Assembly: GCF_014904745.1 (NCBI RefSeq)
Contig: NZ_JACZCS010000014.1
Span: 124,001-188,000 of the forward strand
Direction of reading: 5' to 3'
Length of the DNA: 64,000 nt
DNA from: Oricola nitratireducens
GTDB taxonomy: Bacteria > Pseudomonadota > Alphaproteobacteria > Rhizobiales > Rhizobiaceae
The notes under the pieces were generated by a model. That model was given only the letters and a program-made list of their open reading frames with translations, did no database searches and was not told the origin of the DNA. The translations under genes were made by a program, and so were the position numbers. Numbering within the stretch: the first letter of the stretch is position 1; every line of letters starts with the position of its first letter. Positions 1-64,000 of this stretch are shown here, one piece after another.

Positions 1-1122
1 CTGTCGATCTCGGTCTACATGGACCAGGCCGAAGAGGCCAAGAAGAAGGCCCAGGAAGAAGCGATCGCCGCCGAACGCAAGATGATTGTCGACAGTTTCG
101 GCAGCGCCATGGCGCACATTGCCGCCAAGGACCTCTCATATCGGGTCGAGGACGATCTGCCGGAGGCCTACGCTACGCTGAAGGAAGATTTCAACAACGC
201 GGTCAAGGAACTCGCCGAGACGATCAACAGCATCGGCGGGTCGGCGGAGGCGATCAATTCGGGATCCGACGAGATCAAATCCGCCGCCGACGATCTGTCG
301 AAGCGTGCCGAACAACAGGCCGCGGCCGTCGAGGAGACCGCAGCTGCGGTCGAGGAGATCACTGCAGCGGTCAAGTCCTCCACCAACCGCGCCGAAGAAG
401 CCGGACAGCTCGTCGCCCGGACCAAGAAGAACGCCGAGCAGTCGGGCGACATCGTGCGCAAGGCGGTCGATGCGATGGGCCGCATCAGCAAGTCGTCCGA
501 GGATATCTCCCGCATCATCGGCGTGATCGACGAAATCGCCTTCCAGACCAACCTGCTGGCGCTCAACGCCGGGGTCGAGGCGGCGCGCGCCGGCGATGCC
601 GGCAAGGGTTTCGCCGTCGTCGCGCAGGAAGTGCGGGAACTGGCGCAGCGTTCGGCCAATGCCGCAAAGGAGATCAAGCAACTGATCACCACGTCGGGTG
701 ACGAAGTGAAGTCCGGGGTGTCGCTCGTCGGCGAGACGGGCAAGGCACTGGAGTCAATCGTCGGCGAAGTGCAGGAAATCGCCATCAACGTGGACGCGAT
801 CATCGATTCGGCGCGCGAACAGTCGGGCGGGCTGCAGGAGATCAATGTGTCGGTCTCGTCCGTCGACCAGGGCACGCAGCAAAACGCCGCGATGGCCGAG
901 CAGCTGACGGCATCGAGCCATTCACTTGGAAACGAGGTCGCTTCGATCAACCAGATGCTTCGCGAATTCACGACCGGATACCAGCAGATCAAGGCGCCGA
1001 AGGCGGTCTCGTCGGACGCACCGGCAAGCCCGCGGCCATCGCCTGCCCGCAAACTCAACCGCAAGGTGGCGAACGCCTTCGGCGGAAACGCGGCGCCCGC
1101 GGACGACTGGGAAGAATTCTGA
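1..1122 (+). CDS. Methyl-accepting chemotaxis protein, C-terminal part (5' end outside window)
   Basis: This is the cytoplasmic half of a chemoreceptor that controls CheA kinase. The frame is open from the first base, so the ligand-binding and membrane parts lie upstream of the window. A HAMP-like stretch (around [18 protein letters not shown]) leads into a long heptad-repeat signalling domain. The highly conserved hairpin tip is intact ([20 protein letters not shown], then [16 protein letters not shown]). The protein ends in DDWEEF, which resembles the xWxxF tether used by CheR/CheB in receptor adaptation. No che genes are in the window, so this is probably a stand-alone receptor. An intrinsic terminator follows within 40 bases. 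The class call is firm; the ligand is unknown. Confidence 0.93.
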
Positions 1123-1160
1123 GACCTGCCCGTCCCGGATTTCCGGACCACGCAAATGGC

Positions 1161-1192
1161 CGCCTTCCGTTCCGACGGGGGGCGTTTTCTTT
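1161..1192 (+). terminator. Rho-independent terminator after the chemoreceptor
   Basis: The arms CGCCTTCCG and CGGGGGGCG form a nine-pair stem (two G-T wobbles) with a TTCCGA loop, followed by TTTTCTTT. It sits about 40 bases past the chemoreceptor stop and just before the convergent phosphatase gene ends. Confidence 0.75.
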
Positions 1193-1202
1193 CGACCTGC
1201 CC

Positions 1203-1937
1203 CTAACCGCTCACCGACGCGAAACAGGCCGGCAATATCGCGACATTGTCGATGATGGCGTCCGCAAGCGGCGACAGCGTTTCGCAATTCCCCGCCCCGC
1301 TGAGAACGCCGACAACGGTTCCCGCTCCAGCCGCGCGGCCCATCTCCATATCGTGGCGGCTGTCGCCAATGACGGCGATATCGGCCGGAGCGCAGCCTAT
1401 GGCGGCGCAAAAGGCGCGTACCATGCCGGGTCCCGGTTTCGGGCCATGACCCGAATCCCAACCGGCGACGAAATCGGTGAAACCGCCGATCCCCAGCGTT
1501 TCGGCAGTCCCTGCAATCGCGCGTTCGCTGTCGCTGCTGGCGATACCGAGCACGAGACCCATGGCCTTCAGCTCGGAAAACAGCAGTGGGAGATCGGCCA
1601 ACGGAACGGCCGCGTCGGCGCCGGCGGCGAAACGGTCGTCGAGTGCCTTCGTCAGCGCTTCATGGGTCATCGGACTGCCCTCGGCCACCATCTGCGCCGC
1701 GATCTCGCGCGCCGTTCCCGATGCGAAAAGGCTGTCAGCGACGGTCAATCCCGTGACCGGATCGACTCCACAGGCGGCGAGGATGCGCTTCTCGAGCGCC
1801 GGATCGCCCGACGCGCCGATCGCCGCCGCCTCGCGGTTGATCCGCGCCCAGCTCTTCTCGAAATCGATAAGCGTACCGTCCTTGTCGAAAAGGATAGCCC
1901 TGGTCGTATCGGGTGAAAGATGAGGAGTGCCGCGCAT
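1203..1937 (-). CDS. HAD-superfamily hydrolase, phosphoglycolate phosphatase-like
   Basis: This 244-residue HAD hydrolase probably removes phosphate from a small phosphorylated metabolite. Motif I is FDKDGTL near residue 17, with the nucleophile and acid-base Asp pair. A motif II Ser lies in GIASSDSERA, the motif III Lys in GPKPG, and motif IV is VIGDSRHDMEMG. A helical cap lies between motifs I and II, as in subfamily IA (Gph-like). The start at 1937 is chosen because AGGCGG lies four bases before its ATG and the HAD core begins soon after; a longer frame reaches 2009. It converges on the chemoreceptor gene. The true substrate cannot be read from sequence, and phosphoglycolate is only the family default. 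Confidence 0.85.
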   Translation of the reverse strand: MRGTPHLSPDTTRAILFDKDGTLIDFEKSWARINREAAAIGASGDPALEKRILAACGVDPVTGLTVADSLFASGTAREIAAQMVAEGSPMTHEALTKALDDRFAAGADAAVPLADLPLLFSELKAMGLVLGIASSDSERAIAGTAETLGIGGFTDFVAGWDSGHGPKPGPGMVRAFCAAIGCAPADIAVIGDSRHDMEMGRAAGAGTVVGVLSGAGNCETLSPLADAIIDNVAILPACFASVSG

Positions 1938-2042
1938 CGAACCGCCTGGAATACCGGCCCGTTTGACGCCGGCCGGTCCCGCGATAGGTGTTTTCAGCCG
2001 GTGGCGCAAGATTGATGCCGCCGCCCGCGGGTTACGAAAAGC

Positions 2043-3137
2043 TCAGCGACCCCTGTTTTTCAGTTCCGCCAGTATCTCGCCGGTGTGCTCGCCGCGCGAA
2101 GGGCTCGGCTTCGGTGTCCACGGCGCTTCGCCGACAAAGCGCGGCGCGGGCGCGGCCTGCAGCGCCGGCGCATCGCCCTGCCAGACGCCACGCGCCTGCA
2201 TGTGCGGATCGCGTGCGGCCTCGGCGGGATCGAGAACCGGCGCGACGCAGGCATCCGATCCCTCGAACAGAGAGGCCCAGTGCGCGCGGTTTTCCTTCGC
2301 GAAGACCGCCGCCAGCCTCTGCGACAGCTCGGGCCAGAGGGATGTATCGTACTGGCGGGCGAAGTCCGGGTCGTCCGCGAGGCCCATACGCTGCAGGAAC
2401 TCGGCATAGAATTTCGGTTCCAGGCATTGCACCGAGACGAAACCGCCATCGGCGGTGCGATAGGTGCGGGACCAGTGCGGACCGTCGAGCAGGCTCCGGC
2501 CGCGCGCCATCGACAGCGCGCCGGTCGCCGACAGCGCCATGAACAGGTTCATCATATGCGCCGAACCGTCGACGATCGCCGCGTCGACGACCGCACCCTC
2601 GCCGGTCTGGCGCGCCCGCAGGATCCCCGACAGCATGCCGATGACCAGATAGAGCGCGCCGCCGCCGATATCGCCGACAAGAGTCGGCGGTGTCAGCGGC
2701 GCGTCGCCTGGCGCGGAGGCATACCAGAGTGCACCCGAGGTCGCGATATAGTTGAGATCGTGACCCGCCTGCTGCGCCTTCGGGCCGTCCTGCCCCCAGC
2801 CGGTCATGCGGCCATAGACGAGCGCCGGATTGGCGGCGTGGCATTCGTCCGGCCCGAGGCCGAGACGCTCCATGACGCCCGGCCGGAAACCTTCGATCAG
2901 CCCGTCGGCGGCCGCGATCAGGGCCATCGCTGTCTCGTGGTCGCCTGCATCCTTCAGGTCGAGCGCGATGGAGCGCTTGCCGCGATCGAGCGGATTGCGT
3001 TCGGCAAAGCCCGGCGCCGCCGAACCGCCCTTGCGGTGGATGGTGACAACATCGGCGCCGAGATCGGCAAATAGCATCGCGGCAAAGGGTCCGGGGCCGA
3101 GCCCCTCGATCTCGATGATGCGCATCCCCTCAAGCAT
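2043..3137 (-). CDS. CaiB/BaiF family protein, alpha-methylacyl-CoA racemase type
   Basis: This is a 364-residue family III CoA-transferase fold protein. The racemase branch epimerises 2-methylacyl-CoA esters so that branched chains can enter beta-oxidation. The N-terminus GMRIIEIEGLGPGPFAAM is typical. GHDLNY places His126-Asp127, and VGDIGGGALYL places Asp156, matching the catalytic His/Asp pair of mycobacterial MCR in both identity and numbering. That favours racemase over true CoA transferase, which uses a different Asp. It is transcribed away from the MpaB-like gene and has no fatty-acid genes beside it. A stereospecific substrate cannot be named. Confidence 0.85.
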   Translation of the reverse strand: MLEGMRIIEIEGLGPGPFAAMLFADLGADVVTIHRKGGSAAPGFAERNPLDRGKRSIALDLKDAGDHETAMALIAAADGLIEGFRPGVMERLGLGPDECHAANPALVYGRMTGWGQDGPKAQQAGHDLNYIATSGALWYASAPGDAPLTPPTLVGDIGGGALYLVIGMLSGILRARQTGEGAVVDAAIVDGSAHMMNLFMALSATGALSMARGRSLLDGPHWSRTYRTADGGFVSVQCLEPKFYAEFLQRMGLADDPDFARQYDTSLWPELSQRLAAVFAKENRAHWASLFEGSDACVAPVLDPAEAARDPHMQARGVWQGDAPALQAAPAPRFVGEAPWTPKPSPSRGEHTGEILAELKNRGR

Positions 3138-3235
3138 CCGGCCCTCCCTGCCCTGCTTTTCGCCTCTATTTCCGTATAGGCCGATTCCGCGGTCCGGTCA
3201 CCGGCCGGACCGCAAGCGCCGACAGGACCAACCGG

Positions 3236-4174
3236 ATGACCGCCGTGACCAGACCGTTGCACCTGCCCGCGCCGCTGCGCGGCCGCGTCGCCGAACGGGT
3301 GGCGCATATGCTGACGCCGAAGGGCGCGACCATCGACTTCACCAGGCCGCAAGGCGAGGAAGCGCTCGCGCCGCCAGACTCAGTGTCATGGCGCATCTTC
3401 AAGAACCCGGTCTCGCTGTTCATCGGCGGCGTCGCCGCGGTGCTGCTGGAATTCGGCGAACCGCGGGTGCGCGACGGGGTCTGGCAGAACACGAGCTTTC
3501 GGCGCGACGCCTTCGCCCGGCTGCAGCGCACCGGCTACGCGGCGATGGTAACGGTCTATGGCGCGCGCAGCGACTCCGAACGCATGATCGCCCGGGTGCG
3601 GGCGATGCATGAGCGCATCAGCGGCGTCACCAGCGAGGGCGAACCCTATGCGGCGAACGATCCGGAATTGCTGGAATGGGTTCAGGCGACGGCAAGCTAC
3701 GGTTTCATCGAGGCCTATCACCGCTATGTCGCACCGCTTTCACCCGAGGAAAAGGACAGTGCCTACGCGGAAGCGGTCAATGCCGCGCGGCTCTATGGCG
3801 TTGCCGAGCCGCTGACCTCTGCCGCGCAATGCGAGGCGCTGTTCAACGCAAAACGGAACCGCCTGCAGCCCTCGCCGATCGTGCACGAGTTCCTGGGTAT
3901 CATGCGCAAGATCCGGATCGACGGCATACATGCCGGTCCGGTCCAGCACGCACTCCTGAAAGGCGCGGTGGAGATCCTGCCGGACTGGGTGCGTCAGCGC
4001 CTCGACCTCGGCGAGGAATGGTGCCTCAACATGCTGGAACGCGGCTTCATCTCCGGCATCGCCAAGGTTAGCGACCGGCTCGTCATCCCGACCTATCCCG
4101 CCGTGCAGGCCTGCAGGCGGCTCGGCCTTCCGGACTGCTACCTGTTCGCCAGACGCAGCGTGAGCGCGCCGTAA
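3236..4174 (+). CDS. Oxygenase MpaB family protein (DUF2236)
   Basis: This 312-residue protein belongs to the DUF2236/MpaB family, which includes latex-clearing-type haem oxygenases and many members of unknown role. Family features visible are the start of the domain at SVSWRIFKNPVSLFIGGVAA, the helix AVLLEFGEPRVRDGV, the segment TVYGARSDSERMIARV, and FIEAYHRYVAPLS around residue 165. The domain spans about residues 45-285. It is divergent from the racemase gene, with roughly 100 bases between starts, so both may share a regulatory region. No haem or partner oxidoreductase gene is adjacent. The family call is good; the reaction is unknown. Confidence 0.8.
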   Translation: MTAVTRPLHLPAPLRGRVAERVAHMLTPKGATIDFTRPQGEEALAPPDSVSWRIFKNPVSLFIGGVAAVLLEFGEPRVRDGVWQNTSFRRDAFARLQRTGYAAMVTVYGARSDSERMIARVRAMHERISGVTSEGEPYAANDPELLEWVQATASYGFIEAYHRYVAPLSPEEKDSAYAEAVNAARLYGVAEPLTSAAQCEALFNAKRNRLQPSPIVHEFLGIMRKIRIDGIHAGPVQHALLKGAVEILPDWVRQRLDLGEEWCLNMLERGFISGIAKVSDRLVIPTYPAVQACRRLGLPDCYLFARRSVSAP

Positions 4175-4195
4175 GAAAAGCGTGTCGCGCCGGTT

Positions 4196-4438
4196 TCAAT
4201 CGTCATTGGCGGAATTCAGGTCTTCCGGCCGGGTCCCTTCCTCCAACGTGGAAGAGCGCATGAAACCGTGCGCCTGCAGCCATTCGCGCAGGATGCGCTG
4301 AACCGCGTCGGGGCGCGACGGCTTGTCCTTCTGGGCGGCTGCATAGACGTCGATCCCGTCGAGGAGATCGCGCTCCAGGGCGACGCTGACCTTTTCGGCA
4401 TCAGGCCCGGGGCGATTGCGGTTGTCGGTTGCGGACAT
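4196..4438 (-). CDS. Small ribbon-helix-helix-like protein
   Basis: This is an 80-residue protein with one recognisable element. The strand EKVSVALERDLLDGIDVYA and the following helices (PSRPDAVQRILREWLQAHG) have the strand-helix-helix pattern of ribbon-helix-helix DNA-binding proteins. The acidic C-terminal tail is probably disordered. No toxin gene is next to it, so an antitoxin role is not supported. It converges with the MpaB-like gene and lies behind the divergent channel gene's promoter region, where it could bind. The target is unknown. Confidence 0.65.
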   Translation of the reverse strand: MSATDNRNRPGPDAEKVSVALERDLLDGIDVYAAAQKDKPSRPDAVQRILREWLQAHGFMRSSTLEEGTRPEDLNSANDD

Positions 4439-4608
4439 TTCTGGAACCGGGATTTCTTTCGCGTAATCAAATTAATATGCGAAGCGGTTGCGGTAGGCAA
4501 CGCGTTTTCCCGGCCGTTACACTCTGCCGTGACAGAGCCGCCGCATATCCGGTAAAAAGGCGGTGATTTGCCGCGTACCACCGCGCAACGCACAAGGAAA
4601 CAACGCCA

Positions 4609-5370
4609 GTGCTGGAAAGGTTCAGGTCACTCTACGAGGACGAAACGCCGGTGGCGCAGCGATTCCGTTACGGGCTGCTGGTCTTCGACCTCGGCACGGT
4701 CTTTTTCGTGATCGTCACGTCGTTCTTCCAGCGCACCCAGACGGTGGAGTTCATCGACATCGTTCTGGGCATCATCATCCTGGTCGATTTCCTCGTGCGG
4801 GTGATGATCGAGAAGAGCAAAGGCCTGTTCTTCCTGCGGCCGGCGACCTGGGCCGATGTCGCGGCGGTGCTGTCGTTTCTCGCGCCGATCACCGGCGAGG
4901 GTTTCGGGTTCCTGCGCATCCTCAGAACGCTCCGGCTGCTGCACACCTACCAGCTTCTCGCCCGGCTCAGGCAGGACTTCCCCTATTTCCGCAAGCACGA
5001 GGACGTGGTGCTCGCTGCCATCAATCTCGCGGTCTTCCTGTTCGTGATGACCGGCCTGATCTACGCGACGCAGTACCGCGTGAACCCGGAAATCGGGAAC
5101 TATGCCGACGCGCTCTATTTCACCGTGACGACGCTGACGACCACCGGTTTCGGCGACATCACGCTCACCGGCACGGGCGGGCGGCTTCTGTCCGTCGGCG
5201 TGATGATCGTCGGCGTCACCCTGTTCCTGCGGCTGGCCCAGGTGCTGTTCCGCCCGGCGAAGGTCCGCTACGAATGCCCGCAATGCGGGTTGAGCCTGCA
5301 CGATTCCGATGCGATCCATTGCAAGCATTGCGGTACGACGATCCACATCAAGACCGAGGGCGGCGTCTGA
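4609..5370 (+). CDS. Voltage-gated-type potassium channel with C-terminal zinc ribbon
   Basis: This is a 253-residue inner-membrane ion channel with six predicted membrane segments. The fourth (FLRILRTLRLLHTYQLLARL, about residues 100-119) carries spaced arginines like a voltage sensor. The pore loop VTTLTTTGFGD holds the selectivity filter at about residues 177-183, with GFG replacing the usual GYG. After the last helix a cytoplasmic tail has two CxxC pairs (YECPQCG and HCKHCG, about residues 223-244), which look like a rubredoxin-type zinc ribbon. The start is GTG, preceded by AAGGAA about ten bases upstream. The tail is unusual for a simple Kv-like channel and could make gating depend on metal or redox state; that is inference. 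Confidence 0.88.
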   Translation: MLERFRSLYEDETPVAQRFRYGLLVFDLGTVFFVIVTSFFQRTQTVEFIDIVLGIIILVDFLVRVMIEKSKGLFFLRPATWADVAAVLSFLAPITGEGFGFLRILRTLRLLHTYQLLARLRQDFPYFRKHEDVVLAAINLAVFLFVMTGLIYATQYRVNPEIGNYADALYFTVTTLTTTGFGDITLTGTGGRLLSVGVMIVGVTLFLRLAQVLFRPAKVRYECPQCGLSLHDSDAIHCKHCGTTIHIKTEGGV

Positions 5371-5450
5371 AACACGTTTGACGCGCGACGCCGGCGCGAT
5401 CACACTCCGGAACCGTCGAAACAGCTTCCTCCAGCCAGACGGAATTTCCC

Positions 5451-6221
5451 ATGCCGGCCGTAAAGGGTTTTCTGATCGATCTCGGAGGCGTCGTCTATCA
5501 GGGAGACACGCTCGTTCCCGGGTCCGCGCAAGCGATTGCGCGGCTTACCGAAGCGAATGTGCCGTTCCGCTTCCTGACCAATACGACCAGCGCGCCGAAG
5601 CGGACTATCGTCGAGAAACTCGCGAGCATGGGCGTGGAAGTCGAGGGGGATCATGTGTTCACGCCGGCGATGGCCGCGCGGCACCTGATCGCCGAACGCG
5701 GGCTGAAGCCGCATTTCCTTGTCCGCCCTGCCCTGATGGAGGATTTTGCCGATCTGGCGGAAGGCGACCGGCCGGCGGTGATCCTCGGCGATGTGGGCGA
5801 CGGCTTCACCTACGGGGCGATGAACGAGGCGTTCCGGCTGCTGGAGGACGGCGCGGACTTCATCGCCCTGGCGAAAAACCGCAAATTCGCCGGCCCGGAC
5901 GGGAAAACCTGCCTCGACGCCGGCGCCTATGTGGCGGCGCTGGAATATGCGAGCGGGTGCGAGGCGGAGGTGATCGGCAAACCCGCACCGGAATTCTTCC
6001 ATTCGGCCTGCGCCGACATGACGCTGAATCCGGGCGAGACCGCGATGATCGGCGACGACGCCGAATTCGACGCCAGCGCGGCGGTCGCCTGCGGCCTTGC
6101 CGGCGTGCTGGTGCACACAGGCAAATGGGCGCCCGGCGCGGCGGACGGGCTGGCACCGCAGCCAAGCTGCGAGTTCGAGGATTTGCTGGAGGCGGTGACG
6201 GCGATGGGTATCCGACGCTGA
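5451..6221 (+). CDS. HAD-superfamily subfamily IIA hydrolase (LHPP/HDHD2-like)
   Basis: This is a 256-residue HAD hydrolase with a C2-type cap. Motif I is FLIDLGGVVYQGD: the nucleophile Asp is present, but the second Asp of the usual DxD is Gly. Eukaryotic LHPP/HDHD2 relatives likewise lack that Asp (Ser there). Motif II is FLTNTTS, and motif IV is MIGDDAEFD, with the conserved Lys in GKPAPEFF. Family members act on phospholysine/phosphohistidine or pyrophosphate, but activity is often weak. It follows the K+ channel on the same strand by about 80 bases and could be cotranscribed. The substrate is unresolved. Confidence 0.85.
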   Translation: MPAVKGFLIDLGGVVYQGDTLVPGSAQAIARLTEANVPFRFLTNTTSAPKRTIVEKLASMGVEVEGDHVFTPAMAARHLIAERGLKPHFLVRPALMEDFADLAEGDRPAVILGDVGDGFTYGAMNEAFRLLEDGADFIALAKNRKFAGPDGKTCLDAGAYVAALEYASGCEAEVIGKPAPEFFHSACADMTLNPGETAMIGDDAEFDASAAVACGLAGVLVHTGKWAPGAADGLAPQPSCEFEDLLEAVTAMGIRR

Positions 6222-6413
6222 GAAAAAGCCCCCTCGCTCTCCCCGGACCGGACAATCCGGAGAGACCCGAAACGGGTCGATCAATGCTTGGCGGCCGTGC
6301 AAATTTCGGAGGCCGCGATAAGACTTGTTTAAGAGCCGGAATGTATAGGGATTCCGGATACTGTATAAATCGCCAATACCTGAATTTTCTCCGAAAACAA
6401 AACGAGCCCGGCT

Positions 6414-7508
6414 TTGCATACATCCCGCGTAAATGCCCCTACGGAAAGTAGACGCTACAATAATTTGCTCCACCGGGCAGACGAGGAATTCGATTTTTCT
6501 GCCCTGTGGGCGACGCTGCCGGGCGGGGCGTGCCACACCCCGTTCCAGTCGCCATGCTTTCTGGATTCCTTTGTCCGCACCATCGCTCCGCGCCACGGCA
6601 TGCGGCTGCACATCTGCGAGGTCCGTGACACGGACACCGGATCGCCGGTCGCGATGTTTCCCTATGCGGTCCATAAACGCGGTCCCGTCCGGATCGCCTC
6701 GGTTCCCGACATGGGGCTGGCGGACCAGGCCGGGCCGGTTCTGGCGAACGGCCATTCGATCCCGCAGGAGGATTTCCGTTCGATCTGGGCCGCGTTCACC
6801 GGGGAGCTTCGTGGCGTCGACCTCGTCGATATCGACAAGATTCCGCCGCGCATCGGCGAACGGGACAATCCGCTCCATCGCCTGGACGCGTGCGAGCCGT
6901 CGGGCGAAATGCTCGCGCTCGACCTGACCGCGGGTAGCGACGCCACGTGGCGCAGGAAGTCGGTCTACAAGACCGTCCGCTCGAAGGAAAAGCGGTTGTC
7001 CGAGACCGGAGTCACGTTTCACCAGACGCAGAATCCGCGCGAATCCCTCGATCTCTTCGAAGCGCTGAAACGCCAGCGCCACAGGCGGTTCCACTCCATC
7101 GGCCGGATGGATTCACTGGAAAGCCGACCCGGTTTCACCGATTTCTACCGGTCCGTGGCCTCCAACGCGTCAACCGGCGGTTCGGTGATGGCTTTCTGCC
7201 TCAAGACCGGCGATGACATCGTCGCGGCCTATCTCGCCTTCGCCGACAGGACCGTCATGAACGGCGTCCTGATCTCGATCGGCGACGACAAGTGGCATTG
7301 CTGCTCGCCGGGCATGGTGCTGACCGCGAAGGTCATCGACTGGTCGCAGAAAAACGGCCTGAAGACGTTCTGTTTCGGCACGGGGATGCAGGACTACAAG
7401 CTGCGCTTCGGCGGAAGCCCCGCCGAGATGCGCCGCCTGTCGCAGCCGCTGACGCCAATCGGCAGGCTGTTCACCGTCGCCCGGCAGCTGAAGCAGGGCA
7501 CGTTTTAA
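6414..7508 (+). CDS. GNAT-type acyltransferase, CelD/BioF2-like (Acetyltransf_6)
   Basis: This 364-residue protein resembles the CelD acetyltransferase family found near polysaccharide and cellulose genes. Family landmarks are the N-terminal TPFQSPCFLDSFVR block, the mid-protein VRSKEKRLSETG, and the acyl-CoA-binding part with GDDIVAAYLAFADRTVMNGV followed by SPGMVLTAKVIDWS and a closing FGTGMQDYKLRFGG. It probably transfers an acyl group to a sugar or lipid at the inner membrane. The start is TTG at 6414, and a short stretch before residue 18 may be non-coding. No polysaccharide gene is adjacent. The family call is good; the substrate is unknown. Confidence 0.78.
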   Translation: MHTSRVNAPTESRRYNNLLHRADEEFDFSALWATLPGGACHTPFQSPCFLDSFVRTIAPRHGMRLHICEVRDTDTGSPVAMFPYAVHKRGPVRIASVPDMGLADQAGPVLANGHSIPQEDFRSIWAAFTGELRGVDLVDIDKIPPRIGERDNPLHRLDACEPSGEMLALDLTAGSDATWRRKSVYKTVRSKEKRLSETGVTFHQTQNPRESLDLFEALKRQRHRRFHSIGRMDSLESRPGFTDFYRSVASNASTGGSVMAFCLKTGDDIVAAYLAFADRTVMNGVLISIGDDKWHCCSPGMVLTAKVIDWSQKNGLKTFCFGTGMQDYKLRFGGSPAEMRRLSQPLTPIGRLFTVARQLKQGTF

Positions 7509-7527
7509 AGGCGGGAAAAGGTTCCCC

Positions 7528-7971
7528 TCACTTCCCCTCCGTATCCAGCCAGATCGTCACCGGGCCGTCATTGACGAGCGCCACCTTCATGTCCGCGCCG
7601 AAGATGCCGTTAGCGACCGTCACGCCGTGGCCCCTCACCTGTCCGGAGAAATGCTCGTAGAGCCGCTCGCCCTCGTCGGGCGGGGCGGCTGAGGAAAAGC
7701 CGGGGCGATTGCCCTTGGTCTCGGCGGCGAGCGTGAACTGGCTGACGACAAGCGCCGACCCGCCGATATCGACCAGCGAGCGGTTCATACGGCCTTCATC
7801 GTCGGAAAAGATGCGCAGATTGACGACCTTGCGGGCGAGCCATTCGGACTGCGCTTCGGTGTCGCCCCGCATGGCGCAGACAAGGACCAGCAGGCCCGCT
7901 CCGATTTCGCCGGCCACTGTGCCGTCGACGGTGACGCTGGCTTGCGAAACGCGTTGGACGAGTGCGCGCAT
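7528..7971 (-). CDS. dtd: D-aminoacyl-tRNA deacylase
   Basis: This protein of 147 residues hydrolyses D-aminoacyl-tRNAs and glycyl-tRNA(Ala), preventing D-amino acids and mischarged glycine from entering translation. The two active-site motifs are present: [14 protein letters not shown] (SQFTL, about residue 77) and NDGPVTI near the C-terminus (the Gly-cisPro loop, usually NSGPVT). Length and start ([13 protein letters not shown]) match the family. The longer frame to 8013 adds only non-conserved residues, so the ATG at 7971 is chosen. It converges with the CelD-like gene. Confidence 0.95.
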
Positions 7972-8072
7972 GATTTGCCCTTTCTTGCCTTTTGCAAGCA
8001 TTTGCACGGACATCCGCCCGCGTAAATGCAGTAAAAGGCTTCCTCTCCCACGAAGGAGAGAGGACGACGGCG

Positions 8073-10379
8073 TTAGCCGTTCAGCGCGTCCCAGACCTTC
8101 TGCGGCGTCGCCGGCATGTCGATGTGCGTGATGCCCCTGGCGCGGTAGAGCGCGTCGGTGACGGCGTTCATCACCGCCGGTGTCGAGCCGATGGTCGCCG
8201 CCTCGCCGGCGCCCTTGATGCCGAGGGCATTGGTGGTCGAGGGCACGTTGCGGGTCTCGAAGGAGAACATCGGGAAATAGTCGGCGCGGGGCATGGTGTA
8301 ATCCATGAAGGTCGCGGTCAGGAGTTGGCCGCTCTCGTCATAGACGGCGTTCTCGTAGAGCGCCTGGCCGATGCCCTGCACCACGCCGCCATGGACCTGT
8401 CCGAGCAGCAGCATCGGGTTCACCGTCAGCCCGTAATCGTCGACCATGGTGAAGGACGCCACCTCGACGACGCCGGTGTCGGGATCGATCTCGACCTCGC
8501 AGATGTGGCAGCCATTCGGATAGGTCGCCTCGTCCTGCTTGAACTCGCCGTCGGCCTTCAGGTCGGCTGGGTTCGTCGCCGCCTTGGCGATGTCGGCAAA
8601 GGAGACCGCCTTGTCGGTGCCCGCGACGACCGCCTCGCCGCCGATGAGTTCGATGTCGTCAGGCGATGCCTCCAGTTCGTCGGCGGCGAGCTTCCTGATC
8701 TTCTCGGCCAGCGCCTCGCCGGCGTAATAGGCCGAGACGCCGCCGAGCGGGATCGAGCGCGAGCCGCCGGTGCCGCCGCCGGTCGGGATGCGGTCGGTAT
8801 CGCCCTGGATGACGGCGACCTTGTCGACATCGAGGCCGAGCGTCTCGGCAACGAACTGCGCATAGGCCGTCGCGTGGCCCTGCCCGTTCGACTGGGTGCC
8901 GATATCCATTGTGATTGTGCCGTCGTCGAGCAGCTGCACATAGGCCGGCTCGGAGCCGGCGAAGGCGCAGGCCTCGATGTAATAGGACATGCCAATGCCG
9001 CGGATCTTGCCGTTGGCCCTGGAAGCCTCGAAACGCTTCTCGAAGCCCGCCCAGTCGGCGTTCTTCATCGCCTGGTCCATGCAGGCCTCGAACTCGCCGA
9101 CATCGTAGTTGCGGCCGCCCTGCGTCAGGTAGGGCATCTGTTCCGGCCTGATGAAGTTGCGGCGGCGGATCTCGTCGCGCGCCAGCCCGGTCTCGCGGGC
9201 GCAGGCATCGACAAGTTTCTCGACCAGGAAGGCGGCTTCCGGGCGGCCAGCGCCGCGATAGGCGTCGACCGGGCAGGTGTTGGTGTAGACGCCGGTCAGG
9301 CGGAAATCGAGCGCCGGAATGTCGTAGACGCCGGTCGCCATCATGGCGCCGAAGAACGGAATCGCCACGCCGAACTGGTGCGTATAGGCGCCCATGTCGG
9401 CGATGAGGCGGATGCGCAGCGCCAGGAACTTGCCGTTCTCGTCCATCGCCATTTCGGCATGGACCGTATTGTCGCGGCCATGCGCGTCGGTGAGGAAGTG
9501 CTCGGTGCGATCGCCGACCCAGCGCACCGGTTTGCCGAGGCGTTTGGCGGCTTCCAAGACCAGCGGATATTCGCGGTAAACGAAGCCCTTCGGGCCAAAA
9601 CCGCCGCCGACATCGGGCGTGATGACGCGCAGGTCGACGTCGCCGCCGAAGACGCCCTTCGCTATGATGTCGCGCTGGCCGTGCACGCCTTGCGAGCCGC
9701 AGGTCAATGTCATGCGGTTTGCGTCAGCGTCCCATTCGCCGATGGCGGCGCGGGTTTCCATGTAGTTGGCGACGAGGCGGTTCTGGATGAAATCGATCTT
9801 GGTGACATGGGCGGCCTTGGCGAAGATCGCCTCGGCCTTGCCGGCATCGCCATGGGTGTTGAGATAGGCGGTGTTGGAGCCGGCCTCCGGCCAGACCAGC
9901 GGCGCGCCGTCGTCCAGCGCGCCAGTCATCGAGGTGACGGGGTCGTCGCTGTCGTAGTCGACCTCGATCAGCTCGGCGGCGTCCTTGGCCTGGTCGAGCG
10001 TGTCGGCGACGACGAAGGCGACGGCATCACCGACATAGCGCACGCGGTCCGCGCACAGCACCGGGATCGGGCGGTACGGCGCCTTCTCGCCGTCGGGGCC
10101 CGGACGCATGCCCATCGCGGTCAGCGTGCCGAGATGGGCGATGTCCTCGCCGGTCAGGATCAGGCGGACGCCCGGCGCCGCCCTCGCCTCGTCCAGCGAG
10201 CCGATCGTGAAGGAACCATTGGCGACCGGCGAGCGGACGACAAAGCCTTCCAGCATGCCTTCCTTGCGGATGTCGGAGGTGTAGCAACCCTTGCCGCGGA
10301 TGAAGGCATTGTCCTCCTTGCGCAGGACCGAAGCCCCGATTAGCGATTTCGACCCGAATTTCGGAGGTGCGACATTCAT
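8073..10379 (-). CDS. Xanthine dehydrogenase/CoxL-family molybdopterin-binding subunit (form II type)
   Basis: This is the large, molybdenum-cofactor subunit of a molybdenum hydroxylase, about 768 residues. It begins with [20 protein letters not shown] and has the substrate-binding block [10 protein letters not shown]. The active-site loop reads DAYRGAGR, the form II signature; true aerobic CO dehydrogenase has AYRCSFR. The catalytic Glu lies in GIKGAGEAA near the C-terminus. The partner FAD (CoxM) and 2Fe-2S (CoxS) subunits are not adjacent, so it must pair in trans. The substrate is probably an organic molecule rather than CO. The start at 10379 follows an AGAGG and fits family N-termini; in-frame ATGs at 10406 and 10415 lack an SD. 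Confidence 0.88.
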
Positions 10380-10416
10380 CTTGATTTCAATCCTCTGATC
10401 CGCCATGTCGGTCATA

Positions 10417-10455
10417 TCGCAATTGCGAACAGACCCGGTTTCGCGACTGCGAACA
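10417..10455. promoter_or_regulatory. Paired palindromic repeats between coxL-like gene and pepN
   Basis: Two related 15-base elements, TCGCAATTGCGAACA and TCGCGACTGCGAACA, start 24 bases apart (10417 and 10441) in the divergent intergenic region. The first core TCGCAATTGCGA is a perfect 12-base palindrome; the second is imperfect. The spacing and symmetry suggest two operator half-sets for one dimeric regulator. No regulator gene lies next to them, so the binder is unknown. Confidence 0.4.
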
Positions 10456-10552
10456 TATGTGATGCGATCCGAAAGTCGAGATCTTTGGTCGCCAAGTATA
10501 CAAATTTCGCCCCCTGATCGGGCGGCGCAACCCCCGCAAGCAGGACCAAGAC

Positions 10553-13195
10553 ATGCGCACCGAAACCGGAACCGTCATTCGCCTCGAAGACTACCGGCCA
10601 AGCGATTATCTGATCGAGACGACGGACCTCGCCTTCACGCTGGAGCCCGAGGGCACGGTGGTGCGCGCGAAGCTCGGCATAAGGCGGCGGGAGGGCATAG
10701 CCGCCGATACGCCGCTCAGCCTCGACGGCGACGAGCTGACGCTGGCGGGGATCAAGGTCAATGGCGAGACACTGGCGGAAAACGGATACACCGCCGCGCC
10801 AGACAAGCTTGTCATCGGCGAATTGCCGGCCGATGATACCTTCACGGTGGAAATCGAGACGACGCTCGATCCGGCCGCCAACAAGCAGCTGATGGGGCTG
10901 TACCGCTCGAACGGCACCTATTGCACGCAGTGCGAGGCGGAGGGTTTCCGCCGCATCACCTACTTCCTCGACAGGCCGGACGTGCTGTCGGTGTATACAG
11001 TGCGCATCGAAGCCCGCGCCGAGGATGCGCCGCTGCTGCTGTCGAACGGCAACCGGATCGACTCCGGATCGCTCGAAAACGGCTGGCACTACGCCGTCTG
11101 GCACGACCCCTTCCCAAAGCCGTCCTATTTGTTCGCGCTGGTCGCCGGCAATCTCGGCGTGGTGCGCGACAGCTTCACCACCATGTCCGGACGCGCGGTG
11201 GCGCTGGAGATCTATGTCGAGCACGGCAAGGAGCCGCGCGCGGCCTATGCCATGGACGCGCTGAAACGCTCGATGAAATGGGACGAGGACGCCTTCGGGC
11301 GCGAATACGATCTCGACGTGTTCATGATCGTCGCCGTCTCCGACTTCAACATGGGCGCGATGGAGAACAAGGGCCTCAACGTCTTTAACGACAAATATGT
11401 GCTGGCCGACGAGCGCACGGCGACAGACGCCGACTACGCCAATATCGAGGCGATCATCGCGCATGAGTATTTCCACAATTGGACCGGCAACAGAATCACT
11501 TGCCGCGACTGGTTCCAGCTCTGCCTGAAGGAAGGACTGACCGTCTTCCGCGACCACGAGTTCTCTGCCGACATGCGCTCGCGCACGGTCAAGCGGATCG
11601 CCGAGGTAAAGCTTTTGAAGGCGCACCAGTTCCCGGAGGACGCCGGCCCGCTGGCGCATCCGGTGCGTCCGCGGCGCTATTCGGAAATCAACAATTTCTA
11701 TACGGCGACGGTCTACGAGAAGGGATCGGAAGTCGTGCGGATGATCCGCACGATACTCGGGCCGGAGAAGTTCCGCGCCGGGCTCGATCTCTATTTCGAC
11801 CGTCACGACGGCGAGGCGGCGACGATCGAGCAGTTCCTGAAGGCCTTCGAGGATGCGAGCGGCACGGACCTGACGCAGTTCGCGCTGTGGTACGAGCAGC
11901 CGGGCACGCCAAACCTCACCGTCGACTCGAAATTCGACCAGGACGCGAAACGCTTCACGCTGACGATCGAACAGCGACTGAAGCCGCCGATCGAGGGCGC
12001 TCCGCACCAGGCGATGCATATCCCGGTGAAATTCGGCCTCGTCGGCGCTTCGGGCGACATCGAATGGACGGCCGCCAACGGTGCCGAGATCACCGGTGAC
12101 GTCATCCACTTGCGCCAGCCGAAGCACGAGATTGTATTCGAGGGCGTCGCCGAACGCCCCGTCGCCTCGCTGTTGCGCGGCTTCTCCGCGCCGGTAACGG
12201 TCTATCCCGAACCCGACGACGCCGACCTCGCCTTCCTCGCCCGCAACGACAGCGATGAATACGGCCGCTGGCAGGCGCTGTCGGCTCTGGTCGTGCGCCA
12301 GATGAAACAGGCGGCTGCGAAACAAGCCGACGCGCATGCCGACGTCTTCGACGACGCGACCTGCGAGATCTTCACCGGCATCGCCGCCGACGAGGACTAC
12401 GAACATGCCTTCCGCGCGCTGTGCCTGACGCTGCCGAGCGAGAACGACATCGCGCGCGAAATCGGCAACGACATCGATCCCGACGCGATCCACGCCGCCC
12501 ACATGGCGGCGTCACGGCAGCTTGGCCGTGTCGCCGAAGGCGTTTTCGCGCGGCTGTTCCACGGGCTGGCGCCGACGGGTTCCTATTCGCCGGATGCGGC
12601 AAGCGCCGGCAAGCGGTCGCTGCGCAACATCGCGCTCGCCTATCTGTGCCATGCCGACCGCACCAGCGATCTTGCCGCCAAGGTGTTTGCGGATGCCGAC
12701 AACATGACCGACCGGGCGCATGCGCTGACACTGATGGCGCATCTGCAGCCGCGCGCCGACGCGACGCTCGACGCGCTGAAGGCGTTCCAGGCCGAGTTCC
12801 GGAACGAGCCCATCGTCATGGACAAGTGGTTCATGATCCAGGCGACGGCGCCGGACGCCAAGACGCTCGACACCGTCAAGGCGCTAACCAACCAGCCCGG
12901 CTTTTCATGGGACAATCCGAACCGGATCCGCTCGCTGATCGGCGCATTTTCGGCCGGCAACCCGACCGGCTTCAACCGTGCCGACGGCGAAGGCTACCAG
13001 TTCCTGTGCCAGGCGATCGCGCGCATCGACGGCCATAACCCGCAGGTCGCGGCGCGACTTCTGACCGCGATGCGGTCTTGGAAGAATCTCGAACAGGCGC
13101 GGCGCGAACAGGCGCGCATGGCGATGACGGCGCTGGCCTCCAAGCAGCATTTGTCACGCGACGTGCGCGATATTCTCGACCGGACGCTCGCCTAG
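10553..13195 (+). CDS. pepN: Aminopeptidase N (M1 family)
   Basis: This 880-residue cytoplasmic zinc aminopeptidase finishes protein breakdown by removing N-terminal residues from peptides. The substrate-anchoring GAMENKG motif is followed by the zinc site HEYFHNWTGN with the third ligand in LKEGLTVFRD (HExxH-x18-E, first His about residue 304). The length and C-terminal helical superhelix match proteobacterial PepN. The start MRTETGTVIRLEDYRPSDYL aligns with family starts. It lies directly upstream of the PleC-type kinase gene, an order I recall from rhizobial genomes. No frameshift is seen. Confidence 0.96.
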   Translation: MRTETGTVIRLEDYRPSDYLIETTDLAFTLEPEGTVVRAKLGIRRREGIAADTPLSLDGDELTLAGIKVNGETLAENGYTAAPDKLVIGELPADDTFTVEIETTLDPAANKQLMGLYRSNGTYCTQCEAEGFRRITYFLDRPDVLSVYTVRIEARAEDAPLLLSNGNRIDSGSLENGWHYAVWHDPFPKPSYLFALVAGNLGVVRDSFTTMSGRAVALEIYVEHGKEPRAAYAMDALKRSMKWDEDAFGREYDLDVFMIVAVSDFNMGAMENKGLNVFNDKYVLADERTATDADYANIEAIIAHEYFHNWTGNRITCRDWFQLCLKEGLTVFRDHEFSADMRSRTVKRIAEVKLLKAHQFPEDAGPLAHPVRPRRYSEINNFYTATVYEKGSEVVRMIRTILGPEKFRAGLDLYFDRHDGEAATIEQFLKAFEDASGTDLTQFALWYEQPGTPNLTVDSKFDQDAKRFTLTIEQRLKPPIEGAPHQAMHIPVKFGLVGASGDIEWTAANGAEITGDVIHLRQPKHEIVFEGVAERPVASLLRGFSAPVTVYPEPDDADLAFLARNDSDEYGRWQALSALVVRQMKQAAAKQADAHADVFDDATCEIFTGIAADEDYEHAFRALCLTLPSENDIAREIGNDIDPDAIHAAHMAASRQLGRVAEGVFARLFHGLAPTGSYSPDAASAGKRSLRNIALAYLCHADRTSDLAAKVFADADNMTDRAHALTLMAHLQPRADATLDALKAFQAEFRNEPIVMDKWFMIQATAPDAKTLDTVKALTNQPGFSWDNPNRIRSLIGAFSAGNPTGFNRADGEGYQFLCQAIARIDGHNPQVAARLLTAMRSWKNLEQARREQARMAMTALASKQHLSRDVRDILDRTLA

Positions 13196-13330
13196 CGCAG
13201 CGTTCGTCCCCTGGCGGAAGGCATTCTAATTTCTGATGTTTCTTCCCCAGCGTAATCTGCGATGTTCCACGCAGAACGCGCAGTTGTGAATCCGAACGAA
13301 AAATTTACTTCTCCATGGGGTGGACAGCCC

Positions 13331-13346
13331 GAATCAGTTTTGATTC
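13331..13346. promoter_or_regulatory. Inverted repeat upstream of the PleC-type kinase gene
   Basis: GAATCA-GTTT-TGATTC is a perfect six-base inverted repeat in the 263-base gap between pepN and the kinase gene, about 110 bases before the chosen start. It is relatively AT-rich and could be an operator or part of a promoter. There is no T-run, so a terminator is less likely. Confidence 0.3.
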
Positions 13347-13458
13347 ATTATGGATGATTCGGGAGTGCGGTATCCGGATCATGTTTCAGAACAAATGCTT
13401 GTTGGGCGGCTTTCTTTCGGGGCCGAAACGGACGCCTTGTGCGCCTGGGGGATGAATA

Positions 13459-15783
13459 TTGTCTATTGCGGGGATGGAAAATTCCACGTCGACTGCCATG
13501 ACGGGCCACGCCCGTTTCCTGGCCGGTCCCGCATATTCCAAACTCGAAAGCATCGAACCGATCCTGAAGCGGTCGATCCCGGTTCTGATCATGATTTTCC
13601 TCGGCGTTGTGTTCCTCGCGCGCGCCATGGCGCTGATGACGGATCGCGCCGAAACCGCCCATGACGGCAAGCTTTACCTGTCGCTGATTTCCGGCGCCGC
13701 CAAGGCGGCAGTCGAAACGGCCCGGGAAACCGGCTTCGCACCGGCGACGGGCGCGCAATACGAGCAGCTCCTGTTCCGCTCTCTGCCCGAGGAATCGACC
13801 TATAACGGCCGCTTCCTGATCATCACCAACAAGACCGGTCGGATTATCGGAACGCGCGGCCTGCATGCCGACCTGATGGGCGAGAGCCTGCCGACAAAAC
13901 TGAACGGCGCGCAGGCTCTGTTCCTCTTCGGCGGCAATGCGGGGGTGCAGCCCGTAACGCTCGACGGCGCGGCGCATCTCGCATCGATGGTGAAGATCGG
14001 CGACGGTAACGCGGTGATCGCCGTCCTGCAATCGGAACGCGATCTCTATGCAGCGTGGCGCAAGCGGCTGTCGCTCAACGTCACGCTGTTCGTCGCCTCC
14101 TCCTCCGTGTTGATCATCCTGCTCTATGCCTATTTCGGGCAGGCGGCGCGAGCGCAGGAGGCCGACGAGACCTATTGCGAGGCGCAGAAACGGGTCGACC
14201 TGGCGTTGACGCGCGGCCATTGTGGATTATGGGACTGGGACCTGGCGCGCGGCCGCATCTACTGGTCGCGCTCGATGTTCGACATGCTGGGCTACGAGGC
14301 TTGCGACGATATCCTGTCCTTCGGCGAGGTCAAGGCGCTGATCCACCCCGAGGACATCGACCTGTTCGACCTCGCCCAGCGCGCCGCCGCACAGGAAATC
14401 CGCCGCGTCGACCAGTTGTTCAGGATGCGCCACGCCGAGGGACATTTCCGCTGGATGCGCATTCGCACCGAACTCGTCGAGAAGGGCTCGACCGGCGTCC
14501 ACCTGATCGGCATCGCCGTCGACGTGACCGAGCAACATCGGCTTGCGGCCGAAAACGAGATTGCCAACGACAATCTGCGCGCGGCAATCGAGAACACGAC
14601 GGAATCCTTCGCGCTGTGGGATGCCGAAGACCGGCTGGTGCTCTGCAACACCAAGTTCCAGGAATATAACGGCCTGCCCGCCGAAGCCGTCGCGACGGGA
14701 ACGCCGCGCGACGCCGTCAACGCCCTGATGCGCTCTCCGGTCAGCGAGAAACGCATTCCGAGCCCGAAGAACCATCACGAGGCGCAAACCTTCGAGCGGC
14801 AGATCGCCGACGGGCGCTGGCTGCAGGTCAACGAGCGGCGCACCAACAGCGGCGGCACGATTTCCGTCGGCACCGACATCACCCAGCTCAAGCTGCACCA
14901 GGAACGGCTGATGGAAAGCGAACGGCGCCTGATGGCGACGATCCACGACCTCTCGCTCGCCCGCAAGGCGTCGCAGCAAAAGGCCGTCGAACTGGAGGAC
15001 CTGAACGCCAGGTATCTCGAGGCGCGCGACAAGGCTGAAGCCGCCAACAAGGCGAAATCCGGTTTCCTCGCCAACATGTCGCATGAGTTGCGCACGCCGC
15101 TGAACGCGATCATCGGCTTTTCGGAAATCCTGCAGTCGGGCATGTTCGGACCGCTCGGCTCCGACCGCTACCAGGAATATGTCAGCGACATCAACGCCTC
15201 GGGCACCTTCCTGCTCGGCGTCATCAACGACATTCTCGACATGTCGAAGATAGAGGCCGGGCGCGTCCAGCTGGAGCGCGAAAAGCTCGACCTCGCGCCG
15301 CTGATCGACGAGACGCTGCACATGGTCGCGATCCAGGCCGAGGAAAAGAACATCGCCGTCGAACAGACCATCGACGAGACGATGCGCATTTTCGCCGACC
15401 GGCGCGCCATGAAACAGGTCATCATCAACCTGCTGTCCAACGCGGTGAAATTCACCGGCGAAGGCGGGCGCATCCGCATCCGCGCGAAGGCCGTCGGCGG
15501 CGCGATCCAGATTTCCATCGAGGACAGCGGCTGCGGCATCCCGCCATCGGCGCTGAAACGGCTCGGGCGCCCGTTCGAGCAGGTTCAGAACCAGCTGACC
15601 CGCAACCACTCCGGCTCGGGTCTCGGTCTCGCGATCTCGAAATCGCTGACCGAACTGCATGGCGGTTCGCTGAAGATCCGCTCCAAGCCGAATGTCGGCA
15701 CCATCGTCGCCGTGCGCATCCCCTGTGGCGGCAAGGCGGTCGAGGCGGTCGAGGTGATCGCCGACGACAGGAAAACAGCCTGA
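13459..15783 (+). CDS. pleC: PleC/DivJ-type hybrid PAS sensor histidine kinase
   Basis: This is an inner-membrane histidine kinase/phosphatase of the family that sets DivK and PleD phosphorylation and so controls CtrA and the alphaproteobacterial cell cycle. Two membrane helices (about residues 36-56 and 194-218) bracket a periplasmic domain. Two PAS regions and a coiled stretch follow, then the H-box SHELRTPLNAIIGFSE (His near residue 542). The insert FGPLGSDRYQEYVSDI and the DILDMSKIEAG that follows are hallmarks of DivJ/PleC/PdhS kinases. The ATPase domain has NLLSNAVKF, DSGCGIP and SGSGLGLA. There is no receiver domain. The position next to pepN and near glnE supports PleC over DivJ or CbrA. 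The start is TTG with GGGGG seven bases upstream; ATG at 13474 is an alternative. Confidence 0.8.
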   Translation: MSIAGMENSTSTAMTGHARFLAGPAYSKLESIEPILKRSIPVLIMIFLGVVFLARAMALMTDRAETAHDGKLYLSLISGAAKAAVETARETGFAPATGAQYEQLLFRSLPEESTYNGRFLIITNKTGRIIGTRGLHADLMGESLPTKLNGAQALFLFGGNAGVQPVTLDGAAHLASMVKIGDGNAVIAVLQSERDLYAAWRKRLSLNVTLFVASSSVLIILLYAYFGQAARAQEADETYCEAQKRVDLALTRGHCGLWDWDLARGRIYWSRSMFDMLGYEACDDILSFGEVKALIHPEDIDLFDLAQRAAAQEIRRVDQLFRMRHAEGHFRWMRIRTELVEKGSTGVHLIGIAVDVTEQHRLAAENEIANDNLRAAIENTTESFALWDAEDRLVLCNTKFQEYNGLPAEAVATGTPRDAVNALMRSPVSEKRIPSPKNHHEAQTFERQIADGRWLQVNERRTNSGGTISVGTDITQLKLHQERLMESERRLMATIHDLSLARKASQQKAVELEDLNARYLEARDKAEAANKAKSGFLANMSHELRTPLNAIIGFSEILQSGMFGPLGSDRYQEYVSDINASGTFLLGVINDILDMSKIEAGRVQLEREKLDLAPLIDETLHMVAIQAEEKNIAVEQTIDETMRIFADRRAMKQVIINLLSNAVKFTGEGGRIRIRAKAVGGAIQISIEDSGCGIPPSALKRLGRPFEQVQNQLTRNHSGSGLGLAISKSLTELHGGSLKIRSKPNVGTIVAVRIPCGGKAVEAVEVIADDRKTA

Positions 15784-15788
15784 CCAAC

Positions 15789-15815
15789 AAAAAACGGGCC
15801 GGCAAAGCCGGCCCG
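15789..15815 (-). terminator. Rho-independent terminator for the EF-hand gene
   Basis: The perfect hairpin CGGGCCGGC-AAA-GCCGGCCCG lies between the convergent kinase and EF-hand genes. Read on the minus strand it is followed at once by six Ts, so it ends the EF-hand transcript; the stem may also slow the plus-strand kinase transcript. Confidence 0.85.
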
Positions 15816-15846
15816 AGCCTGAGCAAACCCGTTTTAACCGGGAATA

Positions 15847-16419
15847 CTAGCGGCCGAACTGGCCGTGACGGTGGTAGCCTTGGCCGTCGCCACGGCCCTG
15901 GCCGCGTTCATCGCCACCACGGCGATCGCCGCGCGGCTGCGGCAACTCATCCTTCTCGATAGCGCCCGAGCCGTCGATGTCGAGGCGGGCGAACATGCGC
16001 TGCCGGTGATTGTCGATCTCGGCCTGCGAAACCTGCCCGTCGTTGTCAGTGTCGAAACGCCGGATCATGCGCTCGGCACGGCGCTTGAGCATGTCGCGCT
16101 CCATTTGCGCGGCGATTTCATCGGCCGTGAGATTGCCATTTCCGTCGGCATCGGCAGCGCTGAAGTCGAACGGCGACATGGCCGCAAACTCCTCGAGCGT
16201 GACCGTGCCGGAATTGTCCTTGTCGGCGCGCTGGAACATCCGGTCCGGTCCCATCCTGCCCGGGCCCATGCCGTCAGGCATGTTCCGGCCATAGTGGGGG
16301 CCTTCGCCGTCGCGCATCATCATGCCGCGCGGGCCGTTGTCCGCATAGGCTGTTGCGACGGCAGTCGCCGAAACGGCAATGCCGGCCAGCAAAACAGTGA
16401 TTTTCGTTTTCTTGTTCAT
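15847..16419 (-). CDS. Secreted four-EF-hand calcium-binding protein
   Basis: This 190-residue protein has an N-terminal signal peptide (MNKKTKITVLLAGIAVSAT, cleaved near AYA-DN). It carries four calcium-loop motifs: DKDNSGTVTLEEF, DADGNGNLTADEI, DTDNDGQVSQAEI and DIDGSGAIEKDEL. The region before the first loop is Met/Gly-rich (GPRGMMMRDGEG), and the tail is Gly/Arg/His-rich and probably flexible. It likely acts as a periplasmic or secreted Ca2+ buffer or sensor. The start at 16419 has AAGGA nine bases upstream; an earlier ATG at 16437 lacks one. A strong terminator follows. The partner is unknown. Confidence 0.88.
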   Translation of the reverse strand: MNKKTKITVLLAGIAVSATAVATAYADNGPRGMMMRDGEGPHYGRNMPDGMGPGRMGPDRMFQRADKDNSGTVTLEEFAAMSPFDFSAADADGNGNLTADEIAAQMERDMLKRRAERMIRRFDTDNDGQVSQAEIDNHRQRMFARLDIDGSGAIEKDELPQPRGDRRGGDERGQGRGDGQGYHRHGQFGR

Positions 16420-16480
16420 GACAGTCGTCCTTTGCATCGTTTGTCACCCCCGATGCGAAGAAGCCCATCCCGCGCTTCCC

Positions 16481-19444
16481 TCACGGGCCGGAGCGTGGAT
16501 CCCCCAGCACGGCGCGGAAGATTTCCGCCACTTTGCCTTCGGTCTCCACCATATGTGCCTGCATGGTTTCCAGATTGGGAAACCCGCCGGCCGCACACAG
16601 GCGATCGATCAGTCCTTTCGGCGCGGTTTCGGGATCGAAACCCTTTTCCGTGCACAGGCGGACGATCTGCATGATCGCCGAATAGTCCGAAAACGCCTTG
16701 GCAAGGATTTCCTTGTCGTTTTCGCCAAGCAAGACATCGTCGGACAGCTTGAAAATATGTGTTGCGTCGGCGCCGTTCAAATTACCATTTGGTAACCCGG
16801 TCAGGACGAGAAATTGCGCAATGAAATCAATGTCCATCAGACCGCCTTCGGCGAGCTTGATGTCCCAGATTCCGGACGCCGGCTTATCTTTGAGAAGACG
16901 GTGACGCATCGACACGATGTCTTCCTTCAGCTTCGCCGCGTCGCGCGGAAGGCGCAGGATCTCGTCAAGTTCGGTCTCCACCTTGGCGCGCAGACCGGCG
17001 TCGCCAGCGACGGTGCGCGCACGACACAGCGCCTGGTGTTCCCAGGTCCAGGCCTCATTGCGCTGATAGCGCGAGAAGCTCCTGAAGGAGGTGGCGAGCG
17101 GCCCCTTGTTTCCCGACGGGCGCAGCCGGAAATCGACCTCATAGAGCACGCCCTCGGCCGTCGGTGCCGAAAGCGCGGCCGTCAAGCGCTGCGTCAGGCG
17201 GATGAAATATTGCGACGCGGCGAGCGGTCTTTGCCCGTCGCTCTCGATATTGTCGTCCTCGACCTCGTAAAGCAGGATCAGGTCGAGATCGCTGCCCGCC
17301 GTCATCTCGCGCGAGCCGAGCCGGCCGAGGCCGATGACACAGATCTGTGCGCCCGCGATGACGCCGTGTTTCTCGGCGAGTTCCGAGCGTGCGGCATCGA
17401 GCGCGTATTCGATGATGAGATCGGCGAGATCGGCAAAGGCCTGCCCGGCTTCGGCCGCTTCGAGGTTTCCGGTCAGCAGGCGCACGCCGATCAGGAAGCG
17501 CTGCTCGGCGGCAAAGATGCGCAGCCGGTCGAGCACTTCCTCGTAGGCACGCGCCTCGCCGAGGAAATCCTCGAGCCTGCCGCGTTGCTCCTCCTTTTTC
17601 GGAACGCCGGAGAAGAAAGCCGGGTCGAGCATGCCGTCGAAGACCAGCGGCTTGGCCGTGATGATGGCGCCGAGGCGCGGCGCCGCCGACAGGATCAGCG
17701 CCATGAGATTGATCAGGCGCGGGTTGGACTGCAGCATCGAGAAGACCTGGATGCCCGCCGGCAGGCCGGAAAGAAAACGGTCGAACCCGATGACGCCCTC
17801 GTCGGGCTGGCCGCTGTCGGCGAAGGTTTTCAGGAGCAACGGCGTGATTTCGGTCAGGCGCTCGCGGGCGCGTTCGGACTGCACCGCCCGGTAGCGGCCC
17901 ATGTGCCACTGGCTGACGACGCGCCAGATGTCGGCGGGGCGCGCATAGCCCATGCGCGAGAGCGTCTCGACCGTGTCCGGATCGGGCTCGCCGCCGGTGA
18001 AGACCAGATTGCCCTCGTCGCCAAGCGCGGCCTCGTGTTCGAACAGCGCCGCATAGTGGTTTTCGACAGTGCGCAGATTGCCAACGAGATCCTTGCGGAA
18101 CGCCTCGCTGCCATCATAGCCCAGCATGCGCCCGACCCGCTCCACGCCCTCCGCGCTGTCAGGCATCTTGTGCGTCTGTTCGTCGCCGATCATCTGGATC
18201 GCGTGTTCGACGCGGCGCAGGAAGCGGTAGCAGCCGGCCAGCGTCTTCGCGGCGTTCGGCTCGATCGAGCCATGGGCCGCCAGTTCGTCGAGCATGGCAA
18301 TCGTGCCGCGTCCGCGCAGTTCGGGCACGCGGCCGCCGAAGATGAGCTGCTGGGTCTGGACGAAGAACTCGATCTCACGGATGCCGCCGCGTCCGAGTTT
18401 CACGTTGTGGCCCTCGATGGCGATCTTGCCGTGGCCCTTGTGGGCGTGGATCTGCCGCTTGATCGAATGCACGTCGGAAATCGCGGCATAGTCGAGGTGT
18501 TTGCGCCAGATGAAGGGGCGCATTTCGTAGAGGAAGCGGTTTGCGGCCTCGACGTCGCCGGCGGCGGGCTTCGCCTTGATCATGGCGGCGCGTTCCCAGT
18601 TCTGGCCGCGCGCCTCGTAATAGACGAGCGCGGCCTCGACGGGGATCGCGACCGGCGTCGATCCCGGATCGGGGCGCAATCTGAGATCTGTGCGAAAGAC
18701 ATAGCCGTCGCCGGTGCGTTCCTGCATCACGCGGACGAGGCGCCGCGTCATGCGCGCCATGGTTTCGCCGATCATGTAGTGGTCCGGCCAGGACAGTCCC
18801 GGCGGATCCGGATCGAACAGCACGATCAGGTCGATATCGGAGGAATAGTTGAGTTCGTGGGCGCCGAGCTTGCCCATGGAGAGCAGGATCCAGCCCGATC
18901 CCTTTTCGGGTTCGGCGGGATCGGCCAGCGTCAGCTTGCCGGTCTTGTGCGCGTCGCGCAGGATCCAGGCCGCCGCCGCGCCGAGCGACACCTCGGCGAA
19001 GCGCGACAGCCAGCCGGTCGTGTCGTCGACGGCGAAGGCGCCGGACAGATCGCCGAGCGCGATCAGCAGATGCAGCGCCGCTTTCTCGCGACGCAGCGCC
19101 GTCATCAGCACGGCTTCGCTGTCGGCGAATTCCTCGCCATGCCGCATCGCCTCTGTGCGGGCGAGGATCGCTTCCAGTTGCGCGCCGACCGGCTCGTCGA
19201 AGAGGCTTTCCAGAAGCGCCGCCTGGCGCTCGATCTGGTTCGACAGGAAGGGCGACAGCGCCATGACGGCGACAAGGAACCCGGCAAGCGGGCTGTCTGC
19301 TTCCACCTCGGCGCGAAGGCGTTCGGCGCCGGCTTTCCCGGCGGCTGCGATCAGCGAGGCGCGCGCCTTAGCGGCCAAATCATCGTCGCCCGGATGAAGC
19401 GTTACCGCCGGTTGTCCGAACCAGGCCGTGCCGTCGTGCGTCAT
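16481..19444 (-). CDS. glnE: Bifunctional glutamine synthetase adenylyltransferase/deadenylyltransferase
   Basis: This 987-residue enzyme adds and removes AMP on glutamine synthetase in response to PII and glutamine, setting ammonium assimilation. Two nucleotidyltransferase domains are visible. The N-terminal one has YSSDIDLIVLFD (deadenylylation half) and the C-terminal one has GSDLDLILLYE (adenylylation half), each followed by its helical GlnD-UR-UTase domain. Both active sites look intact and the length is normal for the family. GGAGGGG lies just before the ATG. It is the last gene of a minus-strand run after degP and a two-component system, with an 80-base gap from the kinase gene, so it may have its own promoter. 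Confidence 0.95.
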   Translation of the reverse strand: MTHDGTAWFGQPAVTLHPGDDDLAAKARASLIAAAGKAGAERLRAEVEADSPLAGFLVAVMALSPFLSNQIERQAALLESLFDEPVGAQLEAILARTEAMRHGEEFADSEAVLMTALRREKAALHLLIALGDLSGAFAVDDTTGWLSRFAEVSLGAAAAWILRDAHKTGKLTLADPAEPEKGSGWILLSMGKLGAHELNYSSDIDLIVLFDPDPPGLSWPDHYMIGETMARMTRRLVRVMQERTGDGYVFRTDLRLRPDPGSTPVAIPVEAALVYYEARGQNWERAAMIKAKPAAGDVEAANRFLYEMRPFIWRKHLDYAAISDVHSIKRQIHAHKGHGKIAIEGHNVKLGRGGIREIEFFVQTQQLIFGGRVPELRGRGTIAMLDELAAHGSIEPNAAKTLAGCYRFLRRVEHAIQMIGDEQTHKMPDSAEGVERVGRMLGYDGSEAFRKDLVGNLRTVENHYAALFEHEAALGDEGNLVFTGGEPDPDTVETLSRMGYARPADIWRVVSQWHMGRYRAVQSERARERLTEITPLLLKTFADSGQPDEGVIGFDRFLSGLPAGIQVFSMLQSNPRLINLMALILSAAPRLGAIITAKPLVFDGMLDPAFFSGVPKKEEQRGRLEDFLGEARAYEEVLDRLRIFAAEQRFLIGVRLLTGNLEAAEAGQAFADLADLIIEYALDAARSELAEKHGVIAGAQICVIGLGRLGSREMTAGSDLDLILLYEVEDDNIESDGQRPLAASQYFIRLTQRLTAALSAPTAEGVLYEVDFRLRPSGNKGPLATSFRSFSRYQRNEAWTWEHQALCRARTVAGDAGLRAKVETELDEILRLPRDAAKLKEDIVSMRHRLLKDKPASGIWDIKLAEGGLMDIDFIAQFLVLTGLPNGNLNGADATHIFKLSDDVLLGENDKEILAKAFSDYSAIMQIVRLCTEKGFDPETAPKGLIDRLCAAGGFPNLETMQAHMVETEGKVAEIFRAVLGDPRSGP

Positions 19445-19525
19445 GTCCCCTCCGCGAATCCGCGAGTCCGATCAGCGGCTTGGACCGAAGGGCCGCGAAA
19501 TCGATTCAATTGATGGAGGACAGGT

Positions 19526-20935
19526 CTAAGGCTTCGCGGCGGGAAATGACAAGACGACTTTCAGACCGGGACCGGCGTCTTCCAGTTCCAGCTTGCCGCC
19601 ATGCAGGCTCATGATCGCCGAGACGAGGCTGAGGCCGAGGCCCGATCCCGGCTTGGAGCGGCTTTCGTCGAGGCGCACGAAGCGACCCTTGACGCGTTCC
19701 TTGTCGGTGTCGGGGATCCCCTGCCCCTGGTCGGCGATGGCAAGGCGGATCATCTTGTCGGCATCGTCTCGGGACGTCGAAATCGTGATCTTTCCGTTCG
19801 GGCAGGCGCCGTACTTGATCGCGTTGTCGATCAGGTTGGTCACCGCCTGGCCGATCAGTTCGCGCTTGCCGGCGATCGGCAGCGGCCCCTCGACCTCGTT
19901 GACCAGCACCATGCCGGCATCCTCGACCAGCGGCTCGTAGAGTTCCTGCACCTCGGACGCGATCACGGCGAGATCGACCTCGTCCAGCTTCTGCTTCGAA
20001 AAGCCCGCCTCGACGCGCGAGATCAGGAGGAGCGCGTTGAACACCTTGATGAGCTGGTCGGCCTCGCCGATCATGTCCTCCAGCACCGTGCGGTAATCGG
20101 TGGACTTGTCGTCGCCGGCAAGCGCCACCTCGGCGCGGTTGCGCATCCGCGTCAGCGGCGTCTTGAGGTCATGCGCGATGGAATCGGAGACGTCGCGCAG
20201 CCCGTCATTGAGCGTCGAGATCTTCTCGATCATCGTGTTGAGGCTTTCCGACAGGCGGTCGAACTCGTCATTGGCACCCGAGACAGGCAGGCGGCCGGAC
20301 AGGTCGCCCGCCACGATGCGCGCGCTCGCCTCCGAAACCCGGTCGATGCGCTGCAGCGCCCGGCGTCCGACGAAGAACCAGATCAGGAAACCGCCCGCCG
20401 CCATGAAAGCGAGCGCGGTGATCAGCGCGCGACGCACGATCTCGCGGAAGCGCTGCGGCTCGCCGAGGTCGCGGCCGACGAGGATGCGCATGCCGTTGTC
20501 GACGACGATAACCTGGGCGAGCGCATGCGGCGCGCGCTCCGGGTCCTCGATGACGGAGAGGTCGTCGCCGAAACGCGCATAGACGAAGGGCCGTTCGGTC
20601 CAGCCCGGATTGTCCAGAACGCCGGGTTCGAGCGCGATGACGTTGCCGGACAGGATGCGGCCCGCATTGTCGGCGACCATGTAGAGATTGGCGCCCGGCC
20701 GGCGCGAGCGGCGGTCGATCTCGCGCACAAGGACGCGCAATCCGCGGTCGCGATACACATCGCCAAGGCTGCGCACCTCTTCCGCGATGGCGGTGCGCGT
20801 CTCGTTGACGAGGAACCGCGCGGCCGATCCCGTCATATAGAAGACGAGGAAAACGGCACAGGCGGAAAACAGGATGAGATAGAGCGCCGAAAGGCGCGCC
20901 GCCGTTGTGTTGAATGCCGACAGGAAACGTTTCAT
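19526..20935 (-). CDS. Two-component sensor histidine kinase (HAMP, HisKA, HATPase)
   Basis: This is a 469-residue inner-membrane sensor kinase. A first helix (about residues 14-36) and a second (LITALAFMAAGGFLIWFFVG, about 190-209) bracket a periplasmic domain of about 150 residues. A HAMP domain follows, then H-box DSIAHDLKTPLTRMRNRAE, N-box NLIDNAIKYG, and G-boxes DQGQGIP and SGLGLSLV. It starts 11 bases after the response-regulator stop, so the two genes are one unit. The degP gene upstream on the same strand suggests envelope stress input, but that is inference from location. Confidence 0.9.
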   Translation of the reverse strand: MKRFLSAFNTTAARLSALYLILFSACAVFLVFYMTGSAARFLVNETRTAIAEEVRSLGDVYRDRGLRVLVREIDRRSRRPGANLYMVADNAGRILSGNVIALEPGVLDNPGWTERPFVYARFGDDLSVIEDPERAPHALAQVIVVDNGMRILVGRDLGEPQRFREIVRRALITALAFMAAGGFLIWFFVGRRALQRIDRVSEASARIVAGDLSGRLPVSGANDEFDRLSESLNTMIEKISTLNDGLRDVSDSIAHDLKTPLTRMRNRAEVALAGDDKSTDYRTVLEDMIGEADQLIKVFNALLLISRVEAGFSKQKLDEVDLAVIASEVQELYEPLVEDAGMVLVNEVEGPLPIAGKRELIGQAVTNLIDNAIKYGACPNGKITISTSRDDADKMIRLAIADQGQGIPDTDKERVKGRFVRLDESRSKPGSGLGLSLVSAIMSLHGGKLELEDAGPGLKVVLSFPAAKP

Positions 20936-20946
20936 GGCGCCACGGA

Positions 20947-21618
20947 TCAGTCGCGCATCATGTAGCCGGCGCCGCGGATCGTGTGCAGAAGCGGCTTGTC
21001 GAAGCCTTTCTCGATCTTCGAGCGCAGGCGCGAGATATGAACGTCGATGACGTTGGTCTGCGGATCGAAATGGTAATCCCAGACATTCTCCAGCAGCATC
21101 GTGCGGGTGACGACCTGGCCGGAATGGCGCATCAGATATTCGAGAAGACGATATTCGCGCGGCTGCAGGGCGATCGTCTGATCGCCGCGCTTGACCTCGT
21201 GGGAAAGCCGGTTGAGTTCGAGATCGCCGACCTGGTAGCGCGTTTCCTGCTCGGCACCGGACTGGCGGCGCAACAGCACCTCGAGGCGGGCGAGAAGCTC
21301 GGAGAACGCATAGGGCTTGGTGAGGTAGTCGTCGCCGCCGGCGCGAAGCCCGGTTACCCGGTCATCGACCTCGCCGAGGGCGGACAACACCAGCGCCGGG
21401 GTCATGTCGCCCTTGGCGCGCAGGGCGGATATGACGGACAGGCCGTCCCGCTTCGGCAGCATGCGATCGACCACCAGCGCGTCATAATCGCCGCTGTCGG
21501 CCATGGCGAAACCGTCGTCGCCATTGCCCGCGATATCCGCGACATGGCCGGCCTCGTCCATCGCCTTCTTCAGGTAAGCGGCGGCTTCGGCGTCATCTTC
21601 AATGATCAGGACTTTCAT
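20947..21618 (-). CDS. OmpR/PhoB-family response regulator, partner of the adjacent kinase
   Basis: This is a 223-residue DNA-binding response regulator. The receiver domain has the acidic pair in IIEDDAEAA, the phospho-acceptor Asp in DALVVDRMLPKRDG, and the Lys in DDYLTKPYAF. The C-terminal winged helix (LNRLSHEVKRGDQTIALQPREYRLLEYL through RGAGYMM) is OmpR-type. The start is the ATG at 21618 (MKVLIIEDD); a frame reaching 21795 adds unrelated residues. It lies 150 bases downstream of degP. Whether it controls degP is not shown by the sequence. Confidence 0.92.
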   Translation of the reverse strand: MKVLIIEDDAEAAAYLKKAMDEAGHVADIAGNGDDGFAMADSGDYDALVVDRMLPKRDGLSVISALRAKGDMTPALVLSALGEVDDRVTGLRAGGDDYLTKPYAFSELLARLEVLLRRQSGAEQETRYQVGDLELNRLSHEVKRGDQTIALQPREYRLLEYLMRHSGQVVTRTMLLENVWDYHFDPQTNVIDVHISRLRSKIEKGFDKPLLHTIRGAGYMMRD

Positions 21619-21769
21619 GGATTTGCTTATCGCGCGCGCGGTGAGGAAAGAAAAGCCGCTTCGCAACGGAAGTGGCGACGGCAGGTTGAGGGGGGAAGAC
21701 CTGCCGCCGCCAGCGTTGTCTGTCCGGGGGGATGACATGGTGTAATCCGGACAGGCAACCAGGGAGAAG

Positions 21770-23299
21770 TCAGCCTTTGCCGACCGGCATCGCAACGAAG
21801 CGGTTCGTGTCGTTCTGCTCGAGCAGAAGCAGAGCCGCCTTGCGTCCGGAGTCGGCGACTGCGGTCAACTCCTTCTCGATGTCCGAAGCCGATTCAACGG
21901 GCTGGTTGTTGACCTCCATGATCTTTTCGCCGACGCGGATGCCGGCATCGGCGGCCGCGCTATCCGGCTCGACACCGGTCACAACGACACCGCTGCCCTG
22001 CTCGGCCGGAGCGACCGTCATTCCGAAATCGGAAAGCGCGGTTTGCGCCGACTGGTCCGGAGCGGCCTGTTCGGCCGATGCCATCTGCTTGCGCGGAAGT
22101 TCGCCGAGCTTGACGGTCACGGTCTTTTCCTTGCCGTCGCGCATCAGCGTGACGTTGACATCGGTGCCCGGATTGATACCGGCGATCTCGCGGGCCAGTT
22201 CGCGCGGACCCTTCACCTCATTGCCGTTGACGGCGGTGATGATGTCGCCCGCCTTGATGCCGGCCTTGGCTGCCGGAGCATCGGCCTGCGGATCGGCGAC
22301 AAGCGCGCCCGTGGTCTTCTTCAGCCCCAGCGATTCCGCGATGTCGGCGGTCACCGGCTGGATTGCCACGCCGAGCCAGCCGCGCTGGACTTTGCCATCG
22401 GCCATCAGTTGCTTCACAACACTCTTCGCGGTGGAAGCCGGGACGGCGAAGGCGATGCCGACATTGCCGCCTGACGGCGAGAAGATCGCGGTATTGATGC
22501 CGACGACCTGGCCAGCGAGATCGAAGGTCGGGCCACCGGAGTTGCCGCGGTTCACCGCAGCATCGATCTGGATGAAATCGTCATAGGGGCCTGCACCGAT
22601 GTCACGGCCGCGTGCCGAGACAATACCGGCGGTCACCGTGCCGCCGAGGCCGAACGGATTACCGACGGCGACGACCCAGTCGCCGACGCGAACCTTGGAG
22701 TCGTCCGCGAAACTCACATAGGTGAATTCACGGTCGGCATCGACCTTCAGGACGGCTAGGTCGGTGCGCGGATCGGCGCCGATAAGTTTTGCGTCGAGTT
22801 CGGTGCCGTCGTTCAGCACAACGCTGTATTCGGTGCCGTCGGCGACCACGTGGTTGTTGGTCACCAGATAACCGTCGCCGGAGATGAAGAAGCCGGAACC
22901 CTGGGCAACCGGGCGGGCGCGATGCGGCCGCTGTGCGTGGTGGTCGTCACGCGGGCCGTTGGGGGTGCCGAACTGCGGGCCGAAATCACGGAAGAACTTC
23001 TGCAACGGCGGCGGAAGCTGATCGAAGTTCTGGCCGTTGAAGTTGAACTCCATGTTGGAGGCTGGCTGGACATTCGATTTCACGCGCACGGATACGACGG
23101 CGGGCGAAACCTTTTCGATAAGGTCGGCAAAGCCGGGTGCGGCGGCGGGGGTCTGGATATGGACAGCCTCGGCGGCAGCCGGACCGGTGATCGCGCCGGA
23201 GAAGCTGAAAGCGCCGACGCCGAGCACCGTCGACGCGATCAGCGCAGCGGCGACCTTGTTCACGATGGATCTACGAGAGGTTTTGTTGGGGGTCGTCAT
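21770..23299 (-). CDS. degP: DegP/HtrA (Do family) periplasmic serine protease
   Basis: This 509-residue periplasmic protease-chaperone degrades misfolded envelope proteins. A signal/anchor segment (VAAALIASTVLGVGAFSFSG) is followed by a trypsin-like domain with His in TNNHVVADG, Asp in RTDLAVLKV and Ser in RGNSGGPTF. The Q-linker near HAQRPHRARP fits the Do family LA loop. Two PDZ domains follow (GWLGVAIQPV onward and VTGVEPDSAAADAGI onward). Length and domain order are normal. It lies upstream of the two-component pair on the same strand, and downstream of the divergent-less cyc block; the spacing suggests its own promoter near 23.3-23.4 kb. Confidence 0.94.
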   Translation of the reverse strand: MTTPNKTSRRSIVNKVAAALIASTVLGVGAFSFSGAITGPAAAEAVHIQTPAAAPGFADLIEKVSPAVVSVRVKSNVQPASNMEFNFNGQNFDQLPPPLQKFFRDFGPQFGTPNGPRDDHHAQRPHRARPVAQGSGFFISGDGYLVTNNHVVADGTEYSVVLNDGTELDAKLIGADPRTDLAVLKVDADREFTYVSFADDSKVRVGDWVVAVGNPFGLGGTVTAGIVSARGRDIGAGPYDDFIQIDAAVNRGNSGGPTFDLAGQVVGINTAIFSPSGGNVGIAFAVPASTAKSVVKQLMADGKVQRGWLGVAIQPVTADIAESLGLKKTTGALVADPQADAPAAKAGIKAGDIITAVNGNEVKGPRELAREIAGINPGTDVNVTLMRDGKEKTVTVKLGELPRKQMASAEQAAPDQSAQTALSDFGMTVAPAEQGSGVVVTGVEPDSAAADAGIRVGEKIMEVNNQPVESASDIEKELTAVADSGRKAALLLLEQNDTNRFVAMPVGKG

Positions 23300-23427
23300 C
23301 GGTTCATGTCCTCAGTCTGGAAATTGCGGGCCGGGAAGCCGACCGTGCGGACATGAATAGCGGAGCGAAAATTACACGCCGCTTTCCACTGCATGAATTT
23401 TTGGTAATGTTCGACGGTCGGCGGTCC

Positions 23428-24660
23428 TCATACCGCCTTGTGCTCTACCACCGTCACCACCTTCGAAGACCCCTCCAGCGTGCGGTGGACAGGGCATTTG
23501 TTGGCGATTTCCTCGATCTTCTCGGCCAGTTCCGGCGCGATGTCGCCATCGATGGCGATATGACGCTCGAAACGGTCGATCTTGCCGCCTTTGTTCTTTT
23601 CCTCGTCGGTGCATTCCATGCAGTCCCTGGCGTGCACTTTCGCATGGCTGACATCGACGGTTACCGCGCCGAGCGGCAGCTTCTTGAAATCGGCATAGAT
23701 GCGCAGCGTCATCGAGGTGCAGGCGCCCAGCGCCGCGCCGAGCAGGTCATAGGGCGAAGGACCGCTGTCGGCGCCGCCGGCGGAGACCGGTTCGTCGGCG
23801 AAAAAGCGATGCACGCCGGCCTGCACCGTGTTCTGGAACTTCGACTGGCGCGTCTCGGCGACCCGCACATGCTCGATCGGCGTGACGCCTTGCGGCCTGT
23901 CCTGCGGCAGGAAACGCGTCGCCCATCCGCCGATCACCTGGGCGGCGAATTCGGCGTCCTCCGGCTTGCTCAGCAGGTGATCGGCATGATCGAGCGAGAT
24001 GTAGCTTTTCGGATGTCGCGCGGCCACGAAGATGCGCTCGGCATTGTCGATGCCGACGACCTCGTCAAGCGGCGAGTGCATGATCAGGAGAGAGGCGCGC
24101 AGCTTGGGCAGGCGGTCGAGCAGATTGGTCGAGCGCGCGGCGTCGAGAAAGCCCTTGCCGATCCGGAACTTGCGTCCGCCGAGCGAAACCTCCGCCTCGC
24201 CGTCACGCTCGATCTTGGCAAGGTCTTCGTGGAACATGTGCAACACATGCTCGGTGTCAGCGGGCGCGCCGATGGTCACCACGCCCCTGACCTCGGGAAT
24301 GTCGTGGGCGGCGACTAGAACGGCCGCGCCGCCGAGCGAATGGCCGATCAACAATACCGGCGCTTCCAGCGTCTCGCGCATGTAGTCGGCGGCGGCGACA
24401 AGGTCGGCGACGTTGGAACGGAAGCTGGTATTGGCGAACTCGCCCTCGCTCGATCCCAAGCCGGTAAAGTCGAAGCGCAGGACCGCGATGCCGAGGCGCG
24501 ACAGGTGACCGGCGATCCGGCGCGCGGCGATGATGTCCTTGGTGCAGGTAAAACAGTGGGCAAACAGCGCGTATCCGCGGATGTCCCCATCCGGCAGATC
24601 CAGCCTTGCCGCCAGCGTTTCGCCCGTCGCGGAGGGAAATTCCCGCTTTTCCGTTGCCAT
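23428..24660 (-). CDS. Fused alpha/beta hydrolase and OsmC-family protein
   Basis: This 410-residue protein fuses two enzymes. Residues 1 to about 250 form an alpha/beta hydrolase with the nucleophile elbow GHSLGG and an oxyanion-type FAHCFTCTKD loop. Residues from about 270 form an OsmC-type peroxidase, with the peroxidatic Cys in GACTSMTLR and the second Cys in NKCPVHRTLEG. OsmC proteins reduce organic hydroperoxides with thiols, so the fusion may hydrolyse and then detoxify peroxidised esters or lipids; that coupling is inference. The fusion is known from other proteobacteria. The gene lies between degP and cycL on the same strand. Confidence 0.9.
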   Translation of the reverse strand: MATEKREFPSATGETLAARLDLPDGDIRGYALFAHCFTCTKDIIAARRIAGHLSRLGIAVLRFDFTGLGSSEGEFANTSFRSNVADLVAAADYMRETLEAPVLLIGHSLGGAAVLVAAHDIPEVRGVVTIGAPADTEHVLHMFHEDLAKIERDGEAEVSLGGRKFRIGKGFLDAARSTNLLDRLPKLRASLLIMHSPLDEVVGIDNAERIFVAARHPKSYISLDHADHLLSKPEDAEFAAQVIGGWATRFLPQDRPQGVTPIEHVRVAETRQSKFQNTVQAGVHRFFADEPVSAGGADSGPSPYDLLGAALGACTSMTLRIYADFKKLPLGAVTVDVSHAKVHARDCMECTDEEKNKGGKIDRFERHIAIDGDIAPELAEKIEEIANKCPVHRTLEGSSKVVTVVEHKAV

Positions 24661-24696
24661 GACCGCCTCTACGTCGTGAAGGATTTCCGGCGGAGG

Positions 24697-25170
24697 CTAG
24701 TGATCGCTGCCTTCACCGTCAGCTAAAATTTTCGAGAGGCGCTCTTCTTCCTCGCGCGACAGCCCGGTGGCCGCCGCGGCGCCCGCGCGGTTGCGGAAGA
24801 GGACGATGATCGCTGCGCCGCCGAGCAGAAGGCCGAGCAGCGGTGTGCCCCAGAGCAGCATGTTGCGGGCCGAAAAGCGCGGTTCGAGAAGCACGAACTC
24901 GCCGTAGCGGGCGACGACGTAGTCGAGCACCTGCTCGTCGGTGTCGCCGGCCGTGAGGCGTTCGCGCACGATCACGCGCAGGTCGTGGGCGAGGTCGGCA
25001 TCGGACGCGTCGATCGACTGGTTCTGGCAGACGAGGCAGCGCAGCTTCTCGGAAATGGTGCGCGCGCGCGCCTCAAGTGCCGGATCGTCGAGCATCTCGT
25101 CCGGATTGACCGCATAGGCCGCGGTCGCGGTGACGAGCAGGAGCGCGCAGGCGGCGAGGAATCGTCTCAC
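24697..25170 (-). CDS. ccmH: Cytochrome c maturation protein CcmH/CycL
   Basis: This is a membrane-anchored thiol-redox protein that reduces apocytochrome c before haem attachment. It has a signal peptide (RRFLAACALLLVTATAAYA), the conserved LRCLVCQNQSI motif with the CxxC pair in the periplasm, and a C-terminal anchor (MLLWGTPLLGLLLGGAAIIVLF). Length (157 residues) fits the short alphaproteobacterial form. The GTG at 25170 is chosen because AGGGG lies eight bases upstream; a TTG at 25197 would overlap ccmF. It is the last gene of the cycHJKL set. Confidence 0.93.
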   Translation of the reverse strand: MRRFLAACALLLVTATAAYAVNPDEMLDDPALEARARTISEKLRCLVCQNQSIDASDADLAHDLRVIVRERLTAGDTDEQVLDYVVARYGEFVLLEPRFSARNMLLWGTPLLGLLLGGAAIIVLFRNRAGAAAATGLSREEEERLSKILADGEGSDH

Positions 25171-25180
25171 GTCCGCGCCC

Positions 25181-27169
25181 CTATTCCGCCGCCGCAAGAA
25201 CCTGGCGGCGTCTGGCCGAGGGCACCGGAGCGCCGATGCGCAGCCTGCGATCCGACAGCGAGAACAGGCCGCCGATGACCATCAGGATCGGCCCGAACCA
25301 GATCAGCGTCACGTCCGGCTTCCACCAAAGGCGCACCACGATCTGGTTGCTGCCCTCCACCGGGTCGCCGAGCGCGATGTAGATCTGGCTGAACCCGCGC
25401 GTATGGATGCCCGCCTCGGTCGTCGGCATGCGGCGTGCCGTATAGATGCGCTTCGCCGGATTGATCGTCGCGATCTGTTTGCCGTCGCGGCTCACCTGGA
25501 AGGTGGCGACGTTCTCAGTGTAGTTCGGACCCTGACGCGGCTCCATGCCCTCGAAAAGGACACTGAAGCCCGAAAGGTCCGTCGTATCGCCCGGCGCCAT
25601 GCGCAGCACGTGCTCTTCCTGGAAGGCCGAGACCGAGACGATGCCGAGCGTGATCACGCCGAGACCGGCATGGGCGAAGGCCGTGCCCCAGACCGAGCGC
25701 GGCAGGCCGGAAAGACGCGCCATCGCGGTACGGACGCCCGCCTTCGGAAGACCGGATTTCTGCCAGACCTCGGCGAATGCGCCGACGATCAGCCAGAAGC
25801 CGATGGTGACGCCGATGGCGGCAAGAACGGGTGCGCCGGTTGCGAGGTAAAGCGTGACGAGACCGGCGAGGATGGCGATGCCGGCAAAAACATAGAGGCG
25901 CTGCGCCGCGCCGAACAGGTCGCCGCGTTTCCATGCCAGCAGCGGCCCGAAGGGAACGGCGAGCAGCAGCGGGATCATCAGCGGCGCGAAGGTAGCGTCG
26001 AAATAAGGCGCGCCGACCGAAATCTTCTCGCCGGTCAACGCCTCGATGGCGAGCGGGTAGAGCGTACCGACGAAGACGGTCGCCGCCGCCGTCGTCAGGA
26101 TGAGGTTGTTGAGGAGGAGCGCGCCCTCGCGCGAAATCGGGTGGAACAGGCCGCCATTGGACAGGGTCGAGGAGCGCAGTGCGAACAGGATCAGCGCGCC
26201 GCCAATGAAGAACACCAGAATGGCGAGGATGACGACGCCGCGCGTCGGGTCGCTGGCAAAGGCATGCACCGAGGTCAGCACACCCGAGCGCACCAGGAAG
26301 GTGCCGAGCAGCGACAGCGAGAAGGCGAGAATGGCGAGAAGGATGGTCCAGACCTTCAGCGCCTCGCGCTTTTCCATGACGAGAGCCGAGTGCAGCAGCG
26401 CGGTCCCGGCCAGCCACGGCATGAAGGAGGCGTTCTCGACCGGGTCCCAGAACCACCAGCCGCCCCAGCCGAGCTCGTAATAGGCCCAGTAGGAACCCAT
26501 CGCGATGCCCGCCGTCAGGAAGATCCACGCGGTCAGCGTCCACGGACGCACCCAGCGGGCCCAGGCGGCATCGATCCGGCCCTCGACCAGCGCCGCGATG
26601 GCGAAGGCGAAACAGACCGAGAAGCCGACATAGCCGAGATAGAGCAGCGGCGGATGGATCGCGAGGCCGACGTCCTGCAGGATCGGATTGAGGTCCTGCC
26701 CCTCGAGAGGCGCCGGCGACAGGCGCGTGAACGGATTAGACGTGAACAGGATGAAGCCGGTGAAGGCGGTGGCAATCAGGCCCTGGACCGAGATCACCAT
26801 GGCGCGTAGGCTCGGCGGCAGGTTGGAGCCGAAAAAGGCAACCAGCGCACCAAACAGCGACAGGATCAGTATCCACAGCATCATGGAGCCTTCATGGTTG
26901 CCCCACACGCCGGTGAACTTGAACAGCAGGGGCTGCTGCGAATTGGAGTTTTCCCAGACGTTCAGGATCGAGAAATCGGACGCCACGTAGCCCCAGGTGA
27001 GCACACCGAAGGACAATGCGATGGCGGCGAAGACCGCGAAAGCCAGATTGGGCGCCATCGCCATCTGGCGGGTGTCGCCTGTCCTGGCGCCGACGAACGG
27101 CACGACGGTCTGCAGCACGGAAAGCGCAAGCGCTAGGACGAGGGCGTAATGTCCGAGTTCGACAATCAT
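25181..27169 (-). CDS. ccmF: Cytochrome c haem lyase CcmF/CycK
   Basis: This 662-residue polytopic inner-membrane protein transfers haem from CcmE to apocytochrome c. The haem-binding tryptophan-rich motif [19 protein letters not shown] is intact, and conserved histidines lie in flanking periplasmic loops. About 15 hydrophobic segments can be counted, and a large periplasmic domain precedes the last helix. The ATG overlaps the ccmE stop by four bases, indicating translational coupling. Length matches the family. Confidence 0.96.
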
Positions 27170-27618
27170 TGCGCTGCGTTCGCCTCCTTGCCCTGCCAGT
27201 AGCCCTGCTCTTTCAGCTTGTCGGCCACTTCCTTCGGCATGTAATTCTCATCATGCTTGGCAAGTACCGTATCGGCAAGGAATGTTCCGTCGGACTGCAA
27301 CTCGCCCTCGGCGACGACCCCCTGCCCTTCGCGGAACAGGTCCGGCAGGATGCCGGCATAGCGCACGACGATCCGGTCGGTCGTGTCCTCGATCGTAAAT
27401 TCGACGCCGGAATTGTCGGCGTGCTTCACGGAGCCCTTCTCGACGAGACCGCCAAGACGAATGCGGCCGGTGTCCTGCCCCGGCGCCGCATGGACTTCGG
27501 ACGGCGTGCGGAAGAAGGTGACCTGGTCGCTCAACGCCGTCAGAACGAGCGCGACGGCGACGCCGAGCATGGCGAGTGCGCCGAAGATCACCGTGAACCG
27601 TTTCTGCTTGCGGGTCAT
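27166..27618 (-). CDS. ccmE: Haem chaperone CcmE/CycJ
   Basis: This 150-residue periplasmic haem chaperone has an N-terminal membrane anchor ([22 protein letters not shown]). The covalent haem-binding site is intact as [11 protein letters not shown], with the His that bonds a haem vinyl group and the Tyr that ligates iron. The OB-fold core carries [18 protein letters not shown]. The start is the ATG at 27618, overlapping the ccmI stop by four bases. It is between ccmI and ccmF, as in rhizobial cycHJKL. Confidence 0.96.
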
Positions 27619-28799
27619 TGGGTCGTGCCTCCGGAAGAAAGGCCGAGCGCGGCGGCAAACTCCACGATCTGGCCGTGCTTGGTCTCGTCGCTGGCGAATG
27701 CCTCCAGCGCGCGCTTCACTGCATCCTCGGCTTCGGGCTTCTTGCCGAGCACGGAATAGGACCGGATCAGGCGCTGCCAGCCGGCGACGTCGTCGGGATT
27801 GTCGCGCAAGCGCGCGTCGAGCTGCGCAATCATGTTGCCGATCATCGCCTGACGATCCTCTGCGCTCATCGACTGGACGTTTTTCACGGTCTCCTGGTCG
27901 AGCTGCGGCGCGGAAGAGCCCGGCGCCATCGCAAGAGCTTCGCCGCCGAAACGGCGCAGACCTTCCTGGGCCGCCGCCTTCCATTCCGGCGCGGCGCGAT
28001 TGTCCGCTATCAGGGTCTTCCAGCCTTCGAGCGCTCCGTTGACGTTGCCGCCTTCGGCAGCGGCGAGCGCGAGGAAGAAGCGCGACCGGCTGTCATTGGG
28101 ATCGAGCGCCACGGCGCGTTCGAATTCGGAGCGCGCGTTGACGTCGACGGCGCCGCCGGAAAGCATGTAGTAGGCCTGTCCGAGGCCCGAACGCCGCGGT
28201 GCCGTCTCGCCAAGCATCGCGATCGCGCGTTCAAAAGCGTCACGCGCGTCGTCGGCACGGCCGAGACGCAGATACATCGGCGCGAGCACGTCCCAGCCGC
28301 GGCCGTCATCCGGATTGGCCCGAAGATGGTCTTCGGCCTTCTTGACCAGTTCCTTGACGTCGAGGTTCTGCAGGGTCTGCGCCGTCATAGGCTGCTGGCG
28401 CTCCTGTAGGCGGCCGGCGAGCGGCTGCGCGTCCATGCCGGGCGACCCGACCGCAGCATAGATAACCACGGCGGCGAGCGGCGCGAAGGCCGCTGCGGCG
28501 GCCAGCATCGGCCCGCGCGTGTTTCCGGCCGTTCTCTTGGCGTCCGCTTCGGCCTGTGCCGCGTCCTCTGCGGCCAACAGTCGGCGACCGATTTCAGCAC
28601 GGGCATAATCGGCCTGGGCGGCGTTGATCACGCCGCGTTCGAGGTCGGTGTCGAGTTCGCGCAGCTGGTCCTTGTAGATTTCCAGATCGAAATCGTGCTC
28701 GTGCGCCGTCGCCGCCGGTTCGGCCGGACGCAATGCCGGCCAGAACACGATGCCGAGCAGCACAATCGTCAACAATGCAGCCAGAATGATGAACAACAT
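27615..28799 (-). CDS. ccmI: Cytochrome c maturation protein CcmI/CycH
   Basis: This is the apocytochrome c chaperone that presents the CxxCH-containing chain to the haem lyase complex. Two membrane helices ([19 protein letters not shown] and, near residue 110, [20 protein letters not shown]) flank a cytoplasmic coiled region. The periplasmic C-terminal part has TPR-like repeats ([40 protein letters not shown]). The ATG at 28799 is preferred; a TTG seven codons upstream (28820) is possible. It starts the ccmI-E-F-H run and ends in a four-base overlap with ccmE. Confidence 0.92.
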
Positions 28800-28891
28800 G
28801 GGGGTCAGATAAATATGCAAGTCAGACTTGCCAATGGAATTCGACCGGACGCGACATAATCACGCTGAAAGCTTCTCCCGGCCCTGTTTCA

Positions 28892-29347
28892 TCAGGTCAA
28901 CGGCGTCCAGCTTCCGTCGGGATTGCGACAAGCGGTTCCGCGCGTCTTCTCCGACACGCCATCGGCCGTGATCGTGTGCGTATACGGGCGGCAGTCCTGC
29001 GAACCGACGCGATAGGGCTGCGAGGCAACGACTTCGCCGTTGAAGCGGTCGCCGGATTTGCCCCACGTCACCTTCTGGCCGGCCGGCGTATATTCGAGCG
29101 CCTGGTACTCGGCCTGCAACGCCTTGCTGCGCACACCGGAGTCCATGCGGGCGCTGATGTCTGTGGCGATGATCCCGCCATTCAGCGCGCTGACCAACTG
29201 CGTGCCGGCCAAATGGTTTGCGGGATCGCCGGTGCCTGGAAAGGCTCCGAAGGCGAGGCTCGGTACCGGCCCGTGTCCGGCCGACGTGCATCCCGCGGCC
29301 AGACCCGAAAGCGCCGCGGCGAATGCCAAGGATACGATACGCTTCAT
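28892..29347 (-). CDS. Small outer-membrane lipoprotein, RT0821/Lpp0805 surface-protein-like
   Basis: This is a 151-residue secreted lipoprotein. The signal peptide (MKRIVSLAFAAALSGLAAG) ends in the lipobox LSGLAAGC, whose Cys would be lipidated. The mature part has the YQALEYTPAGQKVTWGKSG and DCRPYTHTI segments seen in the alphaproteobacterial RT0821 surface family. Two further cysteines (QDCRP, GTACRNP) may form a disulphide. The ATG at 29347 is chosen because the signal peptide begins there. It lies between feuQ and ccmI on the same strand. The role is unknown. Confidence 0.8.
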   Translation of the reverse strand: MKRIVSLAFAAALSGLAAGCTSAGHGPVPSLAFGAFPGTGDPANHLAGTQLVSALNGGIIATDISARMDSGVRSKALQAEYQALEYTPAGQKVTWGKSGDRFNGEVVASQPYRVGSQDCRPYTHTITADGVSEKTRGTACRNPDGSWTPLT

Positions 29348-29450
29348 TTTCGAACTCAATTCCCGCTCCACCCGTTCCTGCCGGCCACCCATGACCAAAA
29401 CTGTGTCGGTATTTTGTTTTCCTTTAGACTTATGCGCGGTTTATGCCAAA

Positions 29451-30827
29451 TCAATGCGCCGCGGCCGGCAGTATGACCTCGACGCGCAAGCCGCCCGCGG
29501 CGCTTTCGCCCAGTTCGACCGAACCGCCATATGCCGACGCCGTTTCGGCGACGATGGCAAGACCGAGACCGGTGCCGGGCACGGATTCGTCGATCCGCTT
29601 GCCGCGTTTGAGCGCAGTCTCGCGCTTGTCGGCGGCGATGCCGGGTCCGTCATCCTCGACAGTGAATTGCAGCCAGCGCCTGCCGTCACCGCCGGCGGCA
29701 TCCGCCACCGTGAGCGTAATCTGCCTTCGCGCCCACTTGCCGGCGTTTTCCAGAAGGTTGCCGAGGATCTCCTCCAGATCCTCCTTTTCGCCCATGAAGA
29801 CATGGGCTTCCGCTTTCATGTTGAAGCCCATGTGCTTGTCCGGATTGAGCTTGCGCATGACCGAGACCAGCTTTTCGGCGACCGGCTCGACCTCGGTGCG
29901 GAAAACGATGCTTTCGCGCTGGGCGGCGATGCGGGCGCGCTTGAGATAATGCTGGATCTGGAAATCCATGGCGCGCGCCTGTTCGGCGACGGTTTTCGCC
30001 GACGGACCGCCCTTCGCCGCCGCCTCGTTGGTCAGCACCGAAAGCGGCGTCTTCAGCGAATGGGCGAGATTGCCGACCTGGGTGCGCGAGCGCTCGACGA
30101 TGCGCTTATTGTTGTCGATCAGCGCGTTCATCTCGTCGACCAGCGGTTCGATCTCGCTCGGGAAGCGCCCTTCGAGGCATGTCGCCTCGCCGTTGCGGAT
30201 GGCGGAGAGCGCGCGGCGCGCGCGGTCGAGCGGGCGCAGGCCGAACAGCAGGATCGCGCCATTGATGACGACGACCCCGAGGCCGAACAGCGACAGCATC
30301 AGCCCGACCTGTCGGGCGAAGTCGCGCACGGATGCCTCGAATTCGGTCTGGCTGCCGGCCAGTTGGAACCGGGCGATGCGGCCGTCGCCAAGATCGATTT
30401 CCGATTCCAGCACGCGGATCCGTTCGCCGCCCGGTCCTTTAATGATGAAATGGCGGCTGAACTGGCGGTCATAGGGCAGTTCGGCAAGCGGCGGTCCTGC
30501 CAGCTTCGTGCCCCCGAGCGAAAGCGAGGACAATCCGGCGCCTTCGATCTTCTCGACGGGCACGACGCGCCAGTACCAGCCGGATTGCGGCTCGAGAAAG
30601 CGCGTGTTGCCGAGATTGGGGCTGCCCTGCAACGTGCCGTCGTCGCCGACCGAGATCGCGCCGATCAGGTTGAACAGCTGGGCTTCCTGCAGATTGGCGA
30701 AGCCGCGCTCGGCATCGTTGCGGTAGAGCCCGATCAGAAGCCATCCGAGCAATGCGATCGCCGCGACGGCCCATAGGCTCGAATAGAGGATGACCCGGAC
30801 GCCAAGGGAATCGAGCCGCAGGTTCAA
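29451..30827 (-). CDS. feuQ: Sensor histidine kinase FeuQ
   Basis: This 458-residue membrane sensor kinase partners FeuP. Helices at about residues 10-30 and 170-192 bracket a periplasmic sensing domain of about 140 residues. A HAMP-like region follows, then the H-box GNLAHSLKTPLSVLTNEAA, a PhoQ-like ATPase domain with NLLENAGKWA, and DDGPGI and TGLGLAIV boxes. In Sinorhizobium meliloti FeuQ-FeuP controls export of cyclic beta-glucans and adaptation to low osmolarity. The gene begins five bases after the feuP stop. A lipoprotein gene lies just downstream. Confidence 0.88.
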   Translation of the reverse strand: MNLRLDSLGVRVILYSSLWAVAAIALLGWLLIGLYRNDAERGFANLQEAQLFNLIGAISVGDDGTLQGSPNLGNTRFLEPQSGWYWRVVPVEKIEGAGLSSLSLGGTKLAGPPLAELPYDRQFSRHFIIKGPGGERIRVLESEIDLGDGRIARFQLAGSQTEFEASVRDFARQVGLMLSLFGLGVVVINGAILLFGLRPLDRARRALSAIRNGEATCLEGRFPSEIEPLVDEMNALIDNNKRIVERSRTQVGNLAHSLKTPLSVLTNEAAAKGGPSAKTVAEQARAMDFQIQHYLKRARIAAQRESIVFRTEVEPVAEKLVSVMRKLNPDKHMGFNMKAEAHVFMGEKEDLEEILGNLLENAGKWARRQITLTVADAAGGDGRRWLQFTVEDDGPGIAADKRETALKRGKRIDESVPGTGLGLAIVAETASAYGGSVELGESAAGGLRVEVILPAAAH

Positions 30828-30831
30828 GGCG

Positions 30832-31515
30832 TCACCCGGCCTTTTCGGCCGGCTCGTCCGGGGCGGTCATGCGATAGCCGAGGCCGCGTACGGTCTCGAT
30901 CAGGTCGTGGCCGAGCTTCTTGCGCAGGCGGCCGACAAACACCTCGATCGTGTTGGAATCGCGGTCGAAATCCTGGTCGTAGAGATGTTCGACCAGTTCG
31001 GTGCGCGAAACGACCTCGCCGATATGATGGGCGAGATAGGACAGAAGCCGAAATTCGTGCGACGTCAGTTTCAGCGTCGCGCCGTCGACCAGCGCCTTCG
31101 ACGCCTTGGTGTCGATGACGAGCGGCCCGCAGCGGATTTCCGAGGAGGCGTGGCCGGCCGCGCGGCGGATCAGCGCCCGCACCCGCGCCAGCACTTCCTC
31201 GACGTGGAACGGCTTGGTGACATAGTCGTCCGCGCCGGCGTCGATACCGGAGACCTTGTCGCTCCAGCGGTCGCGCGCCGTCAGGATCAAGACCGGCATC
31301 GCCCGTCCGTCCTCGCGCCAGCGCTGCAGCACGGAAATGCCGTCCATCACCGGCAGGCCGATATCGAGGATCACGCAATCATAGGGTTCGGTGTCGCCGA
31401 GGAAATGGCCCTCCTCGCCGTCGGCCGCGGCATCGACCACGTAGCCGGCGTCTTCCAGCGCGTTTTTCAGTTGCGCATTGAGAGACGCGTCATCTTCGAC
31501 GACGAGAATTCGCAT
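30832..31515 (-). CDS. feuP: Response regulator FeuP
   Basis: This is a 227-residue OmpR-family regulator. The receiver has VVEDDASLNAQL, the phospho-acceptor in CVILDIGLPVMDG, and DDYVTKPFHVEE. The winged-helix domain runs from LVIDTKASKALVDG to ETVRGLGYRM with EVFVGRLRKKLG in the recognition part. The sequence is very close to rhizobial FeuP, which activates the glucan exporter ndvA and other genes. It sits between feuN and feuQ on the same strand. Confidence 0.9.
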   Translation of the reverse strand: MRILVVEDDASLNAQLKNALEDAGYVVDAAADGEEGHFLGDTEPYDCVILDIGLPVMDGISVLQRWREDGRAMPVLILTARDRWSDKVSGIDAGADDYVTKPFHVEEVLARVRALIRRAAGHASSEIRCGPLVIDTKASKALVDGATLKLTSHEFRLLSYLAHHIGEVVSRTELVEHLYDQDFDRDSNTIEVFVGRLRKKLGHDLIETVRGLGYRMTAPDEPAEKAG

Positions 31516-31586
31516 GGAATCGGACCTCCGGGCAGATACGGGCAGACGCTAGCGCAGGCGCGGCGAAACGCCAAACGCGCGGCGTG

Positions 31587-31814
31587 TTAACCGTCGACGA
31601 TGATTTCCTGGCGCTTGGGGCGCTGTCCGTTCGCGCCGGGGATCACCAGCACGATCTTGCACTTGCCGCCCGGGGCCACCTCGGCGCTGGCAAGCTCGGC
31701 CCCCTTCTCGGCGGCAACACGCTGGCCGACGGCATAGCAATTGTCGGCGGCATGCGACGGCGCCGTGCCCAGCACGGGAAGTGCGATCAGCGCTGCCATG
31801 GTCATGCGAAGCAT
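31587..31814 (-). CDS. feuN: Small periplasmic protein, FeuN-like modulator of FeuQP
   Basis: This is a 75-residue secreted protein. The signal peptide (MLRMTMAALIALPVLG, cleavage near SHA-AD) leaves a mature chain of about 50 residues with two cysteines (DNCYAVG and GGKCKIVL) that could form a disulphide. FeuN of S. meliloti is a small periplasmic inhibitor of FeuQ encoded directly upstream of feuP; this gene has the same size, export signal and position. The ATG at 31814 has GGAG nine bases upstream, whereas a TTG at 31841 has none. The call rests on position and size; loss of FeuN is reported to be lethal in S. meliloti. Confidence 0.65.
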   Translation of the reverse strand: MLRMTMAALIALPVLGTAPSHAADNCYAVGQRVAAEKGAELASAEVAPGGKCKIVLVIPGANGQRPKRQEIIVDG

Positions 31815-31866
31815 TTTCGTGGTCTCCAACTTGGCCGCCAAATTACGCTGCGGAGGCTGAACGGAA

Positions 31867-31893
31867 CATGAATGATGATTTTAATCATTCATG
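31867..31893. promoter_or_regulatory. 27-base perfect palindrome upstream of feuN
   Basis: The arms CATGAATGAT (31867-31876) and ATCATTCATG (31884-31893) are perfect complements around a GATTTTA loop. The element lies between the holin-like stop and the feuN start, about 53 bases before feuN. There is no T-run on either strand, so a regulator-binding site is as likely as a transcription-stop hairpin. Confidence 0.5.
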
Positions 31894-31913
31894 CCCCGAA
31901 AAGCCTCCCGGAT

Positions 31914-32120
31914 TCAACCGATCCTGCTCGTCGCGCTCACCCGCCCGAGAATGGCGACAATTCCGGCGACGGCGGAGATCGTCTGCAGGAGCGCGTCGGT
32001 CAGCGCCGCCTGCCCGCCGGCGTCGACCGGCAGGCCGAGCATTCCGGCGAGCGTCGCGGCGACGCTGACCAGCGCTCCCCAGATGGTCTTCGACAAATAC
32101 CAGGGTTTTTCTTCGTTCAT
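31914..32120 (-). CDS. Putative holin-like small membrane protein at the end of the GTA cluster
   Basis: This is a 68-residue protein with two hydrophobic helices (KTIWGALVSVAATLAGMLGL and ALLQTISAVAGIVAILG) joined by a short turn with small residues, and charged ends. The N-terminal EEKPWYLSKTIW segment resembles small holin-like proteins of rhizobial phages, which hold a pore for lysis. It starts 20 bases after the gp15 stop on the same strand, with AAGGAAC as SD, so it looks like the last gene of the GTA operon. No endolysin gene is adjacent except gp14 (NlpC/P60) upstream. The function is inferred from shape and place only. Confidence 0.5.
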   Translation of the reverse strand: MNEEKPWYLSKTIWGALVSVAATLAGMLGLPVDAGGQAALTDALLQTISAVAGIVAILGRVSATSRIG

Positions 32121-32140
32121 GACAGTTCCTTTCCTTGGCT

Positions 32141-35100
32141 TCAGGGGATGAGAATCGTAGCGCGGGCGGGGATGCCCTCGCCCACGGACTGGCTGATCTG
32201 CGTGACTTCGAGATCGAGAGCGGCATCCGGCGCATCGAGGTCGAGCGACGTCACTGTCGCGGCGTCGAGAATCAGCGCCGGGTCCGTCGCTTCAGCGGAA
32301 AAGAGGGCGCTTTCGCCGTCGTAAATGCGCACGGCATAGCGTTCCTCCGCCTCGCCGAGCGGCACGTCGGTGCCGAGCCACGAGTCGCCGTCGATGCGGG
32401 TGCGGCGGATCCAGACGAGCGCGATGCCGCCGTCTGCCTGCCGTTCCGCGTTCAGATGCACCGGCGACAGCGGGGTCAGCGCGCGCAGGCCGCCGGTTAC
32501 CGCGACGGTCTCGAAATAGCGGTCGGTGAAAGGCCGCCCGGCGACGCCGATGCGCAATTGCAGCGCAAGCCCGATCTCGCTTGCGCGCAGTCCGGCCGGC
32601 ACCACCGCCTCGTTGAGCAGGACGGCGCGCGCGCCGGCGGGTGCGCCCGCCAGCATCGCGCCCTCGGTTCCGCCCTGTCCGCGCAGCAGGCCGGTCAGCT
32701 TCCACTCGCCGGCCGAGACCTCCTCGGCGGACAGGAACTGGATGATCTCCCACGCTCCGCTCGCCGATTGCACCGCGATAAGGTTGCGGCCCGACAGCAG
32801 CGCCGTTTCGCTGACGCTCTCGAATTCGCCGGCGGGCACCGAAAGCTCGACCACATTCGCATGGTCGAAACGGCCGGAAAACGCGCCCGTCAGCGGCGCG
32901 GTCAGGTCGCCCATGACGGCGTTCGACAGCGCTTGTGTCCGATATTCGAAGCCCGACGCTTCCGGCGAGGCATAAACCGCCTGCACACGCGGCGGCGATG
33001 ACCACGCCGCCAACAGGAACTGGTCCTGCGGATCGCGGCCCGGCCGCATCGGCAGGTCGAGCAGCAGGAAATCCGGCACGCCGGCGGTATCGCCAGACGC
33101 TGCGGGACGTTGCGACGGCAGATGCGGGACCCTGGCATTGGCGGGCCTGCGAAACACCGGAACGGCCTCGATGTGCAGCGCGTCGCCAAGATCGGTCCGC
33201 GTCACCAGCCAGCGCGTGGCCGGGTCGGATGCAAAGGCGAAAACGTCGCCCGGCGCGATCCCGGCATGGCGCAAGGCAAGCGCGAAGCGCAGCGTCCGCC
33301 CCCTCGCCCATGCCCGCGCCAGCATGCGGTCGGCGACCGGGTCGATCACGCTCGCATCGGCGATACAGGGCAGATCGTCCGTCTCCTGGCGCGGCGCGCC
33401 GGTCTCCAGCCGGCGCGAATAGCTTGTCGCCGCGCGATAATCGGACAACCCGTCGCGATAGGAGACGACGATTTCGGCCGGCAATTCGCTTTTTTGCGCC
33501 TCGGTCACGTCTCGTAGCGCCTCGCCATCGATATCGGCGATGTCGCCCTCGTCGATGACCCTCGACACCGCCGCGCCCTCGGCGTTGAGCGCAAAGCCGC
33601 CATCCGCCGCCATGTCGGAGGCCGACCAGCCGAAACCCGCCGCCAGCGGCTCCAGCACGTCGCGTACCGACGCCGGCTGCGAGATCACCACGCCCTGAAC
33701 GATATCGGCGACGCCGATAACCGCCTGTGCGTCCGCGTCGTGGTCCCCGAGAATGCGCGCCGCGGTTTCGCGCAGCGGCGCCGTGCCGAGCCGACCGTTC
33801 AGCCAATGGCCGCGCAGCCAGTTCTCGCCATCGCCCCATTCGTCCGTCGCCATCGGAAAAGCCGGAAACGGACGCGCGTCCCATGCCCAGAGATAGATCC
33901 GCGCCGGATCGAGCATCGGTTCGCCGGTCACCGGCGACAGCGGATTGGCGCCCGTCCCGCTCGCCCAATGCTCCAGATGCGTCTGCAGGAAGGCGCGCTG
34001 CTCGCCGTCGTCGCGGCCGCCATTGGAAAACCACGGCACGGCGCTTTCGGACGACTTGGCATCGGTGAAGACATTCGGCTGGGTCGCGCCCTTGTCGATG
34101 GCCGGGCAACCGAGTTCCATCAACCAGATCGACTTCGAACCGGGCACCCAATCGGTTGCCTCCGCCGCCTCCGCGCCCTCTATGCGGTCGAAATGCTCAT
34201 TCGACCACCATGAGACGAGGTCCTTGAAGCGGAACACCCAGGGCTTGCCGGCCAGTCCGTCGGTGATCGGTGTGCGAATGCGGTCACGCCGGTCGCTCTC
34301 GGAGGCGTAATACCAGTCATGGCCCTCGCCGCCCGCAATCGCCGCACGGAAAGCATCCCGGTCGGAAGCCTGCAACTGGCCGTCCGGGTTGGCGCCGGGA
34401 TCGGCCGCGTCGGCGTCGCGCCAGTCGGAGAGCGGCATGTAATTGTCGATACCGACGGCATCGATGTTCGAATCGGCCCACAACGCGTCGAGATGGAACA
34501 AGACGTCGCCCGTACCATCTTGCGGGTGATAGCCGAAATATTCCGACCAGTCGGCGGCATAGGTGATCGCGCAGTCCGGCCCGACCATCGCGCAGACCTC
34601 GGCGGCCAGCGCCTTCAATTCGGCGACGAAGGGAAACGCGCCCGCATCGTCGCGGACCTGCGTCAGGCCGCGCATTTCGGAGCCGATCACGATGGCGTCC
34701 ACACCACCGGCGGCCACAGCAAGGCTCGCATAGTGATTCACCATGCGGCGGTAACCTTCTGCATTGTCAGCGAATTCCGAGATCTGCGTCCCGGCCGCCG
34801 CCGTCCGGTCCGCCGTGTCCGGCCGGCCGATCGCCGGATCGCAGGTGACGCGTCCGCGCCAGGGATAGGCCGGCTGATTGCCGTCCGACCAGGGGTCGGG
34901 CAGCGCGTTGTCCGCCGGCACGTCCATCAGTATGAAGGGGCAGAGCGTCACCTTCAGCCCGCGCGCCTTCAGGTCGGCGATCGCCGCGATCACGCTGGCG
35001 TCCGACGGTGTGCCGCCATAGGCCGGCTTGCCATCGGGCTGCGAAACGACATGCGTGCCGGGATGGCCGCGCCCCATGCCTGCGACGCTCCAGGCCTGGC

Positions 35101-35983
35101 TTTCGCCGCCACCCGACACCGTAACCACGCCCGGGCGCAATTTGCACTCACCGGCGCGCAGGTCGTCGCCGAACCAGGCGACGATCAACGAGACGTTTTC
35201 GAGCGCCGGGCAGACTGCCTGCAACTCGTCGATGGAGGCTTCCCAGTCGGAGCCCGCATACAGCACATGCCGGTTCAGTTCCTTCGTCACGCCCTTTTGC
35301 GGGCTCGCCGTCACGAGGCCCGGCGCATAGCCATGCTCGGTCGAGCCGGGGATGACGCAGACCGCGCGCACCTCTTGCTCCAGTTCGCCGACCGGGCGGA
35401 TTACCTCGACCTGGAATTGCGGCACGCGGTTGCCGAAGCGCTCCAGCGGCAGCCGCTCGAAGACGACATAGGCCGTGCCGCGGAACGCCGGCGCGAGGCC
35501 GGCACCCTGTTTCGCCTCGATCAGCGGATCGGGAAGCTGCGTCTCGTCGCCGGGATAAATCCTCATGGCGATCCCAGTCAGGTCCAGTTCCTTGCCGTCG
35601 GCCCAGACGCGCCTGATCGCCGCGACCGGCCCGTCGCAAAGGCCGATGGCAAGATTAGCGTAGTAGGAATAGGTCGTGACCTTAGGACCGCCCTTGCCGC
35701 CCTGCCGCTCGGTACGCGCGGTCTCCTCGAAGCGCGTCGCCCAGATCACCGTGCCCGACAGGCGCGCCTGGCCGTAGACGCGCGCGATTGGCGTGCCCTC
35801 CTCCGCCGTCAGTGGCCGCGCGCCGGACAGGCGCGCGCCCTCAACATGGCGCGTCGAGTTGATCAGCGCGGTGTCGATCGCATAGCCGGCAAGCGCTCCG
35901 GCCGCCGTGCCGATGGCCGCGCCGGTCGCGCCGAAAACGCCGCCGAGCAGCCCGCCCGCGGCCTGCAGCAGCAGGGTCGCCAT
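32141..35983 (-). CDS. GTA host-specificity/tail-tip protein (gp15-like, TIM-barrel)
   Basis: This is a 1280-residue tail-tip or hub protein that mediates contact with recipient cells in GTA particles. The N-terminus has a Gly/Ala-rich stretch (GGLLGGVFGATGAAIGTAAG). A glycoside-hydrolase TIM-barrel-like domain lies in the middle, marked by AIVIGSEMRGLTQVRDDAG and AITYAADWSEYFGYHP. The C-terminal half has repeated beta-rich segments typical of tail-tip proteins. Length is near that of Rhodobacter capsulatus GTA gp15. It is full-length with no stops. ridA lies between it and gp14 on the other strand, so it may need its own promoter or long readthrough. Confidence 0.9.
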   Translation of the reverse strand: MATLLLQAAGGLLGGVFGATGAAIGTAAGALAGYAIDTALINSTRHVEGARLSGARPLTAEEGTPIARVYGQARLSGTVIWATRFEETARTERQGGKGGPKVTTYSYYANLAIGLCDGPVAAIRRVWADGKELDLTGIAMRIYPGDETQLPDPLIEAKQGAGLAPAFRGTAYVVFERLPLERFGNRVPQFQVEVIRPVGELEQEVRAVCVIPGSTEHGYAPGLVTASPQKGVTKELNRHVLYAGSDWEASIDELQAVCPALENVSLIVAWFGDDLRAGECKLRPGVVTVSGGGESQAWSVAGMGRGHPGTHVVSQPDGKPAYGGTPSDASVIAAIADLKARGLKVTLCPFILMDVPADNALPDPWSDGNQPAYPWRGRVTCDPAIGRPDTADRTAAAGTQISEFADNAEGYRRMVNHYASLAVAAGGVDAIVIGSEMRGLTQVRDDAGAFPFVAELKALAAEVCAMVGPDCAITYAADWSEYFGYHPQDGTGDVLFHLDALWADSNIDAVGIDNYMPLSDWRDADAADPGANPDGQLQASDRDAFRAAIAGGEGHDWYYASESDRRDRIRTPITDGLAGKPWVFRFKDLVSWWSNEHFDRIEGAEAAEATDWVPGSKSIWLMELGCPAIDKGATQPNVFTDAKSSESAVPWFSNGGRDDGEQRAFLQTHLEHWASGTGANPLSPVTGEPMLDPARIYLWAWDARPFPAFPMATDEWGDGENWLRGHWLNGRLGTAPLRETAARILGDHDADAQAVIGVADIVQGVVISQPASVRDVLEPLAAGFGWSASDMAADGGFALNAEGAAVSRVIDEGDIADIDGEALRDVTEAQKSELPAEIVVSYRDGLSDYRAATSYSRRLETGAPRQETDDLPCIADASVIDPVADRMLARAWARGRTLRFALALRHAGIAPGDVFAFASDPATRWLVTRTDLGDALHIEAVPVFRRPANARVPHLPSQRPAASGDTAGVPDFLLLDLPMRPGRDPQDQFLLAAWSSPPRVQAVYASPEASGFEYRTQALSNAVMGDLTAPLTGAFSGRFDHANVVELSVPAGEFESVSETALLSGRNLIAVQSASGAWEIIQFLSAEEVSAGEWKLTGLLRGQGGTEGAMLAGAPAGARAVLLNEAVVPAGLRASEIGLALQLRIGVAGRPFTDRYFETVAVTGGLRALTPLSPVHLNAERQADGGIALVWIRRTRIDGDSWLGTDVPLGEAEERYAVRIYDGESALFSAEATDPALILDAATVTSLDLDAPDAALDLEVTQISQSVGEGIPARATILIP

Positions 35984-36095
35984 TGAATTTCCTCCGATGG
36001 TCGGATGGTGAAGCGCCGGCCGTGCCGGTCAACAAGTGTGGATGATCCCGTGGCGTCGAGTTAACCTAACGGAAGACAACAGGAGGATCTTCGCC

Positions 36096-36500
36096 ATGAA
36101 ATTCGACAGGGAACTGATTTCCAACGGAAATCCCATGGAGGCAATCGTCGGATTCAGCCGCGCGGTCAGGGTCGGCCCGTTCATTTCGATCGGCGGTACC
36201 GCCCCCGTCGGTCCGGATGGCAAGACCGTCGGCATCGGCGATGTCGCCGCGCAAACCCGTCAGTGCATCGAGATCATCAAGACGGCGCTGGAGCAGGCGG
36301 GATCCGGACTGCACGATGTCGTGCGGACGCGCGTGATCCTCACCGACATCGACAACTGGAAAGCCGCGATCGATGTGCGCAAGGAATATTTCCGGGACAT
36401 CCGCCCCGTCGACACCATCATGGCGATCGACCGTTTCGTGAATCCCGAGTGGCTCGTCGAGCTGGAAGTCGATGCGGTTATTGCCGGCTGGGGGACCTGA
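36096..36500 (+). CDS. RidA/YjgF family protein, inserted between GTA genes
   Basis: This is a 134-residue RidA-fold protein; RidA enzymes hydrolyse reactive enamine/imine intermediates made by PLP enzymes. The N-terminus SNGNPMEAIVGFSRAVRVG aligns with the family; VVRTRVILTDIDNW and the closing VELEVDAVIAG are typical. The Arg in DRFVNPEW may match the catalytic Arg region, but the motif is not canonical, so the subtype is unclear. AGGAGG lies ten bases before the ATG at 36096. It is transcribed against the GTA genes and its last 23 bases overlap the 3' end of gp14. It is one of three host insertions in this cluster. Confidence 0.85.
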   Translation: MKFDRELISNGNPMEAIVGFSRAVRVGPFISIGGTAPVGPDGKTVGIGDVAAQTRQCIEIIKTALEQAGSGLHDVVRTRVILTDIDNWKAAIDVRKEYFRDIRPVDTIMAIDRFVNPEWLVELEVDAVIAGWGT

Positions 36501-36945
36501 CAGCCGGAAACGCAAAGACGCCCGCCACACGCCGCCGCCATGAGGGCACAAATGCCGAGGTCATGACTGCGTGGCCTTCATAGGCGTGGATGATGCGGTC
36601 GTCCGGCGCGAGCAGCGCCAGGTGCTTTGCCGCCGTCCCCACCTGCCAGCGGAAAGCGAGGATGTCGCCCGGCCGCATCGCCGCCGGATCGAGTTCGTCG
36701 CAGCGGTCCCGCAACGCCGCCAGCAACGGTTCACCAATCGTCGTCTCCGCCCAGTCGGGCGAATAGGCCAGCCGCGCCGTGATCCGCTCGCCATAGAGCT
36801 CGCGCCAGACACCGAGAACGAGCCCCAGACAGTCGCAACCGACGCCCTTGCGGCTTGCCTGATGACGATAGGGCGTGCCGATCCAGCAACAGGCGATGCC
36901 GAGCGCCTCTTTCCTCGCGGCCTCACGGGACAAGCGGGCCGCCAT
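36478..36945 (-). CDS. GTA NlpC/P60 cell-wall peptidase (gp14-like)
   Basis: This is a 155-residue cysteine peptidase that cuts peptidoglycan during GTA entry or tail assembly. The catalytic Cys lies in KGVGCDCLGLVLGVW, and the His in TAAKHLALLAPD, in the right order for NlpC/P60. The ATG at 36945 overlaps the gp13 3' end by 23 bases; a longer frame to 37077 is not supported. The stop overlaps the end of ridA on the opposite strand. Length fits GTA gp14. Confidence 0.9.
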   Translation of the reverse strand: MAARLSREAARKEALGIACCWIGTPYRHQASRKGVGCDCLGLVLGVWRELYGERITARLAYSPDWAETTIGEPLLAALRDRCDELDPAAMRPGDILAFRWQVGTAAKHLALLAPDDRIIHAYEGHAVMTSAFVPSWRRRVAGVFAFPAVRSPSRQ

Positions 36946-37810
36946 CGAAATCCGTCTCCTCGTCGGCGTAATTGAGCGCTGCGTCATTGGCGGGAATATG
37001 CGGAAAGCCGCGAAAATTGAGCCCGTTGGAAAATTTCGCGCGGCAGGTCTCGAAACGCTTGTCGCAGCCGGCGGCAAGCGCGAACGTGTCGCCGGCCGAG
37101 ATCCCGGCCATGTCCGGTTCGAACAGTGACAGCTCGTGCCCGACAGCGCTCGCGCGCATGGCGGCGACGGTCACGGCGGTTCCAACGCGCTGCCCAGACA
37201 TCCAGCTCAGCCGCCCGTGTACGAACCAGCCGTCGTCGTATCCTTCGAGGCCGGTCACCGTGAGTTGCCCCGCGCCAACGGCCGTCACCGTCCCGCTTGC
37301 GGAGAACCCCGGCGCGCCGGTGTCGAACCCGCAGCGTCCATCGCCGAGATCGGCGTCGCATTTGCGCAGGAAGTAGCGCCCGCGCCGCTCGTCGAATTTC
37401 GCCGACAGGCTTCTGAGTTCGACACGGAACGCCCCGTCGGTGCGGCGGATCTCGCCGACGGCATGGCGCTTCATCAGCGCGTATTGGCCCGGCTCTGCCC
37501 AGTTGACGAGATATTGCTCTATTCCCGCGCCGTCATATTTGTCCGCCTCGATATCGGCCTCGCTGATCGCCTCCGACGACAGCGCGCCGGCGACTTCGGC
37601 CGTGTCGCCGGCGAAACCCAGGCTGGATTCGATGTCGCCCGCGACGAAACCCGTCGCCGGCTCGCAGGCGACGCCTTCGACGGTCAGCGCCCGGTCGTGG
37701 TCGGTAAAGCCGAGCACGATGCCGTCCTTGCGGCGGACGATCCAGCAGAAGCAGACGCTCGTCACCTCCTGGTCGAGATGGTCGCGCAGTTCTTGCGGCA
37801 GGTCCGTCAT
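36923..37810 (-). CDS. GTA tail protein, DUF2163 (gp13-like)
   Basis: This is a 295-residue tail component of the GTA tip/hub. DUF2163 landmarks visible are the N-terminal CFCWIVRRKDGIVLGFTDHD with a typical WxxxRxDG-like pattern, EGVACEPATGFVAGDIESS, and the Cys-rich C-terminal region (CDKRFETCRAKFSNGLNFRG). These cysteines suggest an iron-sulphur or metal site, as proposed for RcGTA gp13. The ATG overlaps the gp12 stop by four bases (ATGA), showing coupling. Confidence 0.9.
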   Translation of the reverse strand: MTDLPQELRDHLDQEVTSVCFCWIVRRKDGIVLGFTDHDRALTVEGVACEPATGFVAGDIESSLGFAGDTAEVAGALSSEAISEADIEADKYDGAGIEQYLVNWAEPGQYALMKRHAVGEIRRTDGAFRVELRSLSAKFDERRGRYFLRKCDADLGDGRCGFDTGAPGFSASGTVTAVGAGQLTVTGLEGYDDGWFVHGRLSWMSGQRVGTAVTVAAMRASAVGHELSLFEPDMAGISAGDTFALAAGCDKRFETCRAKFSNGLNFRGFPHIPANDAALNYADEETDFDGGPLVP

Positions 37811-38421
37811 TCGAACACCTCCACAAGCTGTATGTCGGGGATCTCGCCGGCCTCGAAGGAGGTCTGCGTCACCGCGAGCTGCGCATTGTCGAAGCGCACC
37901 GGCACATGGAACCGGAACCCGGCCGTCACCGCCGCGCCCGGATCCGGCGCGCTCGCAAGCGTGACGACGCCGGTCAGGGCATCGGCGGAGAATTCCGCCG
38001 GGTTCGACAGTTCGATGCCGTCGACCGCGACACGCACCGTTTCCGCGACAGGCTTGGTGACCGGCCGGTTGTCGCCGAGCGCAAGCTGGAACGCGGTGGC
38101 GACCCCGTCGCCCGTGCCGATCGCCCGGTCCGTCGGCGTCACGGTTTCGCCCGGCGCCACCGACTGGTGATCGACCGGGTCGAAAAAGCGGAAGGCGTTC
38201 AGCGGCCCGCCGCGTTCCTCGAAGAAACTCAAAAGGTTATGCAGATCGGCCAAGGATTTGATTCCGGTCGAAATCGTGTAGCGCCGCCGCGAACGCGCCC
38301 AGCGCGCGTTGCGCTGCTCCAGTCCGGAGGCGAGCCGCACGATCTCGATGTGCCGCTCCGGCCCGCCGCTCGCTCCGAAGGCAAGCCGCGACGGGAAGAC
38401 GACGTCGTGAAAACCGCTCAT
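37807..38421 (-). CDS. GTA distal tail protein, DUF2460 (gp12-like)
   Basis: This is a 204-residue distal-tail protein (DUF2460/TIGR02217). Visible landmarks are FHDVVFPSRLAFGASGGPERHIEIV, the RRRYTISTGIKSLADLHNLLSFFEERGGPLNAFRF block, and the PVDHQSVAP segment. It links tail tube to baseplate. It starts ten bases after the gp11 stop and overlaps gp13. Length matches GTA homologues. Confidence 0.9.
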   Translation of the reverse strand: MSGFHDVVFPSRLAFGASGGPERHIEIVRLASGLEQRNARWARSRRRYTISTGIKSLADLHNLLSFFEERGGPLNAFRFFDPVDHQSVAPGETVTPTDRAIGTGDGVATAFQLALGDNRPVTKPVAETVRVAVDGIELSNPAEFSADALTGVVTLASAPDPGAAVTAGFRFHVPVRFDNAQLAVTQTSFEAGEIPDIQLVEVFE

Positions 38422-38430
38422 GAAAGTTCC

Positions 38431-39009
38431 TCAGTTCGCTCTTCGCCCCCGCGCGACGGCACGCGCCAGCGCGGCGGAGACCTGCGCCTCCGACTTGCGG
38501 AAGGAGCCTGCATCCGGCGTGTTTATCGTGACATTGACCATCACCGGCGCACCGCCCTCGCCCGTAGCGACGCCCAGCCGCCCGTCCGGTCCGCGGCTCA
38601 AGGGCAGGATCGCCTCCGGTCCCACCTCTCCGGCCAGCCCGGTGCGCCCGCCGCCCATCGGGAAATAGGCCGGCGCGGCCAGCACGCCGCCACCGGCGAA
38701 CATCGCGTCCGCGCCGACCACGCCGCCCTGCGCGAAGGGCAATATGCCCGAGACCCCGGAGAACGCCCGCGAGGCAAAGCCGTTCAGCAGGTTCTGCAAG
38801 GGCGCGAGACCGGCATTCAACGCGCTTGTCGCGAGATTCTGGCCGATCGAACGCAGCGTGTCCTCCAGCGAGCGGCCGGAGACGGCCGCGCCCTTCAGCG
38901 CGCCGGTCAGCGTCGTGCCAAACGACGAAGCCTGCCGCTCAAGCGATTTCAGCGCCGTCTCGAAGCCGGTCGTGTCGGCGTTGATGGCGATTGTGAGTTG
39001 TTCATCCAA
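38431..39009 (-). CDS. GTA tape-measure protein (gp11-like)
   Basis: This 192-residue protein sets tail length. The N-terminus LTIAINADTTGFETALKSLER is the typical start of GTA tape measures, followed by an amphipathic helical stretch and a Gly-rich region (ILPFAQGGVVGADAMFAGG). The C-terminus ends AALARAVARGRR. GTA tails are short, so the small size is expected. The start is TTG with AAGG about 12 bases upstream, unusual beside the other GTA ATG starts. A diverged scrap with the same N-terminus lies 690 bases upstream (see pseudogene), and a PACE gene sits between them. Confidence 0.88.
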   Translation of the reverse strand: MDEQLTIAINADTTGFETALKSLERQASSFGTTLTGALKGAAVSGRSLEDTLRSIGQNLATSALNAGLAPLQNLLNGFASRAFSGVSGILPFAQGGVVGADAMFAGGGVLAAPAYFPMGGGRTGLAGEVGPEAILPLSRGPDGRLGVATGEGGAPVMVNVTINTPDAGSFRKSEAQVSAALARAVARGRRAN

Positions 39010-39170
39010 GAGTGGCGCCTTTCGTGTCGTATCGTTCCGCCTCGCCCTGCTTGCCGCAGGAGGCCATGTTCGTGCCAGCTGCCCTTATGACCGGCTTGGA
39101 ATAAACTCCGCTCCGCGCTAACGAAGGTTCGGCCCGCGCATCCGCCGGGCATTTCCCGTCCGGACAGACC

Positions 39171-39587
39171 ATGCGCTCCACCCCCGACCGTATCCGCCAC
39201 ACGATCAGCTTCGAGATCCTCGCCATCCTCATGGTCGTGCTGCTCGGCAACCGGCTGTTCGGCATGCCGGCGATGAACATGGGCGCGGTTGGCATCGCCA
39301 GTTCGGTCGTCGCTATGATCTGGAACTATCTCTACAATCTCGGTTTCGATCACGCCTTGCTCCGGTTGACCGAAAGCTCGCGGAAGAAGGGTTTTGGCGT
39401 CCGCGTCCTCCATGCCGTGCTGTTCGAGTTCTTGCTGACCGTCCTGCTGCTGCCGGTGATCGTCATCATCCTCGGCGTCAGTCTGCGGGAGGCGCTCGTC
39501 ATCGACCTCTCGCTGACGGTCTTCTTCCTGGTCTACACCTTCACCTTCAATCTCGTTTACGACCGGATTTTCCCGATCCCGGAGTGA
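39171..39587 (+). CDS. PACE-family proton-coupled efflux protein, inserted in the GTA cluster
   Basis: This is a 138-residue four-helix inner-membrane exporter of the PACE family (AceI-like), which exports biocides such as chlorhexidine or natural polyamines. Visible features are the N-terminal RIRHTISFEILAILMVVLLG with the conserved Glu in SFE and a paired bacterial transmembrane pair repeat in each half (WNYLYNLGFDHAL and FTFNLVYDRIF). Export in AceI relies on that Glu. It is on the plus strand, opposite to the GTA genes. No regulator gene is adjacent. Codon use looks like the host's. Confidence 0.88.
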   Translation: MRSTPDRIRHTISFEILAILMVVLLGNRLFGMPAMNMGAVGIASSVVAMIWNYLYNLGFDHALLRLTESSRKKGFGVRVLHAVLFEFLLTVLLLPVIVIILGVSLREALVIDLSLTVFFLVYTFTFNLVYDRIFPIPE

Positions 39588-39643
39588 GGGGCCTTCTTCG
39601 AACCATCACTTTCCGGTTTGTGTCGCGGCCGCGCCCAGGTTGA

Positions 39644-39697
39644 TGCCTCGAAGCCGCTGGCGTCGGCGTTGATCGCCACAATCAGTGTTTCATCCAT
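39644..39697 (-). pseudogene. Remnant of a second tape-measure (gp11) 5' end
   Basis: Read on the minus strand, 39697-39644 encodes MDETLIVAINADASGFEA, against LDEQLTIAINADTTGFET at the start of the intact gp11. By hand count about 40 of 54 bases match, and 11 to 12 of 18 residues. It has an ATG and an AGGAGA eight bases upstream, then homology stops and the frame runs into unrelated sequence. So it is a truncated, diverged paralogue, not a direct duplicate. It lies between the GST and PACE genes in the same orientation as the GTA genes. Confidence 0.75.
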
Positions 39698-39747
39698 GGC
39701 CGAAATCTCCTAAGACCTTGCGAGTTTCAATGACGCGGAGGACTGCG

Positions 39748-40398
39748 ATGGCGGACAAGGTCACGCTCCACGGCTACCGCTACAGCGTCTATACGCGCGC
39801 CGTGCGGATGGTCCTCGCCGAGAAGCGCGTTGCTTATGACCGGGTAGAGCTCGATCCATTCGCCGATAACGTTTCCGCGTCGCACCGCCTGTTGCACCCC
39901 TTCGTCCGGGTTCCGGTTCTCGCGCATGGCGATTTCGTCCTTTACGAAACCGCGGCGATCACCCGCTACATCGATGCCGCCTTTAACGGTTCGCCTCTGA
40001 CGCCGGCCGACCCGAAAGCCATCGCTCGCATGGCGCAGGTGATCGCGATCGTCGACGCCTACGGCTACTGGCCATTGGTGCGGCAGGTGTTCGCACATCG
40101 CATTTTCCGCCCGCTGGAGGGCGAAACCGCCAGCGAGGAAGAAATTGCGGCGGGACTGGAAGCGAGCAGGACAGTTCTGGCCGCTCTGGAAACCATCGCC
40201 TGCGAGGGCCTCGTCCTCGACGGCGAAACCGTCACGCTCGCCGATTGCCACCTCGCACCGATGATCGACTATTTCCTGCGCGCGCCGGAGGGCGCCGCCG
40301 CGATCGCGGTCTACCCCGCCCTTTCGCGCTGGTGGCGGCGAATCTCGACGCTTGCGAGCCTGATCGAAACCGATCCCGGCCTGCCTGCGGCGGCGTGA
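39748..40398 (+). CDS. Glutathione S-transferase family protein
   Basis: This 216-residue protein has the GST fold. The N-terminal thioredoxin-like part has LHGYRYSVYTRAVRMVLAEK (Tyr/Ser region near the active site), HPFVRVPVLAHGDFVLYETAAITRYID (cis-Pro and Glu-Thr that hold glutathione), and an all-helical C-terminal domain. It probably conjugates or reduces electrophiles, or has a peroxidase role. GGAGG lies just before the ATG at 39748; an earlier ATG at 39730 is less likely. It sits next to the gp11 remnant and in the same orientation as the PACE and Stf0 genes. Confidence 0.88.
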   Translation: MADKVTLHGYRYSVYTRAVRMVLAEKRVAYDRVELDPFADNVSASHRLLHPFVRVPVLAHGDFVLYETAAITRYIDAAFNGSPLTPADPKAIARMAQVIAIVDAYGYWPLVRQVFAHRIFRPLEGETASEEEIAAGLEASRTVLAALETIACEGLVLDGETVTLADCHLAPMIDYFLRAPEGAAAIAVYPALSRWWRRISTLASLIETDPGLPAAA

Positions 40399-40420
40399 AC
40401 CGGTCGATGCAATTGACCAA

Positions 40421-40445
40421 TTGGCAATGGCGTCCCGATTGCCAA
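40421..40445. promoter_or_regulatory. Perfect inverted repeat between the GST and Stf0 genes
   Basis: TTGGCAAT (40421-40428) and ATTGCCAA (40438-40445) are perfect complements around a nine-base spacer. It lies 23 bases after the GST stop and about 50 before the sulfotransferase start. There is no T-run, so an operator or a weak stop hairpin are both possible. Confidence 0.4.
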
Positions 40446-40496
40446 ACCCGTGTCACACATCGGACTTTATAAGCTGCTCGAAGACAGGGACCGGCA

Positions 40497-41261
40497 ATGT
40501 TCAAATCCTACATCATCTGCGGAACGCCGCGGTCCGGCAGCACCCTTCTGTGTCGCCTGCTGGCCTCTACCGGGGTAGCCGGAAAGCCGGATTCCTTTTT
40601 CCGCCGGCAATCGGTTTCCGAGTGGATGGACGATTGGGGCCTTCCCGCCCGGGAGACGATGACGGACGCGGAATTCGCCCGAACCTATCTGGGCGCGGCC
40701 TTCGGAGAAGGCGAAAATCGGACCGGCGTTTTCGGACTTCGGCTCATGCGGGAAAACCTCGAAGACGCCATCGGGATGATCGACACGGTCTATCCGGGGC
40801 TGCCCGATGACGTCGCCCGCTTCGAAAAGGCGTTCGGCCGGACGCTCTTCATCCATCTTTCGCGCGGGGACAAGGTGGCCCAGGCGGTTTCGCGCGTGAA
40901 GGCCGAACAAACCGGGCTGTGGCACGTCGCTCCCGACGGAACCGAACTGGAAAGGCTGTCTCCTCTCGCGCATCCGGTCTACGATCATGATGCGATTGAC
41001 AAATATGTCACCGAACTGGAGCGATACGACGATGCCTGGAACCAATGGTTCGCGGCATGCGGGATCGACCCGGTTCGCATTACTTACGAGATGCTGTCCG
41101 GCGATCCCGCTTCGGTTCTGGCCCTGATCCTTGATCGTTTGGGGCTAGACAGCGCGATTGCATCCGGGGCGGTTCCGGAGGTCGCGAAACTGGCGGACGC
41201 CACGAGCGCCGAATGGATCGCGCGCTACCGAAAGGAAAAGGCCGGCCGTCGCCGCGATTGA
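40497..41261 (+). CDS. Stf0-type sulfotransferase, inserted in the GTA cluster
   Basis: This 254-residue enzyme moves sulphate from PAPS to a sugar hydroxyl; the model is mycobacterial Stf0, which makes trehalose-2-sulphate. The 5'-phosphosulphate loop is ICGTPRSGSTLLCRLLAST near the N-terminus, and a second PAPS-binding region is LFIHLSRGDKVAQAVSRVKAE. The DDAWNQWFAACGIDPVRITYEML block is family-typical. The acceptor is unknown. It has no PAPS-synthesis gene nearby. It is the third plus-strand gene of the insertion between gp10.1 and gp11. Confidence 0.88.
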   Translation: MFKSYIICGTPRSGSTLLCRLLASTGVAGKPDSFFRRQSVSEWMDDWGLPARETMTDAEFARTYLGAAFGEGENRTGVFGLRLMRENLEDAIGMIDTVYPGLPDDVARFEKAFGRTLFIHLSRGDKVAQAVSRVKAEQTGLWHVAPDGTELERLSPLAHPVYDHDAIDKYVTELERYDDAWNQWFAACGIDPVRITYEMLSGDPASVLALILDRLGLDSAIASGAVPEVAKLADATSAEWIARYRKEKAGRRRD

Positions 41262-41304
41262 ACGCATCGCACGGCCCGCCGCAAATCGCGGGCGGTGACC
41301 TCAG

Positions 41305-41496
41305 CTAGCCATCCGGAAATCGCCCCATCATCTCCTCGAAGCTTCCCCTCTCCGGCGGCGCGTGGACGCCGTGGCCGAAGGCCCGCATGGCGGCGGCAAG
41401 TTCGCGCGGCGTCATCGCCCAGAATTCCTGGGGCGACAGCCGCATGACGGCGAAACCGAAAGCCATCGCCGCTTGCCAGGGAAAACGCTCAGCCAT
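41305..41496 (-). CDS. GTA tail-assembly chaperone (gp10.1-like)
   Basis: This is a 63-residue protein with the pattern of a phage tail-assembly chaperone: the N-terminal FPWQAAMAFGFAVMRLSPQEFWAMTPRELAAAMR is the family signature. It helps tail-tube polymerisation around the tape measure. The ATG at 41496 overlaps the gp10 end by eight bases, so it is translated with gp10. It ends 40 bases from the inserted sulfotransferase gene; gp11, its normal neighbour, is 2.3 kb away because of the insertion. Confidence 0.8.
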   Translation of the reverse strand: MAERFPWQAAMAFGFAVMRLSPQEFWAMTPRELAAAMRAFGHGVHAPPERGSFEEMMGRFPDG

Positions 41497-41806
41497 CGCC
41501 GCCGAAGGTCGCCTGCAGCAGGTCCGAGACGATGCGGGCATAGCCGGCCGCGCCGCCTTGCGTCTGCATTTCGGCCACCTCGTCGCGGGTGAATGTATGG
41601 CCCGCCCCTTTCAGCCCGGCATGGATGATGGTCAGCAAATCGTCCGCCGACAGTTTCCCGCTTGAAAAGCGCTGCGTCAGCGCGGTCAAATCTTCCGCGC
41701 CGAAATGCGCTTCCAGTTCGGCCAGCGCGCCGAGCGTCAGGCAGAGCGCGCGCTCCTTGCCGCCGAGATCGGCGGCGATCTCGCCTCTCTTGCGATTGAT
41801 CAGCAT
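41489..41806 (-). CDS. GTA tail protein (gp10-like, gene transfer agent family)
   Basis: This 105-residue protein matches the GTA gp10 family in start MLINRKRGEIAADLGGKE and in the core LTLGALAELEAHFGAEDLTAL. It is an alpha-helical tail component or chaperone. The ATG overlaps the gp9 stop (TGATG), and the stop overlaps gp10.1, so gp9-gp10-gp10.1 are coupled. The structural role of gp10 is not well defined in the literature I recall. Confidence 0.85.
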   Translation of the reverse strand: MLINRKRGEIAADLGGKERALCLTLGALAELEAHFGAEDLTALTQRFSSGKLSADDLLTIIHAGLKGAGHTFTRDEVAEMQTQGGAAGYARIVSDLLQATFGGDG

Positions 41807-42213
41807 CAGGCGGCTCCGAATGTCAGCGCAGAACCGGATTCCAGCGCAATGTCGAAGGTGACCTCGCCGTCGTGGTTTCCCGCATAGTCGAGCGACGTGA
41901 TCTGGAACCCACCCTCGATGGTGCCGAAATCCGGGATCACCAGCTGGCAAGTCGTCACCGCGCCGGCGAAGAAGGCGGCGCGGACCGTTTCGTCCGACGC
42001 CGCATCCTTGAAGATGCCCGAGGCCGAGACCGAGGCGCGCTGGATGCCCGCCCCGTCGAGCAGTTCGCGCCACCGCCCGGCCGACTGGGAATCCGTGATG
42101 TCCACCGTCTGTGCGTTGAAGCTGATGCGCTTGGTCCTCAGCCCGGCGACAGTGACGAAACTCGCACCGTCCCGGAATTTCAAAAGCAGATCCTTGCCGC
42201 GTTGCGATGCCAT
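41806..42213 (-). CDS. GTA major tail tube protein (gp9-like, TP901-1 family)
   Basis: This is the 135-residue tail tube protein. Recognisable landmarks are GKDLLLKFRDGASFVTVAGLRTKRI, ITDSQSAGRWRELLDGAG (the TP901-1 family signature) and GGFQITSLDYAGNHDGEVTFDIALESG. It polymerises into hexameric rings that form the tail tube. Length and position before gp10 are normal for GTA clusters. Confidence 0.92.
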   Translation of the reverse strand: MASQRGKDLLLKFRDGASFVTVAGLRTKRISFNAQTVDITDSQSAGRWRELLDGAGIQRASVSASGIFKDAASDETVRAAFFAGAVTTCQLVIPDFGTIEGGFQITSLDYAGNHDGEVTFDIALESGSALTFGAA

Positions 42214-42247
42214 CGCCGCCGCCTCCTTGGTTCGAATTGGTTTGGGA

Positions 42248-42661
42248 TCAGGCCGCCGGTTCGGTCAGCGCCCGGAGCCTTATTGTCGCGCGCCAGGCGC
42301 GGTCGGCCGGTTCGTAGCCGTGATCGGTGGATACCGGCAGACAGGACACGATCCGCGTGTCGCCGCTGACGCCGGCAAGCGCTACGAGCGCGGCCGTCAC
42401 GCGCTCCGCGACAGCCAGCACCTCTGTTCGGCCGGTCGCACGCGACCAGCCGCGGATCGTCACCAGATGCTCCTCGCCCGTCCGGTCGTCGGTGCTCCAG
42501 TCCTGCGCCGCCGTCCGGCCGATGACGACGCAGGGAAGTGCCCGATCCGGCGGCACGCGGTCTAAAATGCGATCCTCCCCGCCGAGCAGCGCCACGAGAT
42601 CCGTGTCGGCGCGCAGCGCGGCGACGATCGCGGCCTGCAGATCATGGGCGGCGCTGCTCAT
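42248..42661 (-). CDS. GTA tail-terminator protein, DUF3168 (gp8-like)
   Basis: This is a 137-residue protein of the DUF3168 family, which caps the tail tube at the head end. Landmarks: LQAAIVAALRADTDLVALLGG near the start and VPPDRALPCVVIGRTAAQDWSTDDRTGEEHLVTIRGWSR through the core. It lies between the small 51-residue ORF and gp9. The ATG overlaps that ORF by 20 bases. Confidence 0.9.
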   Translation of the reverse strand: MSSAAHDLQAAIVAALRADTDLVALLGGEDRILDRVPPDRALPCVVIGRTAAQDWSTDDRTGEEHLVTIRGWSRATGRTEVLAVAERVTAALVALAGVSGDTRIVSCLPVSTDHGYEPADRAWRATIRLRALTEPAA

Positions 42662-42797
42662 CGCGATCCTCCGGCTTGTCTTTCGGGTCCGGTTGTTGCC
42701 TGCGCGCTTCTTCCACGCGCTCGTCGGCGATGATCTCGGCGCGCGTCCTGAGCGCTCGGACTAACCCGTCCAGCGTCAGCCGCATGGTCAGGTTCAT
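42642..42797 (-). CDS. Small protein between gp7 and gp8, unknown function
   Basis: This 51-residue ORF begins MNLTMRLTLDGLVRALRTRA and ends in a very charged tail (EARRQQPDPKDKPEDRDEQRR). A near-perfect SD GGGAGG lies just upstream of the ATG. The start overlaps the gp7 stop by four bases (ATGA), and the end overlaps gp8 by 20. That tight packing and the strong SD argue that it is translated with the GTA genes. No domain is recognised. A helix followed by a disordered tail could be a chaperone or connector accessory. Confidence 0.7.
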   Translation of the reverse strand: MNLTMRLTLDGLVRALRTRAEIIADERVEEARRQQPDPKDKPEDRDEQRRP

Positions 42798-43135
42798 GGC
42801 GTTTCCTCCCGCGTCAGGCAGAGGAGGTAACGGCCCGTCTCGTCGAGATCGCGAACCGCGCGGATGGCGAAAACCCTCTCGCCTGTCACCAGCCGCATAC
42901 CGCGCTGCACGCCGGCGTCGGCGCGCAACACGACATGATGCGTGATTTCGGCTTCCTCGCCATCGGCGCGGCGCACCGGGCTTGCCGTCGCCGGTACGAG
43001 ATGCGCCCAGACGGTCGCGAGCGTCTGCCACGTTTCGGTCTGGCCGCCGAGCGTGTCCGCCACACGCACCGCCTGTTGCAGCGCCATTTCGTGGCGCAGT
43101 TTTCCAGGATCAAAGAACACCGTTTTCATGGTCAC
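42794..43135 (-). CDS. GTA head-closure/adaptor protein (gp7-like)
   Basis: This is a 113-residue head-tail adaptor or stopper (SPP1 gp16-like). Family landmarks: FFDPGKLRHEMALQQAV at the start, LGGQTETWQTLATVWAHLVPATASPVRRADGEEAEITHHVVLRADAG in the core (quoted only in part), and VTGERVFAIRAVRDLDETGRY near the end. The GTG at 43135 overlaps the gp6 stop (GTGA); the ATG two codons later is also possible. Confidence 0.88.
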   Translation of the reverse strand: MTMKTVFFDPGKLRHEMALQQAVRVADTLGGQTETWQTLATVWAHLVPATASPVRRADGEEAEITHHVVLRADAGVQRGMRLVTGERVFAIRAVRDLDETGRYLLCLTREETP

Positions 43136-43701
43136 ACCGAGAGAAACCGGAAATGCCGCGTCAGCCGCGCATAGAGCGCCGGTACGGAGACCGGATGGTC
43201 GGCGGCGTCGAACACGCCGCGGAATTCGTACCAGTGCGCGACCAGCACGAGGACCGCGCGTTTCAGCATGTCCGGTACGTCGACGCCGGTCTCGCCGTAA
43301 CCGGCGTCGAAATCGACCTCGATGCCGTTGGCGCGCATCGCCAGCGTCACGCCATCGGCAAGCCGCAGCCGCGCCGGGCGCGCAACCAGATTGACGTAGT
43401 AGCCGGAGCCGTCGAGCACGGTTCCATTGCCGGCGCCGTCATAGACGGTCACGGCGACGATGCCGCGTACCGGCGAGCGCATCAGCTCCAGCACGCCGTC
43501 GGCCGGCACGCAGTCGAAATACGCCCGCCACTGCTGGTCGATCAGCGCCTGGCCGGTATCGCGTTCGAGATATTGCGTCGCGGTCGCGATCAAGGCGGTG
43601 ATCGTGTCGTCCTCGGTGCCGGAGGTCACGCGCAGATGCGCCTTCGCCTCGGTAAGCGTCACCGGCATCGCCGCGGGCGCGGCAATCTGGGCATAGGTCA
43701 T
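43132..43701 (-). CDS. GTA head-tail connector (gp6-like)
   Basis: This is a 189-residue head-tail connector of the phage gp6/phiE125 gp8 family. Landmarks: the N-terminal PVTLTEAKAHLRVTSGTEDD (typical of connectors), QYLERDTGQALIDQQWRAYFD, and the C-terminal PDMLKRAVLVLVAHWYEFRG. The ATG at 43701 is chosen for its GGAG seven bases upstream; an earlier start at 43713 lacks a good SD. Confidence 0.9.
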   Translation of the reverse strand: MTYAQIAAPAAMPVTLTEAKAHLRVTSGTEDDTITALIATATQYLERDTGQALIDQQWRAYFDCVPADGVLELMRSPVRGIVAVTVYDGAGNGTVLDGSGYYVNLVARPARLRLADGVTLAMRANGIEVDFDAGYGETGVDVPDMLKRAVLVLVAHWYEFRGVFDAADHPVSVPALYARLTRHFRFLSV

Positions 43702-43772
43702 GGATGTCTCCATAAATGGAACGGGAAACGGCCCCGGCGGGAGGAAGACCGGGGCCGTCTTGTCGGTCCTGC

Positions 43773-45020
43773 TTACGCAGTTCCGAACTTGAGCAGCTTG
43801 ATCGCGTCGAAATCCTGCACCCCGCCGCCGACGCGCTTGGTCGTGTAGAACAGCACGTAGGGCTTGGCCGAATAGGGATCGCGCAGCACCGAGACGCCGG
43901 TGCGGTCGACGACGAGATAGCCGCGGCCAAAATCACCGAAGGCGATGGCCATTTCGTCGGAGCCGATATCCGGCATGTCCTCGGCCTCGACCAGCGGGAA
44001 GCCCATCAGCATCGCCTTCTGGCCGACCGCCGCCGGCGGCTGCCAGATATAGTTGCCGTCGGCATCCTTGATCTTGCGGATCGCGGCCTGCGACTTGCGG
44101 TTCATCACCCACGAAGCGTTCTGGCGGTAGCCGGCCTTGAGCGCATAAACCATGTCGATCAGCACGTCGGACGGATCGGACGCCGGCAGCGCGCCGTCGA
44201 CGCCGGTCGCGACATAGCCGATCTTGTCCCAGGTCCAGCTGGCTTCCGCGATCGTCGTGTAATCGAGGAAGCCGCGCGGCTTGTTGGTTCCGGCGCCGGC
44301 GACAAAGGCGGCGCCCTCCTGTTCGGCGAAGGCGGCGTCGACTTCCTGGGCGATCCACTGGTCGATATCGACCACCGAGTCCTCCAGAAGCTGCGCCGTC
44401 GCCGCCGGCATGGCGTAGAGCTCCATCGTCGGGAACTGCAATTCGGCGAGCGTCGAGGCCGCCGTCTGCGGCCGCGCATCCGTCTCGCCAACCCAGCCGA
44501 CCGCCGGACCGCCGATGGCGAAGGGCTTCTTCAGCACCGAGCCCGATACCTGCCTGACGCTGGCGATCGAGCGGATCGGCGAAATGTCGCGCAGCCGCGC
44601 GCCGATGGCGGCTTCCGTCTCGGGCGGCACCAGATAGCCGCCGTCCGGGCCGGAGCCGATCGACATCGCCTTGCCTTCCAGCGCCTGCAGCCGGCGCTCA
44701 TCGCCGCGTCGCACATAGTTCTCGAAGGCGGCCTTGTGTTCGCTCGGCACAGCCGGTTCGCCACCGCCGAGTGGTGGACGGGCCTGCTTGCGCACCAGCG
44801 TGTCGAGCGTGCGCTTCTGTTCGTCGAGCGCCTGGTTGATGCGCTCGACCTTGTCGCTGGTAACGCCGTCGGCGCCGAAGCGGCTCTCGATCTGTGCCAG
44901 CCGCTCGTCATTTGCCTGCTTGAACTCGTCGAAGGCGTGCATGAAGTCGTCAAAGGCTTCCGCCACATCGCCGTCCGCCGCCGATTTCAGTTCGGGGGCG
45001 ACAATCGTTTCCTGTTTCAT
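43773..45020 (-). CDS. GTA major capsid protein (gp5-like, HK97 fold)
   Basis: This is the 415-residue HK97-type major capsid protein. Residues 1 to about 110 are a charged coiled coil (the delta/scaffold domain, cleaved by the protease). The HK97 core follows from about residue 120, with IRSIASVRQVSGSVLKKPFAIGG and LEDSVVDIDQWIAQEVDAAFAEQE, and ends in KPYVLFYTTKRVGGGVQDFDAIKLLKFGTA (partly quoted). The ATG overlaps the protease stop by four bases. Length and processing region fit GTA capsids. Confidence 0.94.
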   Translation of the reverse strand: MKQETIVAPELKSAADGDVAEAFDDFMHAFDEFKQANDERLAQIESRFGADGVTSDKVERINQALDEQKRTLDTLVRKQARPPLGGGEPAVPSEHKAAFENYVRRGDERRLQALEGKAMSIGSGPDGGYLVPPETEAAIGARLRDISPIRSIASVRQVSGSVLKKPFAIGGPAVGWVGETDARPQTAASTLAELQFPTMELYAMPAATAQLLEDSVVDIDQWIAQEVDAAFAEQEGAAFVAGAGTNKPRGFLDYTTIAEASWTWDKIGYVATGVDGALPASDPSDVLIDMVYALKAGYRQNASWVMNRKSQAAIRKIKDADGNYIWQPPAAVGQKAMLMGFPLVEAEDMPDIGSDEMAIAFGDFGRGYLVVDRTGVSVLRDPYSAKPYVLFYTTKRVGGGVQDFDAIKLLKFGTA

Positions 45021-45688
45021 CGTGTTCCTCGTGTCGGTTGGAGTTGCCGGGCCGCTTCGCGGATCGTCTTCGCGAGGCCCTTTTCCCCGGCCGCGCCGTC
45101 CCGGCGGCGTCCGAGCGAAGCGAAGCCCCTGGCGATCACCGCCCTCGCCTCGCTCCTGGTCAGCCCGGCATCCCGCACGAGCCAGCGTTCGAATTCGCGC
45201 GCCGTCGGCCGGCGCCCGGCCTTGACGGCGGTGACGCGCGCCTGCGGCAGCATCGGAAAGGTCACCACCGAGATCTCCCAGAGGTCGGCCTCGAGGATGC
45301 GGCGGACGCCGCTGCGCGCCTCCTTTTTCGCCTTCACCGTCCTGAAACCGATCGACAGCCCGTCGAGACCGCCATTCCTTAATAGCGCCAACACCTCTCG
45401 GCCCTTGGCGACCTCGGTCGATATCCTGCCCTCGACATAGAGTCCGCGTGCGTTCTCGCGGATCGCCGTCCAGCGGCCGATAACTTCGTCGGGATTGTGC
45501 TGGAACAGCATGCGGATCCCGCCGGCGCCTCTGGCCGCCAGTGATTTGGCGAAGGCGCCGCGCTCCACCGCGTCGCGGCCGAGATCGACCGCGCCGAAGA
45601 CGCTGGCATAGCCGGAAATGGTGCCGTCGCCGGCTTCCAGCTCCACCCGGTTGAACTTGTGCTCCAGGCTCTTCGCGTCAGTGCTCAT
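45017..45688 (-). CDS. GTA prohead protease (gp4-like, HK97 family)
   Basis: This 223-residue serine protease cleaves the capsid's scaffold domain. Catalytic His lies in MLFQHNPDEVIGRW, Ser in DGLSIGFRTVKAKK, and the Glu/acid nearby in EADLWEISVVTFPMLPQARV. The C-terminal extension with LAKTIREAARQLQ is longer than in RcGTA. The ATG at 45688 is chosen; a longer frame adds unrelated residues and overlaps the gp3.5-like gene more. It overlaps the latter by 11 bases. Confidence 0.92.
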   Translation of the reverse strand: MSTDAKSLEHKFNRVELEAGDGTISGYASVFGAVDLGRDAVERGAFAKSLAARGAGGIRMLFQHNPDEVIGRWTAIRENARGLYVEGRISTEVAKGREVLALLRNGGLDGLSIGFRTVKAKKEARSGVRRILEADLWEISVVTFPMLPQARVTAVKAGRRPTAREFERWLVRDAGLTRSEARAVIARGFASLGRRRDGAAGEKGLAKTIREAARQLQPTRGTR

Positions 45689-46040
45689 CGCAGCCCTCCC
45701 GCCGTGGCTTGCTTTCCGCGGGCCTGCCGGCAATCAGCCGGTCGCCGAAGCGGATCGCGAAACCGATCGCCCACCAGATCGACAGGCTCGACAGCGCCGA
45801 CCCCATCAGCACCAGTTCATGCGGCGACAGGTTCGCGTCGACGCCGAGGCGCTTGGCGACCGCCAGCCCGGCGGTGCCGCCGAACACGAGCCCCGCCGAC
45901 ATCGAGGCGAGGAAGCGCAGCGCCGCCTCGCGGCGGCCCTTCGGCAAGAGATAGGCGAGCGAGATCGCCGAGCCGGCGAGCGCGCCGGCCGTTTTCGCCA
46001 GCCACAGGGAAGCGGCCGGCGACAGGTCCGTCATGGTCAT
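45678..46040 (-). CDS. GTA small membrane protein (gp3.5 position, DUF6107-like)
   Basis: This is a 120-residue protein with three hydrophobic stretches: the WLAKTAGALAGSAISLAYLLP start, LRFLASMSAGLVFGGTAGLAVA, and LVLMGSALSSLSIWWAIGFAIRF. It corresponds in place to RcGTA gp3.5 between portal and protease, and matches DUF6107-type proteins that I recall from rhizobial GTA clusters. It may act in particle maturation or release at the membrane. Two ATGs (46040 and 46034) are possible. Confidence 0.75.
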   Translation of the reverse strand: MTMTDLSPAASLWLAKTAGALAGSAISLAYLLPKGRREAALRFLASMSAGLVFGGTAGLAVAKRLGVDANLSPHELVLMGSALSSLSIWWAIGFAIRFGDRLIAGRPAESKPRREGCDEH

Positions 46041-46053
46041 GATCTGTCCTCAT

Positions 46054-47238
46054 TCAGGATTTCGGGCCGTAGCCCACGGCTTCGCGCTTCTCGTCGTCAC
46101 TGAGGAAGCTCGCCCGCTCGAGCCGCGCCCACAGCGCGTCGCGCTCGGCGGAAAGTCCCTCGATGCGGTCGGCGTCGGGCGCGAGGCGCAGAGGCCCATC
46201 GCCGATGAAACGGGAAAAGGCGTCGGCGGTGCGGGTCACCAGCGGCAGCACGGTCAGCCTGTAGAAGGCGCGGTTCGCCTCGGCATAATTGGCATAGGTG
46301 TTGTCGCCGGGAATTCCGAGCAGCATCGGCGGCACGCCGAAGGCGAGCGCGATGTCGCGGCTGGCGGCGTGTTTGGCCTGGATGAAATCCATGTCCTTCG
46401 GCGTCAGGCCCATCGCCTTCCAGTCGAGCCCGCCTTCGAGTAGCAGCGGCCGCCCGGCATTCGACGCGCCGGCATATTCCGTCTCGAGATCGCGTTTCAG
46501 CTGCTCGCGCTGCTCCGGCGCCATGTTGCCGCCCTCCGGCGGCGCATAGACCAGCGCGCCGGAAGGCCGCGCCGCATTGTCGAGCAGCGCCTTGTTCCAG
46601 GTGCCCGCCGCATTGTGGATGTCGAGCGCCATCAGCGCGGCCTCCAGCGGCGCGAAGCCGCGCAGGTCATCGAGCGGGTGGAACAGCGTCAAATGCAGCA
46701 ATCGCGGCTCGCCGCCTGCCTCCTCGAAGGGTATCCGCCGTTTGACCGGCCCGGCCTGGTAGTCGACCGCGACCGGCCAGCCGTCCGCCCCGGTGACAAC
46801 CGACACCCGGTCGGGACGCAGCAGATAAAGCGCGTCGCCGTCCGTGCTGCCCGCCACGCGCTCGATGAAGGCGTTTCCTGACAGAAGCAGGTGGCCGTAG
46901 AGCGCTTCCAGAAATGAGGCGCGAGTGTCGCGCATGTTCGGGCTTTCCAGCAGCGCCATGACCGGATGGTCCGGCACCTCGGCGTCGCCGTCATAGGCGA
47001 GCCAGGGCACCGCGCCCGCCGCCTCCGAGATCATCCGCACGCAGCGGTGGACGACCGGATTGCGCATGAAGCCTTCGCGCGACAGGGCGCCGTAGGAGGC
47101 CGACGTCCATGCCGCGGTTGCCGCGCCATGCATGGCGACGAAGCCCAGGGGCCAGCCCTTCGCCTCCGCCGGTTTCACGGCATGTTTGTCCCGGCCAAGC
47201 CCGAAGGCCCGGGCCAGCCAGTTGGCAGATCGATTCAT
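46054..47238 (-). CDS. GTA portal protein (gp3-like, HK97 family)
   Basis: This 394-residue protein forms the portal ring through which DNA enters and leaves the capsid. Landmarks: FMRNPVVHRCVRMISEAAGAVPWLAY, the GHLLLSGNAFIERVAG segment, LTLFHPLDDLRGFAPLEAAL, and LGIPGDNTYANYAEANRAFYRLTVLPLV (partly quoted). Length matches RcGTA gp3. The gene begins 33 bases after a strong terminator that ends the upstream hxlR gene. Confidence 0.94.
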   Translation of the reverse strand: MNRSANWLARAFGLGRDKHAVKPAEAKGWPLGFVAMHGAATAAWTSASYGALSREGFMRNPVVHRCVRMISEAAGAVPWLAYDGDAEVPDHPVMALLESPNMRDTRASFLEALYGHLLLSGNAFIERVAGSTDGDALYLLRPDRVSVVTGADGWPVAVDYQAGPVKRRIPFEEAGGEPRLLHLTLFHPLDDLRGFAPLEAALMALDIHNAAGTWNKALLDNAARPSGALVYAPPEGGNMAPEQREQLKRDLETEYAGASNAGRPLLLEGGLDWKAMGLTPKDMDFIQAKHAASRDIALAFGVPPMLLGIPGDNTYANYAEANRAFYRLTVLPLVTRTADAFSRFIGDGPLRLAPDADRIEGLSAERDALWARLERASFLSDDEKREAVGYGPKS

Positions 47239-47270
47239 GGAATTGGTCCAGGTTGTTGATTTCGGAATCG

Positions 47271-47296
47271 AAAAAGGGGCCGCAAGCGCCCCTTTT
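47271..47296 (-). terminator. Strong intrinsic terminator after hxlR, before the portal gene
   Basis: AAAAGGGGC (47272-47280) and GCCCCTTTT (47288-47296) form a perfect nine-pair stem with the loop CGCAAGC. Read on the minus strand the stem is followed by TTTTTCG. It lies 27 bases after the hxlR stop and ends 33 bases before the portal start, so it would stop any transcript coming from hxlR or gp2. Confidence 0.88.
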
Positions 47297-47322
47297 CCTG
47301 CCCTGCCTCTCGCGGCAGCTGA

Positions 47323-47760
47323 CTATGCCGCTACGGCTTCGTCCTCGTCGAAGGCGTTGCGCGCGGCGCGTATGTCGTCATGGCGCGTCTCGGCCCAGGC
47401 GATCAGCGCCGACAGCGGCTCCAGTACCGAGTGGCCGAGTTCCGTCAGCCGGTAGTCGACCGTCGGCGGCGTCGTCGGATAGACGGTCCTGTCCACCAGG
47501 CCGTCGCGCTGCAGCGTCCGCAGCGTCTGGGTCAGCATCCGCTTCGAAATATCGCCGACCGCCCGGTTGAGCGCGCTGAACCGCTTCGGCTCCTCGGCAA
47601 GCGCAGTCAGGATCAGGACCGACCATTTGTCGCCGACCCGGTCCAGCACGTCACGCACCGGGCAATTCGCGGCGTCGAACCCCGCTTCCTGCCAGGCGTC
47701 GAAACGCTGGCTCATCTCTTCCGTCACGGCCGGGAGGTTACCTTCATGTGCCTTGGTCAT
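47323..47760 (-). CDS. HxlR-family winged-helix regulator (QorR/YtfH-like), inserted between gp2 and gp3
   Basis: This 145-residue DNA-binding regulator has the HxlR domain: [71 protein letters not shown] (partly quoted). The Cys in NCPVRD is the sensor Cys in several redox-sensing HxlR members. The ATG at 47760 has AAGGAGG ten bases upstream. It is divergent from a QorB-like gene, as in E. coli ytfH-ytfG, and probably represses it in response to electrophiles or quinones. It is on the GTA strand but ends in its own terminator. Confidence 0.88.
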
Positions 47761-47805
47761 GAAAAAGTGCCTCCTTCCATCGCCTTCCGAGAGTTGGTAA
47801 CTAAA

Positions 47806-47834
47806 AGAGACCATACCTCATTTAGAGACCTAAA
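47806..47834. promoter_or_regulatory. Possible HxlR operator between hxlR and qorB-like genes
   Basis: The heptamer AGAGACC occurs twice, 18 bases apart (47806 and 47824). The second copy lies inside a small palindrome TTTAG-AGAC-CTAAA (47821-47834). The position, within 55 bases of both starts, fits an autoregulated divergent promoter. This is a pattern match only. Confidence 0.4.
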
Positions 47835-47857
47835 ACAAACCTGAAAGGAACAATACC

Positions 47858-48739
47858 ATGACCACCGCAAAATATCTCGTCACCGGAGCCTCCGGCCAAC
47901 TCGGCACGCTGGTCATCGCCGACCTCCTCAAGAAAACACCCGCGGCAAATATTGTCGCGCTCGTGCGCCGGCCGGAATCCGCCGCCGCGTTCGAGGCGAA
48001 GGGCATCGAGGTCCGGTTCGGCGACTACACCGATCCCGCGTCACTCGAAAAGGGCTTCCGTGATATCGACCGGCTGCTGCTGATCTCGTCCTCCGAAATC
48101 GGCCAGCGTGCTGTCCAGCATCAAAATGCCATCTCGGCGGCGAAAAAAGCCGGCGTCGGCTTCATCGCCTACACCTCGATCCTCAAGGCCGACACGTCTC
48201 CGCTCGGCCTCGCTGTCGAACACCGCGCCACCGAGGCCGACCTCGCGGCCTCGGGCATTCCCTACGCCTTCCTGCGCAACGGCTGGTATACAGAGAACAA
48301 GACGGGCTCGATCGATCCGGCCATCGAACACGGCGCCTATATCGGCGCGGCGGGAGACGGCCGCATTTCCAGCGCGCCGCGCCTGGACTACGCCAAGGCG
48401 GCCGTTGCCGTCCTGACGGCGGATGCGCCGGCCGAAAACGTGGTCTATGAACTCGCCGGCGACGACAGTTTCTCGATGGCCGAATTCGCCGCGGCGATCG
48501 CGAACTCTGCCGGCAAGCCCGTCGCCTATGCGGACATGAGCGAGGCCGATTATGCCGCCGCGCTGGAAGGCGCGGGCCTCCCTAGGGCATTCGCCGAATT
48601 GCTGGCCGACAGCGATGCCGGCACGGCAAAAGGCGCGCTCGAAGACAACAGCCGCACGCTGTCGCGTCTCATCGGCCGTCCGACGACGCCGTGGACCGAG
48701 ACGGTCGCCTCGGCGATCGCCACACGCAAGGCGGCCTGA
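47858..48739 (+). CDS. NmrA/SDR-type NAD(P)-dependent quinone oxidoreductase (QorB-like)
   Basis: This is a 293-residue Rossmann-fold oxidoreductase of the atypical SDR (NmrA) family. The N-terminal dinucleotide loop is YLVTGASGQLGTLVIADLL, with ALVRRPESA (NADP-preferring Arg) and IAYTSILKADTSPLGLAVEHRATE further on; this pattern is close to E. coli QorB/YtfG, which reduces quinones. AAGGAAC precedes the ATG. It is divergent from its likely regulator hxlR and lies on the strand opposite to the GTA genes. Confidence 0.88.
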   Translation: MTTAKYLVTGASGQLGTLVIADLLKKTPAANIVALVRRPESAAAFEAKGIEVRFGDYTDPASLEKGFRDIDRLLLISSSEIGQRAVQHQNAISAAKKAGVGFIAYTSILKADTSPLGLAVEHRATEADLAASGIPYAFLRNGWYTENKTGSIDPAIEHGAYIGAAGDGRISSAPRLDYAKAAVAVLTADAPAENVVYELAGDDSFSMAEFAAAIANSAGKPVAYADMSEADYAAALEGAGLPRAFAELLADSDAGTAKGALEDNSRTLSRLIGRPTTPWTETVASAIATRKAA

Positions 48740-48761
48740 CGGCGAGAACCGAAGCCTGATC

Positions 48762-48782
48762 GAGGGGGCTCAAAGCCCCCTC
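48762..48782. terminator. GC-rich hairpin between qorB-like and terminase genes
   Basis: GAGGGGGCT-CAA-AGCCCCCTC is a perfect nine-pair stem, between the convergent qorB-like stop (48739) and the terminase stop (48770-48772), overlapping the latter. No T-run follows on either strand, so it may be a weak bidirectional stop or pause. Confidence 0.5.
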
Positions 48783-50089
48783 ACCCGCGGCTCACCGTGC
48801 CGCCCCAGCAGCAATTCGCTGACCGCCCAGACCATGGCGTCGAGCCGGTCGGGCGAGCGGCCGGACGCCAATCCGTCCGTGCCGAACTCGCACATCTCGT
48901 CCTCCAGAGCGCCAAGTCCCGGCGCATGCGTCACCCTATTCTGCTCGTAGAGCGCGGCAACGGGTTCGGCGCGCAGCCATTTGCCACGTTTGGCATGTAC
49001 CTTCTTCAGCGCCACGGTGGCATCGATCTGCCGGATCACGGCCTCGACCATGTCGCCGCCCTGGTTGACCTCGGCGAGGATCAGGTCCGCTCCGAGCGTC
49101 TCGTAGAGTGCCACCGCCTTCGCCGCCCAGGCCGACGGTTTTGCCGCCCGCAGGCTCGCATCCGCGATCACATGGGCGACGCCGTTGCCGGTGATCCCGG
49201 CGGCGACGATGCCGCAGGCGTCCGAGGTCGATTTCGAGCCCGCCGGCGGATCGACCGCGACGACGATGCGCTTCAAATCCTTCGGCGCCTCCCGCCGCCG
49301 CAGACCGTCGATCTGGCTGCGCGTCCACAACGCGCCATCGGCCTCTTCCAGGATCTCGGCGTGGAGTTCCTGGCGGCCGAGGCGAGTGTCCTCGTATTTG
49401 GCGAGCACCGCGTCGAGAAAACCCGGCGCGAGGTTGATCGCGTTATCGAAGGTCGAGCCTCTTGTGACTGCTGTCGCCGGGTCCGCCGCGAGTTCCTTGA
49501 TGAGGCGCAACGGCTTCGGCGTCGTGGTGATACAGGCCTGCGGATTGACACCCAGCCTGAGGCCGAACATCGCCATGTCCCAGGTCTCGCGCGAATAGGT
49601 CCACGCGCAAATCTCGTCGGCCCATATTTTCTCGTGCTGCGGCCCGCGCAGGCGCTCCGGCTCCTCGGCGGAGAAGATCATCGCCACCGCGCCGTTGGCC
49701 CAGACCACGCGGCGCATGGTCGGCTGGTAGACCGGCCGCCCGAGCCAGCGCCCATCATGCGTAAAATCGCCCTCCCAGCACACCGAAAGCAGCCCGCTTT
49801 CGCCGCGTATCATGATGTCGCGCGCATCGGCGATGGTCGGCGCGATCAGGGCGATGCGCCCTGCCCCGGCCTTTGCCTGCCCGCGCACCCATTCGGCGCC
49901 GGACCGCGTCTTGCCGAAGCCGCGCCCGGCGAGGATCAGCCAGTTGCGCCAGTCACCCGGCGGCGGCAACTGGCCCGGCCGGGCGAAGATACGCCAATCA
50001 TGCCGGAACAGGGTGCGCAGAAGGGCATCGTCCGTCTCCGACAGGCCGATCAGTATCTCGCGCGGCAAGGTGTCGAGCAATGAGGTCAT
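48770..50089 (-). CDS. GTA terminase large subunit (gp2-like)
   Basis: This 439-residue packaging motor has an N-terminal ATPase with Walker A LILAGRGFGKTRSG and Walker B with the catalytic acid in EKIWADEICAW, and a C-terminal nuclease domain with the metal-binding Asp in VVAVDPPAGSKSTSD. It packs DNA into GTA heads; the nuclease motif looks intact. The ATG at 50089 has AGGGG eight bases upstream. No gp1 gene (small terminase) is clearly present before it. It is separated from the portal by 1.5 kb of inserted genes. Confidence 0.93.
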   Translation of the reverse strand: MTSLLDTLPREILIGLSETDDALLRTLFRHDWRIFARPGQLPPPGDWRNWLILAGRGFGKTRSGAEWVRGQAKAGAGRIALIAPTIADARDIMIRGESGLLSVCWEGDFTHDGRWLGRPVYQPTMRRVVWANGAVAMIFSAEEPERLRGPQHEKIWADEICAWTYSRETWDMAMFGLRLGVNPQACITTTPKPLRLIKELAADPATAVTRGSTFDNAINLAPGFLDAVLAKYEDTRLGRQELHAEILEEADGALWTRSQIDGLRRREAPKDLKRIVVAVDPPAGSKSTSDACGIVAAGITGNGVAHVIADASLRAAKPSAWAAKAVALYETLGADLILAEVNQGGDMVEAVIRQIDATVALKKVHAKRGKWLRAEPVAALYEQNRVTHAPGLGALEDEMCEFGTDGLASGRSPDRLDAMVWAVSELLLGRHGEPRVRGL

Positions 50090-50308
50090 CGAGCGTCCCC
50101 TGCGCTTCGGCAATGGCCGCCCGGATCAAACCGATTGCCGGCTCGGGCAACCAGCGCTACATTTCGTCAGTCACGGCGGAAACACATCATGCCCGTTGTC
50201 CTTGGGCGTCAGCAGAACGCCCCGCATGCGAAAGCCCACAAATGGTGGCCGCCACCCCGGTGACGGCAGGGCCTTTCCATTTTCCATACATCTGAAGAGG
50301 ACGAATCC

Positions 50309-51430
50309 ATGACCGTAGTGGATCAACTGCGCGCACAACGCATGCTGCGCGTGATATGGCCTGATGGCACGCAGGCGAATTTTCCTTTCATCTGGCTCCG
50401 GGACAATTGCCCGAGCGCCTGGCATCCCGAAACCCAGGAACGCATGCAGGATCTGCTCGCGATTCCGGCGGATCTTTCCGCGCATGACGTCAGCGTCGAA
50501 GGCGATTGCGTCACCGTCGCCTGGGAGGACGACGGCCATCGCAGCCGCTTTTCGCTCGACTGGCTGGCGCAACACGCGCCCGGCCGGCCGCTTCCCGACC
50601 CGGCCGAGATCGCCGCGAAACCGTGGCGCGGTGATATCGCCCGGCAGGACCTGCCGACAGGCGACGCCGCGTCCCTGCTCGCCGACGACGGCGCACTCGC
50701 GCACTGGCTCGCCGAAACCCGCGCCTGGGGCATCTCGCTGGTCGACGGGCTCGCCGACGACCCGCAGGCGGGCATGGCGGTGGCCCGGCGCATAGGGTTT
50801 CTGCGCGAAACGAATTTCGGCACGGTCTTCGAGGTCAAATCGAAGCCGAATCCGAACAATCTCGCCTATACCGCCGTAGCGCTGCCGCTGCACACCGACC
50901 TGCCGAACCAGGAATTGCCGCCCGGCTACCAGTTCCTGCATTGCCTCGCCAACGAGGCGGTCGGCGGCGGTTCGGTCTTCGCGGACGGTTACGCCATCGC
51001 CGAAGACCTGCGCCGAAACGCGCCCGACGCGTTCGACTTGCTGTCGACCATCCCGATCCCGTTCCGGTTTCACGATGGCGACGTCGACATCCGGCGTCGC
51101 CACGAAGTCATCACGCTGGATGACGGCGGGGCGGTGACCGAAATCTGCTGGAACGCCCACCTCGCCGATGTATTCGACATGCCGGCGGAAACCCTGGCGG
51201 CGTATTACCGCGCCTATCGCGCCTTCATGGCCGCGACGCGCGATCCGGCCTATGCGGTCGAGTTCGCGCTCCGGCCCGGCGAGATGGTCGTCTTCGACAA
51301 CCGCCGCGTCCTGCATGGCCGCGCCGCCTTCGATCCGGCGACCGGCCACCGCCATCTCCAGGGCTTCTATGTCGACCGCGGCGAATTCGACAGCCGCCTG
51401 CGCGTGCTGGCGCAAACGGCCGGTTCCTGA
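50309..51430 (+). CDS. Gamma-butyrobetaine hydroxylase-like 2-oxoglutarate dioxygenase
   Basis: This is a 373-residue Fe(II)/2-oxoglutarate oxygenase. Residues 1 to about 100 form the DUF971-type zinc domain (LRVIWPDGTQANFPFIWLRDNC), and the rest is a TauD/TfdA fold. Iron ligands lie in LPLHTDLPNQE (HxD) and in NRRVLHGRAAF (distal His), and the 2-oxoglutarate Arg follows in LQGFYVDRGEFDSRLR. The two-domain layout is that of gamma-butyrobetaine hydroxylase (carnitine synthesis), but trimethyllysine hydroxylase has the same layout. The SD AAGAGGA precedes the ATG. A strong terminator follows. No carnitine gene is adjacent. Confidence 0.85.
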   Translation: MTVVDQLRAQRMLRVIWPDGTQANFPFIWLRDNCPSAWHPETQERMQDLLAIPADLSAHDVSVEGDCVTVAWEDDGHRSRFSLDWLAQHAPGRPLPDPAEIAAKPWRGDIARQDLPTGDAASLLADDGALAHWLAETRAWGISLVDGLADDPQAGMAVARRIGFLRETNFGTVFEVKSKPNPNNLAYTAVALPLHTDLPNQELPPGYQFLHCLANEAVGGGSVFADGYAIAEDLRRNAPDAFDLLSTIPIPFRFHDGDVDIRRRHEVITLDDGGAVTEICWNAHLADVFDMPAETLAAYYRAYRAFMAATRDPAYAVEFALRPGEMVVFDNRRVLHGRAAFDPATGHRHLQGFYVDRGEFDSRLRVLAQTAGS

Positions 51431-51443
51431 CCGCCAAAGAAAA

Positions 51444-51473
51444 GGGCCGCGGTGCGAAGCACCCGGCCCGTTT
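51444..51473 (+). terminator. Rho-independent terminator after the dioxygenase gene
   Basis: GGGCCGCGGTGC and GCACCCGGCCC form a stem with one bulged C and a GAA loop, followed by GTTT. It lies 14 bases past the stop. Confidence 0.8.
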
Positions 51474-51575
51474 GCCCATTTCTGCGATTATGCCCGAAGG
51501 CTACACCAGCACCGTGACGGTGTCAAGGAATTTATTCCTGTTTTTACATCGCCAAAATCGGCGGGCTTCGTCCCC

Positions 51576-51914
51576 TCACCGATCCGACAACAGCGCCTTG
51601 ACGGTAGCCTGCAGCAGCGCGAGCGGCACGGTCGGCGCCGTCGTCTCCACGCGCCTGTCGGATCCGTCTTTCGCCGTCCGGAGGCGCAGGTTCGCATAGG
51701 GCATGATTCCCCGGGGCCCGTATCCGATGTGCCAAGCCCATTCCGGCAAGACCGCTCCGATCAGCGCGATGCAGTCGTCGACCGAGGACGAATAGCGCAG
51801 CGCCGGTTCACCTCCGCCGGCAAGCGTGTCCTTGATCAGGCGGTCGAGATCCCGGTCTTCGCCCGTCGCGGCGCCAATTCGCGTTTCCAGTTCCTCGAGC
51901 TTCGATTTCGTCAT
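51576..51914 (-). CDS. Conserved hypothetical protein
   Basis: This is a 112-residue soluble protein. The N-terminal segment LEELETRIGAATGEDRDLDRLI is helical and the body has YSSSVDDCIALIGAVLPEWAWHIGYGPRGIMPYANLRL followed by a C-terminal helix (LALLQATVKALL) (partly quoted). I recall the same core in many rhizobial genomes and in phages of that group, but no function. It lies 24 bases upstream of the glutamate-synthase-like gene on the same strand. Confidence 0.6.
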   Translation of the reverse strand: MTKSKLEELETRIGAATGEDRDLDRLIKDTLAGGGEPALRYSSSVDDCIALIGAVLPEWAWHIGYGPRGIMPYANLRLRTAKDGSDRRVETTAPTVPLALLQATVKALLSDR

Positions 51915-51938
51915 GGCGGGTCGAATCCGGTGTCTTGT

Positions 51939-53549
51939 TCAGGCGACGGGATCGAAGCTTCGCGCGTCGGCCCGGTTCCAGCGATCGAGATCGTCGATAT
52001 GCGTTTCGTCACCATCGAGCAGGAACCCCTCGGGCAGATAGGGGAATGCCTGATTGCCCGATATCATCTCGCCGTCCATTCCCCGCTGCATGAAATGATG
52101 CGGCAGAAACGCCCGCGGATCATCGAGACCGGCGGCGCCCGCCATTTCCCCCAGCGCCTTCATCGTATTTCCGTGAAACCGCGCGACCCGCTCCGACTTG
52201 TCGGTCACATCGAGGGCGCGTTGCCGCAAAGGGTCCTGCGTCGCGACACCGACCGGGCATCGGTTCGTGTGACACGCCTGCGCCTGGATGCAGCCGATCG
52301 AGAACATGAAGCCCCGGGCCGAATTCGCCCAGTCAGCCCCCAGCGCCAGCGCGCGGGCTATGTCGAAAGCCGTCACCAGCTTTCCCGCCGCGCCGATCTT
52401 CACGCGGTCGCGCAATCGCGCCCCGCGCAGGGTGTTGTGAACGAAGGTCAGACCGTCGACCAGCGGCATGCCGACATGATTGGCGAACTCCAGCGGCGCT
52501 GCGCCGGTTCCGCCTTCCTTGCCGTCCACCACGATGAAATCGGGGACGATATCGGTTTCCAGCATCGCCTTGACGATGCACATGAACTCGCGCCGATGCC
52601 CGATACAGAGCTTGAAGCCGACCGGCTTGCCACCGGATCGCGCCCGGAGCAGACCGAGGAACCGCATCATTTCGAGCGGCGTCGAAAAGGCGCTGTGCGA
52701 TGCCGGGGAAACGCAGTCCTGCCCCATCGGAACCGCGCGCGCCTCGGCGATTTCCGCCGTGATCTTGGCCGCCGGCAGCATGCCGCCATGGCCCGGTTTG
52801 GCGCCCTGGGACAGCTTCACCTCGATCATCTTGACCTGCGGATCCGCGGCCAGTTCCTCGAACCGGTCGGGATCGAATTTGCCGTCGGCGGTGCGGCATC
52901 CGAAATAACCCGATCCGATCTCGAAAATGAGGTCGCCGCCACCCTGGCGATGATACCGGCTGATACCACCCTCGCCGGTATCCTGTGCAAATCCGCCCTT
53001 CCTGGCGCCCGTGTTGAGCGCGAGGATGGCATTCGCCGACAGCGCGCCGAAGCTCATCGCCGAAATGTTGTAGAGCGATGCGTTATACGGCTGAAGACAA
53101 TCCGGCCCGCCAATCGTGACCCGCAAATCGCTGTTGACCAGCGTCGTCGGCTTGATCGAATGCGTCAGCCACGTGTAGCCGGCGTCATAGACCCTGCGCC
53201 GGGTGCCGAACGGCCGCTTGTCTTCGACGCCCTTGGCTCTCTGGTAGACGATGGAACGCTCGTCGCGCGAAAACGGCTCTTCGTCCTGGTCGCTCTCGAT
53301 AAGGTATTGGCGGATTTCAGGCCGTATGCCCTCGAAGAGAAAGCGCATGTGACCGATGACGGGATAGTTGCGCAGAATCGAGTGTCTGGTCTGCACGACG
53401 TCGTAAACGCCGACCGCCGACAGCACGGCGAAGCCGAAGAAGGTGAGCCAGAACCAGGCGCTCCAGGCAACCAGAGCCAGCGACACGGCGGTCAATCCCA
53501 AAACGCATACGAAAACGGAATATCGCTCCAGAGACTCGAGGCGCACCAT
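51939..53549 (-). CDS. Membrane-anchored FMN-binding glutamate synthase-like protein
   Basis: This is a 536-residue protein with the glutamate synthase central FMN domain. Two N-terminal hydrophobic segments (VFVCVLGLTAVSLALVAWSAW and WLTFFGFAVLSAVGVYDVV) anchor it in the inner membrane. The FMN barrel runs from about residue 140 (AMSFGALSANAILALN, GGDLIFEIGSGYFGC, SQGAKPGHGGMLPAAKIT). The cluster motif CIQAQACHTNRCPVGVATQ carries the 3Fe-4S cysteines. There is no glutaminase domain, so it is not a normal GOGAT; members of this family have uncertain substrates. The gene is followed by the conserved hypothetical gene. Confidence 0.85.
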   Translation of the reverse strand: MVRLESLERYSVFVCVLGLTAVSLALVAWSAWFWLTFFGFAVLSAVGVYDVVQTRHSILRNYPVIGHMRFLFEGIRPEIRQYLIESDQDEEPFSRDERSIVYQRAKGVEDKRPFGTRRRVYDAGYTWLTHSIKPTTLVNSDLRVTIGGPDCLQPYNASLYNISAMSFGALSANAILALNTGARKGGFAQDTGEGGISRYHRQGGGDLIFEIGSGYFGCRTADGKFDPDRFEELAADPQVKMIEVKLSQGAKPGHGGMLPAAKITAEIAEARAVPMGQDCVSPASHSAFSTPLEMMRFLGLLRARSGGKPVGFKLCIGHRREFMCIVKAMLETDIVPDFIVVDGKEGGTGAAPLEFANHVGMPLVDGLTFVHNTLRGARLRDRVKIGAAGKLVTAFDIARALALGADWANSARGFMFSIGCIQAQACHTNRCPVGVATQDPLRQRALDVTDKSERVARFHGNTMKALGEMAGAAGLDDPRAFLPHHFMQRGMDGEMISGNQAFPYLPEGFLLDGDETHIDDLDRWNRADARSFDPVA

Positions 53550-53702
53550 GGGACGTTTTCTCCGGCTTGATTCTACATTCAGGGCGCCACTTTAGGGTGT
53601 CTTGACGCACTTCGTCCAACGACAATCGATGCTGACGCCTGCATTGAAATTGCCGGCGGCGTGACTGCGGGTTTCGGGCGGGATGCGGAATCCGGCCTCT
53701 CG

Positions 53703-54674
53703 TCAGGCCCTGCCAGCGGCCTTCGGGCGGACGATGTCGGTCGCCGAGACGATCGCGTTGATCCTGCGGTCGGTATCCTCGTAAGCGGAGATAACGATTT
53801 CGCGGATCCAGCGGACCGCGGGATCGTTGGCGAGCCGGGCATTCCAGGCGATGCCGAAAGAGACCGGCGCCATGTCGATGGGCGGCTCGAGAACCGCCAG
53901 CCCGAAGGCCTGGGCGTCCTCTGCGATGCCGATCGGAGCGAAGGTGCCCAGATTGTCTGTGCGGGAGATCAGCGGCGCAAGCCCGGCGAATTCGGCAACC
54001 TTGGCGCCGATGCGGCGTTGGAGGCCGTCGCGCTCGACTGCGTCCTGAACGGTCTGGCGGCCGGCGCCGCCGATATCGACCACGACATGCGGATAGGCAA
54101 GCCAGGCATCCATTCCCCAGTCCGATATCGCCGGATGGTCGCCTCGCGCAAAGACCCGCCGGCGCGTCGGCGGCGAGAACCACGCCTCCAGCCCGTCGGG
54201 CGGCGACGTACCCGGCGAGAGCATGGCGAGGTCAAGTCGTTCCTCCACGAGCGCCGCATTGGACAGCGGACTGACCGGCGCCCATTCGAGATCGACATGC
54301 GGCGCCTCGGCCAGCACGCGTTGCGAGACAGTCGATAACAGAGTCGGAAAGGCCGGGATCGCCAGCCGGAACACCCTTTGACTGATCGCCGGATCGAATG
54401 CGTCGGGCGGGCTGATGACCCGCTCGATGCCGCGCAGCAACGGTTTGATGTCCTCGATCAGCTTGAGCGCGAAGGGGCTGGGCTGCATCTTGCCGCCGAC
54501 CTTCACCATCAGCGGATCGCCGACCTGCTCGCGCAGCCGCGCCAGCGCATGGCTGATCGCCGAGGGCGTCCGGCCGAGCCGCTCGGCCGCCAGCGTGACC
54601 GAGCGCAAGTCCATCAGCGCCTCGAATGTGACGAGAAGGTTCAGATCGATGCGGGCCAGGTTAATTTTGTTCAT
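53703..54674 (-). CDS. LysR-family transcriptional regulator
   Basis: This is a 323-residue LysR regulator. The N-terminal winged helix is LNLLVTFEALMDLRSVTLAAERLGRTPSAISHALARL (partly quoted), and an effector-binding domain follows from about residue 90. The Arg and Gly patterns in HVDLEWAPVSPLSNAALVEERLDLAML fit the family. The ATG at 54674 is the usual family start. It is divergent from the sulfotransferase gene, 97 bases apart, and probably regulates it. The effector is unknown. Confidence 0.9.
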   Translation of the reverse strand: MNKINLARIDLNLLVTFEALMDLRSVTLAAERLGRTPSAISHALARLREQVGDPLMVKVGGKMQPSPFALKLIEDIKPLLRGIERVISPPDAFDPAISQRVFRLAIPAFPTLLSTVSQRVLAEAPHVDLEWAPVSPLSNAALVEERLDLAMLSPGTSPPDGLEAWFSPPTRRRVFARGDHPAISDWGMDAWLAYPHVVVDIGGAGRQTVQDAVERDGLQRRIGAKVAEFAGLAPLISRTDNLGTFAPIGIAEDAQAFGLAVLEPPIDMAPVSFGIAWNARLANDPAVRWIREIVISAYEDTDRRINAIVSATDIVRPKAAGRA

Positions 54675-54771
54675 CTGACCTGAAAACTGTTCGTTAGGTT
54701 TCCGCCGCCCCGAGGCACAAGCTGGCTCCGGCATCGACGATACGATGCAAACATAACGAGAGGAAGAGAAA

Positions 54772-55440
54772 ATGGCACTCAAAGTCATCGGAAGCGGCTT
54801 CGGCCGGACAGGAACGCTGTCGACCAAACTGGCGCTGGAGGAACTCGGCTTCGGGCCCTGCCACCAGATGGTCGAGGTCATGGGCAATCCGGCGCAGCCG
54901 GCCCGCTGGGCAGCGGTCGCCGCGGGCGAGGAGGTCGACTGGGAGGAGGTCTTCGAGGGCTACAAATCTCAGGTCGACTGGCCGGGCGCGGCGGTCTGGC
55001 GCCAGACCGCGATCGCCTTCCCGGACGCGAAGATCGTCCACACGGAGCGGCCCGAGGACGACTGGTGGAAGAGCTTCGAGAAGACCATCGGCAAGTTCAT
55101 GTCGATTTACCGGTCGATGCCGCTGCCGCCCGAGATCGCCGGCATCTTCGACACCATGCAGGAACTGATCATCAAGCCCGTCTTCGGCGGCCATATCAGC
55201 CGCGAAACGGCCATCGCGGCCTACCGCAGGAACAACGCGCTCGTGCGCGAGACCATCCCGGCGGACCGGTTGCTGGTGTTCGACGTCGCCGAGGGCTGGG
55301 AGCCGCTGTGCCGCTTCCTCGACGTGCCCGTGCCGGCGAAAGCGTTCCCGCGCAGCAACCAGCGCGACGAGTTCTGGGCGAAATTCGGCGGCGAGCCCGA
55401 TATCGCCATGCCGGCGGACCGCCAGGCGGCCGAAGCCTGA
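54772..55440 (+). CDS. Sulfotransferase family protein (Sulfotransfer_4)
   Basis: This is a 222-residue P-loop sulfotransferase-like protein. The PAPS loop is GSGFGRTGTLSTKLALEELG at the N-terminus. The KIVHTERPEDDWWKSFEKT segment matches the 3'-phosphate-binding region, and RLLVFDVAEGWEPLCRFLDV is the conserved end. It differs from Stf0 at 40.5 kb. The acceptor is unknown. It is followed at 86 bases by a small monooxygenase-like gene on the same strand and divergent from LysR, so the three may be one regulon. Confidence 0.85.
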   Translation: MALKVIGSGFGRTGTLSTKLALEELGFGPCHQMVEVMGNPAQPARWAAVAAGEEVDWEEVFEGYKSQVDWPGAAVWRQTAIAFPDAKIVHTERPEDDWWKSFEKTIGKFMSIYRSMPLPPEIAGIFDTMQELIIKPVFGGHISRETAIAAYRRNNALVRETIPADRLLVFDVAEGWEPLCRFLDVPVPAKAFPRSNQRDEFWAKFGGEPDIAMPADRQAAEA

Positions 55441-55526
55441 CAGCGACAGGCCGGAGCAGGCTTCCGGGAGGCAAACGCTTCCCGGACCCGTGCTTCACCC
55501 GTGAAACGACGCGAAGGAGAACCGTC

Positions 55527-55829
55527 ATGCATGCCATCGTCAATCACCTGCAGATCAGGCCGGATGCCGAGTGGAGCGAACTCGCCGGCAAGTTCGACGC
55601 ATTCAACAAGGCGATCGACCATCCGGATTTCGGCGGCGGCTGCCTGATCCGGACCGATGACCGGCAGGGAATCATTCTCGTGTTGTATAAAACCCGCGAA
55701 GCGCTCGACGAGATTTCGAAGAACGTCGGCGCGCCATGGTTCGCCGAGCATATCCGGCCGTTCATGGCCGGGCCGGTGAGCCGTTCGATCGGCGAGATCG
55801 TGGGCGGTGCGCTGACCGCCTCGGCGTGA
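55527..55829 (+). CDS. Small antibiotic-biosynthesis-monooxygenase-like protein
   Basis: This is a 100-residue protein with a dimeric alpha/beta-barrel shape: a first strand VNHLQIRPDAE, helix WSELAGKFDAFNKAI, then GGCLIRTDDRQGIILVLYKTREAL and WFAEHIRPFM (partly quoted). Such proteins act on quinones or as small heme/monooxygenase subunits. AAGGAGA lies seven bases before the ATG. It is downstream of the sulfotransferase gene and convergent with the TetR gene. The reaction is unknown. Confidence 0.65.
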   Translation: MHAIVNHLQIRPDAEWSELAGKFDAFNKAIDHPDFGGGCLIRTDDRQGIILVLYKTREALDEISKNVGAPWFAEHIRPFMAGPVSRSIGEIVGGALTASA

Positions 55830-55853
55830 CGGCCCGGTCGTGACCGTATCCGG

Positions 55854-56450
55854 TCAGGCGAAAGACCGCGCCTCGTCGCCCGCAGCCACGGAATCAAGGA
55901 AAAAATCCAGCATCGCATTCAGGGAGGCGGGATCCTGGCGCATGCGGCTGCGCAGCGCCGCGCCTTCCCAGCAGTCGACCAGCAGGTCGGCCATCCGGTC
56001 CGTGTCGCTGTCGGCCGGGATATCGCCTCTTTCGCGCGCCTCTTCCAGGCAGCCCGCCATGCGGCCGGCAATGCCGGAAAAGCAGCCTTCGATCTTGTGA
56101 CGGAACACCTCGCTGATGCCGGACAGTTCCTGTCCGAGCCCGCCGAGCAGGCAGCCCAGGTAGCCCTGTTCGCGATACATTTCCCGGGTCAGGTCGAAAA
56201 AGCGCCGCACGCGCGCAAGCGGCGGCAGCGACCGGTCCGACAGGGCGGTGTCGAGATCGGCGGAAACCCGCGCCACATAGGCATCGACGACCTGCAGCGC
56301 GAAATCCTCCTTGTCCGTGAAGTGGTGATAGAAGGAGCCCTTTGGAACCCCGGCGGCGGCAAGCAGCGCCTGGATGCCGAGGTCGTTGTAGCCGCGCTGC
56401 AGCATCAGCGGCAGGCCCACATCGATCAGGCGTTTCTTGGTTGGGTGCAT
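55854..56450 (-). CDS. TetR/AcrR-family repressor
   Basis: This is a 198-residue TetR-family repressor. The helix-turn-helix is LGIQALLAAAGVPKGSFYHHFTDKEDF, and the C-terminal ligand domain has LGCLLGGLGQELSGISEVFRHKI, which resembles NemR/AcuR-type regulators that sense electrophiles. Cys residues (YLGCLL, EGCFSG) could be redox-sensitive. The ATG at 56450 is used. It follows the cupin gene on the same strand by 105 bases, and a palindromic operator precedes the cupin gene, so the operon is probably autorepressed. Confidence 0.9.
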   Translation of the reverse strand: MHPTKKRLIDVGLPLMLQRGYNDLGIQALLAAAGVPKGSFYHHFTDKEDFALQVVDAYVARVSADLDTALSDRSLPPLARVRRFFDLTREMYREQGYLGCLLGGLGQELSGISEVFRHKIEGCFSGIAGRMAGCLEEARERGDIPADSDTDRMADLLVDCWEGAALRSRMRQDPASLNAMLDFFLDSVAAGDEARSFA

Positions 56451-56554
56451 TGGTGCCCGGATGTTCGTTTCATGGTGCGGCGTCGTGCCGCCACCCGACA
56501 CTACCGGCCGCGGCGGCGCCCGCAACGACAATCTCGCGGACGCCGGCCGGTTGT

Positions 56555-56941
56555 CTATCCGCCGGTCTTTTCGATCATATGGTCGATGACATGGCTGTGC
56601 TCGTGCTGCGGGCTGAACATGATCAGCTCCGCATCGGCATCGATCCGCACATTGTGGCCCGGCGGCCAGTAGAACAGGTCGTTGGTCTTCACCGTTTCCT
56701 GCCCGCCCTGCGCGTCGGTCGTGGTGATCTCGCCCTTGAGCACGAAGCCCCAATGCGGGCACTGGCAGAGATTGCCTTCGAGGCCCTGGAACAGCGGCGT
56801 AGTGTCGACGCCAGCGGCCAGCGTGAAATATTCGCCGCTGATCTTGCCCAACCCGGTTGCGTCGCCGAAATCCTTGCGCTGGCGGATGACCGCGCCGGGA
56901 ATCTGCATTCTGGTGTCCACCTGGTCTTTTGCTACATGCAT
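56555..56941 (-). CDS. Cupin-domain protein in a TetR operon
   Basis: This is a 128-residue single-cupin protein. Motif 1 is HWGFVLKGEIT with CPHWG before it, and motif 2 is LFYWPPGHNVRIDAD. The metal-ligand pattern is incomplete (one motif 1 His instead of the usual HxH), so enzymatic activity is not certain. A C-terminal His-rich stretch (SPQHEHSHVIDHMIE) could bind metal. The TetR operator lies 31 bases upstream of the ATG, so it is the likely regulated gene. The role is unknown. Confidence 0.8.
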   Translation of the reverse strand: MHVAKDQVDTRMQIPGAVIRQRKDFGDATGLGKISGEYFTLAAGVDTTPLFQGLEGNLCQCPHWGFVLKGEITTTDAQGGQETVKTNDLFYWPPGHNVRIDADAELIMFSPQHEHSHVIDHMIEKTGG

Positions 56942-56971
56942 CGCGATAACTCCCGCAAGCCGGTTTCAAGA

Positions 56972-56991
56972 AATAGACCGACCGGTCTATT
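56972..56991. promoter_or_regulatory. TetR operator upstream of the cupin-TetR operon
   Basis: AATAGACCGACCGGTCTATT is a near-perfect 20-base palindrome (one mismatched central position) with the TAGACC/GGTCTA halves typical of TetR-family operators in alphaproteobacteria. It is 31 bases before the cupin start, overlapping where a promoter should lie. Confidence 0.78.
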
Positions 56992-57309
56992 CACGAAACA
57001 TCCCACCTATCGGCTCGACTGTCAATGAAAGCCGGCGCGCGATCATTGCCCGCCGCATTCGGGCGCCCTTCCTTTGCGTGAATGGGGTGCCCTCACTCCG
57101 CAATCGCCGGTGACCGCCACAGTTTCACTCTTGCGGCCTTCGATCTGTTTCACTCCGGCGCATGACCGGCTTTCTCGGCCGGCGCCGATGGAAGGCAACA
57201 GCGGCCCTTGGCTCCTGGCGTGACGCCCAAACCGGGATGACCGGCCGCGCACTTTCCCCTATCGTCACCCGGGACACGGGATTCGCACCAGTCGGCAGGG
57301 AGCATCCAG
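56992..57309. other. Non-coding gap between the cupin operon and the DMT transporter
   Basis: No convincing gene. It should hold the divergent promoters of the cupin operon and the DMT transporter. The nonamer GTTTCACTC occurs twice in its middle third, but nothing else stands out. Confidence 0.5.
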
Positions 57310-58272
57310 ATGCAGGGTGGCAGCAATTCGCCGGTTCGCGGCCTCGGCTTTGCGTTCCTCGCCTTCGGCCTGTTCGCCACCCATGATGCGATCATCAAGG
57401 CGCTGGGCGCCGACTATTCCGTCTTCCAGATCATCTTCTTCGCCATGCTGTTCGCCTTCGTGCCGATGGCGATCCTGGTGCTGGCGGACCAGTCCACCGG
57501 TAATTTCCGGCCACGCCATCCCTGGCTCCTGCTGGCGCGGTCGCTCCTGTCGCTGACCGCGATGAGTTCGGCCTTCTTCGCTTTCGTCACCCTGCCGCTG
57601 GCCGAGGTCTACGCACTGCTGTTCGCCACCCCGCTGCTCATCACGGCGCTTTCCGTGCCGCTGCTCGGCGAGACGGTGCGGGCGCAGCGCTGGGCGGCGG
57701 TCGTCGCAGGCCTGGTCGGCGTGATGATCGTGCTGCGCCCCGGCGTCACCGAGCTGTCCGTCGGCCATCTCGCCGCGCTCTGCGCCGCGCTGGCAAGTTC
57801 GCTTGCCGCGATCATCATCCGGAAAATCGGAAGCGAGGAGCGCTCCGCCGTGCTGATCCTCTATCCGATGCTGGCGTCGATCCTGGTGATGGGAGCGATC
57901 CTGCCGGCGGTTTACGTGCCGGTCGAATTGCCGTCGCTCGGAATGATGGCCGGCGTCGGCCTCCTCTCCGTCGTGGCCCAGCTCGGCACGATCACCGCCT
58001 ACCGCTTCGCGCCGGCGGCCGTCGTCGCGCCGACGCAATACAGCCAGATCCTGTGGGCCACGCTGTACGGCATCGTCTTCTTTTCCGAGCGGCCCGACAC
58101 GATGGTGGCGACCGGCGCCGGGATCATCATCGCGTCGGGCGTCTTTATCGTCTGGCGCGAAAGCCGGGCCAACGTCTCGGAGCGCCGGCCGGTTCTGCGC
58201 ACCGCCAATCCGCGATACGACGCCGGCCCGACGCCGAGGCCGAAATTCTTCCGGCAGAAGAACCGGAATTGA
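57310..58272 (+). CDS. EamA/DMT-family metabolite exporter
   Basis: This is a 320-residue ten-helix membrane transporter of the drug/metabolite family. Two EamA repeats are visible: the first from FAFLAFGLFATHDAIIKALG to VAGLVGVMIVLRPG, the second from LAALCAALASSLAAIIIRK to GAGIIIASGVFIVWRE. GETVRAQRWAA after the fourth helix and FFSERPD near the end are the usual EamA loop positions. It probably exports an amino acid or other small metabolite. The C-terminal basic tail (KFFRQKNRN) is cytoplasmic. It converges on the BCCT gene with a 12-base gap. Confidence 0.9.
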   Translation: MQGGSNSPVRGLGFAFLAFGLFATHDAIIKALGADYSVFQIIFFAMLFAFVPMAILVLADQSTGNFRPRHPWLLLARSLLSLTAMSSAFFAFVTLPLAEVYALLFATPLLITALSVPLLGETVRAQRWAAVVAGLVGVMIVLRPGVTELSVGHLAALCAALASSLAAIIIRKIGSEERSAVLILYPMLASILVMGAILPAVYVPVELPSLGMMAGVGLLSVVAQLGTITAYRFAPAAVVAPTQYSQILWATLYGIVFFSERPDTMVATGAGIIIASGVFIVWRESRANVSERRPVLRTANPRYDAGPTPRPKFFRQKNRN

Positions 58273-58284
58273 GGCGTTCGCCCC

Positions 58285-59901
58285 TCACCTCGGTTCGCTG
58301 TGCAGTCCTTTCAGGATCGCGAAACAGGCGAGCAGCAGGACGATGGTGAACGGGAAGCCGGTCGACACCGCCATCGCCTGCAGCGCGCCGAGCCCACCGC
58401 CGAGCAACAGCGCGATGGCAACGAGGCCCTCGAAGGACGCCCAGAACACGCGCTGAGGCACCGGCGCGTCCACCTTGCCGCCGGCGGTGATCGTGTCGAT
58501 CACCAGCGAACCGGAGTCGGACGACGTCACGAAGAAGACGATCACCAGAATGATGGCGATGAACGAGGTGATCGCCTGCAGCGGCAACGCCTCCAGCATG
58601 GCGAACAGCTTCAGTTCCAGCGGCGCGTCGGCGACCGTCTGATAGCCGTCATTGACGATCTGGCTGATCGCCGTGCCGCCGAAGGCCGTCATCCAGAAGA
58701 CAGAGACGACCGACGGGACGATCAGCACGGCGATGATGAATTCGCGCACCGTACGCCCGCGCGAGACACGCGCGATGAACATGCCGACGAAAGGCGACCA
58801 GGAGATCCACCACGCCCAGTAGAAGGATGTCCAGCCCTGGCGGAAATTGTCATCGGCGCGCCCGAACGGGTTGGAGAGTTCCGGCAGGTAACGCGCATAT
58901 TCGGCGAGATTGGTGAAAAAGCCGGTGATGATGGCGAGCGTCGGCCCGACGAGCAGCACGAACGCCAGCAGCAGCGCCGCCAGCACCATGTTGATTTCCG
59001 ACAGGCGCTTGACGCCCGCGTCGAGGCCCGCGACCACCGACATCAGCGCGACGCCGGTGATCGCGACGATCAGCACGACCTTGGAGACGTCGTTTACCGG
59101 CAGGCCGAAAATATGGTTGAGGCCGGCATTGGCCTGTTCGGCGCCGAAGCCAAGGGACGTCGCCAGCCCGAACAGCGTCGCAAAGACCGCGAGCGTGTCG
59201 ATGACGTGTCCCGTCCAGCCCCAGACGCGCTCGCCGAAGATCGGGTAGAAAACCGAACGCATCGTCAGCGGAAGGCCCTTATTGTAGGAAAACAGGGCCA
59301 GCGCCAGCGCCACGATGGCATAGATCGCCCAAGGATGCAGGCCCCAGTGGAAAATCGTCGCCGCCATGCCGAGATGGCGCGCCGCCGCGGCGTCTCCGGC
59401 TGCGCCTCCGAGCGGCGCCCAGCTGTCCGGCGCACCGGCATTTTCCGCCACCGACGAGGAGAAATGCGAGATCGGTTCGGAGACGCCGTAGAACATCAGC
59501 CCGATGCCCATGCCGGCGGCGAACAGCATCGCGAACCAGCCGGAATAGGAATAGTCGGGCGTCGCGTCCTTGCCGCCGATGCGCACCTTTCCGTAGGGCG
59601 AAACGATCAGGAAGAGGCACAGGAGCACGAAGACGTTGGCCGAAAGCAGGAAGAACCAGTCGAAGGTCGAGGTCAGCCAGACGCGCAGGTCGTTGAAGAC
59701 CGCGCCGGCGGATTCCTGAAAGGCCAGCGTCACCAACACGAAGGCGACGATCGTCAGGCCGGAAATCGCGAAAACCGGATTGTGTATATCGAGACCGAAT
59801 GGCCCGATACTCGTCGTGATGTTGTCCTGGCCGATCTCGTATTCGGTATCGATCAGGGCCGTCGGGCCGTCTGGGGCGGGAATGCCGGTGGTGTCGCTCA
59901 T
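58285..59901 (-). CDS. BCCT-family transporter (betaine/choline/carnitine type)
   Basis: This is a 538-residue secondary transporter with about 12 helices. The glycine-rich unwound segment GMGIGLMFYGVSEP and the WAWWISWSPFVGMFIARVSRGRT aromatic box (partly quoted) are BCCT signatures. It takes up quaternary amines such as betaine, using sodium or protons, for osmoprotection or catabolism. The ATG at 59901 has AGGAGG eight bases upstream. The universal stress protein gene lies just upstream on the same strand. A link to the carnitine-type hydroxylase 8 kb away is only suggestive. Confidence 0.93.
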   Translation of the reverse strand: MSDTTGIPAPDGPTALIDTEYEIGQDNITTSIGPFGLDIHNPVFAISGLTIVAFVLVTLAFQESAGAVFNDLRVWLTSTFDWFFLLSANVFVLLCLFLIVSPYGKVRIGGKDATPDYSYSGWFAMLFAAGMGIGLMFYGVSEPISHFSSSVAENAGAPDSWAPLGGAAGDAAAARHLGMAATIFHWGLHPWAIYAIVALALALFSYNKGLPLTMRSVFYPIFGERVWGWTGHVIDTLAVFATLFGLATSLGFGAEQANAGLNHIFGLPVNDVSKVVLIVAITGVALMSVVAGLDAGVKRLSEINMVLAALLLAFVLLVGPTLAIITGFFTNLAEYARYLPELSNPFGRADDNFRQGWTSFYWAWWISWSPFVGMFIARVSRGRTVREFIIAVLIVPSVVSVFWMTAFGGTAISQIVNDGYQTVADAPLELKLFAMLEALPLQAITSFIAIILVIVFFVTSSDSGSLVIDTITAGGKVDAPVPQRVFWASFEGLVAIALLLGGGLGALQAMAVSTGFPFTIVLLLACFAILKGLHSEPR

Positions 59902-59974
59902 TGGGGTTTCCTCCTGGGGTCTTTCCCGGAATTGCCGATCGTTCGTGATTGCCGCGATGGCGCGGCCGTTTCGC

Positions 59975-60391
59975 CTAATGGCGCACGAGGAACACGGAGG
60001 CGTCGGTGTGGGTCGCCAGCCGGCCGCCGTTCGACGGCCAGATGTGGTCCGCGACATTGGGAATATGCGTCGCCATGACGACGAGGTTGGCGCCCGTCTC
60101 GTGCACTGCCTTGACCAGGGCCTCGTCGAGGTCGACCGCGGGGTCGTGGCTGACGACCGGCATGGACTCCGTGGCGATGCCATGGCGCACGCCCTGGTCG
60201 TCGGCAAACGCCTTCAGTTTTTTCGCATACTCGGCCGGATTGTGCCCGAGCGGGCCGGGCAAGGACGCGGTGACGCCCACATATGTGACAGGGATCCTGT
60301 AGAGTTTCGCCAGATTTGCCGCCGTGTCGAGCGCAAGCGCCAGTTTGTCGGCATGCGCCAAGTCGATCGGCACCATGATCTTCTTGTACAT
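59975..60391 (-). CDS. Universal stress protein (UspA family)
   Basis: This is a 138-residue USP-fold protein. The N-terminus KKIMVPIDLAHADKLALAL and the C-terminal HIPNVADHIWPSNGGRLATHTDASVFLVRH (partly quoted) match UspA; the G-2x-G-9x-G(S/T) ATP motif is incomplete, so ATP binding is uncertain. It lies 73 bases upstream of the BCCT gene on the same strand, suggesting that it regulates or stabilises that transporter, as TeaD does for the ectoine TRAP transporter; that is an analogy. Confidence 0.88.
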   Translation of the reverse strand: MYKKIMVPIDLAHADKLALALDTAANLAKLYRIPVTYVGVTASLPGPLGHNPAEYAKKLKAFADDQGVRHGIATESMPVVSHDPAVDLDEALVKAVHETGANLVVMATHIPNVADHIWPSNGGRLATHTDASVFLVRH

Positions 60392-60865
60392 CTTCCCCTC
60401 CCGGTCGTAGTTCTCGTCGGGATTGCCGTCCCGATAGTCTCTCCCTTGAAGAAATCTCCCCTTGCGAGGCGCACATTTCTGTCGCCCAAACGGTGGAAGA
60501 TTTTCCGATTGCGACCCGAAGGCTAACCCGAACCCGCCGCCCGGGGCAAACCATCCGCCGTCACGGCGCCTGAATTCGGCGATGCCGTCGGCGGATTCTG
60601 AGAAAGGTGGTTGCGGGTCAAGCAATTGCGCGCCGGATCGCTGCACCGGGCCTTGCCGGCGAACTCCTGAGTCCAGTTTCCGCCGCAGAATTCGATGTTA
60701 CCGGTATGTTAACGAATACCCGCGAATTATTACATGCAACTCTTCATGATGCGGCCGGCATGAAGCCGGTTCTTTCCTCGGCTGCGCCGAGATACTCCCG
60801 ACAATTTCCTTTCGTGACGTGAAGCCGCCGCCCTCCCGACGGCGCATGAACCCGGACAGCCAGAC
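60392..60865. other. Non-coding gap upstream of the GGDEF gene
   Basis: 474 bases without a supported gene. It includes a small hairpin CCGGC-ATGAA-GCCGG at about 60757-60771 followed by TTCTTTCC, and AT-rich stretches near 60695-60745 that could hold a promoter for the diguanylate cyclase. No tRNA or repeat was seen. Confidence 0.5.
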
Positions 60866-61927
60866 ATGCTCGACACGGAGAATCTTCATTCCGGCAAACC
60901 GGATCGAGGCGGCCACGACGATCCGGTTGCGCTGGCGTCCAGGGCGCTTCATTTCGCCGAAACGTACAACACCCCGCCGGTCCCGAAGATCTACGAGATC
61001 TGGTATGCGTTCGCCGCCGGCAAGCCGGAGAAGCTCTGTCAGGAGATCAGGAAACTGATCGCCGCAAACGGGGCCGTCAGTTCCTATGAACTCGACCAGT
61101 TGCACCGTGAATTCCTGGCACTGAGCGAGGAGCAGCGCCGCGAACAGGAACTGGCCGGTTTTCATCTGGATCGCGAGATGCACAAGGCCATCGGTCTCGT
61201 CCAGAGACATATCGGCTCGAACGACCGTTTCGCGGAAACGCTGAAGAAATCGGCCAACGCGATGACGGCGACCGCCAATCCGGCGAAGCTGCAGCAGACG
61301 GTCGAGTTCCTGCTTGTCGACAACGGCCGGATGCGGGCGGAATCGGTGAAATTGAGCCACAGCCTCGACCAGATCCGCATCGAAGTCCGCAAATTGGGCG
61401 CCCAGCTCGAAAAAGCGCGCCAGAACGAGTTCAAGGACCCGCTGACGAACGTTGCCAACCGCCGCTATTTCGACAGGGCCCTGCCCAGGTTCATCGCCGA
61501 TGCCTTCGCGACCGGTTCGCCACTGAATCTCGTCATGGCCGACCTGGACCATTTCAAACTCGTCAACGACACCTTCGGCCATCAGGTCGGCGACGACGTT
61601 CTGCGCTACTTCGCGGCGCTGTTGCAGAAGAACGTGAAGGGACGCGACATCGTCGCGCGCTACGGCGGCGAGGAATTCGCGATCATCCTGCCGTCGACGA
61701 CCTCCGCCAACGCGAAACTGCTCATGCAGCAGATCATGGCGCAGCTAGGGCGCGCAAATCTGGTCGTCTCGAAGGGACACAACCCGATCGGCAAGGTGAC
61801 GAGCACATTCGGCATCGCGCAGGCGACACGAAGCGACGACGCCGAGACTCTGATCAAGCGCGCCGACATGAAGCTCCTGGAAGCGAAGCAGACCGGGCGC
61901 AATCGCATCGCGTCGGATGCCGATTAA
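60866..61927 (+). CDS. Diguanylate cyclase (GGDEF domain)
   Basis: This is a 353-residue soluble cyclase that makes c-di-GMP. Residues 1 to about 190 are helical, with no known sensor domain (EIWYAFAAGKPEKLCQEIRK near residue 45). The GGDEF domain starts near DPLTNVANRRYFDRALP; the active site is GGEEF at residues 267-271. The inhibitory site four residues before it reads KGRD (258-261), where RxxD is normal, so feedback inhibition may be weakened. The ATG has no clear SD. A small unknown gene follows closely. Confidence 0.92.
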   Translation: MLDTENLHSGKPDRGGHDDPVALASRALHFAETYNTPPVPKIYEIWYAFAAGKPEKLCQEIRKLIAANGAVSSYELDQLHREFLALSEEQRREQELAGFHLDREMHKAIGLVQRHIGSNDRFAETLKKSANAMTATANPAKLQQTVEFLLVDNGRMRAESVKLSHSLDQIRIEVRKLGAQLEKARQNEFKDPLTNVANRRYFDRALPRFIADAFATGSPLNLVMADLDHFKLVNDTFGHQVGDDVLRYFAALLQKNVKGRDIVARYGGEEFAIILPSTTSANAKLLMQQIMAQLGRANLVVSKGHNPIGKVTSTFGIAQATRSDDAETLIKRADMKLLEAKQTGRNRIASDAD

Positions 61928-61971
61928 CCGGGTGAATGCAACCGCGATTTTTCACGGAAGGAATTTTCGAA

Positions 61972-62190
61972 ATGCGGAAAGCCAAATCCGAAACCATCGT
62001 GTTCCTCGCCGGCAGGACGAGGGCATGGTCAAAATCCGGCGAGTTGAGCGAGACCCCAGGCATCATCGAGGGCCGGACACAGCTGATGCGGCTGCACGAC
62101 CGCCTCAAGGGCCCGGTCGACGCGCTCGGCGCACGGCTGGACCCGTCGATGGGCGATCCGGAGACCCTCGACGAGTTCGCGGAAGACTGA
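61972..62190 (+). CDS. Small hypothetical protein downstream of the diguanylate cyclase
   Basis: This is a 72-residue soluble protein: MRKAKSETIVFLAGRT, then ELSETPGIIEGRTQLMRLHDRL, and an acidic end (DPETLDEFAED). GGAAGGAA lies about ten bases before the ATG at 61972; a start at 61936 would add 12 residues. It lies 44 bases past the cyclase stop on the same strand and may be cotranscribed. No family is recognised. Confidence 0.55.
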   Translation: MRKAKSETIVFLAGRTRAWSKSGELSETPGIIEGRTQLMRLHDRLKGPVDALGARLDPSMGDPETLDEFAED

Positions 62191-62247
62191 AGCGGCCGCG
62201 ATGCCCTGTGCGCCGCCGATTGCAAGTCGAAAAGGCCTGATCCGAAG

Positions 62248-62997
62248 CTACGACGGATCGTGTAGCCAGCCCTTGCCCAGGGCGATCGCGATTGCGTGGA
62301 CCTTGTTCTTCGCGTCGAGTTTTCTCACCGCGTTGTTGATGTGATATTGCACCGTGTGAACGGAAATTTCGACGTTCACGGCGATATCTTTCACGCTCAT
62401 GCCATCGGCGGTCAGGCGCAGGCATTCGATTTCGCGCCGGTTGAGCGGATTTTCCTCGTCCTCAACTCCAGACAGAGAAACCAGTTTGACGAATGTGAGC
62501 GCAGCGATGTGCTCCAGATGGATCATCTCCTGCTTCGTAACCGGTTCGCGCGAGCCGGTGAAGGTGATTCCGCCCCAGACGCCGTTGTCAGCCATGACCG
62601 GGAAATGGGCGAATGTGTCATGGCCGCGATTGATCAGATGCCTGAGCGTGGAATGGAGAGCGGCGTATCGCGGCGCCTCGATGAAATCCGAGCAGCTGGC
62701 GGCGCTCGGTAGCACCGATATGCGCGGATGCGTGAACAAAGGCTGTTCGAAAACCTTTTCCTCAATGCACAGTTGCAGCAGTTCGTTGTCCCAATTGGTC
62801 AGCTTGACCCGGTTGGCAAATTGCCTCGGTTCCGGCCGCGGCGCGCCGGTGACAAGAAAGTGCGGTAGACAGAACTCCGTGCCAATACGTTTCAGAACCT
62901 GGAATATGTCATAGACGGTACCGGCCGCGTCGAGCATCTCCTCTGCCCGACGCGTGGACTCATACAACGGAACCCTTATTGCAGCGTCCTGTCTCAC
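62248..62997 (-). CDS. LuxR-type regulator with autoinducer-binding-like domain
   Basis: This is a 249-residue LuxR-family regulator. The N-terminal domain (about residues 20-165) resembles an acyl-homoserine-lactone pocket, but the usual DP pair near its centre reads QP (VFEQPLFTHP), so ligand binding may differ. The C-terminal helix-turn-helix is LNRREIECLRLTADGMSVKDIA and NVEISVHTVQYHINNAVRKL. The GTG at 62997 has GGAGAG seven bases upstream; a TTG at 63006 would have none. No luxI-type synthase gene is in the window, so it is a LuxR solo. Palindromes lie just upstream. Confidence 0.82.
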   Translation of the reverse strand: MRQDAAIRVPLYESTRRAEEMLDAAGTVYDIFQVLKRIGTEFCLPHFLVTGAPRPEPRQFANRVKLTNWDNELLQLCIEEKVFEQPLFTHPRISVLPSAASCSDFIEAPRYAALHSTLRHLINRGHDTFAHFPVMADNGVWGGITFTGSREPVTKQEMIHLEHIAALTFVKLVSLSGVEDEENPLNRREIECLRLTADGMSVKDIAVNVEISVHTVQYHINNAVRKLDAKNKVHAIAIALGKGWLHDPS

Positions 62998-63020
62998 ACC
63001 CGGCAACTCTCCGAATCACG

Positions 63021-63059
63021 GCAACGATGTTACATCACGTTGCAGTAACGTTACGCAAC
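63021..63059. promoter_or_regulatory. Overlapping palindromes upstream of the LuxR gene
   Basis: Two palindromes overlap. The first (63021-63043) has GCAACG and CGTTGC arms around ATGTTACAT. The second (63039-63059) has GTTGC and GCAAC arms around the perfect core GTAACGTTAC. They are 24-62 bases before the LuxR start, where an autoregulatory operator or lux-box-like site would be. Confidence 0.5.
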
Positions 63060-63516
63060 GGCAATACCACACAACGACACGTTCCGGAATCCACCCGATT
63101 ACGAACCGCGATCAGGCATCGCTTTTCGCCGGCAACGCCGCCAGGATCGGGCAGCGGCGGAGTCGGTCGGCAGCGTCGGGAATACGCCCGAAACAGGCCG
63201 TATTTTAAGGGTTTTGCCCGCATCGCAACGAATTTTGTAGAGCGGCATTTCTGCCACCAGCCGGGGCGCTACTCCATCCGCATAGCCGATTCTGACTATC
63301 GATTTCAGTAGTACGACGGACATCGCGCGTAAACCTACCCCTGCAATATCTTGCAATGGTCGATGTTGCGATCCGCCGTGTTATGGCGCCGCCTCTCCGC
63401 AGGCATGAAACCTCTTTTCACGCACTGATTTGCGATTGCGTCGAACACTCGTGTTCACGGCTTCCATTGCCGAATCGTGCACGAGAGCTTCCCGACAGCC
63501 GAACGGATAGAACGAC
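63060..63516. other. Non-coding gap between LuxR and the globin-coupled sensor
   Basis: 457 bases with no supported gene, of lower GC than the flanks. It probably holds the divergent promoters of the LuxR gene and the globin sensor gene. No tRNA or strong terminator was found. Confidence 0.5.
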
Positions 63517-64000
63517 ATGAACACCGTCACACAAGAACGCTCCAATGACAGCGACCTTGAAGGTCGCCTGAAGTTTCTCGGCCTTGATTCCGATAGCATG
63601 AGGCTCATCCGCAACCGGAAGAAGCTGATCGAGGATTCGCTGGAAAAGGGACTGGACCGGTTCTACGAGGTCGTCGCGAAGACACCGCGCGCGGCCGCGT
63701 TCTTTTCGTCCAAAGGACAAATGAAGGGCGCAAAGCAGGCGCAGATCCGGCACTGGGCTACCATTTGCGCCGGCGTCTACGACGAGGACTATGTCAGCCG
63801 GGTCCGCGCCATCGGGTCGGTACATGCCCGGATCGGCCTCGATCCGCGCTGGTATATCGGCGGCTACGCGCTGATAAGTGAGCAGATCGTCACCGAAGTC
63901 CTGAATTCGAGCTGGCCCAAGGCAGGATTGTTCTCGAAAGAACAACACTCCGCGAGCGACGTCGCAAAATTGCTGTCGGCTGTCTTGAAAAGCATTTTGC
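63517..64000 (+). CDS. Globin-coupled sensor (protoglobin domain), N-terminal part, cut by window end
   Basis: The frame from the ATG at 63517 is open to the last base, giving 161 residues of a haem-binding protoglobin domain. The proximal-His block VHARIGLDPRWYIGGYALI is the family signature (His near residue 103). A distal region with WATICAGVYDEDYV precedes it. Such domains sense O2 and are usually joined to a chemoreceptor (HemAT) or GGDEF output; which one lies outside the window. It is the reason the gene is partial at its 3' end. The upstream gap holds the divergent LuxR gene. Confidence 0.88.
   Translation, partial: MNTVTQERSNDSDLEGRLKFLGLDSDSMRLIRNRKKLIEDSLEKGLDRFYEVVAKTPRAAAFFSSKGQMKGAKQAQIRHWATICAGVYDEDYVSRVRAIGSVHARIGLDPRWYIGGYALISEQIVTEVLNSSWPKAGLFSKEQHSASDVAKLLSAVLKSIL

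Follow-up and report, generated by a model that had tools for sequence, protein, structure and literature searches.

Genes for gene transfer agent (GTA) particles are usually pictured as one operon, and those of RcGTA, the agent of Rhodobacter capsulatus, form a head-tail cluster that runs in order from g1 to g15. The g1 gene of RcGTA is described as a small terminase gene of 324 bases (PMC6854486). In Caulobacter crescentus GafZ is a demonstrated anti-terminator, with an element located between the -10 and the -35 and no sequence similarity to Q or AlpA (PMC11150451).

We analysed a window of 64,000 nucleotides from Oricola nitratireducens (contig NZ_JACZCS010000014.1). The locus probably specifies a gene transfer agent of the RcGTA type in a bacterium of the Rhizobiales, whose structural genes would be under purifying selection despite repeated insertion of host genes, with anti-termination permitting read-through. 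GTA genes that are split yet kept call for a reason, and anti-termination is a testable one.

Content and upkeep of the cluster

The 17 GTA ORFs (g2, g3, g3.5, g4-g15, g10.1 and a 51-aa ORF between g7 and g8) lie on the minus strand in RcGTA order, all with open frames (Table 1). Frames, Pfam families and tblastn agree on this arrangement, which an earlier note on this DNA had proposed. The same note placed the low end of the GTA at 31914, a boundary that has to be abandoned: there is no GTA gene around that position, only two overlapping ORFs without Pfam match, and g15 ends at 32141. Its description of the cluster as complete holds for g2-g15, but only a remnant of the g1-like gene is left next to g2. 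Genome-wide searches gave one portal and one capsid match, and hence no second, uninterrupted cluster of the kind that, according to the note, would make this one a spare copy.

Table 1. Features of the GTA locus and its surroundings in the window
Feature	Position	Strand	Evidence or remark
GTA promoter, upstream of tauD	51474..51547	-	model R1 (39 rows, this site among them), E 2.2e-15; 0 mismatches to genus pattern
Predicted leader terminator, directly after promoter	51440..51469	-	26-nt hairpin + T4, -20.8 kcal/mol
TauD/TfdA-family dioxygenase (tauD), promoter/g2 gap, antisense to GTA genes	50309..51430	+	PF02668 1.3e-48; position
g1-like remnant, adjoins g2	about 50052..50231	-	C-terminal residues only, two in-frame stops
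g2 large terminase	48770..50089	-	PF03237, PF17289; dN/dS 0.29
NmrA/QorB-like NAD(P)-binding reductase (qorB)	47858..48739	+	PF13460, PF05368
HxlR-family regulator, divergent from qorB	47323..47814	-	PF01638
g3 portal	46054..47238	-	PF04860 9.9e-84
g3.5 small protein	45678..46040	-	position + tblastn vs congeners
g4 prohead protease (S78)	45017..45688	-	PF04586
g5 major capsid protein (HK97)	43773..45020	-	PF05065 8.7e-92
g6 head-tail connector	43132..43713	-	PF05135
g7 head completion	42794..43135	-	PF05521
51-aa ORF, conserved	42642..42797	-	position + tblastn vs congeners
g8 tail completion (gp17 family)	42248..42661	-	PF11367
g9 tail tube	41806..42213	-	PF06199
g10	41489..41806	-	position + tblastn (congeners, 91-96% identity); dN/dS 0.07
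g10.1	41305..41496	-	position + tblastn vs congeners
Stf0 sulfotransferase	40497..41261	+	PF09037 3.6e-95
Glutathione S-transferase (GST)	39685..40398	+	PF13417, PF02798
PACE/BTP transporter	39171..39587	+	PF05232 2.3e-41
g11 tape measure	38431..39009	-	position + tblastn (congeners, 80-84% identity); no match in Pfam search
g12 (DUF2460)	37807..38421	-	PF09343
g13 baseplate hub	36923..37810	-	PF09931, PF09356
g14 NlpC/P60 peptidase	36478..36945	-	PF00877; start set by hand
RidA family, convergent with g14	36066..36500 (longest frame from 36036)	+	PF01042
g15 hub with GTA TIM barrel (GTA_TIM)	32141..35983	-	PF13547 8.4e-136
Conserved flank	29451..31515	-	response regulator 30832-31515, histidine kinase 29451-30827
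CcmE + CcmF, beyond the flank	25181-27984

The cluster is kept in five of the six genus genomes, the window strain and four congeners, with overlapping but different sets of insertions. In all five, g2-g14 pass the integrity test and g15 aligns over nearly its full length without stops. The response regulator and kinase adjoin g15 in the congeners and mark the lost site in the sixth genome (G001), where 63 codons of g15 were all that could be found at the corresponding site; searches of this genome for portal and capsid gave no match. MW462191 likewise has response-regulator and ccm neighbours. The dN/dS of 16 GTA genes, from 10 genome pairs each, was 0.069-0.292, a measure of past selection in which a recent loss of function would stay invisible. 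Because the flank is the same within the genus and dN/dS is below 0.3, the GTA appears to have been passed on vertically from one constant site in the chromosome and to be under purifying selection.

A different view is slow decay, with the GTA unused in the lineage and insertions piling up since nothing removes them. It would fit the almost complete loss in G001, as well as the results for GTA_holin_3TM (PF11351), which was found in one of the six genus genomes but not in that of the window strain. Nevertheless, decay is disfavoured for g2-g15, because the congeners keep the cluster with differing insertions and dN/dS is 0.07-0.29. The earlier note had proposed both checks, and the relatives' gene order gave the reverse of the outcome favouring decay: nested insertions in common and no broken g2-g15 frame in any of the five genomes. 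Taking in the evidence below, we regard decay as rather unlikely.

Host genes at the borders of GTA genes

Host genes have entered at four places, one ahead of g2 and three within the cluster: tauD, between the promoter and g2, hxlR-qorB, PACE-GST-Stf0 and ridA. The last three had been recognized before and are confirmed by their Pfam families; as the note stated, hxlR alone among them lies on the minus strand. The insert tauD had been overlooked, and its position, parting the promoter from g2, is a point for decay. Among the five genus genomes with the cluster, hxlR-qorB occupies the same border in all, PACE is present in four, ridA in two (the window strain and G003) and GST-Stf0 only in the window strain. 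A scar upstream in G003 points to a former tauD, suggesting that inserts are lost as well as gained. Inserts of congeners also include NUDIX, TetR with a zinc dehydrogenase, and BrnTA, and the kinds found elsewhere vary widely (MFS, trypsin-like, PAP2, GNAT, PIN, toxin-antitoxin).

Split clusters are frequent among Rhizobiales: 46 of 84 loci have one or more gaps longer than 300 bp, counted where the matched GTA genes on either side are adjacent in order or have a single gene between them. This weakens the contrast with a contiguous RcGTA operon drawn in the earlier note. Open borders have such gaps much more often (68 of 536) than translationally coupled ones do (8 of 522; p 1.3e-13), ridA being an exception at the coupled type of border; this avoidance of coupled borders argues against decay. 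Conversely, decay would fit the loci from which many GTA genes are missing (e.g. L036, L044 and L057) and the 12 of 70 loci that fail an integrity test covering g2-g13 minus g3.5 and g10.1, although divergence may explain some of these failures. The test was passed by 22 of 29 clusters with inserts (called ORFs of at least 100 aa) versus 36 of 41 others (p 0.21). After the capsid gene, 23 of 26 inserted ORFs of at least 100 aa are antisense, a count in which many ORFs share ancestry, and all three sense ORFs are in L080. A sigma-70 consensus scan for insert promoters gave one site versus 2.3 expected by chance.

The inserts could be moron-like cargo, retained for an advantage that their location within the GTA cluster gives the host. 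Detoxification and stress functions are found among them (HxlR/QorB, PACE, GST and RidA here; the congener inserts named above), hxlR-qorB and PACE are widely shared in the genus with dN/dS of 0.21-0.38, and the mostly antisense orientation beyond the capsid gene would let inserts be expressed on their own. On the other hand, the identity of inserts differs widely between loci, and GST-Stf0 and ridA are patchy. Besides, a cargo benefit is unneeded, because tolerance of insertions explains the pattern. The earlier proposal that selection keeps the particle while adding cargo thus stands in its first part, supported by frames and dN/dS, whereas selection for cargo is unproven and seems to us distinctly unlikely. 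The host genes would mostly be passengers with turnover, with a selected benefit of any one of them being possible.

Promoter, regulators and the g1-like gene

The GTA promoter contains a -35 TTGACA, a 17-bp spacer and a -10-like TAGCCT (hexamers assigned by eye), with the palindrome CACCGTCACGGTG overlapping the end of the -35 and the spacer. With a weight matrix trained on 64 non-genus loci, it was the only window position above 8 bits, scoring 60.5. In 69 of 79 loci tested, the cluster is preceded by a promoter of this type, whose palindrome lies between the -35 and the -10, allowing up to 4 mismatches in 15 bases, and the remaining 10 gave no match by this criterion; the repeat is imperfect in some copies. 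Among 121 genomes sampled from the family, 90 have a strong promoter match. In 77 of these a strong GTA capsid match is present as well, the promoter being upstream on the same contig and strand in 72 of the 77; another 13 have the promoter alone, and 6 genomes have the capsid alone. The search found no promoter in G001, which has no GTA, and five copies away from GTA genes in G108. The conserved promoter offers a sequence tag for GTA clusters in Rhizobiales, and its retention here is at odds with decay.

Leader terminators were predicted after all nine genus promoter copies, versus 12 of 219 random stretches, and the predictions passed for 29 of 73 promoter copies overall. At a distance of 25 kb from the cluster, one operon holds two overlapping genes, of the DnaA-type HTH and the DUF6456 kind (PF08299 and PF20057, at G000:C28:198882-200145), and we infer which gene of this gafY-gafZ type operon would be GafY and which GafZ. 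DUF6456 is still present in G001 and is therefore no proof of GTA use. Together, the promoter and these nearby genes resemble the anti-termination system of Caulobacter. By analogy, GafZ would load at the palindrome between -35 and -10 and enable RNA polymerase to run past terminators; a single transcript could then span about 19 kb, through GTA genes and antisense inserts alike. Such read-through would leave new host genes at open borders nearly neutral and so let cells tolerate insertions, and it predicts a need for gafZ in expressing everything beyond the first terminator.

The window strain has an intact g1-like (putative small terminase) gene 37 kb away from the cluster, preceded by its own promoter copy. 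A g1-like gene adjoins g2 in G003, G004, G005 and G026, and G005 also has a distal one. In G002 the copy beside g2 is without its N-terminal part, and the only other match is weak (E 3e-4). These proteins have 134-151 aligned residues, with an N-terminal stretch, without domain match, that we read by eye as HTH-like with a CPxC motif; a search of the genus genomes with the canonical g1 profile gave nothing convincing. The broken copy here and the truncated one in G002 would agree with decay, but the distal gene is intact and carries a GTA promoter. They would also agree with a new role of the structural genes, for instance in building a tail-like particle or one devoid of DNA, the loss of the small terminase beside g2 being tolerated. 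This last option is highly improbable, given that purifying selection has conserved g2, portal, protease and capsid alike and that the distal gene is present. The relocated gene suggests how GTA genes can move out of the cluster and still be retained.

A second promoter copy is found between hxlR and g3 in G003 and G005, although none was found before g3 in the window strain, and the relocated g1-like gene is preceded by a copy in both the window strain and G005. As each of these copies precedes a piece separated from the rest, what was one operon may be on its way to becoming a small dispersed regulon. As a tentative but quite possible reading, the Rhizobiales GTA would be passing from operon to dispersed regulon by means of a GafZ-loading cassette of promoter, palindrome and terminator, which lets host genes settle and is copied before detached pieces; as part of this same reading, the g1-like copy beside g2 would have decayed after the cassette-bearing distal gene arose.

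Comparison with described systems

The locus shares with RcGTA the content and order of g2-g15, the GTA TIM-barrel hub, and the encoding of GafA-type regulators elsewhere. Unlike in RcGTA, host genes intervene at four places, three inside the cluster and one between it and its promoter; the intact g1-like gene is at a distance, with a mere remnant next to g2; and the g1-like proteins of the genus are longer than the RcGTA g1 would encode.

In common with CcGTA, which GafY, GafZ and IHF activate (PMC11150451), the present system has distinct genes of gafY and gafZ type and a promoter that occurs almost exclusively with the cluster and has a palindrome between its -35 and -10, with a terminator, predicted here, downstream. 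The two systems differ in the palindrome sequence, which is CACCGTNACGGTG in most copies here, in the -35, here close to consensus, and in the number of promoter copies, up to three per genome in the genus. The terminator follows the first gene in CcGTA, whereas in the genus the predicted one directly follows the promoter. Processive anti-termination of the lambda Q and AlpA type, as presented in the same source, also involves a loading element between -10 and -35 and an early terminator.

Phage morons are likewise extra genes between structural genes, those inserted here running mostly in the opposite direction; a difference is that the inserts here vary between close relatives.

Layout of the split cluster and its promoter

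The earlier note had described a GTA cluster reaching from g2 to g15 and split by three sets of host genes, and this description proved correct: on the minus strand, g2 (terminase) through g15 follow one another in the RcGTA order, all frames are open and the three sets of inserts are all present. The expected head and tail Pfam families were matched for g2, g3, g4-g9 and g12-g15, while g3.5, g10, g10.1 and g11 were assigned by their position and similarity to relatives. Neighbouring genes overlap by 4-23 bases at g3.5/g4, g4/g5, g6/g7, g12/g13 and g13/g14. The genome of the window strain (G000; 4.93 Mb, 66 contigs) yielded a single portal match and a single capsid match. A small ORF of 51 aa lies between g7 and g8; it was matched in the four congeners with a cluster and in a minority of the remaining loci.

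Comparison of the sequence upstream of g2 across Rhizobiales loci uncovered a GTA promoter beyond tauD. Because it was found on the far side of tauD from g2, tauD is a fourth interruption, separating the promoter from g2; the earlier note had overlooked it, and the pattern thus reaches further than stated there. The promoter consensus comprises, in order, a TAGGAAAATA stretch, TTGAC, the palindrome CACCGTNACGGTG, imperfect in some copies, and a TAG-type -10, with a spacer of 17 bases. Allowing at most 4 mismatches over 15 bases and demanding TA at -10, it occurs in 69 of 79 testable loci (64/74 outside the genus and 5/5 inside), a count that leaves out five loci without a g2 match and places L048, a locus with short upstream sequence, among the 10 promoter-less ones. 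A weight matrix from the 64 non-genus loci matched the window once, with a score of 60.5, all other positions scoring 8 or less; a longer promoter pattern with 3 mismatches allowed had no match in the window, and a generic sigma-70 scan was uninformative (1 promoter-like site versus 2.3 expected).

Features of the GTA cluster, with window positions unless a genome, contig or locus prefix is given
Feature	Position	Strand	Remarks
g2	48770-50089	minus	open frame
g15	32141-35983	minus	open frame
51-aa ORF	42642-42797		between g7 and g8
hxlR and NmrA/QorB-like gene			insert, g2/g3 border
PACE, GST and Stf0			insert, g10.1/g11 border
ridA			insert, g14/g15 border
tauD	50309-51430	plus	insert, upstream of g2
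GTA promoter	51474-51547	minus	beyond tauD
g1-like remnant	~50052-50231		window strain; C-terminal stretch, two stops
Intact g1-like gene (144 aa)	G000:C28:211346-211777		~37 kb from g2; directly behind second GTA promoter copy
DnaA-type HTH and DUF6456 genes	G000:C28:198882-200145		overlapping genes
BrnT-BrnA toxin-antitoxin pair	L092:12717-13267		congener G004; between g5 (capsid) and g6 (connector)
Last 63 codons of g15	L110 ~565-753		congener G001
Second portal-like gene	G003:C32:228934-229803		congener G003; distant, 30% identity

A promoter model of 39 rows, both window-strain copies among them, detected two copies in the window strain, one each in congeners G002 and G004, two in G003, three in G005 and none in G001, the congener lacking the cluster. 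The extra copies lie in the gap between hxlR and g3 (portal) in G003 and G005, and ahead of a distal g1-like gene in the window strain and G005. In G003, the copy before g3 outscores the original in the weight matrix (48.2 versus 27.7).

In the family sample, 97 of 121 genomes had a promoter match at E 0.01. The strong promoter set held 90 genomes (E up to 4e-5) and the strong capsid set 83 (E <=3e-158; 88/121 at 1e-60); 77 genomes were in both sets, six in the capsid set alone and 13 in the promoter set alone. For 72 of these 77, promoter and capsid gene share contig and strand, the promoter being the upstream one at a distance of 3.9 to 52.6 kb; in the other five the two are on separate contigs. 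Promoter and capsid gene are 14 to 53 kb apart on G027:C4, G125:C24, G112:C14 and G007:C12, suggesting still larger interruptions or rearrangements. Family genome G108 contains seven promoter copies, five of them outside the GTA (L180, L181, L182, L183 and L184) and with atypical -10 regions. A wider GTA regulon, considered from the extra copies in G108 and G033, was dropped, as most adjoin unrelated or antisense ORFs.

Position and turnover of the inserts

The four congeners with a cluster carry the same 17 GTA genes, and their GTA proteins are 78-81% identical, mutually and to the window strain (12 proteins). Counting the window strain, hxlR-qorB occupies the same border in 5/5 clusters, PACE is present in four, ridA in two and GST-Stf0 in one. 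NUDIX genes adjoin PACE in G003 and G004, and the g5-g6 border holds genes for TetR and a zinc dehydrogenase in G003 and the BrnT-BrnA pair in G004. In G004, tauD is placed upstream of the promoter; in G003 a 75-base match to the tauD upstream region lies between promoter and g1, with no tauD at that place, so that both gain and loss of inserts are probable. In the window strain, a 100-bp element ahead of the g1 remnant matches sequence upstream of tauD in G004; that this element is a repeat was ruled out, since it is single-copy in the window-strain genome. The earlier note had called the inserts cargo, in the manner of phage morons, a label that they have not earned.

We examined 84 loci, consisting of the window, the four congeners and 79 named Rhizobiales; L008, treated as a duplicate of the G003 contig, was left out of most counts. 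Gaps above 300 bp between matched neighbouring or next-but-one GTA genes occur in at least 46 of the 84, some loci ending inside the cluster, and some of these gaps contain no called gene. Such gaps were found at 8/522 coupled borders, where genes usually overlap or lie almost end to end (median gap <=5), versus 68/536 other borders (p 1.3e-13, which is optimistic since the loci are related); L079, with a misplaced g11 match, was left out of the border counts and kept within the 46. A strict ban on insertion at coupled borders was not borne out: g14/g15 accounts for three of the eight coupled-border gaps, and the rule therefore has an exception in the window itself, at ridA.

Inserted ORFs of at least 100 aa are antisense in 23/26 cases past the capsid gene, many via shared ancestry, and mostly sense ahead of it (40 sense versus 9 antisense), where some of the sense ORFs may be GTA accessories instead of host genes. 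At the g8-g9 border, six Rhizobium/Neorhizobium-type loci (L040, L046, L053, L058, L059 and L060) share an antisense ORF of 406-541 aa; that of L046, the one scanned, is an MFS transporter. In L079 and L083 the g5-g6 border, just past the capsid gene, holds a trypsin-like gene in antisense orientation, and ORFs of similar size and orientation occupy this border in L071, L084 and L086.

The g1-like gene, and decay or maintenance

A canonical g1 profile of 28 rows gave E <1e-6 in 65 of 79 non-genus loci, near the expected site upstream of g2 (placements not confirmed singly); within the genus it gave weak matches alone, the best at E 0.026 and none convincing. Inspection of the upstream region by hand showed that in G003, G004 and G005 a different gene (134-151 aligned residues) abuts or overlaps g2, and a relative of it holds the same place in G026, from a second genus. 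By its position and length, and without a domain match, this gene is a putative small terminase. The local copy is cut down to residues 77-140 in G002 and to a remnant in the window strain; in G005 a local copy coexists with a distal one. The distal gene has the same neighbour in the window strain and in G005, presumably oligopeptidase-like and common to all six genus genomes.

The remnant beside g2 is one of the points favouring slow decay of the GTA, the alternative raised in the earlier note. Others are the absence of a GTA_holin family match in 5/6 genus genomes and the failure of 12/70 loci in an integrity test of g2-g13 minus g3.5 and g10.1, which covered those of the 84 loci that were long enough. 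Clusters with inserts of at least 100 aa passed this test in 22/29 cases versus 36/41 without (p 0.21), and an apparent g4 stop in G005 was discounted, as it sits at the extreme end of the aligned part. Nei-Gojobori dN/dS was 0.069-0.292 for 16 GTA genes (10 pairs each; dS 0.63-1.00), as compared with 0.065 and 0.235 for two neighbouring host genes. The particle genes are maintained, and we consider slow decay unlikely.

In the G001 genome neither a portal nor a capsid gene was matched. What is left at the orthologous site is the final 63 codons of g15, next to a conserved response regulator and kinase; ~10 kb occupied by other genes comes next. A DUF6456 gene (gafZ type) is retained in this genome despite the missing GTA. 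A single deletion as the cause of this loss was not borne out. Given intact g2-g15 in five genomes versus this 63-codon scar, a cluster in this genus is either complete except for g1 or almost entirely lost. Elsewhere in G003, the second portal-like gene is perhaps of prophage origin.

Possible read-through from the GTA promoter

PMC11150451 describes a Caulobacter GTA promoter activated by GafY and IHF, with GafZ on a palindrome between -10 and -35 allowing polymerase to pass terminators; PMC9765227 equates gafA with DUF6456. We infer that the overlapping DnaA-type HTH and DUF6456 genes of the window strain encode GafY and GafZ. A leader terminator is predicted after 9/9 genus promoter copies, and the corresponding test was passed by 29/73 copies overall versus 12/219 random stretches; a generic terminator scan was uninformative (10 terminator-like sites versus 13.4 expected). 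This anatomy of promoter, palindrome and terminator would be consistent with GafZ-type read-through across the cluster.

A maintained GTA with host-gene insertions and putative GafZ read-through is probably the best overall explanation, which we favour with some reserve. Our confidence in it fell slightly, and that in decay rose as slightly, because neither the single deletion in G001 nor the strict border rule was borne out. Of what is new here, the conserved promoter cassette, its second copies behind splits and the relocated small-terminase-like gene are of most use. In the partly accessible open-access literature we came across no RcGTA-type cluster described as containing host genes, and no description of this promoter in Rhizobiales; both are weak negatives. 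Two records filed as phages, MW091529.1 (L096) and MW462191.1 (L097), look like Rhizobiales chromosomal GTA clusters, the latter continuing into ccm and other host genes. As to known systems, a palindrome occupies the same place in the Caulobacter GTA promoter and in that of the window strain.
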